Positions 1 to 64,000 of a stretch of 64,000 bases of DNA are shown here, piece by piece. The stretch comes from Dokdonia sp. 4H-3-7-5 (lineage in GTDB: Bacteria; Bacteroidota; Bacteroidia; Flavobacteriales; Flavobacteriaceae). The notes under the pieces are model-generated. The model made no database searches. It saw only the letters and a list, made by a program, of their open reading frames with translations, and was not told where the DNA came from. Each line of letters opens with the position of its first letter. Position 1 is the first letter of the stretch. The DNA lies in NCBI RefSeq assembly GCF_000212355.1, contig NC_015496.1, positions 1,488,001 through 1,552,000 on the forward strand. The letters run 5' to 3'. A program made the translations under genes and the position numbers.

Positions 1-440
1 ACGGAGCCATCCACTTTTCTCATTACGTAGGGGACTGGCTTGTAGAAAAAACAGCGTGGAGTGAGCAAATTATAAATCTTACTGCCTTTGCTGCGACCTT
101 TATCATTATTGTACTTGTGGTCTCTCTAGCGGGAAAATTACTTACCAAAGTGGCAAATTTTGCGATGCTTGGCATTGTAAACAAGATAGTAGGAGCAGCC
201 TTTGCAGTACTTAAATTTGCTTTCTTAATTAGCGTAGTACTCATGTTTATAGATGCTGCAGACCGTCAAATATCATTTATAGGTGACGATAAAAAAGAGC
301 AATCGGTGTTATATCCCATCATTCAACCTTTGGCACCTGCACTTCTTCCTTCTATTCTCAAAAAAGCAAAGGATGAAGATATCTACAACCCAGATAAAGA
401 AGAAGAGCCGACTGAAACAGACGACTCTTCTAATATTTAA
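1..440 (+). CDS. cvpA: CvpA family membrane protein (5' end outside window)
   Basis: The reading frame is open from the left edge (first full codon at 3), so this is the C-terminal part, about 145 residues. It has two or three hydrophobic segments followed by a charged, acidic tail (residues such as DKEEEPTETDD). The pattern of a TM segment, a KLL-K--N stretch, a GIVNK---GA turn and another TM matches the CvpA family, inner-membrane proteins named for colicin V production and related to envelope homeostasis. A GTG at 117 could be taken as a start, but the match to the family continues upstream of it. The gene converges on the SulP gene, with one copy of the palindromic repeat between them. 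Confidence 0.75.
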   Translation, partial: GAIHFSHYVGDWLVEKTAWSEQIINLTAFAATFIIIVLVVSLAGKLLTKVANFAMLGIVNKIVGAAFAVLKFAFLISVVLMFIDAADRQISFIGDDKKEQSVLYPIIQPLAPALLPSILKKAKDEDIYNPDKEEEPTETDDSSNI

Positions 441-454
441 AAATGTAGATGGTT

Positions 455-472
455 ACGCTTTCGCGAAAGCGT
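455..472. repeat. TTTCGCGAAA palindrome, intergenic
   Basis: Full 18-bp form (ACGCTTTCGCGAAAGCGT); the perfect palindrome extends to 453-474. It lies between the convergent cvpA and SulP stop codons, 14 bp after the cvpA stop. Confidence 0.95.
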
Positions 473-494
473 AATTACACCCTACACCATCTAT

Positions 495-2372
495 TTAATA
501 TCTATCTTTTACTTGCTTGTTAAGGGAGTTGATACACGCTTCAAAAGTATCGTAAACTTCTGTTTCTGGAATTAACTCAGGGATAATTTTAATACGTTCT
601 AGCATATATTTAGGCTGTTTCCTTAAGCCTACAATATGCACATTAATTCCGCCTTGGTTAAGTTGGAGAATCGTGTCTTCTATTGCATATACACCAGACT
701 GATCTACATAAGGCACACGCCCCATACGCAAGATGACGTCTGACGCAGTAGCAGGTATCTGCTTCGTAAGTGCAGAAAATTCGCTAGTATACCCAAAAAA
801 TAACGGACCACGAAGGTGTTTTATAAATACCTCCTCTTTAAGGTGATCTGGAAAAATAAGTTCGTCACTCCATAAAACCTTATTCTTTTCGGCGGCGCGT
901 AGGTCAAAAACTTTAGACTGTCTAGAGGTAAAGTCACCCATTTTTTTCATAAACACAAGGCACGATAGCACAAGCCCAATTCCTACTGCTGCCACTAGGT
1001 CCCACACTACAGATAGCACGAGTACCACAAGCATTATAATAACTTCAGAACTTAGTTTTATAGGTCCCACCTTTAAATCTTTAGGAAGATTAGGGATCGC
1101 TTTAAGCCCTTTGTAATCCATCACCCCTATACCTACGGTAATAAGTATACCTGCAAGTACTGCTGCCGGTATTTGTGAAGCGATAGGACCTAGGGCTAGG
1201 AGTATGAAAAGGAGTAATACACCAGCAATCATTCCTGATAATTTGGTTTTACCACCAGAGTTAATATTTACTACCGTTCTTATCGTTGCTCCAGCACCAG
1301 GTATTCCTCCAAAAAATGAAGCGATAGAGTTACCTATACCTTGACCTATAAGTTCTTTGTTAGGCTTGTGTCTAGTTTTTGTCATATTATCTGCTACTAC
1401 AGAGGTGAGGAGTGAGTCTATTGCTCCTAGAAATGAAAGTGACAGTGCAGTAAGGATATATGGCGATATAATGCTAAACTCAAAATCTGTAATTATGGAA
1501 AGCTTAGGCACTGGAAATCCGCTAGGAATTTCTTGAATAGCTCTGTATTCAAAGGGTGCAAAATAGGCTACTCCTGACACGACCAATAGTGCAACAAGTG
1601 TACTAGGCACTGCGGTTGTAATGCGTTTAAAGCCATAAATAATAAATATGGTAGCAAGTGCAAGAGCTAGCTCTATCCAGTTTATGTTTTGTATTGCGCG
1701 TCCCATTACCTTAAAGGTGCCAACTACTCCAGATGATGATGCTTTTGCAAGCGTTACCGCTTCTTTGTATACATCGGTATCGTCTGTAAGTTTTGCTCTA
1801 CGTATAGTTTCTTCAAAGTTTTCTAAAACTAGGAGGCCTTCGCCTGCCTCATCTTGTAAAATCTTATCTAGAACAATCTCTTGCGCTTGCGGTTTGAAAC
1901 TATCTACATAACTCTCATCTTGATTAGGATAATAACCCACTGCAGGCAAAAGCTGTGTAATAAGAATCATAACGCCTATAGCGGTCATAAAACCAGAAAC
2001 TACAGGATAAGGAATGTACTTAATGTATTTACCTATACCCATTACACCCAGTACAATCTGAAAGAGCCCAGCTAATAAGAAAACTGTGAGTATCGCTGGT
2101 AGTGCTTTCTCTACATCACCATCAAAAGTTGCAATAATACCTGCAATAACCACCATACTTACCGCCGTCATAGGAGCCGTAGGTCCTGATATTTGAGTAG
2201 ATGTGCCTCCAAAAAGAGCCGCAAAAAATGCGATGAAAATAGCACCATATAATCCGGCACTTGGTCCCAGACCAGAAGACACCCCAAAGGCGAGAGCTAG
2301 TGGTAGGGCTACAATTCCTGCAGTAATTCCTCCAAAGGCATCGCCTTTAAGGTGTTTAAAGAAGTTTTTCAT
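495..2372 (-). CDS. SulP family anion transporter with STAS domain
   Basis: This 625-residue membrane protein has the SulP layout: 10-12 hydrophobic helices (about residues 15-475) with the signature region around GGIPGAGATIRT, then a cytoplasmic STAS domain (about 500-620). SulP proteins move sulfate, bicarbonate or other anions, usually with Na+ or H+. Between early helices it carries a hydrophilic stretch of about 90 residues (roughly 145-235) that the neighbouring SulP protein at 3188 lacks. The carbonic anhydrase gene lies upstream on the same strand, separated by a terminator-like hairpin, and a second SulP gene lies beyond it; bicarbonate is therefore the likeliest substrate (inference). 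Start at the ATG preceding KNFFKHLKGDAFGG. Confidence 0.88.
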   Translation of the reverse strand: MKNFFKHLKGDAFGGITAGIVALPLALAFGVSSGLGPSAGLYGAIFIAFFAALFGGTSTQISGPTAPMTAVSMVVIAGIIATFDGDVEKALPAILTVFLLAGLFQIVLGVMGIGKYIKYIPYPVVSGFMTAIGVMILITQLLPAVGYYPNQDESYVDSFKPQAQEIVLDKILQDEAGEGLLVLENFEETIRRAKLTDDTDVYKEAVTLAKASSSGVVGTFKVMGRAIQNINWIELALALATIFIIYGFKRITTAVPSTLVALLVVSGVAYFAPFEYRAIQEIPSGFPVPKLSIITDFEFSIISPYILTALSLSFLGAIDSLLTSVVADNMTKTRHKPNKELIGQGIGNSIASFFGGIPGAGATIRTVVNINSGGKTKLSGMIAGVLLLFILLALGPIASQIPAAVLAGILITVGIGVMDYKGLKAIPNLPKDLKVGPIKLSSEVIIMLVVLVLSVVWDLVAAVGIGLVLSCLVFMKKMGDFTSRQSKVFDLRAAEKNKVLWSDELIFPDHLKEEVFIKHLRGPLFFGYTSEFSALTKQIPATASDVILRMGRVPYVDQSGVYAIEDTILQLNQGGINVHIVGLRKQPKYMLERIKIIPELIPETEVYDTFEACINSLNKQVKDRY

Positions 2373-2411
2373 AATGGTTAGGTTGATGTAAAAACAGAAA
2401 GTTAGTTTTTT

Positions 2412-2450
2412 AAATAAAAATAGGGTGACTTCTTAACGAAACCACCCTAT
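2412..2450 (-). terminator. Rho-independent terminator after carbonic anhydrase
   Basis: An 8-bp perfect stem (ATAGGGTG at 2420-2427 with CACCCTAT at 2443-2450), followed on the minus strand by a T-rich run. It would end the carbonic anhydrase transcript before the first SulP gene. Confidence 0.7.
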
Positions 2451-2496
2451 CAATTTAACGTTTTAATTCTTACGAAGCGTATACAGTTATGAGTTA

Positions 2497-2512
2497 CGCT
2501 TTCGCGAAAGCG
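2497..2512. repeat. TTTCGCGAAA palindrome, intergenic
   Basis: 16-bp perfect form, 6 bp beyond the stop codon of the carbonic anhydrase gene. Confidence 0.95.
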
Positions 2513-2518
2513 GTTTTA

Positions 2519-3145
2519 CTATACAAATGTTACTTCGCCATTTGAGATGTCATAAACGCCTCCTACTATCTTGATATCACCATCATTTTCCATTTCGGTA
2601 AGAAGTGGGCTATCTGCGCGCATCTTTTCTATCGTTAAGTGTACATTTTTTGTGACTACATCGTTTACAAATGTCTTATTTGCACTAGTACGGTCTGCAG
2701 CATCCTTCGGCTTCTCTACTGCGTGTACGGCTGGACGTATTTTTGATAATAATGCGGTGATGTTACCTAATTGTACATCATCACAAGCACCTTTTACGGC
2801 ACCACACAAGGTGTGACCCAATACAACTACGAGTTTTGACCCAGCAACTTTACATCCGTACTCAATACTACCTAGTACATCTTCGTTTACGATGTTACCC
2901 GCTACGCGTGCGCTGAATATATCACCTATACCTTGATCAAACACAAGCTCTGCTGGTACACGTGAATCTATACAGCTCAACACTACAGAGTGTGGCCACT
3001 GCCCACCAGTAGTATCCTTTACTTGGTCTAGTAGATTTCTATCTGCCGCTTTTGCAGCAACAAATCTTTTGTTTCCTTCTTTTAAAATATCTAAAGCGCC
3101 TTGTGGCGTTGTAGCGTCTTGAATCGCCTGATTAAATGTTTTCAT
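2519..3145 (-). CDS. Beta-class carbonic anhydrase
   Basis: Zinc enzyme interconverting CO2 and bicarbonate; 208 residues, normal for the beta class. The zinc ligands and the catalytic dyad are visible: C58-I-D60-S-R62, and H111-T-L-C114 in the GHTLCGA motif. No signal peptide is apparent, so it should be cytoplasmic. It sits between two SulP transporter genes on the same strand, the usual setting for a bicarbonate-handling unit in which the hydratase feeds or is fed by the transporter (inference). It starts 42 bp after the stop of the upstream SulP gene, so these two are probably cotranscribed, and a terminator follows. Confidence 0.95.
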   Translation of the reverse strand: MKTFNQAIQDATTPQGALDILKEGNKRFVAAKAADRNLLDQVKDTTGGQWPHSVVLSCIDSRVPAELVFDQGIGDIFSARVAGNIVNEDVLGSIEYGCKVAGSKLVVVLGHTLCGAVKGACDDVQLGNITALLSKIRPAVHAVEKPKDAADRTSANKTFVNDVVTKNVHLTIEKMRADSPLLTEMENDGDIKIVGGVYDISNGEVTFV

Positions 3146-3187
3146 AATATATTTTTAATCACATTTACTGTGATGATTAATTTACGT

Positions 3188-4765
3188 TTATGCTGTTTTT
3201 GGTCTAAACTTAAAGAATTCTATATAGCTTGGAGGATTCTCTACAGTACCTCGTTCTGATATTAGTTTGATATTGATGTTACGGGTCTTTGCTTTATGAG
3301 CAAAGTCTTCTAGTATCTCTATAATATCATTATCTAAAAATCTTGTTTTACGTACATCTAGCTCAAGGTAAGAGTTTTCTGGAAGGTTGTCAAGTTCCTT
3401 TAAGATAGCTCCTTTATTAAAGAATGTCACCTCTTCTGCAAGGGTCATTTTCATTTTTTCAGTACCATTACTTATATCCTCTTTGTGTAAGAAGTGGGAG
3501 TTCTTGTAACTTTTGTAAAGTACCACTACGATACCTACGGCAAGTCCAAGACCTATACCCCATAAAAGATCAATAAAGAAGATACCTACTACCGTTACAA
3601 TAAATGGCACAAATTGTTTCCATCCTGCATTCCACATCGCTTTAAAGGTAGCTGGTTTTGCAAGTTTGTATCCTACAATAAGTAAGATAGCTGCAAGTAC
3701 AGAAAGTGGTATTTTATTAAGTAAAGTAGGTATTAGAATTACAGAAATTAATAATAAGAAACCGTGAATAATAGCGGCCATCTTTGTCTTACCACCAGAT
3801 TGTATGTTTGCAGATGATCTTACGATTACCTGTGTTACAGGTAGTCCTCCTATCATACCAGATAAGATGTTACCCGTACCTTGAGCAAGTAATTCACGAT
3901 TAGTAGGTGTTACCCTTTTTTCTGGATCTAGTTTATCTGTTGCTTCTACACAAAGTAGTGTCTCAAGACTTGCCACAAGTGCTATGGTAAATGCAGTGAC
4001 CCATATAGCTGGGTTTGTTATTGCGCCAAAATTTGGAAAAGCAAATTGACCTATAAAACTATCTACACTATCTGGTACAGGTACGCTTACTAGGTGCTCT
4101 GCACTAATTCCATATGATGTTCCAGACGTACTTATGTAATAGATGATGCCAATAGCTACGGCAACTAGAGGTCCTTGTACTAACTGGAAAAATTTCCCTT
4201 TTTTTGAGAGTACATTACTCCACAAAATGAGAATTGCTAGGGCTATAACTCCAATAACAGTTGCTCCTATACTTATAGAGCCAGCAATATTTCCTAGCTC
4301 AGATAAGGTATTCTCTCCATCTATTTGCGAGAAAGCAAAGTCTCCCTCTGGATCTTCATCATATCCAAAAAAGTGAGGAATTTGCTTGAATATGATAATG
4401 ATTCCAATACCCGTAAGCATCCCTTTAATTACTGATGAAGGGAAGTAATACCCTATAATCCCTGCTTTTAAGAATCCAAACACTAGTTGTATCACACCTC
4501 CTAGTACAACGGCTACTAGAAAGTTTTCATAACCACCCAAAGCACCTATTGCTGTGAGAACAATTGCAGCAAGCCCTGCGGCAGGACCACTAACACCTAT
4601 GTGTGATCCACTTAGGGCACCTACTACAATACCACCTATAATACCTGCGATTAAACCGGAAAATAATGGAGCGCCACTGGCTAGAGCAATACCAAGACAT
4701 AAGGGTAGTGCAACAAAAAATACAACAACACTTGCGGGTAAGTCGTTTTTTAAATATTTGAACAT
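3188..4765 (-). CDS. SulP family transporter, probably bicarbonate
   Basis: About 525 residues: 10-12 hydrophobic helices with the GGLPVTQVIVRSSAN signature near the middle, and a short C-terminal STAS-like domain (about 445-520, including LELDVRKTRFLDND). It lies directly upstream of the carbonic anhydrase gene on the same strand, which favours bicarbonate over sulfate (inference from context; the substrate cannot be read from sequence). I placed the start at the ATG at 4765, because MFKYLKNDLPAS begins where SulP proteins usually begin; an in-frame ATG at 4783 would add six residues. Confidence 0.87.
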   Translation of the reverse strand: MFKYLKNDLPASVVVFFVALPLCLGIALASGAPLFSGLIAGIIGGIVVGALSGSHIGVSGPAAGLAAIVLTAIGALGGYENFLVAVVLGGVIQLVFGFLKAGIIGYYFPSSVIKGMLTGIGIIIIFKQIPHFFGYDEDPEGDFAFSQIDGENTLSELGNIAGSISIGATVIGVIALAILILWSNVLSKKGKFFQLVQGPLVAVAIGIIYYISTSGTSYGISAEHLVSVPVPDSVDSFIGQFAFPNFGAITNPAIWVTAFTIALVASLETLLCVEATDKLDPEKRVTPTNRELLAQGTGNILSGMIGGLPVTQVIVRSSANIQSGGKTKMAAIIHGFLLLISVILIPTLLNKIPLSVLAAILLIVGYKLAKPATFKAMWNAGWKQFVPFIVTVVGIFFIDLLWGIGLGLAVGIVVVLYKSYKNSHFLHKEDISNGTEKMKMTLAEEVTFFNKGAILKELDNLPENSYLELDVRKTRFLDNDIIEILEDFAHKAKTRNINIKLISERGTVENPPSYIEFFKFRPKTA

Positions 4766-4891
4766 AATTCGTGATTTGAACACTTCTATTAAAGTAGAAA
4801 TGCAGTTTTTTAAATAATAATTGTGGGTTTGCTTACGCGAAAACGAAACGTAAGTTTACGCCTCTACATATACCTGATAAAAGAGTCAGGG

Positions 4892-5191
4892 TTAAGATAA
4901 TCTATAGTCTGGCGGTGGAATATTAATATCCTGAGTATAACCATAAGTACTCATAAAGTAGGAATAGCTAGAAAGCTCAGCAGTTTCGTCTACTTCAATC
5001 GGGAAAAAAGCAAGGTCGCTGAAGAATTTTTCATACTCTTCAAGTTCTTTTTTGGTCTCATTGTTCTCCTCTTCAATGTCTTGTACAACCTCTATATCTG
5101 CTTCATTATCAAGTAACGCAAGAAATGCTGGGCCCAAAATAGAGAAGGACAGCATTAAAGCTAGTGAATACAAGATAAAAGCCTTGAGCAT
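4892..5191 (-). CDS. Small membrane-anchored protein of unknown function
   Basis: I do not recognise this 99-residue protein. Residues 4-30 are hydrophobic (signal anchor or uncleaved signal peptide); residues 31-60 are strongly acidic and probably helical (many E, D, N and K); the C-terminal third is rich in Y and S and ends in PPPDYRLS. It looks like a small protein tethered to the inner membrane with an exported acidic domain. It stands alone, 126 bp upstream of the SulP gene on the same strand, so it could be the first gene of the bicarbonate cluster, but nothing in it shows that. Confidence 0.65.
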   Translation of the reverse strand: MLKAFILYSLALMLSFSILGPAFLALLDNEADIEVVQDIEEENNETKKELEEYEKFFSDLAFFPIEVDETAELSSYSYFMSTYGYTQDINIPPPDYRLS

Positions 5192-5448
5192 TGTTTAATA
5201 TAATTAATGATAAAGATAAATAAATTTAATACCTCCTAAAAGGCATAAAATAGTTTTTATGATTGCCTCAGGCTTTTATAACTATGGCTTTGATTAGGGA
5301 AGACTTAAGTTAATTACATACCTATAAGGGCTATTAATCTTAATAAGCTTGAGCAAAACGTAGTTGTGGGATTGATAGTATTACTCTATTGGCTAGAGAA
5401 AGTGTATTATTTGTTCTTGTAGTGGAGTCAAAGGAGCAAGAGTTGTTT

Positions 5449-6213
5449 TTACAATTCTCTAATATCTGTAGTGGGAATCCAGCCCGTTCTCCCATCCACA
5501 AGAAGTATTTTTTTCCAATTGTCTACAGTTTCCAGCACCATTACTTTTGTGCCTTCATGTAATAAAAATGCTTCTTGACTCGATAAAGTAGGCTCTCCTT
5601 TTACTTGAGATTCTTTTGCAAATACGATTGCTGGGTTGTCCTTGGATATTTTCGCGAAAGCTGAATAAGCAAATAATATTGAAAACACCGCGAGTAAAAG
5701 ACTAACTAATGACGACACAAATAGCGCACGTTTCTTAGTAGAACTAGCGGTAAAGTAATACCCTAAAAATAACAGTGTACACAATGCAACAAATAGTACC
5801 GTTGCATATGCCCATCCGTCTGTAGTGAATAATGTAAGTACGCTATTATACCACTTTTTAAACGTGTTTTCTGGTAAGGGTGTGATGGCATCTATGGTCA
5901 TCTTCTCTGCAAAAGAGGCATTGTTTTTTATCTCTTGATCTGCAGGAGCTAGCCGCTTTGCTTTCTCATAATAATAGATGCTTGGAGCAACATTATTGAG
6001 TTTAAAATGTGCATTTGCTAGATTATAATAAATGGAAGCGCTCTCTTGATTAGTATCTAGTACCTTTTTGTAAGCATCAATAGCTTCTTGAAACTGACCA
6101 TTTGCATAATGGCTATTGCCTTGCTCAAAAAGTTGCTCTGGTGTTTGTGCGGTGGTAAAAATGGCCGTTAGCATAAAAACGGTCACTACGAGATAATTGA
6201 TTGCGTTTCTCAT
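5449..6213 (-). CDS. batE: BatE: TPR and SH3-like membrane protein
   Basis: Last gene of the Bat (Bacteroides aerotolerance) operon; 254 residues. A signal peptide (1-22) is followed by two to three TPR units (about 25-100), two TM helices (about 135-190) and a C-terminal SH3-like domain (EGTKVMVLETVDNWKKI, then GRTGWIP). It starts 2 bp after the batD stop, so the two are translationally linked. The Bat proteins are thought to form a membrane-periplasm complex together with the MoxR ATPase and VWA proteins; the exact function is unsettled. A palindromic repeat copy encodes SAFAKIS in the loop after the second helix. Confidence 0.88.
   Translation of the reverse strand: MRNAINYLVVTVFMLTAIFTTAQTPEQLFEQGNSHYANGQFQEAIDAYKKVLDTNQESASIYYNLANAHFKLNNVAPSIYYYEKAKRLAPADQEIKNNASFAEKMTIDAITPLPENTFKKWYNSVLTLFTTDGWAYATVLFVALCTLLFLGYYFTASSTKKRALFVSSLVSLLLAVFSILFAYSAFAKISKDNPAIVFAKESQVKGEPTLSSQEAFLLHEGTKVMVLETVDNWKKILLVDGRTGWIPTTDIREL
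5650..5662. repeat. TTTCGCGAAA palindrome inside batE
   Basis: Core plus one arm; read on the minus strand as SAFAK, in the segment after a TM helix. Confidence 0.85.
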
Positions 6214-6214
6214 G

Positions 6215-7978
6215 TTACAGTTGTTTATCTAAAGTGCTTATTACTCGTACAGCCTTGTCATAATCTTGCTGCATCGCTACATCTCCAGTAGGAGTGTATC
6301 TTGCAAACTCACAGCTTTCTAATAAGCTTATAAACTCAATATTAGTAGCAGTCTCTACATTTCTTTCCTCTAGGAGTCTTGTGATACGATCTTTAGACAT
6401 CTCACTAGTAGTAATGTTTAGCTTTGCTTTGAGATAGTTATGCAGTGCTCGTTCCATTGCGATATAAAACTCTTTCTGGTTACCTAGACTTTTCTTTGCA
6501 GTACTTAAAAATTTACGAGCTAGCTTATCTGCTTTTCTAATTCTATTACCCGTGACATCACTGGCATAAGCATCTCGCTTTTTACGAACAATCATCGCAA
6601 GCGGAATCAAAAGAAAAGGGACAATTACTAATGTCCAGAACGTATTACTTTTAAAAAACTGTTCCTTTAAGACAGGAGTTAAATTGGCTTTTGTTTTAAT
6701 ATATTGAAACTGATTTTGAGCAGCAACTGCTTCTTCACCACTAGGAACACTGCTATCTGTGGCTACCGAATTTTCTAAAGGTCCATTATTTACAGTAACG
6801 ACAATATCATCAGATGTGAGACGCTCGTATGTTTTAGTCTTAGGGTTAAAATAAGAAAAAGAGAGTGGTGGTATTGGATAGGTACCCTTAAATTGAGGAA
6901 TTACCGTGTACGTATTTTTTTTCATACCACTCATCCCTGCCAGATTAGTGCGTATTCGGTCGCCATTTTCTGGTTCGTATACTTCTAGGGAGCTTGGTAA
7001 TTTAGGTTCTGGGAGCTCAAAAAGTTTTAAGTTTCCTTTTCCTTTTACTTCAACACTCATCTGTAATGCTTCGCCAGCGTCTAGGGAGTCTTTATCTGTA
7101 GTTACCGCAAATTCAAATTCTCCTACGGCTCCACCAAAATACTCGGGTTTCCCCGCTTCTGGCAGTGGTTTTACATCTACAATTCTCTTTGCAGCACTTA
7201 CGGTAATATTTGCACTTTTACTAAGTGGTCTCCCAAATATATCTCTTCGATTAGTAGGCACACTCACAGCCACGCTGAGGCTAAGAGGTTCAATCTCTAG
7301 TTTTCCTGTTTTTTGAGGGTAAAGTACGGTACGTCTTAAGATGACATATCTATATGGTTTCCCTTGGTAGGTGCCATCGTATATTTTAAACTGTTTCTCA
7401 TCTGCACTTTGATTCCAGAAATCTGCAAATTTTGGTGATTCAATTTCGCGCCAATTATTTACAGATGTAGTTTCAGACACGTAAAGCTTATATACTACGG
7501 TAAAAGCCTCATTGAGGTAAGGGCTTGTTTTTGAAACTTCTGCTACCAGATGTACATTTTCTTTAGCTAGGTAGGTGGGGTCGTTTGGGTCTTTAGGTAT
7601 TTCTACAGCACCAGTGACTACTACGGGAACCGCTGGTGACTTATAAACCTGACCATCTACGGTTATTTCTGCCTGTCCTATTTCTAAGTTCCCCTGTCTT
7701 GTAGGGGTTAAGAAATAAGAAAATGTCTTTGAAAAGCTACCTTTTCCATTAATCCACTGTCTGCTCGTAGTTTGACTAGGACCACCCACCACAGTAAAGC
7801 CATCAAAATCTGGAGACTTAAAGTTGTCACCATCTTGATTCATTGTAAAATCTACACGTAAACGTTCATTTACACCTAGTCTGTTTTTACTCAGTTTTGC
7901 GTTAAACTGTACGTCTTGTGCAACGGTTGTTAATGTTGCGAGTAAGAATAGAATTAGTATGTTTAATTTCATCTTCAT
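6215..7978 (-). CDS. batD: BatD family protein
   Basis: 587 residues: signal peptide (1-20), a long periplasmic region with repeated beta-sandwich modules (about 21-440, containing the R--LYPQKTG-LEI pattern typical of BatD), one TM helix near 455-475 and a cytoplasmic tail. BatD belongs to the oxygen-tolerance family and is thought to work with the VWA proteins BatA and BatB at the inner membrane. It overlaps the batC stop by one base at 7978 and is followed 2 bp later by batE, so it sits firmly inside the operon. Confidence 0.9.
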   Translation of the reverse strand: MKMKLNILILFLLATLTTVAQDVQFNAKLSKNRLGVNERLRVDFTMNQDGDNFKSPDFDGFTVVGGPSQTTSRQWINGKGSFSKTFSYFLTPTRQGNLEIGQAEITVDGQVYKSPAVPVVVTGAVEIPKDPNDPTYLAKENVHLVAEVSKTSPYLNEAFTVVYKLYVSETTSVNNWREIESPKFADFWNQSADEKQFKIYDGTYQGKPYRYVILRRTVLYPQKTGKLEIEPLSLSVAVSVPTNRRDIFGRPLSKSANITVSAAKRIVDVKPLPEAGKPEYFGGAVGEFEFAVTTDKDSLDAGEALQMSVEVKGKGNLKLFELPEPKLPSSLEVYEPENGDRIRTNLAGMSGMKKNTYTVIPQFKGTYPIPPLSFSYFNPKTKTYERLTSDDIVVTVNNGPLENSVATDSSVPSGEEAVAAQNQFQYIKTKANLTPVLKEQFFKSNTFWTLVIVPFLLIPLAMIVRKKRDAYASDVTGNRIRKADKLARKFLSTAKKSLGNQKEFYIAMERALHNYLKAKLNITTSEMSKDRITRLLEERNVETATNIEFISLLESCEFARYTPTGDVAMQQDYDKAVRVISTLDKQL

Positions 7979-8916
7979 TACCAGTCTTTCTCAGTTTTGA
8001 CTTTTGCACCTTTCACTTTTTGTGCGTTCATCTTTTCTTGCGTTTTCTTCTCTTGATCCTGCATAGCTTTTAGTAAGCTTTGCACTTGTTGAGGAGATAA
8101 CTGTCCTTGTTTAGGCTGTGGTGGAGGTTGTTTTTTATCTTCTTCACCCTCGCCACCATCTTGCTTTTTATCTTTGTCTTCAGGCTTTCCATTATCATCT
8201 TCTTTCTTTTCACCGTCATCCTCTTTTTGCTCTCCTTTATCATCGGTTTCATCTTTGTCGCCGTCTTCTCCTTCTTTCTTATCTCCGTCGCCTTCTTCGT
8301 TTTCCTTCTTCTCGTCTTCTTTTTTATCTTCGTCTTGATCTTCTTTATCGTCGTTGTCACTACCGCCACCACCATCGTTTTCTTTCTCTTTCTTGGCTAG
8401 TTGTAGATTGTAACGAGTTTCTTCATCTGTAGGGTCTGCACGCAATGCATTCTTATAAGCCTCGACTGCACCATCCCATTGCTCTTGTTGGAATAAAGCA
8501 TTCCCAAGGTTATGAAAGGCTTTGTGTTTTTCCTTTTTAGTTTGAGCAACTGCAGTAGCTTTTACCAGGGCATCTGTACTTTCTTCCCATCTTTTGTTCT
8601 TGTAGTAATTGTTACCCGCATTATACTTTGCAGGAACACTCTCTGGTGTCAATGAGATTGCTGCTCTTAAATTTGATTCCGCTTTCGCGAAAGCGTTAAA
8701 ATCCACAACGCCACCTTCTTGATTAACCATAGCTTCCGTCCCTTCTACAATGAGCTCTCGAGCTTGATCTGCATAAGGGTTTTCTAGAGGTGCCGCTTTT
8801 TTATCTTGTGCTGCGATGGTAAACGAGAGTAGTAGGGCTACTACAAATAGTAAACCTTTGCCACCTTGTAAAGGAGACTTCGTTATGTGTGATATTTTAG
8901 TTATAAACTGTTTCAT
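7978..8916 (-). CDS. batC: BatC: TPR protein with acidic low-complexity tail
   Basis: 312 residues. An N-terminal hydrophobic signal (about 22-36) is followed by two to three TPR repeats (about 55-170, with AFHNLGNALF and AVEAYKNALRADP), then about 85 residues made almost only of D, E, K, G and N (about 180-265), then a Q/P-rich linker and a basic C-terminus (KGAKVKTEKDW). The first 20 residues include KSPLQGGKG, which resembles a repeat-derived segment and lengthens the N-terminus ahead of the signal; the true start could be later. A palindromic repeat encodes NAFAKAES between the signal and the TPRs. Long ORFs on the opposite strand here are composition artefacts. Confidence 0.88.
   Translation of the reverse strand: MKQFITKISHITKSPLQGGKGLLFVVALLLSFTIAAQDKKAAPLENPYADQARELIVEGTEAMVNQEGGVVDFNAFAKAESNLRAAISLTPESVPAKYNAGNNYYKNKRWEESTDALVKATAVAQTKKEKHKAFHNLGNALFQQEQWDGAVEAYKNALRADPTDEETRYNLQLAKKEKENDGGGGSDNDDKEDQDEDKKEDEKKENEEGDGDKKEGEDGDKDETDDKGEQKEDDGEKKEDDNGKPEDKDKKQDGGEGEEDKKQPPPQPKQGQLSPQQVQSLLKAMQDQEKKTQEKMNAQKVKGAKVKTEKDW
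8690..8705. repeat. TTTCGCGAAA palindrome inside batC
   Basis: 16-bp perfect form, read on the minus strand as NAFAKAE at the edge of the TPR region. Confidence 0.95.
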
Positions 8917-8969
8917 TGTACATTTCGCTATTACTTCACTCTTGTGAGGGAGCGGTTTGGTGAGGATGT

Positions 8970-10004
8970 TTAATTATCGTTGAATAGGTTTAGTTTTTTA
9001 AGCCAACTAGTCTTACGTTCTAGTAAAAAGATGTCTAAAAACAATAGTAATAATCCAGCTCCCAAAAACCATTGAAACTGATCTTCAAAATCTGCAAATT
9101 GCTTTGCTTCAAACTCTTTCTTATCCATTCCGTTAAGCAAATTCTGTACCGTTTCTACTACAGTGGCGGTGTTGCTTCCGTCAATGTATTCTCCATTTGC
9201 TCCAGAAGCAATCTCTTTTAAAGTAGTATCATCCAGACGCGTAATTACAGTCTCGCCATTTTGATCTTTTTTATAAGATTGTACGATACCATTTCGTTTT
9301 AATGGAATGGGCCCTCCTTCTGATTTTCCTACGCCAATTGTAAAAATGCGGATACCTTCATCATTTGCTTGCTCTGCTATATTAGAAGATTCACCTACGT
9401 GATCCTCACCGTCAGAAATTATAAACAATACTCTATTGGTTTGTTCTTCGTCGTTATAGTAGGTTTTGGCAAGTTCGATTGCTTCCCCGATAGCTGTTCC
9501 TTGACTAGATAACATATCTGTGTTCATCTGGCTCAAGAAGAGCTTTGCACTACTATAATCTGTAGTAATAGGAAGCTGTGGATAAGCACTACCAGCATAT
9601 GCGATGATTCCTATACGGTCACTGCCTAGATTATTAATAATCTGAGTTACGAGCTGTTTTGATTTTTCTATTCGATTGGGAGCTATATCTTCCGCAAGCA
9701 TAGATTTTGATACATCTATGGCAAACACAACATCTACACCTTCTCTTTTTACCGTTTCTAGTTTAGTCCCTATTTTAGGATTTACAAGCCCTACAACTAG
9801 AAATAATATGGCAAAACATACTACTAATACTTTAAGACCAGTCTTAAAGTAAGACCTGTTTGGGCTCAGTTTCTTAAGTAACTTAGCATTGGCAAATTTC
9901 TTCTGTGCACTGCGTTGCCAGATAATTACACCAAGGTACAAGAGTATCACCGCCGGAATAGCGAGCAGTAACCAAAACCATATTTTTTCTTCTAATAGAT
10001 ACAT
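8970..10004 (-). CDS. batB: BatB: membrane VWA-domain protein
   Basis: 344 residues: TM helices at about 10-28 and 55-75, a von Willebrand A domain (about 88-285) and a C-terminal TM (about 310-330). The metal-ion-dependent adhesion site is intact: DVSKS, then a T in GTAIGEA, then SDGEDH. VWA proteins of this kind bind partner proteins through a divalent metal. It lies 28 bp downstream of batA and 53 bp upstream of batC. It is the second of two paralogous VWA proteins in the operon. Confidence 0.92.
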   Translation of the reverse strand: MYLLEEKIWFWLLLAIPAVILLYLGVIIWQRSAQKKFANAKLLKKLSPNRSYFKTGLKVLVVCFAILFLVVGLVNPKIGTKLETVKREGVDVVFAIDVSKSMLAEDIAPNRIEKSKQLVTQIINNLGSDRIGIIAYAGSAYPQLPITTDYSSAKLFLSQMNTDMLSSQGTAIGEAIELAKTYYNDEEQTNRVLFIISDGEDHVGESSNIAEQANDEGIRIFTIGVGKSEGGPIPLKRNGIVQSYKKDQNGETVITRLDDTTLKEIASGANGEYIDGSNTATVVETVQNLLNGMDKKEFEAKQFADFEDQFQWFLGAGLLLLFLDIFLLERKTSWLKKLNLFNDN

Positions 10005-10032
10005 AGTTGCTTTCTTGAAGCGCTATTTATTT

Positions 10033-11037
10033 TTAAACAAAACTCTTGAATACTGTATATTTCAACAGTAATTCTATGAGTAGTAATAACCCAGCGAGTA
10101 ATATAAGCGGGCGATATTTTTCTTCATAGTTGGTGTATTTAAACTCCTCTACATCCGTACGTTCAAGCTTATCTATCTCATCATAGATTTCTTGTAGCTT
10201 CTCATTATTAGTAGCTCTAAAATATTGTCCGCCGGTGGTGGCTGCAATTTCTTCTAGTAGCTCCTCATCAATGGTTACTTGGATATTCTCGTACACAAAA
10301 GTTCCATTTGCATTACGAGCGTACGGTGATAACGCCATCCCGTTTGTTCCCATCCCAATAGTATATACTTTAATGCCAAATTCTTGAGCAAGCTCTGCAG
10401 CGATACGAGGATCTATCTGCCCTGCGTTATTCTCACCGTCTGTCATTAAAATAATCACCTTGCTTAGTGCCTTACTGTCTTTAAGACGGTTTACACCAGT
10501 GGCGAGTCCCATACCTATAGCAGTTCCTCCTTCTATAATGTTATTGTATTGAATACTTTTAAGTGCACTTAGTACAATACTCTTATCACTGGTAATCGGT
10601 GTTTTTGTAAAACTCTCACCTGCATATTCTATAAGACCTATACGATCATTAGGACGTCCATTTATAAAGCTGGCAGCTACCTTTTTAAGAGCTTCTAGTC
10701 TATTAGGGCGTAAATCTTTTGCCAGCATACTGGCAGATACGTCTATTGCGATTACAATATCGATTCCCTTTGTAGTCTTTGTCTTAGTAGATACTTCCAC
10801 ATTTCGAGGTCTCGCTAGTGCAACGATTATTAAGCTTAATGCAGCAAGACGTAGTATAAATAATAATGGTCTAAGTTTAGGTAGTAAGCTGCTTCCAGTT
10901 TTAAAACCTTTGATGCTTGAAAGCTTTACCGCTGGGGTTTGCTTCTTGCGTTTCCATATATACCAAGCAATGGCAACTGGCAGTGCTAGAAACAGCCAGA
11001 AAAACTCAGGATTAGTAAATTCAAAATTGCTTAGCAT
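10033..11037 (-). CDS. batA: BatA: membrane VWA-domain protein
   Basis: 334 residues with the same plan as BatB: two N-terminal TM helices (about 10-25 and 55-75), a VWA domain (about 90-280) with MIDAS residues DVSAS and TDGENN, and a C-terminal TM (about 310-328). BatA and BatB are thought to be the metal-binding core of the Bat complex, assembled or remodelled by the MoxR ATPase (family knowledge, not visible here). The start codon overlaps the stop of the upstream BatD-like gene by one base (11037). Confidence 0.92.
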   Translation of the reverse strand: MLSNFEFTNPEFFWLFLALPVAIAWYIWKRKKQTPAVKLSSIKGFKTGSSLLPKLRPLLFILRLAALSLIIVALARPRNVEVSTKTKTTKGIDIVIAIDVSASMLAKDLRPNRLEALKKVAASFINGRPNDRIGLIEYAGESFTKTPITSDKSIVLSALKSIQYNNIIEGGTAIGMGLATGVNRLKDSKALSKVIILMTDGENNAGQIDPRIAAELAQEFGIKVYTIGMGTNGMALSPYARNANGTFVYENIQVTIDEELLEEIAATTGGQYFRATNNEKLQEIYDEIDKLERTDVEEFKYTNYEEKYRPLILLAGLLLLIELLLKYTVFKSFV

Positions 11038-12701
11038 TAGTTCTCTTCTTTTTCTTTTGCCTGGAGTTCGATACTTTGCATCACGCGCTCTGCGATTTCT
11101 TTTCCGTAGGGATCTTCATCGTGCCAACTAATGAATAGTTGCTGAATCACATTTTCTGCTTGGAATGTTATGAATGCATACTCTCCAGCATCTACAGTTC
11201 CTTTTTCCTGATCAATAACCTGCGAGCCACTACCAAAAGTTTTTATTCCTTCTGCACCATTTGGTGTAGCAAACTTCTCACTCTTAAGAATATCTGCCGA
11301 GAATCCGTTTGCTTCAAACATAGCAAGTTGGCTAGATATCAATTGTTCTACTTTTACATCGGCGCCTTTTGGGAACTTAAATTGGTACACACCAATAGTC
11401 ACGTTTGCAGGAAAGGTTTGCCATCCAAATGCTGTTGCTTCAATCTTTCCTTGAGCCTCTGGTGGTAATGGTACTTCTTGACGTGTAAGAACCTTTGGAG
11501 TACTTATTACCATAGAAGGGATACCATATTCACTCGTGATCCAGTTACCTTCAGCAAGCTCTCTTGTCATGTTTCCAAAGACAAAATCCTTCACTTCACT
11601 ATATCCTTTGACAGCGATTCCTATTCCTGTAGCTAGTAGTAAAATTGCGAGGATACCGCCTATTCCAGAAAGCCAAAGTTTCCTTTTACGCTTTCGCGAA
11701 AGCTCCTCTCTGTAATCTTCCTGCATCATTAATTCCTCAACAGTAGGAGGTGGTAATGCTTCTCTAGTTTGTTTTACAATATCTTCTACAGCAATTCTAT
11801 CTGCTTGTGCCTTTCCTTCTGGCGGATTCACACGCGCAAATTTTACAAGGTCTGCACGTTTAAAAATATCTTTAATACTAGCAATAGTATGCTTGCTAAA
11901 ATCGATATGACCACTATCGCGTTCCATCTCAAGACGGGCAATAAGCTCGTCTGTGGTGCTTTCCATAGAACGATCGTACACCTTTTCCTCATAATAGCGA
12001 CGTATGGCGTCTGTGAGTACAGAGTAGTATTCTTTGTACTTAGCTTCGGCAATGAGGTTTTTACTATCTAGCTCTGTAAGAGTAGCCATTGCTTGCTCAA
12101 AAGGAGGGATGTATTGCTCTGCTTCTTTTTGTTTCTTGTTGCGACGTAATAACCACCATAAGAATAATGAAATCGCTACCACTACTGGTATAATCCATAA
12201 CAGATATTTCCACCAGTTGCTATAGTCTCTTGGTAGGTCTATAATAGGTTTAATGTCATATAATCCCTGATTTACGGTGTCAAGAATCACATTATTTACC
12301 TCAACAAGAAAGGTGTCTGTTTCAACCGTTCTTGTGCCTATAATTACTTTTTGTTTTGGGATTACATAACGACCACTGTCAAACTGTGTCAAGCCATATT
12401 TTTTAATAAGCTTCATTCTAGCAGAGGTAGAACTTGCTGTATCAATCGCATAACTCTCAATAACCTCCAGCGGACTAAAAGTCTGTCCTTCTGGAAAAAT
12501 AACAGCTTCACCATCATTTGCTAGCGCCTCAATGATGTAATTGATTTGCTGGCCTATGAGAATACTTGTAGAATCTATGGTGGCACGTACATCATCTTGC
12601 GAATGAACGTGAAGTGAGGGAATAAATAGCAATAAGAATAACGATAACGCACGAAGAATCGCATTCTTAGGAGTTGTTATGTATGTTACGTTGTTATTCA
12701 T
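11037..12701 (-). CDS. BatD-like membrane protein with extra C-terminal domain
   Basis: 554 residues, a protein commonly found between DUF58 and batA in Flavobacteriia. A signal peptide (about 14-34) is followed by a BatD-like beta-sandwich (35-160), a TM helix (165-187), a cytoplasmic segment with a DUF4381-like helical part (about 200-330), a second TM (345-365) and an alpha/beta domain (about 375-545) that I do not recognise. The first half suggests a role in the Bat complex parallel to BatD; the C-terminal domain is unusual. A palindromic repeat encodes ELSRKRKRK just before the second TM, giving a basic cluster at the membrane face. Confidence 0.75.
   Translation of the reverse strand: MNNNVTYITTPKNAILRALSLFLLLFIPSLHVHSQDDVRATIDSTSILIGQQINYIIEALANDGEAVIFPEGQTFSPLEVIESYAIDTASSTSARMKLIKKYGLTQFDSGRYVIPKQKVIIGTRTVETDTFLVEVNNVILDTVNQGLYDIKPIIDLPRDYSNWWKYLLWIIPVVVAISLFLWWLLRRNKKQKEAEQYIPPFEQAMATLTELDSKNLIAEAKYKEYYSVLTDAIRRYYEEKVYDRSMESTTDELIARLEMERDSGHIDFSKHTIASIKDIFKRADLVKFARVNPPEGKAQADRIAVEDIVKQTREALPPPTVEELMMQEDYREELSRKRKRKLWLSGIGGILAILLLATGIGIAVKGYSEVKDFVFGNMTRELAEGNWITSEYGIPSMVISTPKVLTRQEVPLPPEAQGKIEATAFGWQTFPANVTIGVYQFKFPKGADVKVEQLISSQLAMFEANGFSADILKSEKFATPNGAEGIKTFGSGSQVIDQEKGTVDAGEYAFITFQAENVIQQLFISWHDEDPYGKEIAERVMQSIELQAKEKEEN
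11690..11703. repeat. TTTCGCGAAA palindrome inside BatD-like gene
   Basis: 14-bp perfect form, read on the minus strand as ELSRKR next to a TM helix. Confidence 0.93.
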
Positions 12702-12734
12702 TAATTGTTGTAATCTAAACTTTTTATTTTAACC

Positions 12735-13601
12735 TTATCCTCTTCTCTTGAAATAGCCTAGTAGCTTCTTTACATAGCTCTCATCTGTCCTTACATCTAT
12801 CACTCCTGCACCGCTACGTTTAAAGGTTTCTTTAAAATAATCTACACGCTCTCGGTAATAATTACTGTAATCGCTACGCACTTTTTTTGAACTTGTATTT
12901 ACAAGCATGAGTTCGCCAGTTTCTTCATCTTCCATCTGTACAATACCTAGACTTGGGATGCTTTCCTCGCGCTCATCATAAATGCGTATGCCTGTAATAT
13001 CATGTTTATTTGCAGCGATTTTCATCGTTTGCTCATAACCATCTGTAATAAAGTCTGAAAGCACAAAAACAATTGCTTTCTTCTTCATTACATTACTCAA
13101 GTATTTAATAGCTTGAGAAAGGTCTGTTTTCTTGGATTTTGGCTTAAATTCTAGTAGTTCGCGTATGATGCGGAGTACGTGGGACTTTCCTTTTTTAGGA
13201 GGTATAAATAATTCTATCTCATCTGTAAAAAGGATGAGACCTATTTTATCGTTATTCTGCATGGCGCTAAAGGCTAGCGTCGCAGCAACTTCTGTCACAA
13301 TCTCGCTTTTAAATTGCTTATCTGTACCAAAAAATTCTGACCCAGACACATCTGCTACGAGCATCATGGTGAGCTCGCGCTCCTCTTCAAAGACTTTAAT
13401 GTAAGGTTCGCTATAGCGAGCGGTTACATTCCAATCGATGTTACGTACATCATCACCAAATTGATACTGGCGCACCTCAGAAAAAGTCATACCACGTCCT
13501 TTAAAAGTAGAGTGGTACTCACCACCAAAGATATGATCAGACAGTCTACGTGTCTTTATCTCAATCTTGCGTACTTTCTTTAAGAGTTCCTTAGTATCCA
13601 A
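12735..13601 (-). CDS. DUF58 (VWA-like) protein of the Bat operon
   Basis: 288 residues with the DUF58 hallmark near the N-terminus (FSEVRQYQFGDDVRNIDWN, about 40-58), followed by a VWA-like fold with a DVSGSE metal-site-like motif (about 89-94). It is soluble, with no signal or TM helix. In Bat operons this protein sits between the MoxR ATPase and the VWA membrane proteins and is thought to be a cytoplasmic adaptor. The spacing to moxR is 61 bp and to the next gene 33 bp. A second DUF58 gene occurs at 33177 outside any Bat operon. Confidence 0.92.
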   Translation of the reverse strand: MDTKELLKKVRKIEIKTRRLSDHIFGGEYHSTFKGRGMTFSEVRQYQFGDDVRNIDWNVTARYSEPYIKVFEEERELTMMLVADVSGSEFFGTDKQFKSEIVTEVAATLAFSAMQNNDKIGLILFTDEIELFIPPKKGKSHVLRIIRELLEFKPKSKKTDLSQAIKYLSNVMKKKAIVFVLSDFITDGYEQTMKIAANKHDITGIRIYDEREESIPSLGIVQMEDEETGELMLVNTSSKKVRSDYSNYYRERVDYFKETFKRSGAGVIDVRTDESYVKKLLGYFKRRG

Positions 13602-13662
13602 TGGTTCTTCTTGCCTTTTATGTAATAGTATGAGGGTTACAAATGGTCTTTTTATCTAAAGA

Positions 13663-14667
13663 CTATGGTACTTCAATCTGATTTACAATCTTGTTGATGA
13701 TATCTACAGAGGTGATGTTTTCTGCTTCTGCCTCATAGGTGATTCCTATACGGTGGCGTAAGATATCGTGTACGACGGCTCTTACATCTTCTGGAATTAC
13801 ATACCCTCTACGCTTTATAAAAGCATAACACTTTGCAGCAGTTGCAAGGTTAATACTACCACGAGGAGATGCTCCAAAATTAATAAGAGGCTTAAGATCT
13901 GCTAGTCCATAATTTTCTGGGTAGCGAGTTGCAAAGATGATATCGAGAATGTACTTCTCAATTTTTTCATCCATGTATACTTCTTTTACAGCTTCTTGTG
14001 CACGTAAAATTTGCGCCACTGTAACTACAGGATTTACTTTTTCATAAGAACCCTTTAAGTTTTGGCGTATAATGAGTTGTTCGTCTGCTATTGTTGGGTA
14101 ATCAATTACCGTTTTAAGCATAAAACGGTCTATTTGTGCTTCTGGAAGTGGGTAAGTACCTTCTTGCTCTACAGGGTTTTGAGTTGCCATTACTAAGAAT
14201 GGTTTATCAAGAACAAAGGTTTCATCACCTATGGTTACTTGCTTTTCTTGCATCGCCTCTAGCAGTGCAGATTGCACTTTGGCAGGAGCACGGTTAATCT
14301 CATCTGCAAGCACAAAGTTTGCAAAAATAGGACCCTTCTTGATGCTAAAGTCTGCAAGCTTCATGTTATAGATAAGTGTTCCCACTACATCTGCTGGAAG
14401 TAAATCTGGAGTAAACTGTATACGAGAGAAAGATCCGTCTACGGCTTGTGCAAGCGTATTAATCGCTAGTGTTTTTGCAAGACCTGGAACTCCTTCTAAG
14501 AGAATATGACCACGACCTAAAAGACCTATAAGTAAACGCTCAATCATGTGTTTTTGACCTACGATTACCTTGTTCATTTCCATTGCGAGAATGTCTACAA
14601 AGGCACTCTCTCTTTCTATCTTCTCATTGATAGCCTGTATATCAATAGCAGTAGTATTTTCTTCCAT
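13663..14667 (-). CDS. moxR: MoxR family AAA+ ATPase
   Basis: 334 residues, first gene of the Bat operon. Walker A is GVPGLAKT (about 59-66); the Walker B region reads LADEINRA (about 121-128); sensor 1 is ATQNPVEQEGTYPLPEAQ; the C-terminal lid follows. MoxR ATPases act as chaperones for VWA-domain proteins and, with DUF58, form the energy-using part of the Bat system (family knowledge). It is divergent from the aldo/keto reductase gene; the promoter must lie in 14668-14835, but I could not choose a convincing TAnnTTTG there. Confidence 0.95.
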   Translation of the reverse strand: MEENTTAIDIQAINEKIERESAFVDILAMEMNKVIVGQKHMIERLLIGLLGRGHILLEGVPGLAKTLAINTLAQAVDGSFSRIQFTPDLLPADVVGTLIYNMKLADFSIKKGPIFANFVLADEINRAPAKVQSALLEAMQEKQVTIGDETFVLDKPFLVMATQNPVEQEGTYPLPEAQIDRFMLKTVIDYPTIADEQLIIRQNLKGSYEKVNPVVTVAQILRAQEAVKEVYMDEKIEKYILDIIFATRYPENYGLADLKPLINFGASPRGSINLATAAKCYAFIKRRGYVIPEDVRAVVHDILRHRIGITYEAEAENITSVDIINKIVNQIEVP

Positions 14668-14835
14668 AATTTCAAATTCTATTAAGCAGATACTTCTAAC
14701 GTCGCAAAATCACATTTTATTCCAATAAAGCTTGTTAACATTTGGTTAAAAATAAAGGAAAATAAAGGGCTTCGCACACATTTGGCTAGTTTTAAAAGCG
14801 GTAATTTTATTCTGAACGCAAATTAAAAAACGATA

Positions 14836-15702
14836 ATGAAATTTTCAAGAATTATTCAAGGTTGCATGACGTGGGGTGTGTGGGGTAAGCAATTCAATCA
14901 GCAGCAAATGATTGAGACTATGAACCATTGTTTAGAGAAAGGCATTACCACTTTTGATCATGCAGATATTTATGGTGATTACACGACAGAGGGTGAATGG
15001 GGTAACGCTTTCGCGAAAGCGAATATCTCCAGAGACCATATACAAATCATAAGCAAATGCGGTATCCAAATGAAAGGCGATGCACGAGCAGAAAATACCA
15101 TCAAACATTATCAATATGATAAAGAGTACATCATCTCAAGTGCCGAAAGGTCACTGAAAGAGCTGCGTACTGAATACCTAGATTTATTTTTATTACACAG
15201 ACCTAGTCCGCTACTTGAGCCAGATGAAGTTCATGAGGCAGTGAGCCAATTACAACACCAAGGCAAGATTAAGGATTTTGGAGTATCTAATTTTACACCG
15301 CGAGGCGTAGACTTAGTGGCAACAAAAAGTAAGGTAAGCGCAAATCAAATTGAGATTTCTATCACTGAGCGTTCTTCACTTACAGACGGAACGCTAGATT
15401 ATATGATGGCTCATCAAATCACGCCAATGAGTTGGAGTCCGCTGGGTTCTGTTTTTAGAGAAGACACTCCACAGAATATGCGCATTAAGAAAAAATTGAA
15501 GGAACTAGGCGATAAGTATAACGCAACTGAAGACCAACTACTGTTAGCATGGTTGCTCAAACACCCAGCAAATATTCATCCAGTTATAGGGACTACAAGT
15601 AAAGACCGCATCACAAATGCTGTAGCAGCAGTAGCGATTAATCTTGAAAGAAAAGATTGGTTTGAACTGCTGGAAGCTAGTACAGGAGAAGAAGTAGCGT
15701 AG
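14836..15702 (+). CDS. Aldo/keto reductase (YdhF-like)
   Basis: 288-residue cytoplasmic oxidoreductase of the NADPH-dependent aldo/keto reductase superfamily. The catalytic tetrad is complete: D41 and Y46 in FDHADIYG, K74 in ISKCG and H121 in LLHRP. The family is a TIM barrel that reduces aldehydes or ketones; the substrate is unknown. A palindromic repeat lies in the loop between Y46 and K74 and encodes NAFAKAN, apparently tolerated beside the active-site strands. It is followed 29 bp later by an SDR gene on the same strand, so they are probably cotranscribed. Confidence 0.92.
   Translation: MKFSRIIQGCMTWGVWGKQFNQQQMIETMNHCLEKGITTFDHADIYGDYTTEGEWGNAFAKANISRDHIQIISKCGIQMKGDARAENTIKHYQYDKEYIISSAERSLKELRTEYLDLFLLHRPSPLLEPDEVHEAVSQLQHQGKIKDFGVSNFTPRGVDLVATKSKVSANQIEISITERSSLTDGTLDYMMAHQITPMSWSPLGSVFREDTPQNMRIKKKLKELGDKYNATEDQLLLAWLLKHPANIHPVIGTTSKDRITNAVAAVAINLERKDWFELLEASTGEEVA
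15006..15021. repeat. TTTCGCGAAA palindrome inside aldo/keto reductase gene
   Basis: 16-bp perfect form, read on the plus strand as NAFAKAN (residues 57-63). Confidence 0.95.
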
Positions 15703-15731
15703 ATTATAAAATAAAAAAAACCTCAAAAGAA

Positions 15732-16481
15732 ATGAAAACAGCACTTATAACAGGCGCAACCAGCGGGATAGGTAGAGCCACAGCAATACGCTTTGCAAAT
15801 GAATCTATAAATCTTATTCTCTGCGGGCGACGTCAAGAAGAACTTGATACTCTCAAAAATGAATTAAGTAAGCTCGTGCAAGTACAGATACTCAATTTTG
15901 ATGTGAGAAATAATGAGGATGTACAAAAAGCTATTTTAGACCTACCAGAAGATTTCAAACAAATAGATATCCTAATTAATAACGCAGGTAATGCTCACGG
16001 ACTCGACCCTATACAAAGCGGATCTATAGAGGATTGGGACGCTATGCTTGACATTAACGTAAAAGGATTGCTTTATGTGAGTAAGGCGATTATTCCACAA
16101 ATGACCGCACGTAAAAGCGGACATATAATCAACATAGGGTCTACCGCTGCCAAAGAAGTGTACCCTAATGGTAATGTGTATTGCGCAAGTAAGCATGCCG
16201 TAGATGCTATTAATCAAGGGATGCGCATTGATCTAAATAAATTCAACATCAGAGTAGGAGCCATACATCCTGGAATGGTAGAAACAGACTTTAGTAAAGT
16301 TCGCTTTAAAAATGATGACAAGCGAGCAGATAAGGTGTATCAAGGTTTTGATTGCCTACAACCAGAAGATATTGCAGATATTATTCATTTTGTAGTATCA
16401 AGACCTTATCATGTAAATATTGCTGATCTCGTGGTGCTTAGTACGGCACAAGCATCTTCTACTATTGTAAATAAAAGTTGA
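15732..16481 (+). CDS. Short-chain dehydrogenase/reductase
   Basis: 249-residue SDR of the classical type. The Rossmann glycine motif is TGATSGIG (G8, G12, G14), the NNAG motif is at 83-86, and the catalytic residues N109, S137, Y150 and K154 (YCASK) are all present. An R-R pair after the second strand (CGRRQ) suggests NADP(H) preference. The sequence resembles YdfG-type 3-hydroxy acid dehydrogenases, but the substrate cannot be assigned. It follows the aldo/keto reductase gene closely. Confidence 0.93.
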   Translation: MKTALITGATSGIGRATAIRFANESINLILCGRRQEELDTLKNELSKLVQVQILNFDVRNNEDVQKAILDLPEDFKQIDILINNAGNAHGLDPIQSGSIEDWDAMLDINVKGLLYVSKAIIPQMTARKSGHIINIGSTAAKEVYPNGNVYCASKHAVDAINQGMRIDLNKFNIRVGAIHPGMVETDFSKVRFKNDDKRADKVYQGFDCLQPEDIADIIHFVVSRPYHVNIADLVVLSTAQASSTIVNKS

Positions 16482-16508
16482 TTGCAAGCTGACTAATGAA
16501 ATAATGCG

Positions 16509-17645
16509 ATGATCAATAAACGCCTTCTTGTCAAGAACTTACTCGCTCATAATGACGAGAACAGTTTCTACGACAAAAAACGTAAGATTGACATCAGTAA
16601 CAAAGAAGGGAAAGCAAAGTTTTTAAAGCATATTTGTGCGCTTTCTAACAGTAACCCAAAGAACAATTCTTTTATAGTAATAGGCGTAGATGATGGCGAA
16701 AATGCTATTATAGGTGTGCCATTTTTTGATGACAGCAAACTGCAGAATCTCATAAATGCATACTTAGATAATCCTCCTATTATATCTTATGAGAATATTC
16801 CTTTTCCTAATTTGCCGCAAGACAAAGTAGTGGGACTTGTTACCATACGAGCACAAGATAAGCTTACAGCGTTACTGCGTAATATCTGGAAATATTGGGG
16901 TGGTACGGTGTTTTTTAGAGATGGGAGTATGTCTATGCCTAAGACGTTCAAGTCAGATATTGTAGATGTAAATAGTGAGATTGTTGCGGCAATAGAAAAT
17001 CACGCAAAAAACAGCATAGGTCTCACGCTTGATGGTGTAATGGACTTTGTAAATCATCGTCATAAGGACATGGAGAGCACTTATAAGGTGTTTAAAGAGC
17101 AGTTTGTGTTGTGCTGGGCTGGAAATAAAAAAGTGGTTAAAGGTCAGACGTACTACTCTCGGGTAGATATAGAGCTCATTAATGAACAAGTAAAACTATT
17201 TTACTCAACACTAGATGAGGTAACTATTACTTATGATGAGGATTGCTTCAAAATTCAAGAATTTGTACACTTGGGAGTACAAGAGCACTTTAAATATTAT
17301 CCACTAGAAGAGGTAGTAATACGCTTTCGCGAAAGCGGTACTTATACCATTGATACAACGCTTATTTTTGAACCACCAGTGATAGATAAGAAGACCTTGT
17401 ATCATATTTTTAATAATAACAATGTTATTTTTTATAAACTGAAACGAGGTATAAAGCTTAATCAAGGGGAGTGGAATGATTTATATAATCTAGCTAATAC
17501 CTACTTGATTTGTTATCTCAATGGTTTTGAAACAGCCATACAGAAGCTGGTAGAATTGAAACCTTATTTGAAAGTTTTAGATGGTGCTGTCTACGGAAGA
17601 TATAAGGAAGCCATGCGTATTCTGAGAAAAGTGCGTTATGAATGA
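16509..17645 (+). CDS. AlbA_2/DUF5929-type ATP-binding protein
   Basis: 378 residues. The N-terminal half (about 1-160) has the AlbA_2-like pattern (LLAHNDENSFYDKKRKID, later FIVIGVDDG and IIGVPF) seen in predicted ATP- or DNA-binding proteins; the C-terminal half matches what I remember as DUF5929, common in Flavobacteriia. The function is unknown. A palindromic repeat encodes VIRFRESGT in the C-terminal half. It lies 27 bp after the SDR stop and 26 bp before the phosphatase gene, so it may belong to a plus-strand transcript running to NudK. Confidence 0.72.
   Translation: MINKRLLVKNLLAHNDENSFYDKKRKIDISNKEGKAKFLKHICALSNSNPKNNSFIVIGVDDGENAIIGVPFFDDSKLQNLINAYLDNPPIISYENIPFPNLPQDKVVGLVTIRAQDKLTALLRNIWKYWGGTVFFRDGSMSMPKTFKSDIVDVNSEIVAAIENHAKNSIGLTLDGVMDFVNHRHKDMESTYKVFKEQFVLCWAGNKKVVKGQTYYSRVDIELINEQVKLFYSTLDEVTITYDEDCFKIQEFVHLGVQEHFKYYPLEEVVIRFRESGTYTIDTTLIFEPPVIDKKTLYHIFNNNNVIFYKLKRGIKLNQGEWNDLYNLANTYLICYLNGFETAIQKLVELKPYLKVLDGAVYGRYKEAMRILRKVRYE
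17322..17337. repeat. TTTCGCGAAA palindrome inside AlbA_2/DUF5929 gene
   Basis: 16-bp perfect form, read on the plus strand as IRFRESG. Confidence 0.95.
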
Positions 17646-17671
17646 AAAATTAAAAAAGAAAGAATAAGAGT

Positions 17672-18400
17672 ATGAGAACATTAGTTTTCGGAGATATACA
17701 TGGAGGTTATAGAGCCTTAGTGCAGGTAATGAAGAGAGCAAATGTCACACGAGATGATCATCTCATTTTTTTAGGAGATTATGTAGACGGCTGGAGTGAG
17801 AGTGATGCAGTTATAGATGAGTTAATGCGCATCAAGAAAGAATATAAAAAAGTCACTTTAATACGTGGTAATCATGACGACCTTGTGCAGCAATGGCTAG
17901 AAGGAAAAACAATGTCTCCTAAGTGGTTACAGCATGGCGGGCAAAGTACAATAGATTGCTATGAAAAGAGATCTGCTCAAGAAATTCAATGGCATATTGA
18001 ATTTTATAAGACTTTTGAGGATTACTATCTAGATGATGAAAATCGCTTTTTCTGTCATGCGGGTTTTCAAAATTTAAACGGTCCAGAATACGAGTGGCAT
18101 AGTACCGCATTTTATTGGGATCGTACACTCTGGGAGATGGCTTGCGCTATGAGAGAGGATCTCAAAAAGGAAGACCCGTTATATCCTAAACGGTTACAAT
18201 TATTTGAAGAGATTTATATAGGTCACACACCCACTACGCGTATTAATTCCTTGGTTCCTGTTAATAAAGCAAACATCTGGAATCTTGACACTGGAGCAGC
18301 TTTTAAGGGTTCACTTACGGTCATGGATGTGGATACAAAGGAGTTTTGGCAAAGTGATGCGCTTCCATCACTATACCCAGATGAAATAGGTAGAAATTAA
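17672..18400 (+). CDS. Metallophosphoesterase (PPP-type serine/threonine phosphatase)
   Basis: 242 residues. The three metal-binding motifs of the PPP phosphatase family appear in order: GDIHGG (about 7-12), GDYVDG (about 35-40) and RGNHDD (about 65-70), followed by a conserved H in FFCHAGF and another in GHTPT. Members dephosphorylate proteins, or sometimes diadenosine tetraphosphate (ApaH and PrpA types). It is short and cytoplasmic. It precedes an orphan histidine kinase by 81 bp. Confidence 0.9.
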   Translation: MRTLVFGDIHGGYRALVQVMKRANVTRDDHLIFLGDYVDGWSESDAVIDELMRIKKEYKKVTLIRGNHDDLVQQWLEGKTMSPKWLQHGGQSTIDCYEKRSAQEIQWHIEFYKTFEDYYLDDENRFFCHAGFQNLNGPEYEWHSTAFYWDRTLWEMACAMREDLKKEDPLYPKRLQLFEEIYIGHTPTTRINSLVPVNKANIWNLDTGAAFKGSLTVMDVDTKEFWQSDALPSLYPDEIGRN

Positions 18401-18481
18401 TAGTTGGCATTGCAACAAGCAATTAATAAGGAGGTCCGGCGTTTTTAATTTCTCCCGTATCTTTAACACAAAGAATCTTTT

Positions 18482-19675
18482 ATGAACTTTAGCGCCCAGC
18501 CGCACATTGCGAGATGGTTTATCATCATCGCTTCGCTTATCATTACCACACTCATCTTGTGGAATGTGTCGCTGTTTTTTGATCAGCTCAAGGATGCAGA
18601 GCGTTCTAAAGTGGAAATATATGCAGCTGCTTACAGAGCCTTTGCAAATACGAGCGATGTTAATCTAGAAACTAGAAACAGGGATACACGCATTGTTTCT
18701 GATGAGCTTATATCCCTACAGCAATTTATAATAGGTGATAATAGAACCATCCCTATACTTTTATACAGCATAGAAGAAAACCATTACACACCTAGGAACA
18801 TCAATAAAGAAGATAAACTCTCGCAAGAAGATTTTAAACGTCTCGCAGCGGAGTATGCACTCATTAATGAGCCTATTGTAATAGGGTATGACGGAGTTGA
18901 TAGTCAGATTTTATACTACGGAAACTCATCTGTTATTAATCAGCTTAAGTATTTTCCTATTGCGCTTATTGTGATTGTTATTCTCTTTGTGGCATTGATT
19001 TACTTCTATTATTTAACCTCAAAAGCAGGAGCTCAAAATCTACTTTGGGCGGGTATGGCAAAAGAAACCGCTCACCAGATAGGTACACCACTTTCATCCC
19101 TTGTAGGTTGGACAGAAATTCTCAAAACGGAAAATGTAAATCCAGATTACATTGCAGAGATGACTAAGGATATCAATAGGCTAGAGACGATTACAAATCG
19201 TTTTAGTAAGATAGGCTCTGTTCCAGATCTAGAAGAAGTAGATATCATAGCAGAGACACAGGAAGCCTATGATTATCTGAGTAAGAGAAGCTCTAAGCTC
19301 ATTAATTTCACCTTAGATGTTCCTCAAGGAGAGCTGCCTGTGATGCTTAATAAAGAACTCTATGGGTGGACTTTTGAGAACCTCATTAAAAATGCAATTG
19401 ATGCTATGAAGGGTAAAGGAGCATTAACTATCGCAATTTCGCGTGACACTAGATTTGCCAAAATTCTAATTACAGACACAGGTAAAGGAATCCCAAAATC
19501 TAAGTTTAATAATATTTTTGAACCAGGTTTTACTACAAAAAGACGTGGCTGGGGTCTTGGACTTTCCCTCGCAAGACGTATTGTTGAGGAGTATCATGAC
19601 GGACGCATAAGAGTACTAGAATCAGAATTGAATAAAGGAACCACTATGCAAATCTCCCTACGACTAGCCGAATGA
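18482..19675 (+). CDS. Membrane sensor histidine kinase (orphan)
   Basis: 397 residues. A TM helix (about 12-32), a periplasmic sensor region (33-155) and a second TM (about 157-178) are followed by the dimerisation domain with the phospho-acceptor H in KETAHQIGTPLSSL (about 200-213) and a HATPase domain with the N-box NLIKNAIDAM, the G1 box DTGKGIP and a GLGLSL motif. No receiver domain is fused and no response regulator is adjacent. The stop overlaps the start of the NudK-like gene in an ATGA arrangement at 19672, so the two are translationally coupled. Confidence 0.92.
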   Translation: MNFSAQPHIARWFIIIASLIITTLILWNVSLFFDQLKDAERSKVEIYAAAYRAFANTSDVNLETRNRDTRIVSDELISLQQFIIGDNRTIPILLYSIEENHYTPRNINKEDKLSQEDFKRLAAEYALINEPIVIGYDGVDSQILYYGNSSVINQLKYFPIALIVIVILFVALIYFYYLTSKAGAQNLLWAGMAKETAHQIGTPLSSLVGWTEILKTENVNPDYIAEMTKDINRLETITNRFSKIGSVPDLEEVDIIAETQEAYDYLSKRSSKLINFTLDVPQGELPVMLNKELYGWTFENLIKNAIDAMKGKGALTIAISRDTRFAKILITDTGKGIPKSKFNNIFEPGFTTKRRGWGLGLSLARRIVEEYHDGRIRVLESELNKGTTMQISLRLAE

Positions 19676-20259
19676 ATACACGTGTAAAAAATATAAAAGA
19701 AGAAATTATAAGTGATCAGTGGGCAACGCTTAAAAAAGTCCATTTTGACTATCAGAATGAAGATGGCTCTTGGGATCAGGTGCGCCGCGAGGTGTATGAT
19801 CGTGGTGATGGAGCTTGTGCGCTGCTATATAATGTAAAAAGGCAAACGGTATTGCTCATCAAACAATTTAGACTGCCAGCATATCTTAATGAGAATGATG
19901 GTTTTCTCGTTGAGGCATGTGCAGGGATGATAGAAGATGAGACTCCAGAACAAACGATTATTAGGGAGATAGAGGAGGAGATGGGGTATCGCATTGATAA
20001 CATTACAAAAGCGGGTGACTTTTTTATGACTCCTGGTGCAAGCACAGAGCGCATTCATATGTTTCTTGCGTCATATGAGGAAGAGCAAAAAGTTAGTAAT
20101 GGCGGTGGTTTGGCAACAGAACATGAAGATATCACTGTGATTGAGTACGCTTTCGCGAAAGCGTTAAAAGCATTAAAAAATGGAGAGATTAGAGATGCAA
20201 AAACCGTAATCTTGCTGCAAAATTTGGCGCTTTCTGGAATCATGGAAAGATCTAACTAG
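19672..20259 (+). CDS. nudK: NUDIX hydrolase, NudK-like
   Basis: 195 residues. The Nudix box spans about 85-106 (GMIEDETPEQ then IIREIEEEMGY). Its first acidic position is shifted as in the NudK/ADP-sugar pyrophosphatase group, and the preceding EACAGM segment also fits NudK, which hydrolyses GDP-mannose. It is coupled to the upstream histidine kinase gene by a 4-bp overlap. A palindromic repeat encodes YAFAKAL near the C-terminus, just before the last helix. Confidence 0.85.
   Translation: MNTRVKNIKEEIISDQWATLKKVHFDYQNEDGSWDQVRREVYDRGDGACALLYNVKRQTVLLIKQFRLPAYLNENDGFLVEACAGMIEDETPEQTIIREIEEEMGYRIDNITKAGDFFMTPGASTERIHMFLASYEEEQKVSNGGGLATEHEDITVIEYAFAKALKALKNGEIRDAKTVILLQNLALSGIMERSN
20147..20164. 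repeat. TTTCGCGAAA palindrome inside NUDIX gene
   Basis: Full 18-bp form, read on the plus strand as YAFAKAL. Confidence 0.95.
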
Positions 20260-20281
20260 CCAAATACATCGTACTTCTTTT

Positions 20282-20626
20282 ATGACAACCGAATTAAAGA
20301 CCATACAAACGACTATTTTACAGTGCAACTGCCCAGAATGCTACAGTAATAGTGGGCTAGAGTTGAGCTTCAAGCAAGAGTGGAAAGATACTTTCTGGGT
20401 CAAAAAAGCGACCGATGTAGTACGTGAAGAGATATACTGCAAGCACTGTGAATTTCCTATTTATCCCGTAAAATGGACCGAAGATATTGAGCGTCTTTAT
20501 GAGTACAATCTAAAACGCGCCGAAAAAGAAACCTTCTTTAAAGTAAAGTCACAAACTTATGTAATAGGGGCTATTACTCTAGCAGTCATTGCTATTGTAG
20601 TTTTTGCGTTGGTTAGTAGTTTGTAA
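20282..20626 (+). CDS. Zinc-ribbon-like tail-anchored protein, function unknown
   Basis: 114 residues, not a family I recognise. It has C-x-C-x-x-C (CNCPEC, about 14-19) and C-x-x-C (CKHC, about 52-55), consistent with a small zinc ribbon, then a charged helix (KRAEKE) and one C-terminal TM helix (about 92-112). The likely topology is a cytoplasmic zinc domain anchored by its tail. It is 22 bp after the NUDIX gene on the same strand and converges on the HIT gene 6 bp away. Confidence 0.7.
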   Translation: MTTELKTIQTTILQCNCPECYSNSGLELSFKQEWKDTFWVKKATDVVREEIYCKHCEFPIYPVKWTEDIERLYEYNLKRAEKETFFKVKSQTYVIGAITLAVIAIVVFALVSSL

Positions 20627-20632
20627 ATCGTC

Positions 20633-21022
20633 TTAAAACTCACTTTTTATAACCTCTACAAGCTCTTTAAATTCTCCATCGGTAAGTGTCACTTTTTTCT
20701 TAAACTGGATATCTTCCATAGTTTGTAGCGGTACAAGATGTACATGTACGTGAGGAACTTCAAGACCTATTACAGAGACGCCTACGCGTTTACAAGGCAC
20801 TGCTTTTTCTAGTGCGATAGCAACCTTGCGAGAGAATAGCATGAGGTCGAGATATTCTTGTTCCTCAAGATCAAATATTTTATTTACCTCTTTTTTAGGA
20901 ATACAAAGTGTATGTCCTTTTGCATTAGGATTTACATCCAGAATAGCGATGTGTTTATCATCTTCGGCAACGATGTGTCCCGGAATTTCTCTATTTATAA
21001 TCTTTGTAAAAATGCTTGGCAT
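20633..21022 (-). CDS. HIT family protein
   Basis: 129-residue histidine-triad nucleotide hydrolase or transferase (HINT/Fhit-like). The signature HVHVHLVP (about 91-98) is intact, and the N-terminal FTKIINREIPGHIV matches the HINT subgroup, which hydrolyses AMP-linked phosphoramidates. In many Flavobacteriia this gene directly follows greA (from memory); here the two are separated by the four-helix-bundle cassette at 21026-21512. Confidence 0.93.
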   Translation of the reverse strand: MPSIFTKIINREIPGHIVAEDDKHIAILDVNPNAKGHTLCIPKKEVNKIFDLEEQEYLDLMLFSRKVAIALEKAVPCKRVGVSVIGLEVPHVHVHLVPLQTMEDIQFKKKVTLTDGEFKELVEVIKSEF

Positions 21023-21025
21023 AAT

Positions 21026-21067
21026 TTGAAATTGAAATTGAAATTGAAATTGAAACTGAACTCGAAC
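21026..21067 (+). repeat. Hexanucleotide tandem array, left flank of four-helix-bundle gene
   Basis: Seven 6-bp units: five TTGAAA, then CTGAAC and TCGAAC. It lies between the HIT start codon and the stop of the four-helix-bundle gene. A related array in inverted orientation lies at 21453-21512. Confidence 0.9.
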
Positions 21068-21074
21068 AAGCTCT

Positions 21075-21425
21075 TTATTTACTATTTTTAATTCTGGTGA
21101 CGATTATTCTTATGAGTTGATCGTTTTCATTTCTGAGCGATGCGAGATTGTTTTCTGATAATATATTTGCTTTAACTTGAATGTTGAGATTGCGCATGCT
21201 TTCTCTTAGTTCTTTTAAATAAATTCTGAGTTTATGAACTTTGTCGTTAGTGGTTCCCGCCCCTAAGGCTTCTCCATAGTTTAAAGCAGATGAGCAAGAT
21301 GATCTTATCAATTGTTTTGCGAGGTATTCTGCAGCAAATGAAGATGGTTTTTTACTGTAAAGTATAATAACCGCAGCAGCAAAATCTTCCAGAAGTTCAC
21401 TCAAATCGAAAGGTTTATCGCTCAT
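21075..21425 (-). CDS. Four-helix-bundle protein (S23/IVP-like)
   Basis: 116 residues predicted to form four amphipathic helices, with the motif pattern of the bacterial S23 / 23S rRNA intervening-sequence protein family (AEYLAKQLIRSSCSSALNYGEALGAGT). These proteins are basic or neutral, often mobile, and related in fold to the Avd accessory protein of diversity-generating retroelements; their function is unknown. The gene is tightly flanked on both sides by inverted hexanucleotide arrays and sits between greA and the HIT gene, so it looks like an inserted cassette. There is no reverse transcriptase or rRNA nearby. Confidence 0.88.
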   Translation of the reverse strand: MSDKPFDLSELLEDFAAAVIILYSKKPSSFAAEYLAKQLIRSSCSSALNYGEALGAGTTNDKVHKLRIYLKELRESMRNLNIQVKANILSENNLASLRNENDQLIRIIVTRIKNSK

Positions 21426-21452
21426 GTTATAATTATTTAGCCAACTTCATTT

Positions 21453-21512
21453 TTCAACTTCTCGTTCAATTTCAATTTTAATTTCGAGTTCAACTTCAAC
21501 TTCGAGTTCAAC
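21453..21512 (-). repeat. Hexanucleotide tandem array, right flank of four-helix-bundle gene
   Basis: Ten 6-bp units of the type TTCAAC, TTCGAG and TTCAAT on the plus strand (GTTGAA, CTCGAA and ATTGAA on the minus strand). It is the inverted counterpart of 21026-21067 and abuts the greA stop codon. Confidence 0.88.
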
Positions 21513-21989
21513 TTAGTCCCTTGAGATAGAAACAACGTCAAATTTCATCACGCCACTTGGCACTTGAATTTCGGCTACTTCGCCTACTTCCTTGCCTAGT
21601 AGTCCTTTACCTATAGGTGAGTCTACAGAGATGAGTCCCTTTTTAATGTCGGCTTCATTTTGAGCTACAAGTTTGTAGGTCATGGTTGCGCCATTAATTT
21701 GATTTTTAATTTTTACCGTAGAGTGCACAAGTACTTTAGATGTATCTAGTTGTGACTCGTCAATGATACGTGCATTTGAGGCTAGGTTTTCTAGTTTTGC
21801 AATACGCATTTCAAGCATACCTTGTGCTTCCTTTGCAGCATCATATTCGGCGTTCTCACTTAAATCTCCTTTGTCACGAGCATCTGCAATATCTTGTGAT
21901 GCCTTAGGGCGCTCTACATCGCGTAGGTGATTGAGTTCATCCTTGAGTTTCTTTAAGCCCTCTGGTGTATAATAATTTACCTTACTCAT
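21513..21989 (-). CDS. greA: Transcription elongation factor GreA
   Basis: 158 residues, the normal length. The N-terminal coiled-coil hairpin (about 8-75) carries the acidic tip region DARDKGDLSENAEYDAA that reaches the polymerase active site, and the C-terminal FKBP-like domain ends in the usual GVMKFDVVSI pattern. GreA rescues backtracked RNA polymerase by stimulating transcript cleavage. A terminator-like hairpin lies in its leader (22047-22069). Downstream the four-helix-bundle cassette begins directly at the stop codon. Confidence 0.96.
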   Translation of the reverse strand: MSKVNYYTPEGLKKLKDELNHLRDVERPKASQDIADARDKGDLSENAEYDAAKEAQGMLEMRIAKLENLASNARIIDESQLDTSKVLVHSTVKIKNQINGATMTYKLVAQNEADIKKGLISVDSPIGKGLLGKEVGEVAEIQVPSGVMKFDVVSISRD

Positions 21990-22046
21990 AATAGATCCGG
22001 TTTAAGTATAATTAGTTTAAAAATGTTGTCATTTTATGCATACACA

Positions 22047-22069
22047 TAAAAAAAGTCCCTCTTCGGGAC
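22047..22069 (-). terminator. greA: Terminator-like hairpin in the greA leader
   Basis: On the minus strand GTCCC-GAAGA-GGGAC is followed at once by a run of seven or more T. It lies about 60 bp upstream of the greA start codon. There is no obvious minus-strand gene for it to end, so it could be an attenuator in the greA leader or a terminator for read-through. Confidence 0.55.
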
Positions 22070-22145
22070 GTGTCTCACGAATATACAAAATATTTTAAAT
22101 CCTTTACCGTTTTATGGTACCTTGCGAGCCTAAATTATTGAAATC

Positions 22146-22163
22146 ACGCTTTCGCGAAAGCGT
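22146..22163. repeat. TTTCGCGAAA palindrome, intergenic
   Basis: Full 18-bp form in the divergent region between greA and the Rieske-like lipoprotein gene, 15 bp before the latter's start codon. Confidence 0.95.
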
Positions 22164-22178
22164 AAAAAAAATATTTCT

Positions 22179-22601
22179 ATGCGTCAGATATTGACCTTTG
22201 TCCTTCTTACTACTCTTTGCTTTTCATGCACAAATAGTGATGATGGAAACCAGCGTAATCCTTTCTTACTAGATGTTAACTTTTCTACACAGTTGAGTGC
22301 TATCCAGGTATTAGATTTAGAAATTCCAAGTAACCCTATCTACGTTCAAAACGGAGGTATACGTGGTCTTTTTGTTATTAATACAGGGAGTAGCATTGTT
22401 GCGTGGGAAGCATCAGATCCTAACCATGCACCGAATGATTGCTCGCTTATGGTAATAGACGGTATTAATGTAAAATGCCAGTGTGATGATGATAATAGTT
22501 ACAATCTCTTTACTGGGCAATCTAATAATGAAGTGCTAGAATACACAATGCTTAATTACCGAGTAAATGCTTCTGGTAATAGCATCACAGTATTTAACTA
22601 A
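22179..22601 (+). CDS. Rieske-fold-like lipoprotein without Fe-S ligands
   Basis: 140 residues. The signal peptide has a lipobox (FSC at about 15-17), so the protein is probably a lipoprotein. The order of strands and the segment WEASDPNHAPNDCSLMVIDG, then VKCQCDDD, then YNLFTGQ resembles the Rieske fold, where the two cluster-binding loops would sit. The canonical C-x-H and C-x-x-H ligand pairs are absent, leaving only NHAPNDC and KCQC. I remember similar proteins as common in Flavobacteriia; the function is unknown and a [2Fe-2S] cluster is unlikely. It stands alone. Confidence 0.68.
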   Translation: MRQILTFVLLTTLCFSCTNSDDGNQRNPFLLDVNFSTQLSAIQVLDLEIPSNPIYVQNGGIRGLFVINTGSSIVAWEASDPNHAPNDCSLMVIDGINVKCQCDDDNSYNLFTGQSNNEVLEYTMLNYRVNASGNSITVFN

Positions 22602-22603
22602 AA

Positions 22604-22640
22604 GTAAAAAAAGAAGCCGACTCAAAAGAGACGGCTTCTC
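22604..22640 (-). terminator. Terminator after the TonB receptor gene
   Basis: GAAGCCG-x-CGGCTTC stem (22613-22619 with 22632-22638), extended inward by a GAGA/ACTC pairing, with a T-run on the minus strand. It lies about 100 bp after the receptor stop. Confidence 0.75.
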
Positions 22641-22737
22641 ACTTACAATTTGTAGTTCAGTCCCCCAACTGATTACACATTGTTTAATTTTAGTGTCTTA
22701 AATATAGCGAAAATTAAATAATAAGGTCGTTTATCCC

Positions 22738-24915
22738 TTAAAATTTAAGTGTAGCTCCTACTAAGAAGTTAATTCCCGCCTGCGGATAATAGCCCGCTCC
22801 TTCAATTGTTGTAATCTCATTAGGTACTGAGAAATCATCATCATACGTAAAGAAATACCCGTTAGACACATAGTCTATATTAAAGATGTTGTTTACTAAT
22901 CCGTTAAGGATAATTGATTTAAAAACAGACACATCCTCTATCTCATAACTTATATTTAAATCATTTGTAAAGTAACTGTCTAGCTTTGAAAAGTCGCTAT
23001 CGATGTTTCCTAGATATTGTTCTCCTACATATTTTGATAAGAAGCTCAATCTTAAATTTTCAGCAGGTTTATAGCTTATGGTGTTACCCACTACCACATC
23101 TGGAGAATAAGAGATATTTGTATGTTCTAGGTTTGTTAATACACCATCTCTTTCAAAAACGAAGTCTCTATTCTTATTTGTGCTTAAAGCTAGATTAGGT
23201 TGTATCATCACCTTGTCAGTAATAGCAACTGCGGCATCTATTTCGATACCTGCTCTATAACTCTCGCCACTATTTGCACGTATAGGTGCTCCTACGTCAT
23301 CTAGTGCTCCAGTTAGAACTAGCTGGTCACGATATCCCATATAATATCCATTTACATTAAGCGACACGCGGCTCGTGTTGTATCTCCATCCTAATTCCCA
23401 GTCGTTAAGACGCTCTGGACGCGGTGCTCCGTTTTCAAAATCTGTACGGTTAGGTTCGCGATTTGCTCTTGCAAAAGATGCATATAATTGATTTTCGCTG
23501 TCTATTTTATAAGAAAGACCTGCTTTTGGGTTAAAGAAACTATAGTCTTCGTCTACAATAAATTCGGCAACGTCAGAGTTGATTCCGTCTGTAGTGTATG
23601 AGATAAAGCGCTGCTGTAAGTCTAAATATCCACTCCATTTTGAATTGAAGCGATAGTTCGCTTTCGCGAAAGCAGAAAATTCTTTTTTCTTCCCAGTCCC
23701 GAAGTAATAGTTATCACCAGTCTCACTATCACTAGCAAAACGCGCCCAAATCACTTCGCCAAAATGGTCTCCATCATATATACTACCATAAGCACCACCT
23801 ACAAAGTCAATCTTATTGTCCTTGTAATTTGCCGTCGCACTTGCCACATAGAAGTCATTGTCTAGCCAGCGACGTCTTATAATATCTGATGTTTCTATGG
23901 TTTCACTCCCTATAACTACAGGGGAAATACTGTAAAAAGCAAGATCTTCATCCTCTTTATATTCTTCAAAAAAGCCTCTACCATAGGTGTAGTTTAAACT
24001 GAGCTGTGTGCTCCAGTTATTGTCATAACGCTGGTTCCAGTGTAGTTGGTAATGATCCTGCTTGTAATCATCTACTTGATTCTCGTGAAAGCGTGTTTCA
24101 CCATTCTCATCTGTAAACTGTCCCGCAGGGTTAAAGGTTCTATCTTCGGCTAGTGTCTCTGCATCTATCCCAAACCAAGATTGGTATGTAACCTCTGATC
24201 CTGCAAAGTTGATAAGCTTGATAAGCGTATTATCATCCTTGTATGCTGCTTGCAAAAAGTAAGATTTAAGATCAGATGACGCACGGTCGATGTAACCGTC
24301 AGATTTGATCTGTGATAAACGACCAGATATCTCTATGTGATCGTTAAGCAAGCCTGTGCTAAATTTCACATTGTGACGTCGCGTCCCAAAAGACCCAAAA
24401 GAGTTAGAAATCTCGCCATATGCCTCATTAGAAATTGCATCTGTAAGAATATTAAGACTTGCTCCAAAAGCTCCAGGTCCATTAGTAGAAGATCCTACAC
24501 CACGTTGCAATTGTAAACTCTCGACAGAAGAGCTGAAGTCTTGAAGATTTACAAAGAACGTAGTTGCACTCTCTGCATCATTATATGGGATTCCATTTAT
24601 AGTAACATTGATACCTTGATTACCCGTACCGCGCACTCTAAAACCTGTGTAACCTATTCCCGCACCTGCATCTGAGGTTGTTACTACACTTGGTAAAAAG
24701 TTAAGCTGCGTGGCAATGTCTTGACCTAAGTTGCGCTCTGCAATTTGTTTTTTTGTAAGGTTGGAATGCGTAATAGGTGAGTCGGCTTTTACTCGTACAG
24801 AACGAACTAAAACTTCATCAAGTGACTCTACTTTTGTAGTGTCTACCACTGTTTTCTCTTGTGCGCTAGCTGTAATTCCTGCAAGCGCAATCATACTCAA
24901 TAGGATCTTTTTCAT
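22738..24915 (-). CDS. TonB-dependent outer-membrane receptor, thiamine-regulated
   Basis: 725 residues: signal peptide (1-18), plug domain (about 45-155, with GQDIATQLNFLPSV and the RVRGTGNQGINVTINGIPYNDAE type of motif, where the ligand gate lies) and a 22-strand-type beta-barrel ending in F (LVGATLKF). It imports a substrate across the outer membrane using TonB energy. A TPP riboswitch lies upstream, and in Bacteroidetes receptors with a THI element are predicted to carry thiamine or its precursors; I therefore assign thiamine uptake by inference. The distribution of strands fits the siderophore/vitamin receptor class without a SusD partner. A palindromic repeat encodes SAFAKANYR in the barrel. 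Confidence 0.9.
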   Translation of the reverse strand: MKKILLSMIALAGITASAQEKTVVDTTKVESLDEVLVRSVRVKADSPITHSNLTKKQIAERNLGQDIATQLNFLPSVVTTSDAGAGIGYTGFRVRGTGNQGINVTINGIPYNDAESATTFFVNLQDFSSSVESLQLQRGVGSSTNGPGAFGASLNILTDAISNEAYGEISNSFGSFGTRRHNVKFSTGLLNDHIEISGRLSQIKSDGYIDRASSDLKSYFLQAAYKDDNTLIKLINFAGSEVTYQSWFGIDAETLAEDRTFNPAGQFTDENGETRFHENQVDDYKQDHYQLHWNQRYDNNWSTQLSLNYTYGRGFFEEYKEDEDLAFYSISPVVIGSETIETSDIIRRRWLDNDFYVASATANYKDNKIDFVGGAYGSIYDGDHFGEVIWARFASDSETGDNYYFGTGKKKEFSAFAKANYRFNSKWSGYLDLQQRFISYTTDGINSDVAEFIVDEDYSFFNPKAGLSYKIDSENQLYASFARANREPNRTDFENGAPRPERLNDWELGWRYNTSRVSLNVNGYYMGYRDQLVLTGALDDVGAPIRANSGESYRAGIEIDAAVAITDKVMIQPNLALSTNKNRDFVFERDGVLTNLEHTNISYSPDVVVGNTISYKPAENLRLSFLSKYVGEQYLGNIDSDFSKLDSYFTNDLNISYEIEDVSVFKSIILNGLVNNIFNIDYVSNGYFFTYDDDFSVPNEITTIEGAGYYPQAGINFLVGATLKF
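23660..23673. repeat. TTTCGCGAAA palindrome inside TonB receptor gene
   Basis: 14-bp perfect form, read on the minus strand as SAFAKAN within a barrel strand or loop. Confidence 0.93.
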
Positions 24916-25083
24916 CCGTATATGGTTTAGTTACGAATACAAAGGGCAAATATTCTAAATGAGTTAGCATTTACATACCTGTGCGATAAGCACATATTGA
25001 AGAGGGTGCACCGTGGTGCTTCTCAAGAGAAATATGGTGACACTAGAAAAGCTAATTTGTATAGCGTTATCTGGAAAGACATG

Positions 25084-25166
25084 TTCCTCATTCCTAAACA
25101 GCATTACCTGTTCTAGGTTCAATGGGTATAATCTCAGCTTCGTATAAAAGCACCCCTTTGAGATTT
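25084..25166 (-). promoter_or_regulatory. TPP riboswitch (THI element)
   Basis: On the minus strand the conserved THI-box segments follow in order: CTCA--GGGGTGC, then CTGAGATTATACCC, then GAACCTAGAACAGGTAATGC, then GGAATGAGG. CTCA and TGAG close helix P1. The order, spacing and sequence match the thiamine-pyrophosphate aptamer. It begins just after a TAnnTTTG promoter element and lies about 170 bp upstream of the TonB receptor start. I found no classical T-tract terminator in that gap, though two short hairpins (around 24980-25030) could form the expression platform. High TPP should turn the receptor off. Confidence 0.93.
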
Positions 25167-25168
25167 TG

Positions 25169-25176
25169 CAAAGATA
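25169..25176 (-). promoter_or_regulatory. TAnnTTTG promoter element for the riboswitch transcript
   Basis: TATCTTTG on the minus strand, immediately upstream of the aptamer. The -33 TTG is not clear. Confidence 0.6.
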
Positions 25177-25277
25177 TACTAGAGTTTTTAATTAAGATAT
25201 TATAAAGAAAAAATAAATCCGCTTACTGTACTTTTAAACTGACTAGCATTTTCTAGTTCTTATAAAATTATAAAACG

Positions 25278-26201
25278 ATGCATATTTTGATTTACGGAGC
25301 CGGTGGCGTGGGAGGATTCTTTGGTGGTAAACTCGCACTTGCTGGAAATAAAGTGACCATGATTGCTAGAGGAGAACACCTTACGGCCATACAAGAAAAC
25401 GGTATTGAGGTAAAAAGCATAACAGGAGACTTTAAAGCTAGTCCGTATCTGGCAACAGATAATCTTAGCAAGATTGAAACGCCAGACCTAGTCATCTTTG
25501 GAGTGAAGTCATATCAAATAGACAGCGCTGTAAAAGGTATATTGCAATATTGTGATGAAAATACTTTGTATCTGCCTTTACAAAATGGAGCAAGTAATGT
25601 AGAGGTCCTCAATTCGATGGTGCCTAAGTCACAAGTACTGGCAGGACTTTGCCGTATGATAAGTTTTATTGAAGCGCCAGGAGTGATTTCTAATCCAGAT
25701 ATTGCGCCTGCAATACTCTTTGGAGAACAGGATAATAGTAAGACGGAACGCCTAGAAAAAATACTGTCTGTATTTACAGATGCAGGAATTAATGCGGCTG
25801 TTCCAGATAATATTCAAGTAGCCATCTGGCAAAAGTTCCTTTTTATAACAACCATAAGCGCCATAGGCGGACTAACAAGAGTTCCTATAGGAGTGATGAG
25901 AGAGCAGCCATATATAAATGAATTGATGCGCAAAACCGCGCAAGAAGTATTTGAGGTGGCAAAAGCAAAAGGAATTATACTCCCAGAGAAAACAATTAAA
26001 AATATGTTTGAAGCCATTAGCAAGCAAGCCCATGAGACTACAGCCTCAACACAGCGCGATATTATGGCGGGAAAACCTAGCGAATTAGAAAACTTCAATG
26101 GTTATATCGTGAAGGAAGGTAAAAAACTAGGTGTGCCTACACCCGTAAACGAGATGATTTATGAGTTGTTATTGCCGCAAGAACAACAGGCAAGACAATA
26201 G
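25278..26201 (+). CDS. panE: Ketopantoate reductase (2-dehydropantoate 2-reductase)
   Basis: 307 residues. The N-terminal Rossmann fold opens with the glycine motif YGAGGVGGFFGG (about 5-16); the C-terminal helical domain carries the catalytic K in WQKFLF (about 187-192) and the S-T-R-D segment near the end (TTASTQRDI). PanE/ApbA reduces ketopantoate with NADPH in pantothenate synthesis. Paralogues in this family may use other 2-keto acids, so the assignment is to family level. It is divergent from the TonB receptor gene. Confidence 0.88.
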   Translation: MHILIYGAGGVGGFFGGKLALAGNKVTMIARGEHLTAIQENGIEVKSITGDFKASPYLATDNLSKIETPDLVIFGVKSYQIDSAVKGILQYCDENTLYLPLQNGASNVEVLNSMVPKSQVLAGLCRMISFIEAPGVISNPDIAPAILFGEQDNSKTERLEKILSVFTDAGINAAVPDNIQVAIWQKFLFITTISAIGGLTRVPIGVMREQPYINELMRKTAQEVFEVAKAKGIILPEKTIKNMFEAISKQAHETTASTQRDIMAGKPSELENFNGYIVKEGKKLGVPTPVNEMIYELLLPQEQQARQ

Positions 26202-26234
26202 TCATTTCGACAGCGAGCAGCGACGAGAAATCAC
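26201..26234. repeat. Candidate dispersed intergenic repeat
   Basis: A segment of the type TCATTTCGAC, a short spacer, GAGAAATC, starting at the stop codon of the ketopantoate reductase gene. I recall this pattern as a frequent dispersed repeat in Bacteroidetes genomes. Only one copy is in this window, so I cannot confirm it here. Confidence 0.4.
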
Positions 26235-26318
26235 ATTACAGTGAGTATACAAAAGTGAGTGTTATAATGATAACCAAAGCATGTCATTGGCTACTATCTA
26301 ATTCCCCATAATTAATTG

Positions 26319-26326
26319 TAAATTTG
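26319..26326 (+). promoter_or_regulatory. leuS: TAnnTTTG promoter element for leuS
   Basis: TAAATTTG 57 bp before the chosen leuS start; the transcript would begin around 26333. No well-spaced TTG is seen. Confidence 0.55.
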
Positions 26327-26347
26327 CCCCCTTAAATGAGGAAGAGC

Positions 26348-26365
26348 ACGCTTTCGCGAAAGCGT
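26348..26365. repeat. TTTCGCGAAA palindrome in the leuS leader
   Basis: Full 18-bp form, inside the predicted leuS leader and 18 bp upstream of the leuS start codon. Confidence 0.95.
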
Positions 26366-26383
26366 ATAAATAATACATATACC

Positions 26384-29374
26384 ATGAAATACCACTTTAA
26401 CGAGATAGAAGCCAGATGGCAACAATACTGGGCAGATAAAGGCACTTTTCACGCGTCAAATAACAGTGATAAACCTAAATATTATGTGCTTGATATGTTT
26501 CCTTATCCTTCTGGAGCAGGGCTTCACGTGGGTCACCCGCTTGGGTATATTGCAAGTGATGTGTACTCGCGTTACAAGCGTTTAAAGGGGTTTAATGTAT
26601 TGCATCCACAGGGATATGATTCTTTTGGATTGCCTGCAGAGCAATATGCAATCCAGACGGGGCAGCATCCTGCGGTAACTACAAAGGTGAATATTGAGGG
26701 TGGTGTAGATAACCAAGGAAATGTGATTGCTGGTTATAGAAAACAGCTGGATAAAATTGGTTTTTCTTTTGATTGGAGTCGTGAGGTGCGCACCTCAAAT
26801 CCTGAGTATTATAAATGGACGCAGTGGATTTTTACAGAGCTTTTTAACTCTTGGTACAATAAGGATACAGATAAAGCAGAAGCGATAGAAACGCTGGTTT
26901 CCGCTTTCGCGAAAACTGGAAATGCCGAGGTAAACGCTGCTTGTGATGATAATATCACACCATTTACCGCTGAAGAGTGGAATGCATTTACAGAAAAAGA
27001 ACAACAAGATATATTATTACAATACCGCCTTACCTATCTCGCAGAAACGGAAGTAAACTGGTGTCCAGCACTTGGGACCGTACTTGCAAACGATGAGATT
27101 GTAAACGGCGTTTCTGAGCGTGGTGGTCACACTGTGATACGCAAGAAAATGACACAATGGTCTATGCGTATTTCTGCTTATGCAGAACGTTTAATCCAAG
27201 GACTTGAAGGAATAGACTGGAGCGAATCAATAAAAGAAACACAGCGCAACTGGATAGGTAAATCTGTAGGAGCGATGGTTTCATTCCCTCTTAAAGATCA
27301 TGCCGAAAGTGTAGAGGTGTTTACGACACGCCCTGATACGATATTTGGAGTGTCTTTCATGACACTAGCTCCAGAACATGAGTTAGTAGCTCAGATTACA
27401 ACTCCAGAACAGAAAGAAGCAGTAGAAGCATACATTGAAAAAACGGCAAAGCGTTCTGAACGTGAGCGTATGGCAGATGTAAAAACCATCTCTGGTGTAT
27501 TTACTGGAGCATATGCAGAGCATCCTTTTACAAAGGAACCTATTCCAGTATGGATAGGAGATTATGTACTTGCTGGTTATGGTACAGGAGCCGTGATGGC
27601 AGTTCCTTGTGGTGATCAACGTGATTATGATTTTGCAAAGAAATTTGATATTGCAATTCCTAACGTTTTTGAAGGCGTAGATATCTCAGAAGAAGCTTTT
27701 TCAGATAAGGCAACTACGGTTATCACAAACTCAGATTTCTTAAACGGATTAAAATATAAGAAAGCCGTAAAACTTGCGATTTACGAGTTAGAAAAAATAG
27801 GCGCAGGAGCTGGTAAAACAAACTATAGATTGCGTGATGCGGTCTTTAGCCGCCAGCGTTATTGGGGAGAACCATTTCCAGTGTATTATGAGAACGGAAT
27901 CCCAAAGATGATTGACGTTGCTCATTTACCTATTAAACTTCCAGAAGTAGAAAAATACCTACCTACAGAAGAAGGCGAGCCACCATTAGGCCGTGCAGAT
28001 GTATGGGCATGGGATACTAAGAATAATGAGGTTGTTTCAAATGATCTGATTGATGGGAAAACAGTCTTTGCTTTAGAACTCAATACCATGCCAGGCTGGG
28101 CAGGAAGTAGCTGGTATTTCTTTAGATACATGGAGAAAGCACAACGTGATGAAGTCTTTGCTTCAAAGGAAGCAATGGATTACTGGGGTAATGTAGATTT
28201 ATATATAGGAGGATCTGAGCACGGAACTGGGCACTTATTGTACTCACGTTTCTGGGTGAAGTTCTTAAAAGATAGAGGACACGTAGGCATAGATGAACCT
28301 TTCCAAAAGATGATCAATCAAGGGATGATTTTGGGGACTAGTGCTTTTGTGTATAGATGGGAGTATGGATTTACTCCCAAGGGTGCTGAAAAGCGTAAAC
28401 CAATTTTTGTTTCTAAAAATTTAATTGAAAAATCTATTAAAGAAGGAACATTTCTTAACGATGGAGAAGAATTTCAGGCAATTCGAAATAAGCTCATGAG
28501 TAGTCATGAGGGTCTGAGTTCCTCAATAACATCTTGGTCAGCATTTACGCCAATCCACGTAGACGTTTCCTTAGTCAACGCATCTGATGAGCTAGATGTA
28601 GAAGCTTTCAAGAACTGGCGTGAAGAATTTAAAAACGCTGAGTTTGTCTTAGAAGAAGGTGTTTATAAAGTAGGCCGCGAGGTTGAAAAAATGTCTAAGT
28701 CTAAGTATAACGTCGTAAATCCAGATCAAATCTGTGAGCAATACGGAGCAGACACGCTACGTATGTACGAGATGTTCTTAGGTCCGCTAGAACAAGCAAA
28801 ACCTTGGAACACGGCAGGAATTACAGGAGTGCATAACTTCTTAAAGAAATTCTGGAAGCTTTACCATAATGGAGCAGACGAAGCTTTTAATGTAACTGAT
28901 GAGGCGCCAAGTAAAGACAGCCTTAAAACACTTCATAAAACAATTAAAAAGGTAGAAGAGGATATTGAGAACTTTAGTTTCAACACGTCTGTATCTACAT
29001 TTATGATCGCTGTAAATGAGTTAGGTGCTCAAAAATGTACTTCTCGTGAAGTGCTGGAGTCTCTGGTAATACTTATCGCTCCTTATGCTCCGCATATCGC
29101 AGAGGAAATTTGGAACAAGCTAGGCCATTCGGAAAGTATCTCTGAAGCTGCTTTCCCAATATTTGATGCAAGTCATCTTGTAGAAAGTGCAAAGAACTAT
29201 CCTATCTCCTTTAATGGGAAGATGAAGTTTACGCTAGAATTACCACTAGATCTATCTAAAGATGAGATAGAAAAAGTAGTTATGGCAAATGAGAAAACAC
29301 AAATGTATCTAGATGGTCGCACACCTAAAAAGGTGATTATTGTGCCTGGTAAGATTGTAAATATAGTAGGGTAA
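26384..29374 (+). CDS. leuS: Leucyl-tRNA synthetase
   Basis: Class I synthetase charging tRNA-Leu; 996 residues from the ATG at 26384. The HIGH-type motif is HVGH in FPYPSGAGLHVGHPLGY (about 40-56), the editing domain carries TTRPDTIFG, and KMSKS is present near 770. A start at 26336 would add 16 residues encoded by the promoter-proximal palindrome, and the family begins at MKYHFNEIEARWQ, so I rejected it. Two oddities: a palindrome copy (26903-26916) encodes SAFAKTG, and an insert of about 55-60 residues lies between about residues 655 and 720, ahead of KMSKS in the leucine-specific region, making the protein longer than the approximately 930-945 I expect in relatives. Confidence 0.96.
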   Translation: MKYHFNEIEARWQQYWADKGTFHASNNSDKPKYYVLDMFPYPSGAGLHVGHPLGYIASDVYSRYKRLKGFNVLHPQGYDSFGLPAEQYAIQTGQHPAVTTKVNIEGGVDNQGNVIAGYRKQLDKIGFSFDWSREVRTSNPEYYKWTQWIFTELFNSWYNKDTDKAEAIETLVSAFAKTGNAEVNAACDDNITPFTAEEWNAFTEKEQQDILLQYRLTYLAETEVNWCPALGTVLANDEIVNGVSERGGHTVIRKKMTQWSMRISAYAERLIQGLEGIDWSESIKETQRNWIGKSVGAMVSFPLKDHAESVEVFTTRPDTIFGVSFMTLAPEHELVAQITTPEQKEAVEAYIEKTAKRSERERMADVKTISGVFTGAYAEHPFTKEPIPVWIGDYVLAGYGTGAVMAVPCGDQRDYDFAKKFDIAIPNVFEGVDISEEAFSDKATTVITNSDFLNGLKYKKAVKLAIYELEKIGAGAGKTNYRLRDAVFSRQRYWGEPFPVYYENGIPKMIDVAHLPIKLPEVEKYLPTEEGEPPLGRADVWAWDTKNNEVVSNDLIDGKTVFALELNTMPGWAGSSWYFFRYMEKAQRDEVFASKEAMDYWGNVDLYIGGSEHGTGHLLYSRFWVKFLKDRGHVGIDEPFQKMINQGMILGTSAFVYRWEYGFTPKGAEKRKPIFVSKNLIEKSIKEGTFLNDGEEFQAIRNKLMSSHEGLSSSITSWSAFTPIHVDVSLVNASDELDVEAFKNWREEFKNAEFVLEEGVYKVGREVEKMSKSKYNVVNPDQICEQYGADTLRMYEMFLGPLEQAKPWNTAGITGVHNFLKKFWKLYHNGADEAFNVTDEAPSKDSLKTLHKTIKKVEEDIENFSFNTSVSTFMIAVNELGAQKCTSREVLESLVILIAPYAPHIAEEIWNKLGHSESISEAAFPIFDASHLVESAKNYPISFNGKMKFTLELPLDLSKDEIEKVVMANEKTQMYLDGRTPKKVIIVPGKIVNIVG
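26903..26916. repeat. TTTCGCGAAA palindrome inside leuS
   Basis: Exact core with one altered arm; read on the plus strand as SAFAKTG. Confidence 0.85.
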
Positions 29375-29394
29375 TAACCTGATTTTAATATATA

Positions 29395-29437
29395 AAGCTT
29401 GCTTGTGTTCAGATAGCTCACGAGCAGGCTTTTGTTT
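29395..29437 (+). terminator. Terminator after leuS
   Basis: A 13-bp stem with G-T pairs (AAGCTTGCTTGTG with CACGAGCAGGCTT), followed by TTTG and TTTTG. Confidence 0.75.
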
Positions 29438-29466
29438 TGTAATTACATTAATAATACGTTGTCGCT

Positions 29467-29736
29467 ATGGCAGGAATTGATAACATAGAAATTATAGGTC
29501 TGGTTGCAGCCACACTTACTACGGCGGCTTTCTTGCCTCAGGTGTATCAAACCTGGAAAACTAAGGATGTCTCTGGTTTGAGTCTCCCTATGTTTACTAT
29601 GTTTTTTGTAGGGATTGTATTCTGGCTCATTTATGGTGTTCTTAAAGAAAGTCTCGCCATCATATTAGCAAATGCAATTACTGTAGTCTCTTCCTTCTTA
29701 TTACTCTATTTCAAAATAAAATACGATAAAAAATAG
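29467..29736 (+). CDS. SemiSWEET sugar transporter
   Basis: 89 residues forming three TM helices (about 7-27, 37-57 and 63-82) with the PQ-loop motif FLPQVYQTW after the first helix and a second conserved proline (SLPMFTMFF). This is the length and pattern of bacterial SemiSWEETs, which dimerise to make a sugar-permeable pore. It stands alone between leuS and the alanine dehydrogenase gene. Confidence 0.9.
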   Translation: MAGIDNIEIIGLVAATLTTAAFLPQVYQTWKTKDVSGLSLPMFTMFFVGIVFWLIYGVLKESLAIILANAITVVSSFLLLYFKIKYDKK

Positions 29737-29861
29737 CATTTTCAGATTACTAGAAATTCATAGCTATTTTTAATAATATCATTATGAGAGCCTTTGATTT
29801 TTAGCATTTTATAATCTGCATTTTTTTAAGTTACTGTTACCTTGATGCCAAAATTTAAGCA

Positions 29862-30968
29862 ATGGTAATAGGTGTTCCTACAGAGATTAAAAACAATGAA
29901 AATAGGGTGGGCATCACACCTGGCGGAGTCTATGAACTCGTAAAGAGAGGTCATAGCGTACATCTTCAAAAAGGAGCTGGTTTTAATAGCGGTTTTATAG
30001 ATCAACATTATATAGATGCGGGCGCCACAATCCTTGATACGATTGAGGAGGTCTATGCGAGCGCAGAGATGATTGTAAAGGTAAAAGAACCTATTGAGCC
30101 AGAATATAAGCTCATTAAGAAAGATCAGATTGTATTTACTTACTTTCACTTTGCCTCTAGTGAGCCGCTCACCAGAGCGATGATTGCGAGTAAATCTATT
30201 TGTATAGCCTATGAAACGGTAGAGGAAGAAGACCAATCGCTCCCGTTGCTTACTCCTATGAGCGAAGTAGCCGGTCGTATGTCTATACAGCAAGGAGCGC
30301 GATACCTAGAGAAACCTGTAAAAGGACGAGGCGTACTTCTAGGTGGAGTTCCTGGAGTGAGTCCTGGTAAGGTGTTAGTCTTAGGAGCAGGAGTGGTGGG
30401 AATTCAAGCAGCAAAAATGGCTGCGGGACTAGGTGCTCATGTAACCATTCTTGATATTAGCATGAAGCGACTACGTCATGTAAATGATATCATGCCGCCA
30501 CACGTGGTGACAGAGTTTTCAAATGAATTTAATATCCGTAAACACATAAAAACGCACGACCTTATTATAGGAGGTGTTCTTATTCCTGGTGCAAAAGCGC
30601 CAAAACTTATTACTCGAGACATGCTCAAGGAGATGCGCCCAGGTACCGTAATTGTAGATGTTGCTGTAGATCAAGGTGGCTGCGTGGAAACCTCAAAACC
30701 TACTACGCACGAAGATCCAGTTTTTATTATAGACGATGTGGTGCATTATTGTGTGGCAAATATGCCTGGTGCAGTGCCTTATACTTCCACCGTAGCGCTT
30801 ACCAATATCACCCTTCCTTATGTATTAAAGATTGCAGATCAAGGCTGGAAAGCTGCATGTCTTAAAGATGCTACTCTTAAAAAAGGAGTGAATATAGTAG
30901 GAGGTTATGTTGTGTATCAAGAGATTTCGGAGGTTTTTGATATTCCATATGTTCCGCTAGCAATATAG
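29862..30968 (+). CDS. ald: Alanine dehydrogenase
   Basis: 368 residues. The protein opens with VIGVPTEIKNNENRVGITP, typical of alanine dehydrogenase and transhydrogenase alpha subunits. The NAD-binding glycine motif is LGAGVVGIQAAKMAAGLGA (about 180-198), and the catalytic K (KVKEP, about 72-76) and H (YFHFASS, about 92-98) are present. It oxidises L-alanine to pyruvate and ammonium, or runs in reverse. The size fits Ald rather than a transhydrogenase subunit. One palindrome follows the stop. Confidence 0.94.
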   Translation: MVIGVPTEIKNNENRVGITPGGVYELVKRGHSVHLQKGAGFNSGFIDQHYIDAGATILDTIEEVYASAEMIVKVKEPIEPEYKLIKKDQIVFTYFHFASSEPLTRAMIASKSICIAYETVEEEDQSLPLLTPMSEVAGRMSIQQGARYLEKPVKGRGVLLGGVPGVSPGKVLVLGAGVVGIQAAKMAAGLGAHVTILDISMKRLRHVNDIMPPHVVTEFSNEFNIRKHIKTHDLIIGGVLIPGAKAPKLITRDMLKEMRPGTVIVDVAVDQGGCVETSKPTTHEDPVFIIDDVVHYCVANMPGAVPYTSTVALTNITLPYVLKIADQGWKAACLKDATLKKGVNIVGGYVVYQEISEVFDIPYVPLAI

Positions 30969-30979
30969 GTTGTGGGTTA

Positions 30980-30995
30980 CGCTTTCGCGAAAGCG
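30980..30995. repeat. TTTCGCGAAA palindrome, intergenic
   Basis: 16-bp perfect form, about 11 bp after the alanine dehydrogenase stop codon. Confidence 0.95.
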
Positions 30996-31091
30996 AACTT
31001 TTAAAAACAACATATGTATTCCATAATCTTATGTAGTTGTCATTACAACGAGTATTTAGGGCTCTTGATGGTAAAAAGATGAATTGTAATC

Positions 31092-31119
31092 TTGGCTTAA
31101 TTTGTGCATAATACTTTTG
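31092..31119 (+). promoter_or_regulatory. Promoter of the zinc metallopeptidase gene
   Basis: TTG (31092-31094), 17 bp, TACTTTTG (31112-31119), 40 bp before the start codon. Confidence 0.55.
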
Positions 31120-31158
31120 TAACTTTAGAAACCTAAAACAACTTTAAAATAAACGACT

Positions 31159-31860
31159 ATGTTAGGAGGATATATGGGCTACTATATTATTGTAGGAGCT
31201 ATCGGGCTTGTGAGTATGCTAGTAAGCAACAAGCTCAAAAGTAAATTTAAACATTATTCAGAAGTGCAATTGCGCAACGGGATGTCTGGAGCAGAGATTG
31301 CCGAAAAAATGCTAGCCGATAATGGAATTACAGATGTAAAAGTAATTTCTGTAGCTGGCCAACTTACAGATCATTATAACCCTAGAGATAAGACGGTAAA
31401 TCTTAGTGATGTAGTTTATGGACAACGTAATGCTTCGGCAGCAGCGGTTGCTGCACATGAAGTAGGTCATGCTGTACAGCACGCTACAGCTTACAGTTGG
31501 TTGCAAATGCGATCTAAGCTTGTACCTATTGTAAACATTGCGTCAAAAATGAGTATGTGGGTTATAATGGGTGGTGTCGCTTTAATGGCTTCTACCGCAA
31601 TAGGTGGTACTGTGGCAATTATAGGTCTTGCACTATACGCAATGGGAACTATATTTAGTCTCATCACTCTGCCAGTAGAGTATGACGCAAGTAACCGTGC
31701 ATTAGCATGGCTTAAGGCAGAAAATATGGTAACACCACAAGAGTATGATGGAGCAGAAGATGCATTAAAGTGGGCTGCAAGAACATATCTTGTTGCCGCT
31801 ATAGGGTCACTAGCAACCTTGTTATACTTTGCTCTGCAAGTTTTTGGTAACAGGCGATAG
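31159..31860 (+). CDS. Membrane zinc metallopeptidase (YugP family)
   Basis: 233 residues. One N-terminal TM (about 4-22), then the zinc-binding motif HEVGH (about 99-103), and two to three TM helices (about 125-180 and 212-228). It matches the YugP/neutral zinc metallopeptidase family, whose physiological substrate is unknown; it is thought to act in membrane-protein turnover. It is followed, after a 146-bp gap, by trxA. Confidence 0.9.
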   Translation: MLGGYMGYYIIVGAIGLVSMLVSNKLKSKFKHYSEVQLRNGMSGAEIAEKMLADNGITDVKVISVAGQLTDHYNPRDKTVNLSDVVYGQRNASAAAVAAHEVGHAVQHATAYSWLQMRSKLVPIVNIASKMSMWVIMGGVALMASTAIGGTVAIIGLALYAMGTIFSLITLPVEYDASNRALAWLKAENMVTPQEYDGAEDALKWAARTYLVAAIGSLATLLYFALQVFGNRR

Positions 31861-31931
31861 GATGTGTTATACTGTCAAATAACTCATGATAAACTGTCAC
31901 AATGACGCTATAATCAAAGCTGATATAAGCG

Positions 31932-31965
31932 TTGTAAGGTTTGGATTAATTATTGACTAAGTTTG
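31932..31965 (+). promoter_or_regulatory. trxA: Promoter of trxA
   Basis: TAAGTTTG (31958-31965) lies 41 bp before the start codon. A TTG at 31932-31934 is 23 bp upstream of it, a little far from the optimum. Confidence 0.5.
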
Positions 31966-32006
31966 CATAGTACAATTAAATAGAATTACAATTAAAATAT
32001 ATAGTT

Positions 32007-32324
32007 ATGGCATTAGAAATCACAGATGCGACATTTGAAGAGCAAGTATTAAACAGCGATAAGCCTGTATTAGTAGACTTTTGGGCTGCTTGGTGTGGAC
32101 CTTGCCGTATGGTAGGACCAGTTATCGAGGAGATCGCAGGAGAATACGAAGGTAAAGCCGTAATAGGTAAAGTAGACGTAGATGCAAACCAAGAATTTGC
32201 AGCAAAATACGGAGTACGTAACATCCCTACAGTTCTTATGTTTAAGAACGGTGAGGTAGTAGGACGTCAAGTAGGCGTTGCTCCTAAGGCAACTTACACA
32301 GAAGCTATCGACGGACTTTTATAA
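32007..32324 (+). CDS. trxA: Thioredoxin
   Basis: 105 residues, the standard size for thioredoxin-1. The redox site is W-C30-G-P-C33, the buried Asp is D24 (VDFWA), and the cis-Pro is in NIPTVLMF. It reduces disulfides in cytoplasmic proteins with electrons from thioredoxin reductase. It stands alone with its own promoter and terminator. Confidence 0.97.
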
Positions 32325-32351
32325 GCCCAAGCTTTTTATAAGATTATAAGA

Positions 32352-32387
32352 AAGGTTTGGCACTGTGCCAAGCCTTTTTGTATTTTT
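32352..32387 (+). terminator. Terminator after trxA
   Basis: GGTTTGGCAC-TG-TGCCAAGCC stem with a run of five T, then GTATTTTT. Confidence 0.85.
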
Positions 32388-32406
32388 AGAGCGCTGTTAC
32401 TAGAGT

Positions 32407-32422
32407 ACGCTTTCGCAAAAGC
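32407..32422. repeat. Degenerate palindrome copy
   Basis: GCTTTCGCAAAAGC, one base away from the core; between trxA and clpP. Not counted in the 26 exact copies. Confidence 0.6.
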
Positions 32423-32524
32423 AAAACGATACACCACGTAGCAGTTTTGATTACTAAAAGAAAATAATGATGAGGTTTCTGTCTAGGCAGGAACGATAAA
32501 TAGCCGTAATCGCGGCACCTGTTT

Positions 32525-33073
32525 ATGGAAAAGAAAATGAAAGTACAAGACGCAATTGACAGTCAGTTGCTTGATGATAGAAAGATATTCCTCTGGGGAA
32601 TGGTAGATGATAAAAGTGCAAAGCACGTAATAGATCGTTTGTTGTATCTAGATGCACAAGGTCATGGTGAGATCCAACTGTTTATTAATAGCCCGGGTGG
32701 TTATGTAACATCTGGTTTTGCAATGTATGACACTATTAAAATGATTAAAAGTCCAGTTTCTACTATCTGTACAGGTCTAGCGGCAAGTATGGGTTCACTG
32801 CTTTTATCTGTAGGAGAGAAAGGGCGTCGTTTTATACAGCCACACGCACGTGTAATGATACACCAGCCATCTGGTGGAGCACGAGGTCAAGCTTCTGATA
32901 TTGAGATTACAGCACAAGAAATTGTAAAAACAAAAGAATTGAGCGCGCAAATCCTTGCTGATAACTGTGGTCAAACTTTTGAAAAAATAATGAAAGACTT
33001 CCAGCGTGATCACTGGATGGGTGCAGAGGAGTCTGTAGCTTACGGGATTGCAGATGGTGTTTATGAAGGATAA
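32525..33073 (+). CDS. clpP: ClpP-like serine protease subunit
   Basis: 182 residues. The catalytic triad reads S88 (GLAASMGS), H113 (MIHQPSG) and D162 (QRDHWM). The body matches ClpP, the barrel protease that degrades unfolded substrates delivered by ClpX or ClpA. It is shorter than the main ClpP of about 220 residues and lacks the propeptide, so it may be the second ClpP paralogue known from Flavobacteriia (inference); no clpX is adjacent. The start could also be the ATG four codons later. Confidence 0.9.
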   Translation: MEKKMKVQDAIDSQLLDDRKIFLWGMVDDKSAKHVIDRLLYLDAQGHGEIQLFINSPGGYVTSGFAMYDTIKMIKSPVSTICTGLAASMGSLLLSVGEKGRRFIQPHARVMIHQPSGGARGQASDIEITAQEIVKTKELSAQILADNCGQTFEKIMKDFQRDHWMGAEESVAYGIADGVYEG

Positions 33074-33095
33074 TTACCTTTATAATTTTATGAGT

Positions 33096-33132
33096 AACAC
33101 AAAGTGCGGAATTTATTCCGCACTTTGTGTTT
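33096..33132 (+). terminator. Hairpin after clpP
   Basis: A long perfect stem (AACACAAAGTGCGGAA with its complement) around a 4-base loop. The T-run after it is short, so termination may be partial. Confidence 0.6.
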
Positions 33133-33176
33133 AATGTATCAAAACATATATCTTACCTCCTTAAATCGTACTCATA

Positions 33177-34112
33177 ATGGATATCAAATCAGAACTTAAC
33201 AAAACTTCGGGCTTCGGTAACTTAGAGTTGCTGGCGCGTCAGGTAGTAGAAGGTTTTATTTCTGGGATGCATAAAAGTCCGTTTCATGGATTTTCGGCAG
33301 AGTTTGCAGAGCATAAAATCTATAACCCTGGAGAGAGTACAAAGCATATAGACTGGAAACTTTATGCCAAGACAGATAGACTGTATACAAAGCGCTATGA
33401 GGAAGAAACTAATCTACGCTGCCATCTTATATTAGATAATAGTAGTTCTATGCATTATCCCGCTGTAAAGGAGCACAGCGTTTCAAATCTTAATAAGATA
33501 AGCTTCTCTGCACTTGCGAGTGCCGCTATTATGAATCTCATGAAAAAGCAGCGTGATGCTGCGGGAATGAGTATTTACAGTGACCATTATGAATTCTATA
33601 CAGGAGAGAAGGGAAGTGATAGGCACCACCACATGTTATTAGATCAATTAAATGGTGTGCTAGATCCCGCTCTTGCAAAAGCAGAAAAGAAAACAGCTAC
33701 ATACAAATACCTACACCTTATTGCAGAAAAGCTTAAACGTAGATCGCTGGTGTTTTTATTTTCAGACATGTTACAAGATGATGTAGAACAAGAACAATTA
33801 TTTGAAGCGTTACAGCATCTCAAATACAATAAACACGAGGTGATTCTTTTTCATACGTATAGCCAAGAGAAAGAATATGACTTTAAATTTGATAATAGCC
33901 CGCGTAAATTTGTTGATGTAGAGAGTGGATCATCAATAAATTTATATGCAGATAATATTAGAGATATTTATACCAGCGCGGTAGAGACATACTTTAAAAA
34001 CCTGCAACTACGTTGTGCTCAGTATCGTATTAAGTATATTCCAGCAGTAATTGAAAAAGGTTTTGCACCTATACTCACCACGTTTTTAGTGGAGCGTCAA
34101 AAATTTATTTAA
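33177..34112 (+). CDS. DUF58 protein (second copy, outside the Bat operon)
   Basis: 311 residues. The DUF58 signature is present (YNPGESTKHIDWKLYAK, about 50-66), as is a VWA-like metal-site motif DNSSSM (about 88-93). It shares the fold of the 12735 gene but is longer. There is no MoxR, BatA or BatB gene beside it, so its partner must be elsewhere. It is plus-strand and stands alone before the tRNA region. Confidence 0.85.
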   Translation: MDIKSELNKTSGFGNLELLARQVVEGFISGMHKSPFHGFSAEFAEHKIYNPGESTKHIDWKLYAKTDRLYTKRYEEETNLRCHLILDNSSSMHYPAVKEHSVSNLNKISFSALASAAIMNLMKKQRDAAGMSIYSDHYEFYTGEKGSDRHHHMLLDQLNGVLDPALAKAEKKTATYKYLHLIAEKLKRRSLVFLFSDMLQDDVEQEQLFEALQHLKYNKHEVILFHTYSQEKEYDFKFDNSPRKFVDVESGSSINLYADNIRDIYTSAVETYFKNLQLRCAQYRIKYIPAVIEKGFAPILTTFLVERQKFI

Positions 34113-34128
34113 AAATTTTAATTTTTTG

Positions 34129-34159
34129 TTTGTGTAATCAAAAAACGAGTGTATATTTG
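34129..34159 (+). promoter_or_regulatory. Promoter of tRNA-Asp
   Basis: TTTG (34129-34132), 19 bp, TATATTTG (34152-34159). This is the consensus Bacteroidetes promoter. Confidence 0.8.
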
Positions 34160-34169
34160 CACCCGCAAC

Positions 34170-34210
34170 GAAGCAAAAGCAATGTTGCTTCTCTAATTAA
34201 AAAATTAGAG
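34170..34210 (+). other. Two hairpins in the tRNA-Asp leader
   Basis: GAAGCAA (34170-34176) pairs with TTGCTTC (34185-34191), and CTCTAATT (34191-34198) with AATTAGAG (34203-34210). They lie in the predicted precursor 5' leader; RNase processing is a possible role. Confidence 0.45.
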
Positions 34211-34264
34211 ATTGAAAAAGTGAAAAATTTAAGACATACTCAAAGTCTCAAAAAGTGGAGTAAC

Positions 34265-34338
34265 GGTCTGGTAGTTCAGCTGGTTAGAATATCTGCCTGT
34301 CACGCAGGGGGTCGCGGGTTCGAGTCCCGTCCAGACCG
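34265..34338 (+). tRNA. tRNA-Asp (GTC)
   Basis: 74 bases folding as a full cloverleaf: acceptor GGTCTGG with CCAGACC, D-arm GTTC...GAAT, anticodon loop CTGTCAC (anticodon GTC), T-arm GCGGG-TTCGAGT-CCCGT and discriminator G. CCA is not encoded. It reads aspartate codons GAC and GAT. Confidence 0.97.
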
Positions 34339-34343
34339 CAACA

Positions 34344-34371
34344 AAAAGCTCACAGTCCGTGGGCTTTTTTT
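34344..34371 (+). terminator. Terminator after tRNA-Asp
   Basis: AAGCTCAC with GTGGGCTT (8 bp, 5-base loop), followed by a T-tract. The T-tract also holds the TTG of the next promoter. Confidence 0.85.
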
Positions 34372-34399
34372 GGTTTATAGAAGTAATTGATTACTTTTA
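34370..34399 (+). promoter_or_regulatory. Promoter of the candidate small RNA
   Basis: TTG (34370-34372), 19 bp, TACTTTTA (34392-34399), one base from TAnnTTTG. The spacing is identical to that of the two tRNA promoters here. Confidence 0.55.
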
Positions 34400-34405
34400 A
34401 CGATG

Positions 34406-34485
34406 TTGTGTTGGCCACATCACATGTGGTAGGATTTGTAGTTGAATCCGATGAAGAGCTTTTCCTGTAGGAAAGGCTTTTTTTG
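34406..34485 (+). ncRNA. Candidate small RNA, two hairpins plus terminator
   Basis: CCACAT-CAC-ATGTGG (34415-34429), GGATT-loop-AATCC (34432-34449) and a 9-bp terminator stem with tetraloop TGTA (34457-34478) followed by six T. A near-consensus promoter lies 6 bp upstream. It would give an RNA of about 80 nt. There is no ORF in it and no tRNA fold. The transcript is inferred from promoter and terminator. Confidence 0.55.
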
Positions 34486-34790
34486 TTTTAGAGCAATCTT
34501 AGATGCTTAGACTAGAAATAAAACTCTCTTTATAGTTTCCCGATTTTCACAACAACTCTTGATAAACTTTTTAAGTATTTGGGTGAGTATTGTGTTAGCA
34601 ATTGCAAGAGCTCTTGGTCATCTTTTTTAATATTTCTAGTAAGTATGCTTTCGGCAGGAACGATAATGCAGTAAAACGCTTTTATTGGCTTAAGAGGTGT
34701 CGCGGGCTATGTCGCAAGCTAATTCTCGTAAGGAATTAATATAGTGAGCATCTATTGATACTTGTCATTTAACGAAATTAAAATAGGGCA
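34486..34790. other. Gene-free stretch between candidate sRNA and tRNA-Asn terminator
   Basis: No ORF that looks coded, no tRNA and no palindrome core. It holds only a 14-base motif GGCAGGAACGATAA (34653-34666) shared with 32486-32499. Confidence 0.6.
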
Positions 34791-34820
34791 CAAAAAAAAG
34801 CCATACGGACTGTATGGCTT
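34791..34820 (-). terminator. Terminator after tRNA-Asn
   Basis: AAGCCATAC with GTATGGCTT (9 bp, 5-base loop), T-run on the minus strand. Confidence 0.88.
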
Positions 34821-34831
34821 TTACTTACTAG

Positions 34832-34905
34832 CTCCTCAACTAAGACTCGAACTTAGGACCCTCTGATTAACAGTCAGATGCTCTAACCAACTGAGCTATT
34901 GAGGA
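34832..34905 (-). tRNA. tRNA-Asn (GTT)
   Basis: 74 bases on the minus strand: acceptor TCCTCAA with TTGAGGA, D-arm GCTC...GAGC, anticodon loop CTGTTAA (anticodon GTT), T-arm CTAAG-TTCGAGT-CTTAG, discriminator G; no encoded CCA. It reads asparagine codons AAC and AAT. Confidence 0.97.
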
Positions 34906-34928
34906 GTGTTACTTTTTGTAAGCGGATG

Positions 34929-34958
34929 CAAATATAAAACTTTTTTACACTCGTCCAA
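34929..34958 (-). promoter_or_regulatory. Promoter of tRNA-Asn
   Basis: On the minus strand TTG (34956-34958), 19 bp, TATATTTG (34929-34936), 24 bp before the tRNA; a consensus match. Confidence 0.85.
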
Positions 34959-35106
34959 AAAAATCAAGCATTTTTTTGACTTTTTTTTGACTTTTTTTTC
35001 ATCATGCCCACTTCAGGGTAATGCGTTTCTTGAGCTTAAATAATCATCACGATTCTTATGTGTTCAGAATCAGTTATTTTCAAATAAAAGAGCAATTAAA
35101 AAAAGA

Positions 35107-35140
35107 AAACCCTAAGAAAATTATTTCTCAGGGTTTTTTC
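35107..35140. terminator. Terminator-like hairpin
   Basis: AAACCCTAAGAAA pairs with TTTCTCAGGGTTT around a 4-base loop, followed by a T-run on the plus strand and an A-run upstream, so it could work both ways. No obvious gene precedes it. Confidence 0.6.
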
Positions 35141-35313
35141 AACATTTTTTTGAAATTGTACTCAAATGTAGTTTGCACTAATCCAAAAAAGTGGGGGAAC
35201 ATTGTTTTTAGTAGGATCAATTCTTTGTTATATAACCGTCCAATTATAAAAACTCCTACCCTCTGTTTGAAAAAAAGAAAAATTACACAAGAATTCAATT
35301 ATTGATCATTGAT

Positions 35314-35321
35314 TATCTTTG
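35314..35321 (+). promoter_or_regulatory. TAnnTTTG element before the M20 peptidase gene
   Basis: TATCTTTG inside a small GATTATC...GATAATC inverted repeat, 29 bp before the start codon; no clear TTG. Confidence 0.45.
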
Positions 35322-35349
35322 AGATAATCGCCTCTTAAATATAAAACCT

Positions 35350-36681
35350 ATGAAGAACCATCAGATATTATTTCTAATTGTAATTAGTTTAATGATTGCT
35401 TGCGCGAAAACAGGAGCACTTAATGCGCAATCTTCTACACAACAATTATCAAAAGAGGAGCTACAAATTGTAAATCTTGTAGAAACACACACAGAGGAAA
35501 GTATTGAGTTTCTTAAAAACGTGGTAAACATTAATAGTGGTACACTCAATATTAAAGGGGTGAAAGAAGTGGGCGATGTTTTCTCTGCGTCTTTTACAGA
35601 TATAGGTTTTACTACAAATTGGATTAATATGCCTGCCGAGGTGAATAGAGCAGGGCATCTATTTGCTACTACAGAAGGGAAAAGAGGGAAGCGATTACTA
35701 CTTATAGGTCATCTAGATACCGTTTTTGAGGATGATAGCGAGTTTCAACAATTTGAAATGGTCAATGACTCTATAGCTAAAGGTCCTGGGGCAAATGACA
35801 TGAAAGGCGGTAATGTAGTGGTGCTATATGCACTTAAAGCACTTAGAGAAGCAGGATTACTTGATGATGCGCAAATCACCGTAGCCTTTACAGGAGATGA
35901 AGAAAGCACCGGAAAGCCACTTACAATAAGCAGGAAAGATTTGATAGATGCTGCAAAGAATTCAGATATTGCTTTAGGTTTTGAAACTTCGACAGGATTT
36001 GATAATGCTACTGTAGCAAGACGAGGATCTTCTAACTGGAAAGTTACAGTTACTGGAAAGAGAGCACACTCTAGCGGAATTTTTCGCGAAAGCGTAGGAG
36101 CAGGAGCAAATTTTGAACTTGCACGTATTCTCAACGGTTTCTATAATGAAGTAAGAGGACCAGAATTACTATCTTTTAATCCAGGCATGATGCTGGGAGG
36201 TACTACAATGGAGCTCAACCCAGAAGAAAGTAAAGGAAGTATTTTTGGAAAAGGTAATGTAGTTGCACAAACAGCATATGTGCAAGGAGGACTCCGCTTC
36301 ATCTCCGAAGAACAGAAGGAGGAAGCACGTACAAAAATGCGTGAGATTGTAGCAAATAATCTGCCTCACACAAGTGCCGTAGTTGAGTTTGAAGATAGTT
36401 ATCCAGCAATGCAGCCTACTCCTCAAAATTATGAGGTACTAGAAATTTTGAGCCAAGTGAGTCAAGATATGGGAGGTCCTGCTGTTGCGGCCTATGATCC
36501 AGGAAAGCGCGGTGCCGCAGATACTTCGTTTGTAGCAGCCCATGTTGCTTGTCTAGATGGGTTGGGGACTATGGGAACGGGAGCGCATACTCCTAGTGAA
36601 ACCGTAAATATTAAAACTATAGAAATGCTCACAAAACGTACGGCAATTCTTATTTACAGATTGATTAATATGGAAAGATAA
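35350..36681 (+). CDS. M20 family peptidase, glutamate carboxypeptidase-like, lipoprotein
   Basis: 443 residues. The signal peptide ends in a lipobox (LMIAC, C at about 18), so the enzyme is probably lipid-anchored in the envelope. The catalytic domain is of M20 type: metal ligands in LIGHLDTVF (H and D), GANDMKGG (D), and the catalytic E with the ligand E in FTGDEESTG. The lid domain is in the middle. It matches glutamate carboxypeptidases (CPG2 type), which remove C-terminal glutamate from folates or peptides; the substrate is unproven. A palindrome encodes IFRESVG at the lid. Confidence 0.9.
   Translation: MKNHQILFLIVISLMIACAKTGALNAQSSTQQLSKEELQIVNLVETHTEESIEFLKNVVNINSGTLNIKGVKEVGDVFSASFTDIGFTTNWINMPAEVNRAGHLFATTEGKRGKRLLLIGHLDTVFEDDSEFQQFEMVNDSIAKGPGANDMKGGNVVVLYALKALREAGLLDDAQITVAFTGDEESTGKPLTISRKDLIDAAKNSDIALGFETSTGFDNATVARRGSSNWKVTVTGKRAHSSGIFRESVGAGANFELARILNGFYNEVRGPELLSFNPGMMLGGTTMELNPEESKGSIFGKGNVVAQTAYVQGGLRFISEEQKEEARTKMREIVANNLPHTSAVVEFEDSYPAMQPTPQNYEVLEILSQVSQDMGGPAVAAYDPGKRGAADTSFVAAHVACLDGLGTMGTGAHTPSETVNIKTIEMLTKRTAILIYRLINMER
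36082..36095. repeat. TTTCGCGAAA palindrome inside M20 peptidase gene
   Basis: Core plus one arm, read on the plus strand as IFRESVG. Confidence 0.85.
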
Positions 36682-36688
36682 TGAGGTA

Positions 36689-36704
36689 CGCTTTCGCGAA
36701 AGCG
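36689..36704. repeat. TTTCGCGAAA palindrome, intergenic
   Basis: 16-bp perfect form, 7 bp after the M20 peptidase stop codon. Confidence 0.95.
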
Positions 36705-36724
36705 CACTAATCACTCCAAAACTT

Positions 36725-36769
36725 AAAAAGCCACATTGCTCTATGTTTATGAGTAATGTGGCTTTTTTT
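36725..36769. terminator. Bidirectional terminator between M20 peptidase and msrA
   Basis: AAAAAGCCACATT pairs with AATGTGGCTTTTT, giving a T-run in both directions between two convergent genes. Confidence 0.85.
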
Positions 36770-36786
36770 AGTCTGTTATAGCAGTA

Positions 36787-37326
36787 CTAAGAAGCGAGCA
36801 AGTGCTCATAAAACTTTTTGAGCTTAGCTACTTTAGGGTCTATGACAACACGGCAATATCCTTGCTGCCTGTTTTCATTATAGTAATCTTGGTGCTCCTG
36901 CGTAGCATCGTAAAATGTAGGTAGCTCTGAAACCTCAGTAACTATAGGATCCTCATAATACTCTTGTACTACTTGAATCACTTGTTCTGCTTGCGCTTTC
37001 TGCTCATCATTGTGATAAAAAATCACAGATCGATATTGCGTCCCACGATCTGCTCCTTGTCTATTGAGGGTCGTAGGGTCGTGAGTAGTGAGAAATACGG
37101 TAAGTATCTCTGCATACGTAATTATTGCAGGGTCAAAATCAAATTGTATCACTTCTGCATGTCCCGTAAGGCCAGAGCAAATCTCTCTATATGTAGGGTG
37201 TCCAGGGACTTGCCCTCCAGCATATCCAGAAACCACGTTAGAAACACCTTTTAAGCGTTGTATAACGGCTTCTACACACCAGAAACATCCTCCACCTATG
37301 GTTGCTTGTTGTAAATTATTTTTCAT
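36787..37326 (-). CDS. msrA: Peptide methionine sulfoxide reductase A
   Basis: 179 residues. The catalytic motif is GGGC14FWC in TIGGGCFWCVEAV, and the expected GYAGG, E and Y residues follow. It reduces the S form of methionine sulfoxide in proteins, repairing oxidative damage. No signal peptide is seen. Its start overlaps the DUF2452 gene by 11 bp, so it belongs to the transcript with the photolyase genes upstream, a sensible pairing of photo-oxidative repair functions. Confidence 0.95.
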   Translation of the reverse strand: MKNNLQQATIGGGCFWCVEAVIQRLKGVSNVVSGYAGGQVPGHPTYREICSGLTGHAEVIQFDFDPAIITYAEILTVFLTTHDPTTLNRQGADRGTQYRSVIFYHNDEQKAQAEQVIQVVQEYYEDPIVTEVSELPTFYDATQEHQDYYNENRQQGYCRVVIDPKVAKLKKFYEHLLAS

Positions 37327-37750
37327 TTTCTTCTTCTTCCTCTTTTGGAGTGTCTAGTCGGTTCCAGATTTTATCGGCCTTTAATTCGAAGGTTCCGGCA
37401 AAATCCCAATTACATTCATCAGGTGAAATTAAAGACAAAAAAGGCTCTCCATTTTTATAACGATATAGATGATAAACTGCACCTACGATGGGTTCAAAAG
37501 AGAATTTTGCAGCATAAATAAGATTATTATATTCAAACTTTTTCATCATCACTTCATACTGCGCCTTTAACTCCTCATATTCAGTCTTAAATTGATGGTT
37601 AACCTTACTGATATTTGAGTTTTTCCATGTAGTTACATCATCAGTAACAATAGCTGGCGCTCCTAAGTTTGTAGCATAAGGCGTAAGGGCAGCATCATAC
37701 TTGCCCTTCTCCTCATTATAAACAACCTGATCTGGTTTTTTCTTTGTCAT
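37316..37750 (-). CDS. DUF2452 family protein
   Basis: 144 residues; I recognise the DUF2452 pattern, including the G-V-HLY segment (IVGAVYHLYR), SLISPDECNW and a C-terminal K-D-W-like stretch. It is probably cytoplasmic, with one central helix of repeated E, Y and K. The function is unknown. It overlaps msrA by 11 bp and follows the TIGR03643 gene by 36 bp, so it is in the photolyase operon. Confidence 0.8.
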   Translation of the reverse strand: MTKKKPDQVVYNEEKGKYDAALTPYATNLGAPAIVTDDVTTWKNSNISKVNHQFKTEYEELKAQYEVMMKKFEYNNLIYAAKFSFEPIVGAVYHLYRYKNGEPFLSLISPDECNWDFAGTFELKADKIWNRLDTPKEEEEENEK

Positions 37751-37786
37751 AGTGTGATCTCTTACCTAAAAGTAAATAGTCTAATA

Positions 37787-38086
37787 TTACCTCCTTTTTG
37801 AAATTTTATTATGCGTAATTTGTTTTTGACGACTGCATTTAAAGCGTGCATCATCCATGCCATAAGCACGTTTTGCTGCATGCTTAGTCTTACGTCCTTG
37901 CACTCGCTTACGCCACATACGGAAACTGCTTTCCTTCATCTCACGACGCATTAATTCAATTACAAGTTGTTCCTTGATTCCAAACTGCATTTCTATTGCG
38001 TCAAAGGTAGTTCTATCTTCCCAAGCCATTTCTATAATACGGTCTAGTTCGCGTTCTGTGAATTCTGGTATTTCTTGCTTTTTCAT
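37787..38086 (-). CDS. TIGR03643/DUF2805 family protein
   Basis: 99 residues. It opens with an acidic helix (EFTERELDRIIEMAWEDRTTFDAI) and ends in a strongly basic tail (KR-rich, SRQKQITHNKISKRR). This matches the TIGR03643 family, which is found next to photolyase genes, as here: it ends 36 bp before DUF2452 and starts 6 bp after the stop of the third photolyase gene. It could be a nucleic-acid-binding partner, which is inference. Confidence 0.85.
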   Translation of the reverse strand: MKKQEIPEFTERELDRIIEMAWEDRTTFDAIEMQFGIKEQLVIELMRREMKESSFRMWRKRVQGRKTKHAAKRAYGMDDARFKCSRQKQITHNKISKRR

Positions 38087-38092
38087 AGTCTT

Positions 38093-39625
38093 TTAATCAA
38101 AATTATTTCTGTTTGCGAGCGTGTGTCGTCTTAAGATACGATACGCATCTCTCTTTACCATATTATCATCCTTAAGCTTCCACAATACGTCACCCGCATG
38201 TTTTGCTGTCTTTTTTATATCAATTATAGGCGCAGGATAATCTTCACCTATCACTGTATTGCAAAATTGTTGTTCAAGAGCACTCATCGTCCACGGTTCA
38301 TGGATGTATGCAACAGGTACGTTTACCAATTCTGGAATCCATTTCTTTATAAACTCACCATCTTCATCGTGCTCGTAACTATTTTTAACCGGGTTGTATA
38401 TGCGCAGCATATTTATTCCTGTCTCACCCGCTTGCATTTGTATTTGAGGGTAGTGAATACCTGGTTCAAAATCAAGAAATTGCTGGGCTAGATGATAAGT
38501 GGCATCTTGCCAAGGTTGCCATAAGTTATGTGTAAAAAAAGATAACGTCATGGCACGCATTCTAAAATTGAGATAACCGGTCTCACACAGACATCGCATG
38601 CAAGCATCTACTAGTGGATATCCCGTTTTGCCTTCTTTCCAAGCTTTTTGATACTTAACATTCACATTTTTTGAGAGCTTGTGATATCCTTTATTTACAC
38701 TCACAAATTCCATTGAGTCCTCCATTTCAAACTTCTGAATGAAATGTGCTTGCCATCGCAATCGTGAAGTAAACCCATCGATGGCACGTTTATTTTTAGA
38801 GCTTTCGCGAAAATGTTTTGCTTCCTGATACACTTGGCGTATGCTCACATTTCCCCAAGCGATGTAAGGTGATAATCTAGAGCAGCTCTTTCTAGCTAAG
38901 CTAGGTTTTGAAATATGTTTTGCATAATTGAGATATCGATTGTCATGCAAAAAGGACGTCAGGTAGCGCATCGCCATCGTCGTCCCTCCCTTTTGAAAAG
39001 GACTAGATGCAGATGTTTGTAAAGAGACTTTTTTAAAATTATCTTCTAGAGCATTAATATCTTCTATTGATAGTAATTGATTCTTTTTGGGCTGAAAAGG
39101 AATCTGTGGTTGTTTCATAAACCACTCCCAGTCTTCGCTCCATCCTACACGATTTCTCAGTTTACGTTGCACTCCGTTGTTTGCAAATTCTACCCAGCCA
39201 AATTTATTTTCTGGTGAGGCTATTTTTAGATTATTTGCATATGCTTCTAATGCTAAATCTCTATCATAGGTAACACGTAGTCCAGTTTCTTGATGGGAGA
39301 AAACGGTATGAATTTTATAATGTTTTATAAGTTCTTTAAAAGCAGAGACAACCTCATCGTGAATAATCAAAATCTTAGTATTAAATGCTTTTAATTCTTT
39401 CTGAAGATTAAGTAATGACTCTTTAATAAAGTTAAAATGACGGTCACTATAATGAGGATCTACTTCTAGTGAAGGTTCTAAAATATAAAGTAAAAGCAGC
39501 GGCTGACCCTCTTGCAAAGCATTGTACAAGGGTAGGTGGTCATGCAAGCGCAAGTCCCTCTTAAACCATACTATGTTTACCTCTTTTTTAATAATTTGCG
39601 GGGTTTTTAATGATGTCTTCTGCAC
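38093..39625 (-). CDS. Deoxyribodipyrimidine photolyase, cryptochrome/photolyase family
   Basis: 510 residues. The N-terminal alpha/beta domain opens with VWFKRDLRLHDHLPL (about 19-33), and the C-terminal FAD domain contains a tryptophan-rich, FAD-contacting region (RLRWQAHFIQKFE, RMRAMTLSFFTHNLWQPW). It repairs pyrimidine dimers with blue light or senses light; which of these cannot be read safely. The only canonical start upstream of VWFKRD is a GTG at 39625, giving a 38-bp overlap with the FeS-type gene. A palindrome encodes HFRESS, and a repeat-like segment (SPFQKGG) lies near residue 212. Confidence 0.85.
   Translation of the reverse strand: MQKTSLKTPQIIKKEVNIVWFKRDLRLHDHLPLYNALQEGQPLLLLYILEPSLEVDPHYSDRHFNFIKESLLNLQKELKAFNTKILIIHDEVVSAFKELIKHYKIHTVFSHQETGLRVTYDRDLALEAYANNLKIASPENKFGWVEFANNGVQRKLRNRVGWSEDWEWFMKQPQIPFQPKKNQLLSIEDINALEDNFKKVSLQTSASSPFQKGGTTMAMRYLTSFLHDNRYLNYAKHISKPSLARKSCSRLSPYIAWGNVSIRQVYQEAKHFRESSKNKRAIDGFTSRLRWQAHFIQKFEMEDSMEFVSVNKGYHKLSKNVNVKYQKAWKEGKTGYPLVDACMRCLCETGYLNFRMRAMTLSFFTHNLWQPWQDATYHLAQQFLDFEPGIHYPQIQMQAGETGINMLRIYNPVKNSYEHDEDGEFIKKWIPELVNVPVAYIHEPWTMSALEQQFCNTVIGEDYPAPIIDIKKTAKHAGDVLWKLKDDNMVKRDAYRILRRHTLANRNNFD
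38801..38812. repeat. TTTCGCGAAA palindrome inside photolyase gene
   Basis: Core plus one arm, read on the minus strand as HFRESS. Confidence 0.85.
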
Positions 39626-41123
39626 GTTCTTGATGTGCTTGTAATGTCTTCTTATCCATTTTATTTAAAAGACTAAGCATCATGCTCATGCGATTGTTTC
39701 CTTTAAAATATTCTTGTTTTTCATTCAAGAAATTCCAATACAAGGAATTAAAAGGACATGCATCTTCGCCTGTTTTTTTACTCACTTTATAATGACATCC
39801 CTTGCAGTAATTAGACATCTTGTTGATGTAACTTCCGCTAGAAATATAGGGTTTTGTTGCAATTTTACCACCATCTGCCCATTGGGACATTCCGCGAGTG
39901 TTTGTGATTTCAACCCATTCTATAGCGTCAATATAAATCCCGAGATACCACTCATCTACTTGTGCTGGATCACACATAGTAAGAAGTGCGTAGTTGCCAG
40001 TAATCATTAATCGCTGTATGTGGTGTGCATAAGCATTATCTAGGCTATTATTGATACTGCACTTAAGACAGTTCATTTTAGTTTTTCCAGTCCAGTAAAA
40101 CTCAGGTAAAGGATTTTTGTTCTCAAGATGATTGGTCGTTGCAAATGTTGGCATTTCTTTCCAATACATCCCTCGCATGTACTCTCTCCATCCTAGAATC
40201 TGCCTTACAAAACCTTCTATCTGACTTATATTTATTTCTTCTTTATGTGCTCTCCAATAGTTTATAACGGTTTCAATAACTTCTTGAGGATCTAGAATCT
40301 TACTATTCATTGCAAAGCTTAATCTGCTATGATATAAGTAGGCTTGATCTGGATCCATGGCATCTTGATAATCGCCAAAATGAACTAATAAGTGCTCACA
40401 GAAATAGTCAAGCACTTCAAGTGATTCTTTACGATTGGTAGGCCATGCAAAATTCTTCTCATCTATGCGTCCTATGGTTTTAACTCCAGCTTTTTCAATG
40501 AGCTTTACAATAGATGAGACATTTGTATCAAAAGTCTTTTCAATAGGGATTAAAGTATCTCCTTTCCACTTATTGCGGTTACTGTGGTCAAAATTCCATT
40601 TACCACCTTCAGGATCTTTATCGTTTATCATCATGACGTCATATTTCTTGCGCATCATGCGGTAAAAATATTCCATAGTAAAGAGCTTTTTACCCTCAAA
40701 AAAAGAAGACAAGTCGGTACGAGAAGTCATAAAATGCTCTGTATCGTATGACTTTACTTCGATTGTTACGCTTTCGCGAAAGCGTGATAACATTTCATCC
40801 AGCCGATATTCATCTGGAAGTTGGTATTCAAATAGTGATATGTCGTTTTCTTTAATAAGTTGCTCAATGTTCTTAATGAGACTTTGGGTGTTTTCAGGCG
40901 CATCTAGGGTATAATAAATCACTTTGTGTCCTTGAGATGTAAGCCAGTCAGAAAATTCGCGCATTGCTTTAAAAAAGGCGACAACTTTCTGAATATGATG
41001 GGTAGCATAATCTGTTTCTTGGCGCATTTCTGCCATGAAATAAATGACATAGTCAGATTGCTCTTGATACCAGGAGTGCTTGTGGTTGAGCTGATCGCCC
41101 AGAATAAGTCGTAAAGTGCTCAT
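39588..41123 (-). CDS. FeS-BCP type photolyase (PhrB/CryB-like)
   Basis: 511 residues. The N-terminus begins with LRLILGDQLNHKHSW, the signature of the iron-sulfur bacterial cryptochromes and photolyases. The four cluster cysteines fit C352 (or C355), C440, C443 and C456, close to positions in characterised members. The group repairs (6-4) photoproducts. It abuts the DASH gene with no gap and overlaps the next photolyase by 38 bp. A palindrome encodes LSRFRESVT near residues 112-120. Confidence 0.93.
   Translation of the reverse strand: MSTLRLILGDQLNHKHSWYQEQSDYVIYFMAEMRQETDYATHHIQKVVAFFKAMREFSDWLTSQGHKVIYYTLDAPENTQSLIKNIEQLIKENDISLFEYQLPDEYRLDEMLSRFRESVTIEVKSYDTEHFMTSRTDLSSFFEGKKLFTMEYFYRMMRKKYDVMMINDKDPEGGKWNFDHSNRNKWKGDTLIPIEKTFDTNVSSIVKLIEKAGVKTIGRIDEKNFAWPTNRKESLEVLDYFCEHLLVHFGDYQDAMDPDQAYLYHSRLSFAMNSKILDPQEVIETVINYWRAHKEEINISQIEGFVRQILGWREYMRGMYWKEMPTFATTNHLENKNPLPEFYWTGKTKMNCLKCSINNSLDNAYAHHIQRLMITGNYALLTMCDPAQVDEWYLGIYIDAIEWVEITNTRGMSQWADGGKIATKPYISSGSYINKMSNYCKGCHYKVSKKTGEDACPFNSLYWNFLNEKQEYFKGNNRMSMMLSLLNKMDKKTLQAHQERAEDIIKNPANY
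40768..40785. repeat. TTTCGCGAAA palindrome inside FeS-BCP gene
   Basis: Full 18-bp form, read on the minus strand as RFRESVT. Confidence 0.95.
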
Positions 41124-42422
41124 TTAAAATAATTCATTTTGAGTCCACAGTCTTACAAACTTGCCATTACCGTCATACATTTCCTGCTGCCTTTTGATAT
41201 TGAATTTTCTGTCTCTAGGATCGTTTCCTACACCTGCGTTGTACATCCAGTTTGCCCAGTTGCTATGCACGTCATAATCTATGAGGACACTTTCAAAGTA
41301 AGCAGCGCCTACGCGCCAGTCTTGCTGTTGTTCTTTGGCCCAAAAGCTCGCAACATTCTGACGACCGCGGTTAGACATCCATCCTGTTTCTTTGAGTTCT
41401 ATCATATTGGCATTTACAAAGTCATACGTTGTATTACCATGAATCCACTCGCGCTGGGCTTTATCATTACGTTTCCAGTCGTAGTTTTTATGCAGAATTC
41501 CGCCTATTTTAAACAGGTCGTTACCATGTTTGAGAGAGACATACTTGAAATAATCTCTCCATATCAATTCAAAAATGAGCCAATACGTATCTTGATTTGA
41601 AATAATTTCCTTTTCAAACTTTTTTACCTCCCAATAAATTTGGCGTGCAGATATAGATCCATTTGCCAGCCATGCAGATAACTTTGAGCTATAATCTTCT
41701 CCTACGAGTCCGTTGCGTGTTTTCTTATAGTACTGGAGTTTTTTTGTATTCCAGAAGTAATTATTGAGTCGGTTCCAAGCCTCGTCTTCTCCGCCGTTCC
41801 AAGGGAATGCAGAGCGATGGTCTTTAGTAAAAGTGTCTAAGCCTAGCTCTTGCAGGTTAGGTATGCTGCTTTCTTTATCGAGTAGATTTTTTGAAGGAAG
41901 CGTTTTGATTTTTTCTTGTAAACGTTGGACAGTGCTTTCTTTCTCGCACTTTTTACGGAATTGAGTGAATACTTGAGGAATGTCTCCGAAAGAATTGAAA
42001 GGATTATCTTCGGGATGAAAGAGAAACTGATCATAATGAGTGTAATGTTTTGCGTTATTAATTTTTTCTTCTACAGCAATGGTAACTTCATTTTCTTCAC
42101 GCGTCCACTCTTTTTGAGAGTAGATTTCTGAGACGTCGTGTTGGTCTATGAGATCTGGAATAGTTACTTCTGGATGCTCGTGAGTTACAATCAAAGTGAT
42201 GTTAAGATCGTTGAGATTCTTTTTGAGATTCTGGACAGTCTCAATTAAGAATTGAGCGCGATATTTCTCCGTCTTTTTAAAACCAAAATCACCTATCTGA
42301 AATTGTCTAGGGTCAAAACTATACAACCCAATTACACGCTTGCCTGAAGCAATTGCATGAGTCAAGGAGCTATTATCTTGTGTTCGTAAATTATTTCTAA
42401 ACCATACCAGTGCGGTATCCAT
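41124..42422 (-). CDS. DASH-family cryptochrome
   Basis: 432 residues. It opens with ALVWFRNNLRTQDNSSL, characteristic of DASH proteins, and the FAD domain carries the expected WRDYFKY, GWMSNRGRQNVASFWAK and WRVGAAYFE motifs. DASH proteins repair single-stranded pyrimidine dimers or act as light sensors. The stop codon at 41124 abuts the start codon of the FeS-BCP gene. It is the first of three photolyase-family genes in this operon. Confidence 0.95.
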   Translation of the reverse strand: MDTALVWFRNNLRTQDNSSLTHAIASGKRVIGLYSFDPRQFQIGDFGFKKTEKYRAQFLIETVQNLKKNLNDLNITLIVTHEHPEVTIPDLIDQHDVSEIYSQKEWTREENEVTIAVEEKINNAKHYTHYDQFLFHPEDNPFNSFGDIPQVFTQFRKKCEKESTVQRLQEKIKTLPSKNLLDKESSIPNLQELGLDTFTKDHRSAFPWNGGEDEAWNRLNNYFWNTKKLQYYKKTRNGLVGEDYSSKLSAWLANGSISARQIYWEVKKFEKEIISNQDTYWLIFELIWRDYFKYVSLKHGNDLFKIGGILHKNYDWKRNDKAQREWIHGNTTYDFVNANMIELKETGWMSNRGRQNVASFWAKEQQQDWRVGAAYFESVLIDYDVHSNWANWMYNAGVGNDPRDRKFNIKRQQEMYDGNGKFVRLWTQNELF

Positions 42423-42500
42423 ATTTCTATTTTGAAATAAAGATACTTATTGTTTATCTTTTAATAAATAAGATTAAACAAAATTTAACCTATGATTTTG

Positions 42501-44054
42501 TTATTTTACTTGGTGAGCTGGTTTAAGAAGATCATTAACCGTTTTTACAGGATTGAAAGTAACTAGTGGAACTTCTATAAATATAGTGTTCCAGTGAGCC
42601 ATTGCACCATTCCAAAGTCCTGGGTGTTCTAGTGCTTTAATTTTCTTTCCTTGGTAGCTTTTAGATGCAATAAATCCTGCTTTATAATCTACATAATTGA
42701 GAAGATCATACTTCTTTCCTTTGTAATTTTTTACACCGCAAATGATATCTACTGGATTAAAGTGTGTAGCATTTTTAAGAATTTCTTGCTGCTCCTTGTT
42801 ATCAGGATTTATCTGCACACTTTCTATAATCTGCAAACTCTCAGTACCATCTTCATGAATCACCCAGAAAGGGCCGCCTCCTGGTTCTCCTTCATTTTTT
42901 ACCATACCACACACGCGTATAGGGCGATCTAGTAATTTTCTCAAAAGATCTGTTTGTGCGGCGTTTTCAAGTTTTTTAAAGGTTGCAGGAAGCCTTAAGA
43001 ATAGATCATCTTCTAAGAAAGTAGCGATCTCCATACGCTCGCTGTCTAAAAGTTCGCTTTGATTGTCAATTTTCTTTAGATATTCAAAAGACCTTGCTTG
43101 AAGTGAAAGTAACTTTCCAGCAAGCATCTTTTTATAATAAGCAACTTGAGTCTTGTACTTATTTACAACGACGTTATCAATATTCTTAATGAATATAATA
43201 TCTGCATCTTGCTCATTTAAGTTGTTTATTAAAGCTCCATGTCCTCCAGGTCTAAAAACGATTTTTCCATCCTCATCTCTTAAAAGAGTATTTGACTTTG
43301 TAATGGCTACTGTATCTGTAGCTGAGTCTTGGTAAGAATAAGATATGTCAAAGGTCATGCCTGTTTTGCGTTCTATATAGTCTTTACGTTTATCAAAACG
43401 TTTTGAAAATCTCTTTTGATGTTCTTTTGAAATTGTAAAGTGAAGTCGTGCAACGGTATCTTTTGTTGCATACAAAGCACCTTCAAAAAGATGCTCTTCA
43501 AAGGCAGTAGCTATATGTTTTTTATATTCATGAAAAGGAAATAATCCTTTAGGTTTTTTGCCAAAATTAAGTTCCTTTTCTTCAAGCATTATTTTTACAA
43601 AGCGTAATCTATTTTCATTAATGTCTGCTCCATCTTTGCCATACTTGTCTTTTATTCGTGCGCGTATTCTTTTGTAAAAAGGAAAACTTTCTAGACCCAC
43701 AAAAAATAGTCTAAGCTCTGGAACCCCTTTCTTGTTTATATATGCATTAATACTTCCGTCTTGAGGATTATAGTCTTCAACAAATTCAAATAGAAACTTG
43801 AACATTCTAGTAGCTGCACCAGATGCTGGAGTAAATTTTAATGGAGTTATCGCACTTTTACTATCCTCGTAATGTTGTACTAGTTGTTTTTCTTTTTCTG
43901 TATTGAGCACAATAAGACCATTACCTTTTGTAGCGGCACTGCGCAAGTTTGCAAATGGAATTCCTTCCTGAAGTATCTGAAATTGCTGTTCAACTTGCTC
44001 TTTGGTTACACCTAAATTTGTGATGTGCTCTATGTCTTGATCTGTGATATTCAA
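42501..44054 (-). CDS. DUF4301 family protein
   Basis: 517 residues matching DUF4301 as I recall it: FTPASGAATRMFKFL near 75-90, a G-G-x-G-A-L-I-N-N-L (PGGHGALINNLN) motif in the middle and a conserved NEGEPGGGPFWV segment toward the C-terminus. The R-P-G-G-H-G-A-L segment suggests a nucleotidyltransferase-like fold with nucleotide binding (inference). No signal peptide. It overlaps the upstream NadR-like kinase gene by 4 bp, so the two are coupled. Confidence 0.8.
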   Translation of the reverse strand: MNITDQDIEHITNLGVTKEQVEQQFQILQEGIPFANLRSAATKGNGLIVLNTEKEKQLVQHYEDSKSAITPLKFTPASGAATRMFKFLFEFVEDYNPQDGSINAYINKKGVPELRLFFVGLESFPFYKRIRARIKDKYGKDGADINENRLRFVKIMLEEKELNFGKKPKGLFPFHEYKKHIATAFEEHLFEGALYATKDTVARLHFTISKEHQKRFSKRFDKRKDYIERKTGMTFDISYSYQDSATDTVAITKSNTLLRDEDGKIVFRPGGHGALINNLNEQDADIIFIKNIDNVVVNKYKTQVAYYKKMLAGKLLSLQARSFEYLKKIDNQSELLDSERMEIATFLEDDLFLRLPATFKKLENAAQTDLLRKLLDRPIRVCGMVKNEGEPGGGPFWVIHEDGTESLQIIESVQINPDNKEQQEILKNATHFNPVDIICGVKNYKGKKYDLLNYVDYKAGFIASKSYQGKKIKALEHPGLWNGAMAHWNTIFIEVPLVTFNPVKTVNDLLKPAHQVK

Positions 44055-44611
44055 ACTAAAAGTGTATTTATAGATTCGGTAGCAGTTACCATTCTTTCAG
44101 GCACGGTGCCTTTTACAAGAATAAATGGTTTTTTATATTTCTCTAAGGTATGTTTAAAATAATTAAACATTTCCTCTCTTCTTTCTGGGCGATCTCGTAA
44201 ATCATCTTGCTCCCAAGGAGTGTCTATGTACGTTAAAAGGTACAAATCATATTTATTTTCTAATGCCATTTTTTCCAATAATTCTGGACACCAGCCATCA
44301 TAGTAAGCCTCGCTATATATTTTTGTGGTCAGTAAATCAGTATCACAAATAACTAGATTTGTAGCATTAGCTACTGCAGCATTCTCTAGTTTTATCTGGC
44401 CTTTGGCAATAGGCAACAGATCCATTGGTCTACATATCTTTTGCTCTGTGTCCCATAAATCTTGAAGATATTCTCTTGCATATTCTGGAACTAGGGGTGC
44501 GTTGTAATGCTGAGCTAGCTTTCGCGAAAGCGTACTTTTCCCACTACTTTCTGGTCCAATAAGGCAAACTCTTATGCAATTACTGGTGACTTGTCTAAGT
44601 TCTTCTTCCAT
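44051..44611 (-). CDS. NadR-like P-loop kinase
   Basis: 186 residues. Walker A is G19-PESSGKST (19-27), immediately followed by the palindrome-encoded LSRK; downstream are the P-E-Y-A-R-E segment and the DTPWEQDDLRDRPERREEMF lid region. These match the ribosylnicotinamide kinase domain of NadR without the adenylyltransferase half. It would phosphorylate a vitamin nucleoside entering through the adjacent PnuC-type transporter: nicotinamide riboside or, given the YkoF-like gene, possibly thiamine. It overlaps the transporter gene by 40 bp. Confidence 0.82.
   Translation of the reverse strand: MEEELRQVTSNCIRVCLIGPESSGKSTLSRKLAQHYNAPLVPEYAREYLQDLWDTEQKICRPMDLLPIAKGQIKLENAAVANATNLVICDTDLLTTKIYSEAYYDGWCPELLEKMALENKYDLYLLTYIDTPWEQDDLRDRPERREEMFNYFKHTLEKYKKPFILVKGTVPERMVTATESINTLLV
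44518..44531. repeat. TTTCGCGAAA palindrome inside NadR-like kinase gene
   Basis: 14-bp perfect form, read on the minus strand as TLSRKLA, right after Walker A. Confidence 0.93.
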
Positions 44612-45204
44612 GCTAAATATCCAAAAATGGCAATAATAGTGAGTGCAAAATATAAAATACTACTGAAAGTGAGTCCTTTGTAAAAATAAAGAGGTACAGT
44701 GATAATGTCACCTATGATCCAATATATCCAGTTCTCAATCTTACGTCTAGCCATAAGCCACATGCCTACAAAGAAGATGCCTGTGGTAATCATATCTACG
44801 TAAGATGTCCAGTGTTCAATTTTATCAAAAATGATATATACGATATACACAAAAATTGCAGATGTAATAAATATAACTACAGAGAGGAGGTGCTCTTTTC
44901 TAGTGGTTCTCGTGATAGGAGTAACTGCAACGCCGTCTAATTTTTGTGTCCAGATGTACCATCCATAAACACTCATAATGAAGTAGTACCCATTAATCAT
45001 CATGTCTCCCAGTAGTCCCCATTTGAGAAGTAGATACACAAAGATTGCTGTGCAAATCATTCCAGTAGGAAAAACGAGGACGTTATTTCGTTTTGAGTAA
45101 ACTACAGATGCGATAGTAAATACGGCAGCTATAAGTTCTAAGACAATGTCTAAGGTGTCGTATGTGGCGTACTGCCCAAAAAGGAAATCAAAAATCTGCG
45201 ACAT
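44572..45204 (-). CDS. pnuC: PnuC-family vitamin transporter
   Basis: 210 residues with about seven TM helices and the W-x-x-x-W pattern of PnuC proteins (YGWYIWTQKLDG and ENWIYWIIGD). PnuC moves nicotinamide riboside by facilitated diffusion with downstream phosphorylation; the related PnuT subgroup in Bacteroidetes carries thiamine. The gene overlaps the YkoF-like thiamine-binding gene by 17 bp and the kinase gene by 40 bp, so the three form one unit. The substrate is therefore ambiguous between NR and thiamine. Confidence 0.9.
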   Translation of the reverse strand: MSQIFDFLFGQYATYDTLDIVLELIAAVFTIASVVYSKRNNVLVFPTGMICTAIFVYLLLKWGLLGDMMINGYYFIMSVYGWYIWTQKLDGVAVTPITRTTRKEHLLSVVIFITSAIFVYIVYIIFDKIEHWTSYVDMITTGIFFVGMWLMARRKIENWIYWIIGDIITVPLYFYKGLTFSSILYFALTIIAIFGYLAWKKNLDKSPVIA

Positions 45205-45448
45205 AATCAGAGCGATCTGTTTTTACAATTTTAATATAAAATAGACCGATGCCTATTTCCTCAAAGCTGCGCTTCATTTCTTTAGTAAGTGTAGTCATCA
45301 CCTTGTCGTAATCTCCATATACTTGAGTGGCAAGAGGATTTTCTATAATGGTAAGACCAGAGTCGCGTAGTCGCTTTATAAAATTAATGATATACATTTC
45401 GTAATCATTTTGTAGCGGACTAAAAGTAAGATCTACAGAGATTTGCAT
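45188..45448 (-). CDS. Thiamine-binding protein (MTH1187/YkoF-like)
   Basis: 86 residues, with the ISVDLTFSPLQNDYEMYI opening and the NPLATQVYGDYDKVM segment typical of the thiamine-binding/MTH1187 (YkoF-like) family. It is small and cytoplasmic; the family binds thiamine or HMP. It is the first of three overlapping genes with the PnuC-type transporter and the kinase, which is the main reason to suspect thiamine salvage. It starts 5 bp after the stop of the upstream gene. Confidence 0.85.
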   Translation of the reverse strand: MQISVDLTFSPLQNDYEMYIINFIKRLRDSGLTIIENPLATQVYGDYDKVMTTLTKEMKRSFEEIGIGLFYIKIVKTDRSDYVADF

Positions 45449-45453
45449 AGTTG

Positions 45454-46413
45454 TTATTCTTGATAAATGTGCAGTAATGCACCCATTCCATAATTTACAT
45501 TTCCAGTTTTTACTAGCGCCGAATGCTCATTGTAAGTACGGTCAAATACTTGCCATTTTTTATCATTAAAGAATACTCTTCTTACATACGTTTTTTGTGA
45601 TGGCAATTCATTTGTAAACGGTAATAAAGGTCTAAAAGTAACAGATACTTTTTGAATTCCTCTAGGAGTTTCAATTTCATTATATTTTTTAGTCTGTATG
45701 AGCTTTCCTTGTTTATCTGCATATCCTAGCACTTGTAAGGAGGCAAAAATCCCGTCTTTAGGAATAAAGATTTGATATTTATTTATATCGAGTTCATACA
45801 TCTCATCATCTTGCTCACTTACGCGAAAAACAATATCCCTATGAATTACAGGTGTTCCAGGCAGTCCATTCTCATTCTTATAAAACTGAATGCGGAATAA
45901 GGTAGAAAATTTCATGTTACCTTTTTTGCGATATTCCTTTTCTGAGTTTATAGGAATCCACAGTTGTGCAATTTTTGAAGATTTTCCATCCTCACGATTA
46001 AAAAGAACAGCGACCTCACTCTCTACGGTAGGGAGCCAGCAGTTGTAATAATTAGTGTGTGTGGTCTCCTTGTATTTTTTCTTCTTGTATTTGCCTTTCT
46101 TTTCTGCAGTAACGATAACTTCAGAAAGTAAGCTAGCCTCTGGAGCTAGAAATATTTTTTTAGGTAAGCTAGCGGCAGCAAAAGCTTGCTCCTTAAAACC
46201 TATAGCCGAGATATAAAGACTGTCTATATCCTTATATTTTGAGCTAATAAAAGTAAACTCACCAACATCGCCTGCAAACGTTCCTCTTCCATCACCAAAA
46301 GAAATAGTAGCAAAGGATACGGGTGTTTTTGAAACCGCATCAACTACATAGGTCGTTTGACCTAGTAGTTGTGTTGTGATGAGAATCGTTATTAGATAAA
46401 TGATGTATTTCAT
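45454..46413 (-). CDS. Exported CarboxypepD_reg-like domain protein
   Basis: 319 residues. Signal peptide (1-19), a carboxypeptidase-regulatory-like beta domain (about 20-95, with VSFATISFGDGRGTFAGDVGEF), a linker with KKGKYKKKKYKE, then a domain I cannot name. The usual TonB plug and barrel that often follow this domain are absent, so the protein stands free and is probably in the periplasm or at the outer membrane. It precedes the YkoF-like gene by 5 bp. Confidence 0.7.
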   Translation of the reverse strand: MKYIIYLITILITTQLLGQTTYVVDAVSKTPVSFATISFGDGRGTFAGDVGEFTFISSKYKDIDSLYISAIGFKEQAFAAASLPKKIFLAPEASLLSEVIVTAEKKGKYKKKKYKETTHTNYYNCWLPTVESEVAVLFNREDGKSSKIAQLWIPINSEKEYRKKGNMKFSTLFRIQFYKNENGLPGTPVIHRDIVFRVSEQDDEMYELDINKYQIFIPKDGIFASLQVLGYADKQGKLIQTKKYNEIETPRGIQKVSVTFRPLLPFTNELPSQKTYVRRVFFNDKKWQVFDRTYNEHSALVKTGNVNYGMGALLHIYQE

Positions 46414-46433
46414 AAGGATGATTTAATATTCAA

Positions 46434-47147
46434 TTAGCAGTCATTCCATGAGTTCTCTTCAAAAGCTGTGCCTATAACGACCATTGTTGCCCCAGCCTCA
46501 TGTGCTAGCTCCATTTGAGTAGAATTTCTAATACCTCCGCCCACGATTACTGGAATGGTGAGTGTATCACAAACGGCTTTGATTATTGAAGGTTGAACTG
46601 CCTTTTTTGCTCCGCTTCCTGCTTCTAGATAAATACATTTTTTACCTAAATATTGTCCTGCAAGTGCTGTGTCTACTATGCGCTCTTTATCATCTTGTGA
46701 CATTGGGCTGGTCTGGCTCACTCGTTGCACGGCAGTTATGGATCCGCCGTCTATGAGTAAGTATCCTGTGGGGATTACTTCAAGCTCACTTTGTTGTACT
46801 GCTCTCGCAGCTTTCGTTTGCTGGCCTATTAAAAATTCGGCATTATCACCAGATAGTAGTGATAAGAATAATATTGCGTCTGCATCTGGAGTAACCTGAT
46901 TGTAATTTCCAGGAAACAGAATAATGGGTAATGCTGTTTCGGCTTTTAGAAGTTGGACCACAGTTGCTGTTTTACGTGCTGGATCTGTACTTCCGCCTAT
47001 AAAAATGTGAGTTGTGGCGGTGGGTATTTTTTTCAAGTACGCTTTCGCGAAAGCGGAATCCAATTCAAACTTATCTGGATCTATGAGAATTGCGAGTAGT
47101 TTACCGCCTTCTTCTTTTTTGTGTATGATTTGGGAATATATAGTCAC
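46434..47147 (-). CDS. Geranylgeranylglyceryl phosphate synthase-like protein (PcrB family)
   Basis: About 237 residues from the GTG at 47147. A TIM barrel with LLAILIDPDKF (about 16-26), IFIGGS and VIVGGGIRNS phosphate-binding loops, and YLEAGSG. This is the group II GGGPS family that attaches a polyprenyl chain to sn-glycerol-1-phosphate; its physiological role in Flavobacteriia is not established. An ATG at 47207 would give 20 extra residues without family similarity. A palindrome encodes DSAFAKAYL after the first loop. Next upstream is a phosphopantetheinyl transferase gene. Confidence 0.82.
   Translation of the reverse strand: MTIYSQIIHKKEEGGKLLAILIDPDKFELDSAFAKAYLKKIPTATTHIFIGGSTDPARKTATVVQLLKAETALPIILFPGNYNQVTPDADAILFLSLLSGDNAEFLIGQQTKAARAVQQSELEVIPTGYLLIDGGSITAVQRVSQTSPMSQDDKERIVDTALAGQYLGKKCIYLEAGSGAKKAVQPSIIKAVCDTLTIPVIVGGGIRNSTQMELAHEAGATMVVIGTAFEENSWNDC
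47040..47055. repeat. TTTCGCGAAA palindrome inside GGGPS-like gene
   Basis: 16-bp perfect form, read on the minus strand as DSAFAKAY. Confidence 0.95.
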
Positions 47148-47246
47148 CACACGAAGGTAGGAATTGCAGTACAAAGAATGCTCTTCATTATTAATAACCG
47201 TAAACACAGGTAAAACCTTTAATTCTGATAGCTATCGGGACCACAA

Positions 47247-47870
47247 TCAAAACCCATATACACAGGTAAATCCCTCGAACTCCATAAAGGTGAGATCATA
47301 GGTGGAGACTACGCCTTCATAATTTACCGTGGCTATAGTCTTGCCATCGTCAAAATCAAAATCTGTAACGTCAATATGCTTTAAGAAACTCAGTCCTTCT
47401 TGTGAATATAGTTTGTAAAGTGATTCCTTTGCTCCCCATACAATGGTGAGTTTGCGCATGCGAGCATCTGCATTAGTAAGTGTGTAATATTCTTCTATAG
47501 GTGTAAATTTATGAGCAATGCGTAAGATTTTGTCACGTTGCTTTTCTATATCGATACCTACGGGTTGATTACTTACAATAATGGCAGTGAAGGTGTAGCT
47601 ATGTGTGATAGAAATGTGTTTCCCATCATGAAGGTGGGGTTTTCCATTCTTATCGTAATATAAATCGAAATCTGTATATCCAGCTTCGGCGAGGAGATGG
47701 CGTATACTCATGAAGCCTCTTTGGTGAAGCTCAGACTTCATTCCTTGTAGTCTATTTTGGCAATGATCTGTAAGTTTTATATTTCGCGAAAGCGTAGTAA
47801 TATCTTCTTCAATCTTCCAAATATAGACTGTTGTACTCGAGCTAACTGTTATCGTTTTGTAAAGAGGCAT
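47247..47870 (-). CDS. 4'-phosphopantetheinyl transferase
   Basis: 207 residues. The Sfp-type motifs are visible: ISITHSYTF (about 90-98), GIDIEKQRD (about 107-115) and [11 protein letters not shown] (about 143-153), where the Mg2+-binding D and E lie. It transfers phosphopantetheine from CoA to carrier proteins. The divergent ahcY gene begins 71 bp upstream. A palindrome encodes TTLSRNIK near residue 30. Confidence 0.9.
47782..47795. repeat. TTTCGCGAAA palindrome inside PPTase gene
   Basis: Core plus one arm, read on the minus strand as TLSRNI. Confidence 0.85.
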
Positions 47871-47900
47871 CGATTAAAAGGTTTTCTGTAAGGTATTGCG

Positions 47901-47908
47901 TAAATTTG
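47901..47908 (+). promoter_or_regulatory. ahcY: TAnnTTTG promoter element of ahcY
   Basis: TAAATTTG 33 bp before the ahcY start. An in-frame ATG at 47906 falls inside this element, which argues for the start at 47942. Confidence 0.65.
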
Positions 47909-47941
47909 CCACTGCTAAGAAATAAGCTAAATATACAAATT

Positions 47942-49258
47942 ATGAGCACAAAGACAGTACCGTACGTACCGTACAAAGTAAAAGATATTTCCCTAGCGGG
48001 CTGGGGACGGAAAGAGATCGAACTTGCAGAGGCAGAGATGCCTGGGCTTATGTCTCTACGTGAAGAGTATGGAGATGAGCAGCCGCTTAAAGGTGCTCGT
48101 ATCGCAGGATGTCTGCATATGACAATACAGACAGCTGTTTTAATTGAAACATTAAAAGCACTAGGAGCAGAGGTAACTTGGTCTTCTTGTAACATATTTT
48201 CTACTCAAGATCAAGCTGCTGCAGCCATTGCAGATGCTGGAATACCAGTATATGCTTGGAAAGGGATGAATGAAGAAGAATTTGATTGGTGTATCGAGCA
48301 AACACTTTTCTTTGGAGAAGATCGTAAGCCATTAAACATGATCCTTGATGATGGAGGTGATCTTACTAACATGGTATTAGATCGTTACCCAGAACTTGCA
48401 AAAGATATCAAAGGTCTTTCTGAAGAAACTACGACTGGTGTACACCGTCTTTACGAGCGTGTAAAGAACGGAACATTACCTATGCCAGCAATAAACGTAA
48501 ATGACTCTGTAACTAAGTCTAAGTTTGACAACAAGTACGGATGTCGTGAGAGTGCGGTAGATGCTATACGTCGTGCTACAGATACTATGCTTGCTGGAAA
48601 GCGTGTAGTAGTATGTGGATACGGAGATGTAGGTAAAGGAACAGCAGCTTCTTTTAAAGGTGCTGGATCTATTGTTACAGTAACTGAAATTGATCCTATC
48701 TGTGCGCTTCAAGCAGCAATGGATGGTTTTGAAGTAAAGAAACTTAACTCTGTAGTAGGTAACGCAGATATTGTGATTACTACAACTGGAAACAAAGACA
48801 TCATACGCCCAGAGCACTTTGAGGCAATGAAGGATAAGGTGATTGTATGTAACATAGGTCACTTTGATAATGAGATCGACATGGGCTGGTTAAACAGTAC
48901 ACACGGAGCAACTAAGGATGAAATCAAGCCACAAGTAGATAAGTATACTATAGACGGTAAAGATATTATCGTTCTTGCAGAAGGTCGTCTTGTAAACTTA
49001 GGTTGTGCAACAGGTCACCCTAGTTTTGTAATGAGTAACTCATTTACAAACCAGACACTAGCACAAATCGAACTTTGGAAAAACAGTGCAAACTATAACA
49101 ACGAAGTATACATGCTTCCTAAGCACCTTGATGAGAAAGTAGCAGCATTGCACTTATCACGTCTAGGTGTAGAGCTAGAAACTCTTTCTACAGAGCAAGC
49201 AGACTACATCGGTGTTACCGTAGAAGGGCCATTCAAGCCTGAGTACTACAGATACTAG
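47942..49258 (+). CDS. ahcY: Adenosylhomocysteinase
   Basis: 438 residues from the ATG at 47942. It hydrolyses S-adenosylhomocysteine to homocysteine and adenosine in the methyl cycle. The NAD-binding motif is [11 protein letters not shown] (about 218-228); the substrate-binding residues DDGGDLT and the C-terminal FKPEYYRY tail are present. Codon use is even and the gene has no palindrome inside, as is typical of highly expressed genes here. A strong terminator follows. Confidence 0.97.
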
Positions 49259-49288
49259 GTGCGAGTCGCACATGAATAATAATTTTTT

Positions 49289-49302
49289 CGCTTTCGCGAA
49301 AA
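49289..49302. repeat. TTTCGCGAAA palindrome, intergenic
   Basis: Core plus one arm, 30 bp after the ahcY stop codon. Confidence 0.88.
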
Positions 49303-49313
49303 TGTTAGATTAC

Positions 49314-49343
49314 AAAACCCACGTTTATAGCGTGGGTTTTTTT
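49314..49343 (+). terminator. Terminator after ahcY
   Basis: AAACCCACG with CGTGGGTTT around a 7-base loop, followed by a T-run. Confidence 0.9.
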
Positions 49344-49373
49344 GTGCTTTATTCGGAAGAAATCTAACTTCTT

Positions 49374-50252
49374 TTACTGCTTCACTAAGGTAAGCTCTGC
49401 CTTTTCACCCGTTTTAAGACTCGTTCTTGTAGTTATTAAACTCATGCCGTCTTGTATTTCTACCTTAACGGTATTAGGTGCAGAGGTCCCTTCTGTAAGG
49501 GCCTCTACGCGCACTACTGTTGTTTTCTTGGTAATAGTGATTGGTATTTGCTTTTTTGCTCGTTCTATAGAGTAATCTTCTAGTATGAGTACATCATCCA
49601 CATATAGGTTTATGCGGTCATCATCTACCTTCCCAGAGTCATAAATAGAAATCACAACATCTTTAGTTTTAGTAAAAACGTTGAGGTTTTCATTCTTTCT
49701 TACGATACTCATGGTAAGCGTATCTACAGAGCGCTTTGCCGAAATTCTATCTTTTAATTCTTGACTTACCTTTTTAGATTTCTGAATCTTCTTGTCTAGC
49801 TTGGCAATTCTAGCTTGCGCCTCTTCTGTGGCAGACATGATGAGCATCCCATCTAGGCATGAGCTCTTATCTGGGTAGAGGCCTTTAAAGTCACCGCTAA
49901 AAGCTTTATTGTTTTCAAGGTTTCTCATTTTACCTTCAAAGTTTATGAGGCACATGTCTACCTCACCTAGTGGAGATTTTGTGTACACAATATCATATTC
50001 GGCAAAGGAGAATATTTTGTTCTCACTATCATAAATTCCTTTGATATTAGACTTAGTTTCATGTTTCCCTCCTAAATCTGCCATGGAGTATCCTTGTACT
50101 CTACCATCCACTTCTTCAAAGGCTAGTTTATAGGATATAAAAGCAGAATCATTAAGCTTTATAACTCCCATATATTCATAAGCAGTAAGTTGGCCGTAAG
50201 CGGTAGCTCCGAGCAGGAAATATGTAAAAAAGAGAATTCTTCGTAAGTACAT
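49374..50252 (-). CDS. Exported protein of unknown function
   Basis: 292 residues, not recognised. Signal peptide (1-20), then a beta-rich region (21-140), a charged helix rich in K (about 145-180, AKLDKKIQKSKKV) and a C-terminal domain with VDDVLILEDYSI and a TEGTSAPNTVKVEI stretch that looks like a small beta-sandwich. It is probably periplasmic or outer-membrane associated. It converges on ahcY and is divergent from the TM2 gene. Confidence 0.7.
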   Translation of the reverse strand: MYLRRILFFTYFLLGATAYGQLTAYEYMGVIKLNDSAFISYKLAFEEVDGRVQGYSMADLGGKHETKSNIKGIYDSENKIFSFAEYDIVYTKSPLGEVDMCLINFEGKMRNLENNKAFSGDFKGLYPDKSSCLDGMLIMSATEEAQARIAKLDKKIQKSKKVSQELKDRISAKRSVDTLTMSIVRKNENLNVFTKTKDVVISIYDSGKVDDDRINLYVDDVLILEDYSIERAKKQIPITITKKTTVVRVEALTEGTSAPNTVKVEIQDGMSLITTRTSLKTGEKAELTLVKQ

Positions 50253-50302
50253 AGCTGTTTTTTAGGTAATTTAGTTAGGTCTAATAAAAACAAAACCAAA
50301 CT

Positions 50303-50647
50303 ATGAGACTCAAAATTACACTATTATTTGCGTTTGTAATGCTTGCCTTTACAAATACCTATGCTGGATTTCCAGTACAGAGAACAGCAGTTGCTGCCGT
50401 AAACGGAGTAACACTTACTGAAGATGATCAGGCAGAAGTACTTACTTCACCTGCAGCAGTAGAAGCAGATCGCCAACTGATAGCTATTTTATTATGGTTA
50501 TTCTTAGGAGGTTTTGCAGCACACAGATGGTACTTAGGAAGCCCAATAGGCTGGAACATCTTATTTATTCTTACAGCAGGTTTCTTTATTGTAGGTTGGG
50601 TAATTGATGGTATTGAAATCCTTACGGGTAGCTATCCTGGGCTGTAA
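50303..50647 (+). CDS. TM2 domain protein
   Basis: 114 residues. Signal peptide-like N-terminus (1-22), a short polar stretch, then two TM helices (about 60-76 and 87-108) with the TM2 pattern of LGGFAAHRWYLG and GW-I-D-G. TM2 proteins are small membrane proteins of unclear function. It stands alone, with a terminator downstream. Confidence 0.85.
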   Translation: MRLKITLLFAFVMLAFTNTYAGFPVQRTAVAAVNGVTLTEDDQAEVLTSPAAVEADRQLIAILLWLFLGGFAAHRWYLGSPIGWNILFILTAGFFIVGWVIDGIEILTGSYPGL

Positions 50648-50667
50648 CAAAAGCTTAGTTAAAAGAA

Positions 50668-50694
50668 AAACCTCTCCAAGTGAGAGGTTTTTTT
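50668..50694 (+). terminator. Terminator after TM2 gene
   Basis: AACCTCTC with GAGAGGTT around a 5-base loop, followed by a T-run. Confidence 0.9.
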
Positions 50695-50726
50695 ATGCGT
50701 AAATAATGGGTTTTAATTGTAGTGGT

Positions 50727-50744
50727 ACGCTTTCGCGAAAGCGT
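50727..50744. repeat. TTTCGCGAAA palindrome, intergenic
   Basis: Full 18-bp form, 6 bp beyond the stop codon of the Lrp gene. Confidence 0.95.
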
Positions 50745-50750
50745 AAAAAA

Positions 50751-51221
50751 TTAGATTTTAATCTGTCTGTCTATTTGTTGATCAAGTGAGATAAAGGTTT
50801 CAGTGCGTGATACACCGTCTATCGCTTGAATCTTTTTATTGAGTAAATTCATTAAATCCTCGTTGTTCTTACAAAGAATTTTGATAAGTACAGACCAGTT
50901 TCCAGTAGTGTAATGACACTCTATTACTTCTGGAATATCTTTAAGTTGTCGCACTGCTCTTGCATTATTTGCAGCTCTATCAAGATATACTCCTATAAAT
51001 GCTTGCGTGCGATAGCCTAGCACTTTTGGGTCTATAATAAACTTAGAGCCAGCTATGAGTCCAGACTTCTCTAGCTTGCGTAAACGCTGGTGTATGGCAG
51101 CTCCAGAAATGCCCACTTTACGAGCAATTTCAAGAATAGGCTTACGAGCATCTTCCATAAGTTGGCGCAAGATTATCTTATCTATACCATCTATTATAAG
51201 TTCGTCTTTTACAATTTTCAT
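50751..51221 (-). CDS. Lrp/AsnC family regulator
   Basis: 156 residues: an N-terminal winged helix-turn-helix (about 10-60, with LRQLMEDARKPILEIARKVGISGAAIHQRLRKLEKSG) and a C-terminal RAM ligand-binding domain (about 70-145). It regulates amino-acid genes in response to an amino-acid ligand. It lies 72 bp downstream of the saccharopine dehydrogenase-like gene on the same strand, so that gene is a likely target and its ligand may be lysine-related (inference). Confidence 0.93.
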   Translation of the reverse strand: MKIVKDELIIDGIDKIILRQLMEDARKPILEIARKVGISGAAIHQRLRKLEKSGLIAGSKFIIDPKVLGYRTQAFIGVYLDRAANNARAVRQLKDIPEVIECHYTTGNWSVLIKILCKNNEDLMNLLNKKIQAIDGVSRTETFISLDQQIDRQIKI

Positions 51222-51293
51222 CTCAAGAAGGTTCTATATTGAAACTACAAGATATATAAATAGTTATAAACTGTAATTCAATTTTTAAAAAGG

Positions 51294-52664
51294 TTATCCT
51301 CCTACGATATCTGGATTATAACCTAGATAGTCAACCTCGTATTCTTTAAAGGTGATGCCATACTCTTCCAGTTCTTTGAGAATAGGTTCATAGACTTCCT
51401 TTTTAATAGGGAGTTGCACCCCAGGTGTAGTAATCTCTCCATTAAGAATGCGTAAGGTTGCCATAGCTACTGGCAAACCTACCGTTCTTGCCATTGCTGT
51501 TTCTATTTGATCCTCTCCTATGTTTACCATGGTTGCATCAATCTGCTTGCGCTTACCGTCAAGCTCATAGCCAAATTTATGATACATCACAATCATGTCC
51601 TTATCTTTAGCGTCCAGCGTCCATTTATCTTCTAGGATGCGTTGTAATGCTTGAGCAGGAGTTGCATTTGTAAGTCCTAGTTTTTTGGTGGCATTAAAAA
51701 GATCAAGCTCTAATAGTTTGTCCCAGAGTAAATCGTCTTGATCGATCTTGAGGTAGTGGCGCAGTTTAAGCTCTACCGAATCTGTAAGGGAGTATGGTAA
51801 AAATAAATTTACATAATCACGATAACTCATTTGCTCCGTATTTTCTAATTGATAGCTATCATCTGTCATGCCTAGAAGCACAAACATTTGCCAAGCTCTA
51901 GAAAAGCCAACTCTACGTATGGTACCACGGTACAATGTAGGGATGTCATCAAGACCATATACAGAGCGATACTTAAGAGAATTACGATTTGCATATCCTT
52001 CAAAACGACCGTGACCTTCTATCTGTAAAAACTCCGTACGTCTAAAAAGGCGTTGGTAAGGAATGTATTTATAAGTTCCTTCCTGTATGAATTCGGCAGC
52101 GCCACCTTGACCTGCGAGAACTACATTACGAGGGTTCCAAGTAAATTTATAGTTCCATAGATTAGTGTCGCTTTCTGGTGCCACAAGACCACCTGTAAAC
52201 GACTCAAAAAGAATCATCTTTCCTCCTTTATCGCGTATACGGTCTATTACCTGCAGGGCACTCATGTGATCTATACCTGGGTCCAAGCCTATTTCATTCA
52301 TAAATACAAGCCCTTTTTCTTTTACAGCAGCATCAAGCGCTTCCATCTCATCAGAAATATAAGAAGCGGTTACCATAGACTTTTCAAAAGTAACGCAGTC
52401 TCTAGCAACCTCAATATGGAAACGCGCAGGAAGCATAGAGATTACTATAGTTGCTGCTTTAATAGCCTGCTCACGTTCTTCCTTGTTAAATACATCAAGG
52501 CTTATTGCCGTAGCATTTTTATGGTTATTGATGAGTTTTTGAGCATTGTCTATAGAGATGTCGCCCACGGTAATCTGTAAATCTTCTTTGTCAGATTTAG
52601 AAAGTAGGTAGTTTACGAGTTGGCTCGTGGATTTTCCAGCGCCTATAACGAGAATCTTTCTCAT
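51294..52664 (-). CDS. Saccharopine dehydrogenase family protein
   Basis: 456 residues. The N-terminal Rossmann fold has GAGKSTSQLVNYLL (about 7-20); a catalytic region follows (about 130-330) with LDPGIDHMSAL and the SAL-x-VIDRI segment. The length and C-terminal domain match saccharopine dehydrogenases and related lysine-degradation enzymes. It would act in lysine breakdown or synthesis through saccharopine; the direction is not visible. It shares a strand with an Lrp gene. Confidence 0.85.
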   Translation of the reverse strand: MRKILVIGAGKSTSQLVNYLLSKSDKEDLQITVGDISIDNAQKLINNHKNATAISLDVFNKEEREQAIKAATIVISMLPARFHIEVARDCVTFEKSMVTASYISDEMEALDAAVKEKGLVFMNEIGLDPGIDHMSALQVIDRIRDKGGKMILFESFTGGLVAPESDTNLWNYKFTWNPRNVVLAGQGGAAEFIQEGTYKYIPYQRLFRRTEFLQIEGHGRFEGYANRNSLKYRSVYGLDDIPTLYRGTIRRVGFSRAWQMFVLLGMTDDSYQLENTEQMSYRDYVNLFLPYSLTDSVELKLRHYLKIDQDDLLWDKLLELDLFNATKKLGLTNATPAQALQRILEDKWTLDAKDKDMIVMYHKFGYELDGKRKQIDATMVNIGEDQIETAMARTVGLPVAMATLRILNGEITTPGVQLPIKKEVYEPILKELEEYGITFKEYEVDYLGYNPDIVGG

Positions 52665-52754
52665 GGGTAGTTAGTTTTGTAATTTTGTATGAGAGTTCAA
52701 ATTGAACTCTGCTGGTCTAAAGTACGGTTTTGGGCTACATCTTAAACAAATAGC

Positions 52755-53135
52755 ATGGATAAAAAATTAAGAGTGACAGGTGGGATTTTTGGACTTACCG
52801 CAGTTGTTATTGGAGCTTTTGGTGCTCATGGTCTCGAGAAAGTGATTGATGCTTCGGCAATTGCGACTTTTGAGACGGGAGTAAAGTATCAAATGTATCA
52901 TGCCTTATTGTTATTACTTATTCCAGTTTTCGCTTTAAGCGAAAAAACAAAAAAAATAGTATGGGTGCTGCTATTGCTAGGTATTTTATTCTTTTCAGGT
53001 TCTATATACGGGCTGGCAACCAATGAATTAACATCTTTTGATTTTACTAAAATCGCTCTTATCACCCCAATAGGCGGGACTTTGCTCATTGTTAGTTGGC
53101 TTTTGATAGTTATACATTTCATAAAATCCAAATAA
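52755..53135 (+). CDS. DUF423 membrane protein
   Basis: 126 residues, four TM helices (about 6-24, 40-60, 68-86 and 102-122), with the GAFGAHGLEK motif after the first helix. This is the DUF423 (YgdD) family of small inner-membrane proteins of unknown function. It is divergent from the saccharopine dehydrogenase gene and is followed by pckA. Confidence 0.9.
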   Translation: MDKKLRVTGGIFGLTAVVIGAFGAHGLEKVIDASAIATFETGVKYQMYHALLLLLIPVFALSEKTKKIVWVLLLLGILFFSGSIYGLATNELTSFDFTKIALITPIGGTLLIVSWLLIVIHFIKSK

Positions 53136-53172
53136 AACAGCGAAAACGTTATAGTGCTGAGCAAAGTCTTAC

Positions 53173-53180
53173 TACTTTTG
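53173..53180 (+). promoter_or_regulatory. pckA: TAnnTTTG promoter element of pckA
   Basis: TACTTTTG 29 bp before the start codon; a suitable TTG is not obvious. Confidence 0.55.
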
Positions 53181-53209
53181 TGACCTAAAACAACACAAAA
53201 CTCATTGTT

Positions 53210-54823
53210 ATGGTCGCAGATAGCTTAGCTTCGAAGACACTTTCATTAGAAAAATTAGGCATCAAAAATGCCAAAATCAACTACCAACTCTCCCCTGAGA
53301 AACTACACGAAATAAGCGTAGAAAACGACATGGGAACTACTGCGTCCTCTGGCGCACTAGCAGTAAACACTGGTACTTTTACAGGACGATCACCTTTAGA
53401 TCGCTTTATTGTAAAAGATGCCAAGACAGAAGATAAAGTCTGGTGGGGTAACATTAACCTCCCATTTGGTGAAGAAGCTTTTGCAAAGTTAAAAGCAAAA
53501 GTAGCCAACTATCTTTCTGAAAAAGAAATCTACGTACGAGACAGTTATGCTTGTGCAGATGAGAATTACAGACTAAATATACGAGTGATAAACGAGTATC
53601 CTTGGTCAAACATGTTTGCTTATAACATGTTTCTTCGCCCTACGGTTGAAGAACTTAAAACATTTGATCCAGAGTGGACTATTCTTAACGCTCCAGGATT
53701 TCTAGCAGACCCTGAAGTAGATGGTACTCGCCAGAGCAACTTTGCAATTCTTTCATTTACAGAAAAAACAATCATTATAGGTGGAACTGGTTATACCGGT
53801 GAGATCAAGAAAGGAATTTTCTCTGCATTAAATTTTATCCTTCCTGTAGAAAAGGAAACATTACCTATGCACTGTAGTGCAAACGTAGGAGATAATGGAG
53901 AAACTGCAATTTTCTTTGGACTTTCTGGTACTGGAAAGACAACACTTTCGGCAGATCCAGAGCGTAAGCTTATAGGAGATGATGAGCACGGATGGACTAA
54001 GGAAAACACCATCTTTAACTTTGAAGGAGGTTGTTATGCAAAGGTGATTAACCTATCTAAGGAAAATGAGCCAGATATCTTTAATGCCATCAAGCCAGGA
54101 GCAATACTAGAGAATGTAATTCTAGATGACAATGGTAATGTAGCTTTTGAAGATACTTCTATTACACAAAATACACGTGTGAGTTATCCTATTAACCACA
54201 TTGATAATATACAAGAGCCTTCTGTAGGAAAGAATCCTAAAAACATCTTCTTCTTAACAGCAGATGCTTTTGGAGTATTGCCTCCTATCTCAAAATTAAC
54301 GCCAGGTCAAGCTGCTTATCACTTTATAAGTGGGTATACAGCAAAGGTTGCTGGGACAGAAGCAGGAGTTACAGAGCCACAACCGTCATTTTCGGCGTGT
54401 TTTGGAGCTCCATTTATGCCATTACATCCTACTAAATACGCAGAGATGCTTAGTGAGAAAATGAAGGCATCTGGAGTAAATGTATGGCTTATTAACACTG
54501 GATGGACTGGTGGACCTTATGGAGTAGGATCACGTATGAAACTTAAGTATACACGTGCTATGATCAAGGCAGCGATGAATGGAGAGTTACCACAAGAGAC
54601 TTCTCATGATCACTACCACATACACTCTGTTTTTGGACTAGCGCAACCACGCACATGCCCAGGAGTACCTACAGAGGTATTATCTCCTAGAGCAACTTGG
54701 AATAACGACGAAGGATACTATGCAACTGCAAATAAGCTCGCTAGATCTTTTAAAGATAACTTCAAGAAGTTTGAAGAGTATGCAAGTGAAGAAATAATGA
54801 ATGGACAACCACCACTAGGGTAG
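53210..54823 (+). CDS. pckA: Phosphoenolpyruvate carboxykinase (ATP)
   Basis: 537 residues. It catalyses oxaloacetate plus ATP to PEP plus CO2, and runs the other way in anaplerotic fixation. The kinase-1 loop GLSGTGKTTLSADP (about 237-250), the metal-binding DDEHGW (about 258-263) and the R-S-P-x-D motif (GRSPLDRF, about 61-68) are intact. It is a central carbon enzyme; with the carbonic anhydrase and SulP cluster at 0.5-5 kb it is consistent with bicarbonate use, but they are not in one operon. Confidence 0.97.
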   Translation: MVADSLASKTLSLEKLGIKNAKINYQLSPEKLHEISVENDMGTTASSGALAVNTGTFTGRSPLDRFIVKDAKTEDKVWWGNINLPFGEEAFAKLKAKVANYLSEKEIYVRDSYACADENYRLNIRVINEYPWSNMFAYNMFLRPTVEELKTFDPEWTILNAPGFLADPEVDGTRQSNFAILSFTEKTIIIGGTGYTGEIKKGIFSALNFILPVEKETLPMHCSANVGDNGETAIFFGLSGTGKTTLSADPERKLIGDDEHGWTKENTIFNFEGGCYAKVINLSKENEPDIFNAIKPGAILENVILDDNGNVAFEDTSITQNTRVSYPINHIDNIQEPSVGKNPKNIFFLTADAFGVLPPISKLTPGQAAYHFISGYTAKVAGTEAGVTEPQPSFSACFGAPFMPLHPTKYAEMLSEKMKASGVNVWLINTGWTGGPYGVGSRMKLKYTRAMIKAAMNGELPQETSHDHYHIHSVFGLAQPRTCPGVPTEVLSPRATWNNDEGYYATANKLARSFKDNFKKFEEYASEEIMNGQPPLG

Positions 54824-54845
54824 TTGAAAAGATAGTTTAGTTGAT

Positions 54846-54880
54846 AAAAGCGATTTGCATTAATGTAAGTCGCTTTTTTT
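54846..54880 (+). terminator. Terminator after pckA
   Basis: AAAGCGATTTGCA pairs (with one mismatch and G-T) with TGTAAGTCGCTTT, followed by a T-run. Confidence 0.75.
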
Positions 54881-54883
54881 GTG

Positions 54884-54897
54884 CGCTTTCGCGAAAG
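54884..54897. repeat. TTTCGCGAAA palindrome, intergenic
   Basis: Core with partial arms, directly adjoining the stop codon of the 54898 lipoprotein gene. Confidence 0.9.
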
Positions 54898-55341
54898 TTA
54901 GTATGTGAGTTTTACGAGTTCCTTAAATCTAGAAGCCTTTATTTCAATAGAATCAGATTTAATTAGGAGGTGCTGAACTGTTCGATTTGTGTTTTTGTCA
55001 ATAGAATCAACAAGAATAACTTCATACTGACCTTCAAATTCTTTGTGGGTGCTGCGACTCAAAATTAATTTGTCATTAGAAAGAATGAAATCGGCGTAGA
55101 TGTCAGTATCACTATTTAATTCAATTGTTATCTGTCTAAATGGTTTTCCATCTATTATGTCTTCATCAAAATGAACAGGGCGATATCTTAATAACTTACC
55201 TGAATCCTTATTTAAAATATCTTTGTCCGATTTTAAGATATAAGACATTCTCCAACTGCCATTAAGTTTGCTTTTATCAATAGATTGTGAACAAGACGTC
55301 GCGAAAAATAATATGAAAATTAACAAGGTGGCTGTTCTCAT
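54898..55341 (-). CDS. Lipoprotein, lipocalin-like, function unknown
   Basis: 147 residues. The signal peptide has a lipobox (ATSC at about 14-17). The remainder is beta-rich with a short conserved N-terminal pattern (KLNGSWRMSYI), reminiscent of lipocalin-like families. No specific function can be given. It lies 14 bp after the EamA stop on the same strand. Confidence 0.7.
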   Translation of the reverse strand: MRTATLLIFILFFATSCSQSIDKSKLNGSWRMSYILKSDKDILNKDSGKLLRYRPVHFDEDIIDGKPFRQITIELNSDTDIYADFILSNDKLILSRSTHKEFEGQYEVILVDSIDKNTNRTVQHLLIKSDSIEIKASRFKELVKLTY

Positions 55342-55355
55342 TGAGTTCTAGTTTT

Positions 55356-56243
55356 TCACTTGTTTTTTCTTTTTCCTGTATTCCCAATATAAACACCAGT
55401 AAGGATAATAAGTGTAGCAATAACCTGAAGACTCGTAAATGCTTCTCCATCTAGTAATCCCCAAGTGACAGAAATAATAGGCATTAAGTAGGTTACAGAG
55501 GAGGCAAACACTGGGTTGCTTATTTGTACTAGCTTGTTAAACATCACTTTTGCAATGGCAGTCCCAAAAATAGAAAGTAGAACAATGTAGCCAGTGGATT
55601 GCTGTATCGTAGTATCCGTGCTTAAAGGAAGCTCAAAAAAGTCTGAGTAAAAAAGTATGATAAGTGCAGGTATAATCAAGAAAACAAAGTTTCCTGCAGC
55701 AATAGCTAGTGCGCTTACATCTTGAAGGTGACGTTTTATGATGTTTACATTGAGCGCATAGAGCGATGATGCTATGATTACTAACGAAGCGTACCAGTAG
55801 TTTTGCTCTTCATTTATTTGAGCGCCTATGTAAATAAGAGCGCCGGCGCCTATAAGTCCTAAAAGAACACCTATAAACTGTTGTTTGATAAATTTGGCTC
55901 CAAATAGTAGTATTCCAAAAACGAAAGCAAGTAGTGGTACACTAGAATTTAAAATTCCCACTACGGCGCTATCAATCTCGGTTTCGGCAAAGGCGAAAAG
56001 GAATACAGGGATACCGGTTCCTAGCAACGCAGAAACTCCTATCCATTTCCACGCTAATTTATTTATGCTTTTCAAACTTTTCCATCCAAATAGTAACAGA
56101 ACAAATGCGGAGAATAAGATTCGTAAAGCTCCTAGTTGCAGCGGTTCTAGACCTAGTAGTCCCTTTTTGATAAGGATAAATGAACTTCCCCAAATAATGG
56201 ATAGTACTACAAGGTATATCCACTTGAGTGAATTATTTGGCAT
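55356..56243 (-). CDS. EamA/DMT family transporter
   Basis: 295 residues with 10 TM helices in two homologous halves, as in the drug/metabolite transporter superfamily; the first helix begins IWGSSFILIKKGL, a common EamA motif. The substrate is unknown. It sits upstream of a lipoprotein gene on the same strand and downstream of gldD. Confidence 0.9.
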   Translation of the reverse strand: MPNNSLKWIYLVVLSIIWGSSFILIKKGLLGLEPLQLGALRILFSAFVLLLFGWKSLKSINKLAWKWIGVSALLGTGIPVFLFAFAETEIDSAVVGILNSSVPLLAFVFGILLFGAKFIKQQFIGVLLGLIGAGALIYIGAQINEEQNYWYASLVIIASSLYALNVNIIKRHLQDVSALAIAAGNFVFLIIPALIILFYSDFFELPLSTDTTIQQSTGYIVLLSIFGTAIAKVMFNKLVQISNPVFASSVTYLMPIISVTWGLLDGEAFTSLQVIATLIILTGVYIGNTGKRKNK

Positions 56244-56298
56244 TGCTTGAATTTAGAAATGCAAAGTTCGGTAATAACTTATTAGGAATATGACAAGT

Positions 56299-56311
56299 TT
56301 TCGCGAAAGCG
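56299..56311. repeat. TTTCGCGAAA palindrome, intergenic
   Basis: Core plus one arm, 15 bp beyond the gldD stop codon. Confidence 0.85.
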
Positions 56312-56325
56312 AACCCCGAAAAAAG

Positions 56326-56892
56326 CTACTGTTGTTCTCTCCACTTAATACTTTCCATCAAGTGCCTAATATCGTTTTTAAGATACATAGCCGCAGGATA
56401 AATACTGTCGTAGTTAGGTTTTGTGTTGAAGTAGATAGAACCGGTAAGGAAGTGTGTGGTGCTATCTGTGATGTAAAATTGGGACTGGGAAGCCGCATCT
56501 CCCTTGATGTCATAAAACATCCCGTATGCACCTTGCTCTTGGTTTACATACTTCTCTTCTATAATGTCGTCTGCTTTGCGCACATGCTCGTATGTGAGTT
56601 TTTGTGCATCATTGAGTAACGCATTAATATTATTATTTACCGCTCTATAGGTTAGGAATACACTTCCGTTAAGCGATGGGTAATCAATAACAGCAGAGCA
56701 ATTATCTTTATAGCGCACTTTGCCTAGTGAGTTGAGGTCAAAATTATAATCACAATCTGATGTGGTAAAAGAATATGACGGTCTGGGGTATGATAAACTG
56801 AGCTGTCCTTTAGGCTTAGGTAATGTGTCGCCACCGCATGATGCGAGCATTATAGCTGCAAGAAATGATGTTATGAAAGCTGTAAATCTCAA
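56326..56892 (-). CDS. gldD: Gliding motility lipoprotein GldD
   Basis: 188 residues. The lipobox is LASC (about 16-19), then PKPKGQLSLSYPRPSY, the GldD signature. GldD is a lipoprotein required for gliding and the type IX secretion system in Flavobacterium. The start codon overlaps the gldE stop by 4 bp, so the pair is coupled, as elsewhere in the class. It suggests the organism may have T9SS and perhaps gliding; the machinery is not in this window. Confidence 0.92.
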   Translation of the reverse strand: MRFTAFITSFLAAIMLASCGGDTLPKPKGQLSLSYPRPSYSFTTSDCDYNFDLNSLGKVRYKDNCSAVIDYPSLNGSVFLTYRAVNNNINALLNDAQKLTYEHVRKADDIIEEKYVNQEQGAYGMFYDIKGDAASQSQFYITDSTTHFLTGSIYFNTKPNYDSIYPAAMYLKNDIRHLMESIKWREQQ

Positions 56893-58211
56893 GATTTTAT
56901 AGTGAATTTAATCTGTTTAATACGTTTCTTATCTATTGCCTCTACCGTAAACGTGTAGTCTTGATATATTATTACCTCATTTTTACGAGGGAAGCCTCCA
57001 GAAACTTCTAGCACAAAACCAGCAATGGTTTCTGCCTCACCTTTTTTATTTTCAAAAATAGTAGTTTCTTCAAGCTTTATGATTCGATAAAAATCTTTGA
57101 GAGATGTTTTTCCGTCAAAAATCCAATTGTGCTCATCAAGTTTAGAATAAATGATATTTTCATCATCAAACTCATCTGCAATGTCTCCTACAATTTCTTC
57201 TATAATATCTTCTAGAGAGATCAAACCACTTGTGCCACCATACTCATCTACTACAATGGCGAGATGATTTTTCTTCTCTTTAAACTCTGCGAGAAGGTCA
57301 TCAAGCTTTTTGTTTTCTGGGACAAAATAAGGATCGCGTATAAGCTTTGCCCAGTCAAATTCTTTCTCATTGAGATGAGGGAGTAAGTCCTTTACATAGA
57401 GGATTCCCACGATGGTGTCAATGCTCTCAGAAAAGACTGGAATACGAGAAAAGCCGTTTTCTGTAATCTGCTTTAAAATATAGTTGTAATCATCCTCTTT
57501 ATTAAGTGCAAATACATCCATACGAGGGCGCATCACTTGCTTTGTGTCTGTGTTACCAAAGGAAACAATACCCTTTAAAATTTTTTGCTCCTCTTTTGTG
57601 GTATCCTCTTCACTCGTAAGTTCCAGCGCTTGCGAGAGCTGATCTACATTAAAACTAGTTTTTTGTTCTCCTAATTTTCTTTGTATCCATAAAGTTGCAG
57701 CACGCATAGGGCTGCTAAGTGGTGTGAAAATTACATCGAGTACGCGCAGCGGATATGCTACAAGTGCCGCAAATTTCTTGTTATTACGGTTTGCATAAAT
57801 CTTAGGAAGGATTTCCCCAAAAAGTAAAATTAAGAACGTAATAAGCACTACTTCCAGTAAAAAACGTAGTGGTATACCTAGAATCTCTGCGGTAATATTT
57901 GCAAATATTACTTCGCCTAGACTTGCAAAGAGAAGTACAATCGCAATATTTATGGCATTATTTGCAACAAGAATAGTTGCAAGAAGTTTTTTAGGCTTTG
58001 TGAGTAGCCTCTTTACTACCATCATTTTTCTATCTGCAACTTGCTCTTCTGTTTCTAGAAGATCACTAGGTGATAGGGAGAAAAAAGCAACCTCGGCGCC
58101 ACTTATCAGTGCAGAGCACATGAGTAAAACTATAAGTACCATAATGCTTATGATAGTGGTAGGGTCTATAGTTAAGAGAAGAATAAATAAGGGTTCGGGA
58201 TCGGGGTCCAA
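56889..58211 (-). CDS. gldE: Gliding motility-associated protein GldE (CNNM/CorC-like)
   Basis: 440 residues. An N-terminal DUF21 membrane region with about four TM helices (about 15-160), a CBS pair (about 205-335) containing VMRPRMDVFALN and DEYGGTSGLISLEDIIEEIVGDI, and a C-terminal CorC/HlyC domain. The family is linked to Mg2+ homeostasis, but GldE is the flavobacterial version beside gldD. It lies 21 bp after ssb. Confidence 0.93.
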   Translation of the reverse strand: MDPDPEPLFILLLTIDPTTIISIMVLIVLLMCSALISGAEVAFFSLSPSDLLETEEQVADRKMMVVKRLLTKPKKLLATILVANNAINIAIVLLFASLGEVIFANITAEILGIPLRFLLEVVLITFLILLFGEILPKIYANRNNKKFAALVAYPLRVLDVIFTPLSSPMRAATLWIQRKLGEQKTSFNVDQLSQALELTSEEDTTKEEQKILKGIVSFGNTDTKQVMRPRMDVFALNKEDDYNYILKQITENGFSRIPVFSESIDTIVGILYVKDLLPHLNEKEFDWAKLIRDPYFVPENKKLDDLLAEFKEKKNHLAIVVDEYGGTSGLISLEDIIEEIVGDIADEFDDENIIYSKLDEHNWIFDGKTSLKDFYRIIKLEETTIFENKKGEAETIAGFVLEVSGGFPRKNEVIIYQDYTFTVEAIDKKRIKQIKFTIKS

Positions 58212-58232
58212 AAGTTTTATCGTTTAGTTAAA

Positions 58233-58724
58233 TTAAAATGGCAAATCATCTACATCACTAGTGTCTGTAGAGGGCTGTGCCGGTTGTGCTGGTTGGTTAG
58301 GGTTGTAAGGTTGTGCCTGAGGACGTGCTGCTTGTGCAGGTTGTTGTGCTTGTTGTCCACCTCCTTGTGACTGTCCTTGGTTTTCTCCTTTAGGAGTAAG
58401 AAAAGTAAACTCTTGGCACTGGATTTCTGTAGAGTATCTGTCCATTCCTTTATCATCTGTCCACTTGCGCGTTTTAAGACGTCCTTCTACATATACTTTG
58501 TCACCTTTTTTGAGGTACTTTTCACAAATTTCGGCAGCCTTGTTGCGCACTACAATGTTGTGCCACTCTGTATTGCTCACTCGCTCGCCAGTGGTACGGT
58601 TTACATATTCTTCATTAGTCGCCAGCGGAAAACGTCCTATACAATTACCACCTTCAAAGTAGTTCATCTTTACATCATCTCCCGTGTGACCTATTAAGAT
58701 CACTTTATTGATTGTTCCTGCCAT
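58233..58724 (-). CDS. ssb: Single-stranded DNA-binding protein
   Basis: 163 residues: N-terminal OB fold (about 1-110), then a Q/P/A-rich linker and the acidic C-terminal tail DVDDLPF that binds partner proteins. It coats single-stranded DNA during replication and repair. It heads the ssb-gldE-gldD group. The nearby mutY gene is on the same strand, though two other genes intervene. Confidence 0.96.
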   Translation of the reverse strand: MAGTINKVILIGHTGDDVKMNYFEGGNCIGRFPLATNEEYVNRTTGERVSNTEWHNIVVRNKAAEICEKYLKKGDKVYVEGRLKTRKWTDDKGMDRYSTEIQCQEFTFLTPKGENQGQSQGGGQQAQQPAQAARPQAQPYNPNQPAQPAQPSTDTSDVDDLPF

Positions 58725-58729
58725 AATTT

Positions 58730-58737
58730 CAAATGTA
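58730..58737 (-). promoter_or_regulatory. ssb: TAnnTTTG promoter element of ssb
   Basis: TACATTTG on the minus strand just upstream of the start codon; a TTG with good spacing is not clear, and the leader would be very short. Confidence 0.45.
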
Positions 58738-58764
58738 GTAAATATTGCAATGCAAGTGTGTTAT

Positions 58765-58776
58765 GCTTTCGCGAAA
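58765..58776. repeat. TTTCGCGAAA palindrome, intergenic
   Basis: Core plus one arm, 40 bp upstream of the ssb start codon. Confidence 0.85.
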
Positions 58777-58857
58777 ATATGCTCTCATACACCATTATCT
58801 ACAAATATTAAAGGCGTTCTTTTTTTGAGATTAAGGGGTTGTTACAAGAAATAAATG

Positions 58858-58894
58858 AACAAAAAAATCCCTAGACGAACTACCATCTAGGGAT
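58858..58894 (-). terminator. Terminator after the 58934 gene
   Basis: ATCCCTAGA with TCTAGGGAT around a 10-base loop; T-run on the minus strand. Confidence 0.85.
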
Positions 58895-58933
58895 AACTAA
58901 GCATACTAATTGTTTACTGCAAGCAAACAGATA

Positions 58934-59335
58934 TTATAGTATTTCAAACTCTTTACTAAAGCTCTTTTCTTCATTTTCAATTTGGATAGTGTAGTATCCT
59001 TTGTAAGCCCCTTCAAAATTGAATGTTTTACTTACAGAAGCTTCTCCGTCAATCTCTTTTGAGTAAACGATACGGTTAAGTCCATCTCTCACTTCTAGCT
59101 TTATACGTTGTAACTCTGGATTAGAAAAACTCACATATACCCTGTCTGTTCCTTCTGTAAAAACATCTTTGTCTATTGCGTTAGACGCTTTTTTAATTTT
59201 ATCACCTGGATTTGAAGTTTCAATTAAAAGCTCAGGTTGTACGTCATAATGTGTCATCTCACTAGTAGCTGCAAATGTTGTGATAGCAGTAAATAATAAA
59301 AATGCAATTGCTGAAAATTTTAGTGTCTGTTTCAT
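58934..59335 (-). CDS. Exported beta-sandwich protein, function unknown
   Basis: 133 residues. Signal peptide (1-23), then a linker and a C-terminal beta-sandwich-like domain (about 62-133, with VYVSFSNPELQRIKLEVRDGLNRIVY and GYYTIQIENEEKSFSKEFEI), similar in layout to DUF3244-type secreted modules. The role is unknown. It stands alone with its own terminator. Confidence 0.7.
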   Translation of the reverse strand: MKQTLKFSAIAFLLFTAITTFAATSEMTHYDVQPELLIETSNPGDKIKKASNAIDKDVFTEGTDRVYVSFSNPELQRIKLEVRDGLNRIVYSKEIDGEASVSKTFNFEGAYKGYYTIQIENEEKSFSKEFEIL

Positions 59336-59526
59336 AACTGTTGATTTAAGTAATTGATTAATTATTTATTATGGTACAAACATACGGTGGTTATTAAGGG
59401 ATCACCACTGCTAATTGTGCAGCAATATGTTCATTTTTAACCTACAGCATGGTTAATAGGGGTGTATGTGTTAATTTAGAACACATTTAAGGTAAATTAA
59501 TGTAGTTTTCATTTTGTAGTCATTTA

Positions 59527-59534
59527 TAAATTTG
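59527..59534 (+). promoter_or_regulatory. TAnnTTTG promoter element of AraC gene
   Basis: TAAATTTG 14 bp before the start codon; no well-spaced TTG. Confidence 0.4.
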
Positions 59535-59547
59535 TAAAAAAAAGGCC

Positions 59548-60420
59548 ATGCTTCTGCATAAACCCACTTTTGAATCTATTACTCCAGATTTTGGTAATTC
59601 ATTTACATATCAAAGATTTGATGAGCATCATGTTAATGATAACAGTTTGTGGCATTATCACCCAGAGATTGAGCTGGTTTATGTAAATGGAGGTACAGGA
59701 AGACGACAGGTGGGAAGTAACTTGTCTTATTATACATGGGGTACACTTATTCTTGTAGGTAGTAATTTGCCACATTGTGGTTTTACAGATGAACTTACGG
59801 GCAATAAAAGTGAGACTGTAATACACATGAAAACAGATTTTCTAGGAGATACTTTTTTTGACCTTCCAGAAATGGCGTCAATTAAAAGACTTTTACAAGT
59901 AGCACAACGCGGGATTGTTTTTTCTGGAGAGACTAAAAAGAGAGTAGGGGCAATGATGGAAGAGATGGAGGATCAATCAGATTTTAATCGTCTCATGACT
60001 CAAATAACTGTATTAAATGAGCTGGCAACTACAAAAGAGTTTAGAATATTAAATGCAGATGGCTTCTCTTTACTCTCTGATGTAAAAGATAATAACCGTA
60101 TTAATGAGGTCTTTAATTATGTAAAAACTCATTTTAAAGAAGAAATTCCTCTAGAAGAAATGGCAAATATTACAAACTTGACCATTCCATCATTTTGTCG
60201 CTATTTTAAAAAGATTACTCATAAAACATTTACGCAGTTTGTAAATGAGTATCGACTCGTGCACGCATCTAGACTGCTAGCGGAGCAACCCATGAGTATT
60301 ACCCAAGTATGTTATGAGAGCGGATTTAATAACTTCTCTCACTTTAATAAAAAGTTTAAAGCCTTTACAGGCCAGAACCCTTCAGATTATAGAAAGGAGC
60401 TTAAGACTGTTTTAGAGTAA
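59548..60420 (+). CDS. AraC family transcriptional regulator
   Basis: 290 residues: N-terminal cupin-like sensing domain (about 15-150, with YHPEIELVYV) and a C-terminal AraC double helix-turn-helix (about 190-288) ending in the QVCYESGFNNFSHFNKKFKAFTGQNPSDYRK signature. The ligand is not known. It converges on mutY 5 bp away. It is alone, with no obvious target beside it. Confidence 0.93.
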   Translation: MLLHKPTFESITPDFGNSFTYQRFDEHHVNDNSLWHYHPEIELVYVNGGTGRRQVGSNLSYYTWGTLILVGSNLPHCGFTDELTGNKSETVIHMKTDFLGDTFFDLPEMASIKRLLQVAQRGIVFSGETKKRVGAMMEEMEDQSDFNRLMTQITVLNELATTKEFRILNADGFSLLSDVKDNNRINEVFNYVKTHFKEEIPLEEMANITNLTIPSFCRYFKKITHKTFTQFVNEYRLVHASRLLAEQPMSITQVCYESGFNNFSHFNKKFKAFTGQNPSDYRKELKTVLE

Positions 60421-60424
60421 CGAA

Positions 60425-61480
60425 CTACTGAGGCAAAAACTCTTCTAAAAATCTACCTATCAATATAGGTACAGGAAAATCTCTTATAGTTGATAAGGGT
60501 GTTCCTTTTGCACCAGTGGCTGTTACATCAACTACCCAGAAGGTAGTATGTAGATGCTGGTGAGATAATTTATGAACGATTGGTTTCTCATTAAATCTTA
60601 CCACCTCTGTAATGTTCATTTCTTGAGCATGCTTTGAGTTTGTAACGCTTTCGCGAAAGCGGGATTCTTCACCATCAGTAAGCGCGGTATCAAGTTCAAT
60701 TACTGGGAACTCGTAGAGTCCTTGCCAGATCCCCTTGCCGGTACGTTGTTGTAATAAGGTCTGTCCGTCTTTATCTCTAAAGACAAGATAGTTGAGGTAG
60801 CGATTACGCACTTTAGTCTTTTTAAGCTTTACAGGGAGTTCAGAAACTTTGTTCTTTTGCAAGGCTACGCACTTGTCATTATATATGCAATGAAGGCAGT
60901 ATGGATTTTGAGGTTTGCATTGTATCGCGCCAAACTCCATAATAGCTTGATTAAAATCTGCTGGGCGTTTTACATCTATGAGCTCTTGGGCGAGCGCTTT
61001 AAACTCTTTAATTCCGGGCGTACTATTTATAGGAGTGTCTATACCATATACCCTTGAGAGGACTCTATATACATTACCATCTACCACCGCGGTAGGCTCG
61101 TTAAAGCTTATGCTTGCAATGGCACTTGCCGTATAATCACCTACTCCTTTTAACTTTTTAATTTCTTCATAGGTATTTGGAAAGACTCCACCGTGCTCAT
61201 TTACAATAATTTGAGCAGATGCGTGGAGGTTTCTACCACGGGAATAATAGCCTAATCCTTGCCAAAGTTTAAGTACTTCCTCTTCGGTTGCATTTGCAAG
61301 ATCTTGTACTGTAGGAAATGACTTTGTAAAAGCCAAATAATAGGGTAATCCTTGCGCTACTCTCGTCTGTTGAAGAATAATTTCTGAGAGCCAAATCTTA
61401 TAAGGGTCCTTAGTGTTGCGCCATGGCATATCGCGTTTGTGTTCTAAGTACCAAGCAATGAGTTTGTTAGAAAATGACAA
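60425..61480 (-). CDS. mutY: A/G-specific adenine glycosylase MutY
   Basis: 351 residues. It removes adenine paired with 8-oxoguanine. The HhH motif is GVGDYTASAIASI (about 111-123), the catalytic E is in LSEIILQQTR and the D in VDGNV; the iron-sulfur loop C-x6-C-x2-C-x5-C is intact (CKPQNPYC, HC, NDKC), and the C-terminal Nudix-like domain checks 8-oxoG. A palindrome encodes ESRFRESVTN near residue 275, in the linker between domains. Confidence 0.96.
   Translation of the reverse strand: MSFSNKLIAWYLEHKRDMPWRNTKDPYKIWLSEIILQQTRVAQGLPYYLAFTKSFPTVQDLANATEEEVLKLWQGLGYYSRGRNLHASAQIIVNEHGGVFPNTYEEIKKLKGVGDYTASAIASISFNEPTAVVDGNVYRVLSRVYGIDTPINSTPGIKEFKALAQELIDVKRPADFNQAIMEFGAIQCKPQNPYCLHCIYNDKCVALQKNKVSELPVKLKKTKVRNRYLNYLVFRDKDGQTLLQQRTGKGIWQGLYEFPVIELDTALTDGEESRFRESVTNSKHAQEMNITEVVRFNEKPIVHKLSHQHLHTTFWVVDVTATGAKGTPLSTIRDFPVPILIGRFLEEFLPQ
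60646..60661. repeat. TTTCGCGAAA palindrome inside mutY
   Basis: 16-bp perfect form, read on the minus strand as SRFRESVT. Confidence 0.95.
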
Positions 61481-61540
61481 TGTAAAATAGGGTTTTACAC
61501 AAAGCTAGATGTTATGTATCTATTTTTTAAAAGATTATGT

Positions 61541-61572
61541 TTGATTCTTTGTTATTATAATCCCTATATTTG
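61541..61572 (+). promoter_or_regulatory. Promoter of the HU gene
   Basis: TTG (61541-61543), 21 bp, TATATTTG (61565-61572), 36 bp before the start codon. Confidence 0.75.
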
Positions 61573-61608
61573 CAGTCTTGAATTTTTAACCCCTAAATAT
61601 TTGACATT

Positions 61609-61899
61609 ATGACTAAAGCTGATATCGTAGCTAAAGTTTCTGAGAAACTAGGTATCGAAAAAAATGACGTGCAAGCAACTATTGAATCTTTCATGGAAGA
61701 AGTAAAAACTTCTTTAGAAGGTGGAGATAACGTGTACTTAAGAGGATTCGGTAGCTTTATTATCAAAACCAGAGCGGAAAAAACAGGTAGAAATATTTCA
61801 AAAAATACGACTATCAAAATACCAGCACATAATATTCCAGCGTTCAAGCCTGCTAAAGTTTTTGTAGAAGGTGTAAAAACGAACGTTAGTGTAGACTAA
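61609..61899 (+). CDS. HU/IHF family DNA-binding protein
   Basis: 96 residues. An N-terminal helical dimerisation part (MTKADIVAKVSEKLG), then the beta arms with RGFGSFIIKTRAEKTGRNI and the family tail NIPAFKPAK-F. HU proteins bend and compact DNA. It has a strong promoter. It is followed 25 bp later by the 30-residue basic protein, so the two may be cotranscribed. Confidence 0.95.
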   Translation: MTKADIVAKVSEKLGIEKNDVQATIESFMEEVKTSLEGGDNVYLRGFGSFIIKTRAEKTGRNISKNTTIKIPAHNIPAFKPAKVFVEGVKTNVSVD

Positions 61900-61924
61900 T
61901 AAGTAATTAAAAACTATCATTTTT

Positions 61925-62017
61925 ATGCCAAGCGGTAAAAAAAGAAAAAGACACAAGGTAGCGACTCACAAACGTAAGAAAAGACGTAGAGCAAATCGCC
62001 ACAAGAAGAAAAAGTAG
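61925..62017 (+). CDS. 30-residue basic protein (AURKAIP1/COX24 domain type)
   Basis: 30 residues, mostly K, R and H, starting MPSGKKRKRHKV and ending RHKKKK. I recognise it as the very short basic protein annotated in Bacteroidetes as AURKAIP1/COX24 domain protein, whose mitochondrial relative (mS38) is a ribosomal subunit protein; a ribosome role in this phylum is likely but unproven from sequence. It lies 25 bp after HU. Its stop codon is inside a terminator hairpin. Confidence 0.8.
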   Translation: MPSGKKRKRHKVATHKRKKRRRANRHKKKK

Positions 62018-62037
62018 TCTTAAGACTACTTTTTCTT
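62007..62037 (+). terminator. Terminator overlapping the stop of the basic small protein
   Basis: AAAAAGTAGTC-TTAA-GACTACTTTTT, then CTTTT. The TAG stop codon (62015-62017) is within the stem. Confidence 0.85.
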
Positions 62038-62038
62038 T

Positions 62039-62214
62039 TATTACACCCTCTGGGTGTAATACTGCGTTCATTGACATTGCAATAACAGCACTTCCCGCAC
62101 CTTGGGTACGTCATTATTGCACCGGTATTTATTACACAACGTATGCATATGGCATACACCACAATCTGTAATGAATTAGAATTATCAACCATCCCGATAT
62201 CTATTGGGATAAAA
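62039..62214. other. Hairpins upstream of rng
   Basis: ATTACACCC-TCT-GGGTGTAAT (62040-62060) and, close to rng, ATCCCGAT paired with ATTGGGAT (about 62192-62211, with one G-T pair). They lie in the rng leader or the interval after the small protein gene. No promoter was identified with confidence. Confidence 0.5.
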
Positions 62215-62224
62215 TTACTACACA

Positions 62225-63775
62225 GTGAATAAAGAATTGATCATTAGATCTAGTTCCTCCGTAGTTGATTTTGCCTTATTAAAAGATGGAAAACTTATTG
62301 AGCTTCATAAAGAAGAAGATAAAAATAAGTTTAACGTAGGTGATATTTATATCGCAAACGTAAGAAAGACCGTTTCTGGTCTCAATGCCGCATTTGTAAA
62401 TGTGGGCTATGAGAAAGATGCATTTTTGCATTACCATGACCTCGGTCCTAAACTTCCTACGCTTCAGAAATACATAAAAAGTGTTACTACAGGTAAATTA
62501 AAAGACTATTCCTTACAAAATTTCACCTTTGAGAAAGACATAGACAAAAACGGTAAAATTGCCGAAGTTCTTAAGTCTAAACAAAGTGTACTTGTACAGA
62601 TTGCAAAAGAACCTATCTCGACCAAAGGGCCTCGCATAAGTAGCGAGCTGTCTATTGCTGGACGTTATATTGTTCTCGTTCCTTTTTCTGACCGTATCTC
62701 TATCTCACAAAAGATTGAGAGTAAAGAAGAAAAAGCACGTCTTAAAAGACTTGTAACAAGTATCAGGCCTAAAGGGTTTGGCGTTATCGTACGCACAGTA
62801 GCTCAAGGTGTAAAAGTTGCAGAACTAGACAAAGACCTGCAAAATCTAGTGGACAAATGGACCACTATGAGCAAAAAAATTCCAAACGCTCACCATCCTA
62901 GCAAAGTTCTAGGAGAGATGAATCGTGCATCGTCTATCCTGCGGGATATTTTTAACGATAGCTTCACGAGCATCACTGTAGATGATGAGACGTTGTATTA
63001 TCAAATTAAAGATTATCTAAGCGAGATTGCTCCACACAAGGAGAATATTGTAAAATTATATAATAACCAACTACCTATTTTTGAGAAGTTTGGTATTGAG
63101 AGACAGATTAAAACGTCTTTTGGTCAGACTGTATCAATGAGCCGTGGTGCTTATCTTGTAATTGAACATACAGAAGCCCTGCACGTTGTAGACGTAAACA
63201 GTGGTAACAGATCAAATAAAGCTAAAAGTCAAGAAGATACTGCACTTGAGGTAAATATGATCGCCGCTTCAGAAATTGCACGTCAGCTTAGCCTCCGTGA
63301 TATGGGAGGAATTATCGTAATCGATTTTATCGATATGGGTAAAGCTGAACACCGCCGCCAGTTATTTAATCACCTCAAAGATGAGATGAAAGATGATCGC
63401 GCAAAACACAAAATATTACCTCCTAGTAAATTTGGACTTATCCAGATTACTAGGCAGCGAGTACGTCCAGAAATGAACATTAAGACCCGTGAAGAAAATC
63501 CTAACGGTGGCTCTAATGAGATAGAAGCTCCTATTGTAATAGTAGAGAAGCTTCAAGGACAACTCAACCGCATTTTAAAATCTGGTGCAAAAAAGGTGAC
63601 GCTTCATGCACACCCATTTGTAGCAGCTTATATTACAAAAGGATTTCCATCCATAAGATCTAAATGGTTTTTAGATCACAAGAAGTGGGTAAAAGTAATG
63701 CCACGAGATGCATACACGTATCTTGAGTATAACTTTACAGACGCTTCGGGTAAGGATATCAAGATTGAAAATTAG
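62225..63775 (+). CDS. rng: Ribonuclease G/E family
   Basis: 516 residues from a GTG (62225), confirmed by the conserved NKELIIRSSSSVVDFAL opening. The S1 domain (about 35-125) with VRKTVSGLNAAFVNVGYEKDAFLH, the RNase H-like part and catalytic Asp residues in HVVDVNSG and VIDFIDMG are visible. The CPxC zinc link used by E. coli RNase E and G for tetramerisation is missing: the equivalent region reads REENPNGG. It processes rRNA and mRNA. Two hairpins occupy its upstream region. Confidence 0.93.
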   Translation: MNKELIIRSSSSVVDFALLKDGKLIELHKEEDKNKFNVGDIYIANVRKTVSGLNAAFVNVGYEKDAFLHYHDLGPKLPTLQKYIKSVTTGKLKDYSLQNFTFEKDIDKNGKIAEVLKSKQSVLVQIAKEPISTKGPRISSELSIAGRYIVLVPFSDRISISQKIESKEEKARLKRLVTSIRPKGFGVIVRTVAQGVKVAELDKDLQNLVDKWTTMSKKIPNAHHPSKVLGEMNRASSILRDIFNDSFTSITVDDETLYYQIKDYLSEIAPHKENIVKLYNNQLPIFEKFGIERQIKTSFGQTVSMSRGAYLVIEHTEALHVVDVNSGNRSNKAKSQEDTALEVNMIAASEIARQLSLRDMGGIIVIDFIDMGKAEHRRQLFNHLKDEMKDDRAKHKILPPSKFGLIQITRQRVRPEMNIKTREENPNGGSNEIEAPIVIVEKLQGQLNRILKSGAKKVTLHAHPFVAAYITKGFPSIRSKWFLDHKKWVKVMPRDAYTYLEYNFTDASGKDIKIEN

Positions 63776-63776
63776 C

Positions 63777-63812
63777 AAAAACCCCATTCTCTTTTGAGAA
63801 TGGGGTTTTTTT
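63777..63812 (+). terminator. Terminator after rng
   Basis: AACCCCATTCTC with GAGAATGGGGTT around a 4-base loop, followed by a run of seven T. Confidence 0.9.
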
Positions 63813-63848
63813 ATGCCCTTTTGTAAAAATGGTATCCTTGCAAACAAG

Positions 63849-63856
63849 TACTTTTG
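63849..63856 (+). promoter_or_regulatory. recX: TAnnTTTG element before recX
   Basis: TACTTTTG directly upstream of the proposed GTG start. If it is a promoter the leader is very short, so either it or the start may be wrong. Confidence 0.35.
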
Positions 63857-63860
63857 TCTT

Positions 63861-64000
63861 GTGCAACAACCTGTAAAAACATATACTGTAGAAGAAGCAA
63901 AGCGCAAGCTAGAAGCCTACTGCGCTTACCAAGATCGCTGCCATAAAGAAGTGGCTCAAAAGTTACGAGACATGCGTATGATACCAGACGCAATAGATGT
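63861..64000 (+). CDS. recX: Regulatory protein RecX (3' end outside window)
   Basis: The visible 46 residues read QQPVKTYTVEEAKRKLEAYC then AYQDRCHKEVAQKLRDMRM, which is the N-terminal part of the RecX family (a YCAYQDRCHKEV-type helix repeat). RecX inhibits RecA filaments. I chose the GTG at 63861, because the family similarity begins just after it; an in-frame ATG at 63813 lies at the end of the rng terminator and would add 16 residues. Confidence 0.75.
   Translation, partial: MQQPVKTYTVEEAKRKLEAYCAYQDRCHKEVAQKLRDMRMIPDAID

Follow-up and report, generated by a model that had tools for sequence, protein, structure and literature searches.

Uptake sequences have been described for the Pasteurellaceae and Neisseriaceae (PMC7811141). 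In the accounts that we draw on, the uptake signal sequence (USS) of the Pasteurellaceae has an exact 9-bp core, present in 1,465 copies, with weaker flanking segments, and it arises by substitution and is clade-specific (PMC7811141, PMC1626085, PMC6776037). For 23% of the strong USS in H. influenzae, another is reported at a distance of 100 bp or less (PMC7811141), and temperate phages of the Pasteurellaceae are reported to collect USS (PMC6776037). The Neisseria uptake sequence (DUS) is described with 97% identity versus an average of about 85%, located where the core genome is permissive, and at a spacing that matches conversion fragments (PMC2397512). The HIP sequences of cyanobacteria are described as tracking methyltransferases (PMC4390886). 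A preference for its own DNA is reported for Riemerella columbina in a study that lists candidate k-mers but tested none (PMC7965970), and the competence machinery of R. anatipestifer is described as unusual (PMC8459023). In the open-licence PMC literature, we found no report of uptake sequences in Bacteroidota; among the matches listed from the same literature, none was on TTTCGCGAAA and none reported competence in Dokdonia.

We found that Dokdonia carries about a thousand near-identical, evenly spread, strictly conserved copies of the palindromic 10-mer TTTCGCGAAA. The reading that we favor, and to which we give an even chance, is that this motif is a DNA uptake sequence, a self-DNA tag for natural transformation; it fits more of the evidence than the candidates first proposed. 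Neither uptake sequences nor the extended arms, the degree of regularity in the spacing, the conservation, or the phage copies figured in the original prediction. The features found look like the signatures of USS and DUS. With the Pasteurellaceae USS, the motif shares an exact core, weaker flanks, an origin by substitution, clade specificity, and copies in phages; it differs in the palindromic form and symmetric arms of the Dokdonia candidate signal, in the rarity of close pairs, in a spacing that exceeds the ~1 kb of USS, and in belonging to a lineage with the competence machinery of Bacteroidota. With the Neisseria DUS, it shares a 10-bp core and conserved copies in permissive DNA, whereas its palindromic form and conserved flanks set it apart. 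We know of no USS or DUS that is palindromic, and this, like the rarity of close pairs, counts against the uptake reading.

Abundance of the palindrome in the window and among relatives

The window is the whole stretch of DNA that was analyzed, 64,000 nucleotides of Dokdonia sp. 4H-3-7-5 (NC_015496.1, positions 1,488,001 to 1,552,000). Our recount agreed with the original prediction of 26 exact copies of TTTCGCGAAA (shuffled sequences: mean, 0.11; largest count, 2) and 14 exact copies of the 16-mer CGCTTTCGCGAAAGCG (shuffled sequences: 0), the latter spanning positions 456-60661. The copies are spread over the whole window, as had been stated; their spacing runs from 553-5099 bp with a mean of 2408 bp, a broader span than the 1.4-4 kb that had been given as typical. 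The core copies and one decayed copy are as follows, with positions in the window and no strand assigned.

459..468: intergenic, exact match; 16-mer 456-471
2500..2509: intergenic, exact match; 16-mer 2497-2512
5650..5659: in gene, peptide AFAK; exact match
8683..8692: in TPR gene, peptide AFAKA; exact match, 16-mer
11692..11701: in gene, peptide LSRK; exact match
15009..15018: in aldo/keto reductase gene, peptide AFAKA; exact match, 16-mer
17325..17334: in DUF5929 gene, peptide RFRES; exact match, 16-mer
20151..20160: in gene, peptide AFAKA; exact match, 16-mer
22150..22159: intergenic, exact match, 16-mer
23662..23671: in TonB-dependent receptor gene, peptide AFAKA; exact match
26352..26361: at LeuRS gene start, peptide LSRKR; exact match, 16-mer
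26905..26914: in LeuRS gene, peptide SAFAKTGN; in the g11 genus, the motif at this place is offset by one base
30983..30992: intergenic, exact match, 16-mer
32408..32423: decayed copy, CGCTTTCGCAAAAGCA; the same place in G004, G006, and G001 is an intact core
36082..36091: in gene, peptide FRES; exact match
36692..36701: intergenic, exact match, 16-mer
38803..38812: in gene, peptide FRES; exact match
40772..40781: in gene, peptide RFRES; exact match, 16-mer
44520..44529: in gene, peptide LSRK; lost in G006 through one substitution
47043..47052: in gene, peptide AFAKA; exact match, 16-mer
47782..47791: in gene, peptide LSRN; exact match
49292..49301: intergenic, exact match
50731..50740: intergenic, exact match, 16-mer
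54887..54896: intergenic, exact match
56299..56308: intergenic per the ORF scorer, although the mechanical list has an ORF of 109 aa overlapping it
58767..58776: intergenic, exact match
60649..60658: in gene, peptide RFRES; exact match, 16-mer 60646-60661

The window contains 28 TCGCGA hexamers versus 26 exact 10-mers, so copies broken in their outer bases are rare. One-mismatch copies are also few in a 464-kb sample of the same genome, with 28 found versus 15.2 expected, next to 157 exact copies. A third-order Markov model expects 0.51 copies of the 10-mer in this sample, and thus does not predict the observed frequency, which lies far above random expectation, as had been claimed. Nor is the excess confined to the window: the 3.39-Mb genome contains 1012 copies, compared to 10 of the reversed word used as a control. 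By both measures the exact core is over-represented genome-wide, as expected of USS and DUS, and the earlier observation of a repeated palindrome is correct and understated. The density was 0.338 copies per kb in the sampled G000 stretches, slightly above the 0.299 found genome-wide, and the 157 sampled copies comprised 90 coding and 67 intergenic ones as assigned by our own ORF scorer rather than a gene caller.

All 18 Dokdonia genomes searched carry the motif, with 481-1195 copies each, so the absence from close relatives that the original prediction had named as grounds for rejection was not found. Within the family, the excess is common to only two more genera (397 sampled genomes), and some relatives of the same clade are without the motif; the named motif-free genomes were judged from loci only, ten of them having 0 copies in 32-37 kb each. 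When 9-mers were scanned in loci L009-L088 and L131-L158, some genera turned out to have repeats, all of them weaker than this one.

The abundance of the palindrome in both coding and non-coding DNA is as in HIP1-type motifs, and the earlier comparison with HIP1 (GCGATCGC) on this ground was fair, in that HIP1 and the other cyanobacterial HIPs are likewise highly iterated, lineage-specific palindromes in the account we consulted (PMC4390886). The Dokdonia signal, however, is longer, has arms, and is strongly regular in its spacing. The same account ties the HIPs to methyltransferases, which would favor a motif maintained by methylation or methylation-directed repair, but we consider this very unlikely in Dokdonia, where PF00145 finds no match in the genome and PF01555 a single one at 21 bits, under the cut-off of 26.7, and where G006, G007, G017, and G258 have no match to either family. 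A modification site had been among the candidates first proposed; with these two families searched in the own genome and none over the cut-off, no methyltransferase link was seen.

The extended signal around the core

The 10-mer is the center of a symmetric signal of ~50 bp, in which CGC/GCG on both sides is followed by C-poor, T/G-rich arms. Whichever strand is read, the arm 5' of the core is the C-poor, T/G-rich one. The arms fade near position -20 and are alike at coding and intergenic copies, and the flank composition is near background within about 40 bp. The left and right arms have no complementarity beyond composition, so they do not form one long hairpin stem. As DNA, the 22-base palindrome is able to fold by itself, which says nothing on function. 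An intrinsic terminator was also rejected, as there is no T-run directly 3' of the stem, the 3' arm is A/C-rich at intergenic copies as well, and 90 of the 157 copies lie inside genes. None of eight tests for period-3 in the arms reached significance (P values of 0.06-0.55), and an anti-correlation between the arms that was apparent at first was dropped, since arm scores correlate positively in G000.

Chi is an abundant short motif in a GT-rich context, and the Dokdonia motif resembles it in all of these respects. It differs in being palindromic with a far larger footprint, and since the core reads identically on both strands it has neither polarity nor strand bias, unlike Chi. A role in repair, one of the candidates first proposed, is possible. 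An intracellular mark for recombination or self DNA, acting as a two-way Chi, is possible too but rather doubtful. A helicase-nuclease or RecA loader would recognize the motif on DNA ends, degradation would stop there, and the GT-rich strand would be loaded with RecA immediately 5' of the motif. The position of the C-poor, T/G-rich arms 5' of the core on either strand would suit such a role, RecA having been reported to prefer GT-rich sequence, and even spacing and conservation would suit a mark that is required once in every few kb. The Chi sites known to us, however, are short, non-palindromic, and strand-biased, unlike this motif, and 50 bp would be a large footprint for a recognizer of single strands.

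Conservation, origin, and spacing of the copies

In alignments with G001, which is 79% identical, 20 of 25 aligned cores were intact (19 of 24 when the alignment piece was chosen differently), versus baselines of 14% for coding and 22% for non-coding DNA. Copies thus persist while the DNA around them diverges, and the clear losses are single substitutions. The motif-free homologues are unusually divergent at the motif places, which are variable spots of the proteins; this comparison covers few genes, LeuRS above all, with some paralogue matches and many comparisons per gene that are not independent.

At 10 of 13 coding sites, there was no gap opposite the motif in any motif-free homologue (0 of 111 comparisons, 77 of these LeuRS), while at the other three, gaps occurred in 7 of 17 comparisons versus a background of 4.7%; most of the gap comparisons come from LeuRS, and they include paralogue matches and are not independent. 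The three gap sites adjoin N-termini and encode the peptide AFAKAQQ, and we infer that length varies there anyway. These comparisons indicate that most of the coding sites examined gained their copy through substitution and not through insertion. A REP- or MITE-like mobile palindromic element, copying itself by insertion, would account for the large number of interspersed copies, for the identity of their cores, and for gaps at three sites. The ten gap-free sites, the N-terminal position of the remaining three, the return of the flanks to near background composition within about 40 bp, and losses by substitution make it extremely unlikely, and it is already largely refuted; the self-spreading inserted element offered as a candidate in the original prediction is not borne out at those ten sites.

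The copies are also spaced more evenly than chance, with coefficients of variation (CV) of 0.49, 0.47, 0.44, and 0.62 in four samples versus simulated means of 0.89-1.03; the 20-kb samples cut off long gaps, which lowers the CV, and the simulations were cut likewise. With long gaps left uncut, the 99 distances of the first 364 kb gave a CV of 0.63. The average distance between copies was 2.7-4.7 kb across samples, and close pairs were rare. We examined the five longest gaps in the first 364 kb and found variable DNA, introns, or broken copies in three of them; of two gaps compared with relatives, one is largely and the other partly missing there, and a third contains group II introns. Neither introns nor broken copies were found in the remaining two. 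Density fell with genome size without reaching significance (n = 13, P = 0.11). The last two results do not favor the uptake reading.

A chromosome-organizing or topology site, the former among the candidates first proposed, might likewise be regularly spaced, as the motif is over the sampled stretches, strictly conserved, and palindromic with a large symmetric footprint; a nucleoid protein, condensin loader, or topoisomerase would then act on about 1000 regular sites. However, parS, Noc, and matS sites have a regional bias around the origin or terminus, and the density of the Dokdonia motif had no trend with distance from base 1 (20 stretches; Spearman coefficient of -0.03, P = 0.89; origin not located). 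Relatives of the same clade live without the motif, and phage copies at host-like density (see below) would not be expected, so we regard such a site as unlikely.

Phage copies and the candidate uptake pathway

Twelve picked viral contigs contain the core at 0.10-0.27 copies per kb, a host-like density, with the same arms; of the five contigs examined for hallmark phage genes, four had them. The motif-bearing contigs include tailed phages, two of them with an integrase (hosts not verified), and some copies lie inside structural genes. Two phages of a Nonlabens-related host, which are 98% identical where aligned and have no annotated integrase, contain 0 copies. For a Chi-like mark, copies inside structural genes would fit if phages used the motif against the same nuclease, while the two motif-free phages would count against it if their host carries the motif. 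A further reading, which we think improbable, is that the motif licenses self DNA inside the cell: DNA without a copy every few kb would be taken as foreign by a nuclease or a recombination machine, and phages would have evolved the full 50-bp signal, partly in structural genes, to pass as self. If true, this would be sequence-based self-marking without chemical modification, of which we found none described in this lineage.

If the motif is instead an uptake sequence, a surface or periplasmic protein would bind the exact core, helped by the C-poor, T/G-rich arms, and the palindromic form of the ~50-bp signal makes it probable that this protein would be a dimer. Tagged fragments would be imported preferentially and then recombined into the chromosome, so broken copies would be replaced by intact ones, and new copies arising by point mutation in tolerant places would be spread. 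One tag would suffice per imported fragment, so copies would settle at roughly even distances, and resident prophages of such hosts would also collect tags. We infer that an uptake machine is the reader of the signal and recombination the driver of its copies.

We found ComEC in 20 of 20 genomes, DUF5689 in 28 of 28, and a CarboxypepD_reg-like partner in 20 of 20; these are counterparts of proteins described as needed for Riemerella competence (PMC8459023). All three are equally present in motif-free genera and are not discriminating, and no specificity protein was found among the competence genes tested. DUF5689 was rejected for this role, as its tree (row L184 excluded as too short) needs four motif-label changes and no bootstrap tree groups the motif-bearing lineages.

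If the uptake reading is true, Dokdonia would provide a third, independent, and palindromic case of uptake sequences besides the Pasteurellaceae and Neisseriaceae, the debate on selfish drive versus benefit would become testable in a new machine, and experimenters would gain an uptake signal in this genus. If the motif does not serve uptake, about 1000 strictly conserved, evenly spaced, phage-borne sites with no known reader would be an unexplained feature of this marine genus. Either way, donor DNA with the motif may perform better in Dokdonia genetics.

Abundance and distribution of the motif

The original prediction counted 26 exact copies of the 10-base palindrome TTTCGCGAAA in the window, 14 of them extended to the 16-mer CGCTTTCGCGAAAGCG, and both counts were borne out, with a mean of 0.11 cores and no 16-mer in shuffled sequence. 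The excess is not limited to the window, since the genome, a single contig of 3,389,993 bases of which the window is bases 1488001 to 1552000, contains 1012 cores compared to 10 copies of the reversed word. Close relatives also carry the motif: all 18 genomes searched in the genus contain 481 to 1195 cores, with 9 to 23 copies of the reversed-word control.

Across the family, at least 559 cores were found in 6 of 397 sampled genomes (237 genera), namely, two of Dokdonia, all three of a second genus, g11 (595, 700, and 648 copies), and the single sampled genome of a third, g191 (559 copies). The remaining 391 genomes contain 0 to 34 copies, and in a phylum sample of 395 genomes, Dokdonia sp. 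4H-3-7-5 alone exceeds 29. In a LeuRS tree (one gene, FastTree), Dokdonia, g11, and g191 fall inside one 18-row clade (support, 98) that also has Leeuwenhoekiella, Aequorivita, Mesonia, Salinimicrobium, Salegentibacter, Christiangramia, and two uncultured relatives adjoining Dokdonia, and the motif pattern on this tree requires three changes. We found no core in 32 to 37 kb (two loci) from one genome each of eight clade relatives or of Flavobacterium and Psychroserpens. The LeuRS of one Dokdonia genome, G003, is identical to that of Dokdonia sinensis over the compared columns. In a MAG contig labeled Crocinitomix (L013), the LeuRS resembles that of Dokdonia and the motif occurs once; the label or the bin is probably wrong.

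Other repeated words were seen in the family. In Psychroserpens (L012, L048), CTTCGGAAA has 8 copies and TCTTCGGAA has 9 in 23 kb, compared to 0.4 and 0.2 expected, and these words are perhaps another lineage-specific interspersed motif. The 9-mer GTATCGAGA, common to loci of Wocania, Olleya, and Flaviramulus (L033, L037, L066; 5 to 9 copies per locus), is probably an interspersed repeat.

Extended signal, placement, and spacing

We read samples of the window's own genome (G000, window included), a second Dokdonia genome (G007), g11, and g191, covering about 10 to 16% of each. CGC/GCG flanks the core on both sides; in Dokdonia and g11, each base is present in 73 to 100% of arms, and in g191, in 56 to 93%. 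Between -4 and -20, T and G are enriched in the 5' arm and C is depleted (0.07 to 0.10, compared to a background of 0.18 to 0.19, in Dokdonia and g11), a depletion that is weaker in g191 (0.17 compared to 0.23) and past about -20, with C in G000 slightly under background out to about -40. Coding and intergenic copies share the same arms, with T at -5, -6, -9, -12, and -15, and a comparison of left and right arms found no pairing between them. The full signal is about 50 bp long. The many one-mismatch words in g191 suggest a weaker or decaying motif system in that genus.

Table. Cores and spacing in the four samples. Expected one-mismatch words are from a third-order Markov model; the 300 simulations kept the density of copies inside and outside genes and used the stretches that were sampled.
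Sample; kb read; exact cores; one-mismatch words (expected); distance CV; simulated CV, mean (lowest); distances <600 bp (simulated); simulations equally under-dispersed
G000; 464; 157; 28 (15.2); 0.49; 1.03 (0.83); 3.7% (25%); 0
G007; 400; 114; 31 (14.9); 0.47; 1.03 (0.77); 2.1% (25%); 3
g11; 555; 119; 17 (10.1); 0.44; 0.95 (0.74); 0% (18%); 0
g191; 340; 59; 46 (14.7); 0.62, equal to its lowest simulation; 0.89 (0.62); 4.8% (15%); 7

In the G000 samples, 90 copies lie inside genes (0.22/kb) and 67 are intergenic (1.28/kb), with the highest density, 3.6/kb, between convergent genes; this preference is weaker in G007 (2.0/kb) and g11 (1.1/kb) and absent in g191 (one copy, 0.19/kb). The G000 coding copies use all three frames, read as FAK (49), SRK or SRN (24), and FRE (17). 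Several coding copies lie 44 to 59 bases past a gene start and encode AFAKAQQ (L110:1087, L110:13595, and L112:15630). This peptide resembles the end of a signal peptide, and the motif may therefore serve as protein sequence at those sites.

Counts per 20 kb were under-dispersed in all four samples, with variance-to-mean ratios of 0.39 to 0.54. Over the unbroken first 364 kb of G000 the distance CV was 0.63, and we found no density trend along the chromosome measured from base 1; that the motif is a chromosome-organising site seems to us quite unlikely. We also examined gaps in the motif, namely, the five longest found among the first 100 G000 places listed. One (L310) carries a NACHT gene and aligns with the near relative G004 in three pieces only (about 2.6 of 11.5 kb), and another (L313) aligns with G004 across about 8 of 11 kb and holds two core-broken copies, one otherwise a perfect 22-base palindrome. 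A third (L312) contains two group II introns:
L312:3314-3580, group II intron copy
L312:6930-7196, group II intron copy, same strand as the first, 3.6 kb apart
In the other two (L311, L314), no introns were found, and no near-copy was found within the gap save one four-mismatch word in L311.

Conservation and origin of copies

In the aligned window, cores were intact in G004 (91.5% identity) at all 16 coding and all 9 non-coding sites, compared to 48% and 58% of random 10-mers; in G006 (93%) at 15 of 16 and 10 of 10 (56% and 65%); and in G001 (79%) at 13 of 16 and 7 of 9 (14% and 22%; binomial P, 3e-9 and 6e-4). Wherever the alignment was clear, core differences were single substitutions. Between genera, coding copies occupied the identical place in homologous proteins in 4 of 8 cases from G007 to g191, 2 of 10 from g11 to g191, 1 of 6 from G007 to g11, none of 12 from G000 to g11 (two more were 1 and 6 bases off), and none of 3 from G000 to g191; the chance expectation, for a wider ±45-nt window, is 0.01 to 0.19 per comparison. 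These same-place copies suggest a motif-bearing common ancestor followed by losses, though there are parallel gains as well. At one place in LeuRS, the motif is read as SAFAK in Dokdonia and as SRFRES in g11, shifted by one base and in a different frame.

Coding motif sites are variable spots: motif-free relatives match 3.5 to 4.9 of 10 bases opposite coding copies, compared to 5.8 to 6.7 for other 10-mers in those genes. No exact remnant of the core was present in any of 134 comparisons with motif-free homologues. Ten of 13 coding sites were gap-free in 111 such comparisons (77 of LeuRS), indicating that most of the examined copies arose by substitution; the other three, N-terminal sites with gaps in 7 of 17 comparisons (background, 4.7%), are ambiguous. 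We regard a mobile element as very improbable, the least likely of the readings weighed.

Candidate readers, phages, and possible function

ComEC (PF03772) is present in 20 of 20 genomes, motif-bearing and motif-free alike. DUF5689, described in an excerpt of PMC8459023 as a domain of a Riemerella protein essential for competence, is present in 28 of 28. In G000, its protein lies next to one of 931 residues with a CarboxypepD_reg-like match (31.6 bits, slightly below the 32.2 cut-off) that resembles the predicted outer-membrane partner in Riemerella in the same excerpt. Homologues of both occur in all 20 fetched loci, of which G000 was the one examined for adjacency. We rejected DUF5689 as specificity reader, as its protein tree fails to group motif-bearing lineages. 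The DUF5689 protein (L203 and kin) apparently has two C-terminal versions, differing even within Dokdonia, which could reflect domain swapping or diversifying selection. Of the two methyltransferase families searched, PF01555 exceeded its cut-off in 2 of 10 genomes with the motif and 6 of 10 without it, and PF00145 in 4 and 3 of 10, respectively; a methylation motif is highly improbable in our judgment. A reader protein was not found among ComEC, DUF5689 and its partner, PF01555, and PF00145.

Viral contigs provided 41 stretches with the exact 16-mer. Twelve picked contigs have 0.10 to 0.27 cores/kb, a density biased upward because they were picked for repeated cores. Phage cores were found within terminase, portal, and protease genes, and the 30 distinct sites in the picked contigs share the C-poor arms to -20 (0.10 to 0.11 compared to 0.19). 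Gene content was checked in five of the 12:
Contig 1, terminase, portal, major head, sheath, and baseplate genes
Contig 2, portal, head protease, major head, and tape measure
Contig 3, integrase and tape measure
Contig 4, integrase and replication genes
Contig 5, phage family of unknown function and a weak depolymerase match only
Two phages, 98% identical where aligned, of a Nonlabens-related marine host that may itself lack the motif have no copies in 70.7 kb.

By analogy, the motif may be a DNA uptake sequence, the reading that we favor, at about even odds. In the portions of PMC2397512, PMC7811141, PMC1626085, and PMC6776037 consulted, the DUS/USS of Neisseria and Haemophilus are likewise abundant, with an exact core, degenerate flanks, and even spacing, arise by substitution and are strictly conserved at permissive sites, and are patchily lost and collected by phages. 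A Chi-like or self-DNA mark, possible though unlikely, would also account for the GT-rich arms 5' of the core and for the copies in phages but explains the palindrome and large footprint less easily; the remaining probability falls to some other explanation. Among tailed phages, L229, L246, L239, L214, and L217 carry the full extended motif at near-host density, with some copies inside structural genes, and the motif could serve to assign such phages to hosts.

Follow-up and report, generated by a model that had tools for sequence, protein, structure and literature searches.

We know of no function established for the S23/IVP protein family since 1993 and, equally, of no accepted role for the heptamer repeats of bacteria. 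In the RAYT/REP system, a tyrosine transposase (RAYT) is encoded by a low-copy, mostly vertically inherited gene that is flanked by inverted repeats and has gene-less derivatives. Rickettsial palindromic elements are inverted-repeat inserts tolerated in frame within protein genes, and carry no gene in another frame. The nearest known counterpart of the element described here is the intervening sequence (IVS) of 23S rRNA; S23-bearing intervening sequences are cut by RNase III in Coxiella, according to the passages of PMC4990558 concerned. Heptamer repeats have been reported as TAACTGA in Beggiatoaceae, Cyanobacteria and Bacteroidetes (passages of PMC4679880) and as GGGAATC in Xanthomonas, with ~70 inverted pairs, heptamer repeats being present in Nostoc as well (passages of PMC4692102). 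A term search of these two papers returned no link between repeats and S23 genes, nor did the open-access literature searched, where such a link could have been missed.

Here we describe an S23 cassette in the window, by which we mean the whole 64-kb stretch of Dokdonia sp. 4H-3-7-5 DNA analysed (genome G000, 1488001-1552000). Like the 23S rRNA IVS, the cassette encodes a protein of the S23/IVP family, has complementary ends around the S23 frame, sits in sense orientation in a transcribed region and leaves the host product usable. Unlike the IVS, it lies between the greA and HIT frames and not in an rRNA gene, with other copies sometimes inside protein genes, and its ends are short-word arrays with no sign of RNA-stem selection. 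Across the elements surveyed below, the arrays resemble the heptamer repeats in their mostly 7-nt units and intergenic position and, as regards the ~70 Xanthomonas pairs, in being inverted; the passages on those repeats name no S23 genes, whereas the present arrays bracket one. The window unit itself is 6 nt long and not the tandem 7-nt unit of the heptamer simple repeats (STRR/LSSR). With the RAYT/REP system the cassettes share a low-copy, mostly vertical gene between inverted repeats and the existence of gene-less derivatives. In contrast to RAYT, S23 has no such known activity, and the end sequence of the cassette differs from element to element. Inverted repeats and in-frame tolerance are shared with the rickettsial palindromic elements, from which the cassettes differ in carrying a gene in another frame.

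An S23 gene framed by inverted hexamer arrays

The insert occupies 490 nt (21023-21512), exactly from the greA stop codon (TAA) to the HIT start, and has empty-site counterparts in relatives. It lies on the minus strand, as do its upstream neighbour (21513-21989) and its downstream neighbour (20633-21022), which we take to be greA and a HIT-type protein gene from the reading of ORFs in the first-pass annotation and in the present analysis. In gene orientation, the insert begins with an upstream array of NTYGAA units (21453-21512) that abuts the greA stop codon, TAA being followed by GTTGAACTCGAA... A leader (21426-21452) then holds a 5-codon reading frame, ATGAAGTTGGCTAAATAA, which by eye is present also in G152 and G164 and has lost its stop in G159. 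The S23/IVP four-helix-bundle gene (116 aa, 21075-21425) follows, and a downstream array of TTTCAA units (21026-21067; TTGAAA on the plus strand) ends 3 nt before the HIT start.

The left array reads as 5.8 copies of TTGAAA with a 96% match over 21026-21060 and continues as CTGAACTCGAAC to 21067. The right array (21453-21512) is looser, of the same hexamer family in the opposite orientation, and the window unit is best written NTYGAA. No other tandem repeat in the window has as high a Tandem Repeats Finder (TRF) score as these two arrays, with 63 on the left and up to 74 on the right. Aligned as an inverted repeat, the arms reach 28; the best of 2000 shuffles scores 18 and the best of 645 pairs with the same spacing in the rest of the window scores 19, so that complementary ends of the IVS kind are present around this S23 frame. 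No comparable 6-8-nt arrays were found in a 400-kb sample of the same genome except two A-rich tracts. The first-pass annotation had described a gene framed by inverted hexanucleotide arrays, the second abutting the greA stop, and the coordinates, TRF scores and inverted-repeat score all agree with it; its figure of 487 bp is correct for 21026-21512, whereas the full insert measures 490 nt. A reading of the NTYGAA units as codon-like hydrophobic-Glu repeats, noted by eye, was dropped because the words of other copies do not show it.

The window protein scores 61.9 bits against TIGR02436 (cut-off 24) and 43.7 bits against PF05635 (cut-off 33.8). Its predicted monomer model (pLDDT 84.8) has four helices and best matches the S23 structures 2rld (TM 0.86) and 2gsc, followed by Avd (4dwl) and a DGR ribonucleoprotein (8ub7), in line with the four-helix-bundle, S23/IVP and Avd-like fold first assigned to it. 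The predicted model thus has the fold of the Avd of DGRs, and a resemblance of PF05635 is noted in the relevant passage of PMC10053308; unlike a DGR, the window is without a reverse transcriptase match. A pentameric ring is on record for the S23 protein Xcc0516, as relayed by the literature that cites it. No nuclease or recombinase motif is known for the window protein. Among orthologues of the genus, dN/dS is 0.09-0.16 (eight computable pairs, two further pairs being saturated at synonymous sites), and purifying selection acts on the S23 gene in this genus. The G159 orthologue has a premature TGA.

Both arms often carry the same locus-specific word

The survey comprised 251 S23 genes from Flavobacteriaceae, other Bacteroidota, Cyanobacteria, Alphaproteobacteria and other phyla, with neighbour genes called as longest ORFs and some cross-phylum loci taken from metagenome assemblies. 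S23 genes are present in 113 of 149 Flavobacteriaceae genomes and in 153 of 198 Bacteroidota genomes. The 145 Flavobacteriaceae genes analysed come mostly from best-scoring matches and are therefore not a random sample. Their own arms have a mean inverted-repeat score of 18.0, as compared to 11.2 for mispaired arms and 11.1 (maximum 19) for control genes; 36% of elements score above every control, and 44% above all 20 of their mispairs (4.8% expected). In about one third of elements the arms are short or degenerate, and controls can reach the same scores. A strict tandem array lies on at least one side of 62 of the 145 genes and on both sides of 13. Median array length is ~30 nt for both arms in both data sets.

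The words measure 6-8 nt, mostly 7, and are locus-specific and, in many of the 251 elements, common to both arms. Identity at lag 7 is 0.39-0.45 across these elements, compared to 0.28-0.31 after shuffling, and a further peak stands at lag 14, periods 7 and 14 recurring in every data set. Period 8 is preferred in some Bacteroidota, and period 6 in the window family. Pairs of TAG triplets are spaced 7, 14 or 21 nt apart in 293, 237 and 158 instances, no other spacing between 3 and 22 occurring more than 34 times. For the 117 elements with a tandem unit in both arms, the same word is inverted in 61 and direct in 6, and mispaired arms agree in word in 3.3%. TTGAAA, proposed initially as a signature by which to find further copies, was rejected as a general one: the two further S23 genes in this genome are flanked by different arms, and most copies elsewhere carry 7-nt words. 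Copies share no fixed terminal inverted repeat of the DNA transposon or MITE kind, the word differing by locus.

It is scarcely credible that slippage-born heptamer repeats of AT-rich intergenic DNA lie near S23 genes by coincidence. Heptamer repeats are over-represented in some bacteria, for which slippage has been proposed (passages of PMC4679880 and PMC4692102), and some arrays do lie away from S23 genes; yet the same word recurs inverted in both arms, does so in several phyla, and is accompanied by a near absence of arrays in 400 kb of the same genome.

Orientation and sites of the inserts

In Flavobacteriaceae, 141 of the 145 S23 genes are co-directional with both neighbours and one runs against both, which is not the either-orientation insertion of a DNA transposon or MITE; 74% of genes in the same loci agree with both neighbours. 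The 145 genes fall into 69 site classes, among which we take fadB-fadA, hemC-hemE, metH and groES-groEL to be represented, as read by eye from neighbour ORFs and not by family search. Two loci (L027 and L147) have the S23 gene between an apparent groES and groEL. TAG is the stop codon of the upstream gene in 40% of cases, compared with 23% of control genes (p=0.0002); the cross-phylum set gives 44% and 24%, respectively (p=0.002).

The strict co-direction would be expected of an RNA processing module, in which the arms pair in the operon transcript, RNase III cuts, the S23 mRNA is separated and selection acts on the RNA stem. The window RNA folds with its arrays paired (z -2.4), and the intervening sequences of Coxiella provide a precedent (passages of PMC4990558). 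Stem selection, however, should favour G.U over A.C, and arm mismatches in the sense RNA comprise 167 G.U and 208 A.C; the arms therefore do not look selected as an RNA stem, and the candidate explanation that they are kept as one found no support. Overall we consider such a module unlikely. Arms without signs of RNA-stem selection favour instead a unit whose ends would be recognised by its own ring protein.

Empty sites, losses and inheritance among relatives

The first-pass annotation had suggested looking for empty sites in relatives, and these exist. The greA-HIT gap is 4-5 bp in four genomes of the genus (G150, G161, G163, G165) and 12 bp in G153, and is filled by an insert in G000, G152, G159, G149, G164 and G151. 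In G156 it is a clean 4 bp without an array (this assembly is 76% complete); this genome forms a group of three with G164 and G149 that has support 100 and is nested in an insert-bearing clade, and therefore has undergone precise loss or allele replacement. Spacers without the gene measure 88 nt in G155, 139 nt in G157 and 72 nt in G162. Retention of both hexamer arrays at this site in relatives without the gene was initially proposed as evidence against a cassette, as was the lack of these arrays in other copies of the gene, and the outcome is mixed: at greA-HIT one array is kept in this way, the upstream array of G154, and both arms are found without the gene at fadB-fadA in three species (G164, G156, G149), where an 86-bp spacer holds two inverted heptad arms. 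A by-eye comparison of occupied with unoccupied sites at three junctions gave no clear target-site duplication. In G154 and G152 (L315, L317), the fadB-fadA spacer is occupied not by the S23 cassette but by a different hairpin-like repeat (CTCCCCTTTGAAGGGGAG...).

At a second junction (L002), G155 and G165 have an overlapping stop and start, TAATG, and no insert. The inserts of 13 genomes are of three word types, with both arms changing type together; arms of one type score ~14-27 with each other and arms of different types mostly 7-16, the last two types overlapping. Word type appears to follow S23 lineage, as judged by eye without a tree, rather than species, since G156 differs from its close relative G164. 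A TAG opens the array at this junction. In the G152 copy (L310), the S23 start is followed by runs of CCC, AAA and GGG, which looks like an assembly fault.

Across different sites, arm similarity declines with S23 tree distance, from 17.6 below 0.6 to 14.3 below 1.2 and ~10 beyond. Gene and arrays act as a single unit. In 85 of 103 cases the nearest relative occupies the same site, that is, inheritance is mostly vertical. No close S23 pairs at different sites were found among the 145 genes, the closest standing at tree distance 0.21; any jumping is therefore old or rare. The earlier proposal of a discrete cassette is upheld by the empty greA-HIT sites, by gene and arrays changing together and by the related words of related S23 genes at different sites; its second part, that the cassette may move or copy itself by means of the arrays, is not matched by any recent jump.

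Vertical persistence at sites such as fadB-fadA would also suit a host-serving regulator, a vertically kept module in which the S23 ring would attach to its own arrays, as RNA or as DNA, and adjust operon expression, somewhat as the TRAP ring acts on repeated triplets. A dN/dS of about 0.1, evenly spaced NAG triplets and an array length of ~30 nt point the same way. Against this, the 145 genes occupy 69 site classes with no common pathway, losses and allele replacement occur within a genus, and copies are inserted inside reading frames; we consider a regulator unlikely as well.

A non-autonomous retroelement would have its Avd-like protein recruit reverse transcriptase in trans, with RNA copying accounting for the stutter of the arrays as well as for the sense orientation. 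In its favour are the orientation rule and the structural matches that rank just after S23, namely Avd and the DGR ribonucleoprotein; S23 genes are also slightly more numerous in genomes with reverse transcriptase than in those without (4.7 vs 3.1, p=0.04). There is no reverse transcriptase match in the window, though, the six PF00078 matches of this genome lying outside 1488001-1552000, and of the 110 genomes that lack a PF00078 match, 81 have S23 genes, in up to 17 copies. Dependence on reverse transcriptase was set aside as a weak correlation, and a retroelement of this kind seems improbable.

Breadth across phyla and copies inside host frames

The same layout is seen in most cases among 80 loci from Cyanobacteria, Alphaproteobacteria, Planctomycetes, Chloroflexi, Acidobacteria, Nitrospira and others, including two contigs labelled archaeal (L235 and L262, both metagenome assemblies). 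Of the 83 S23 genes at these loci, 65 have a strict tandem array on one side or both, and 39 have one on both. Among six plasmid loci, of which five are cyanobacterial, most likewise have this layout. An Rfam scan of ten loci for rRNA found only one tRNA. On a Pseudanabaena plasmid (L192, 392-2556), an S23 gene with heptad arms lies between cas6 and cas4. S23 genes in cas loci were noted earlier (passages of PMC3936711); these, like the present cas6-S23-cas4 arrangement with arms, may alternatively be inserted cassettes and not cas components.

Outside Flavobacteriaceae, 12 S23 genes lie inside a longer sense frame that extends at least 100 nt past both ends, with two copies spanned antisense; a 13th candidate (L241) is cut by a contig end. 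The same sense-frame test found none among the 145 Flavobacteriaceae genes. All 12 host frames stay open through the insert and have the same frame relative to S23. Synonymous shuffling gives 1-6 expected stops in that frame vs 4-15 in the other, and the frame rule is hence at least partly a codon effect; its reading as a sign of design is weakened. By Pfam, the L251 host is an Eco57I/MmeI-type methylase and the L234 host a histidine kinase, in which the ATPase domain gives a match only beyond the insert, and there from profile position 37 on. When joined, the L251 host flanks match plasmid-borne methylases (68% identity) in a single continuous alignment, and an empty site is therefore shown. 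Among bacterial genes, such an overlap of two open frames on one piece of DNA would be unusual.

A proposed cassette class within host transcripts

On balance we lean towards reading the window insert as one of a widespread class of compact cassettes, each an S23/IVP (Avd-fold) gene between inverted arrays of an element-specific word, and as a generalised form of the rRNA IVS. The occurrence in this genome of single arrays of the window word without an S23 gene counts against this reading. Such a cassette would be set in the direction of transcription at operon gene junctions and elsewhere sometimes inside host frames. It would live within host transcripts, probably depending on host transcription, and would leave its neighbours intact, in that the first word often gives a TAG stop to the upstream gene and intragenic copies keep the frame open. 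We infer that the S23 protein, which in relatives of solved structure forms a pentameric ring, may bind the array words and keep both ends in contact during copying, exchange or rare movement of the cassette; the arms would be kept alike at the DNA level. Mobility and array binding by the protein are both put forward in this conditional sense.

Tentatively, this idea can be extended to the family as a whole. S23/IVP genes might be the coding part of an unrecognised, widespread, transcript-dwelling class, of which the rRNA IVS would be one branch and the heptamer repeats reported from cyanobacteria, Beggiatoaceae and Xanthomonas would largely be arms or gene-less remnants. Tying the S23/IVP family to the heptamer repeats gives each a testable partner.

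Other repeats were seen in this genome and window. A single array of ~18 perfect TTGAAG units (L331, ~1507-1620; G000:277007-277113) lies between two genes and has no S23 gene or inverted partner in view. An intergenic cluster (L332, 979-1892; G000 ~799.0-799.9 kb) consists of several interspersed repeats, among them short TTGAAC-type words in both orientations, also without an S23 gene. In the 64 kb there are 21 occurrences of the palindrome GCTTTCGCGAAAGC, allowing one mismatch (0 expected), from 457 to 60660 of the window (e.g. 20149-20162 and 22148-22161), in genic and intergenic positions, and is reminiscent of HIP1-type iterated palindromes.
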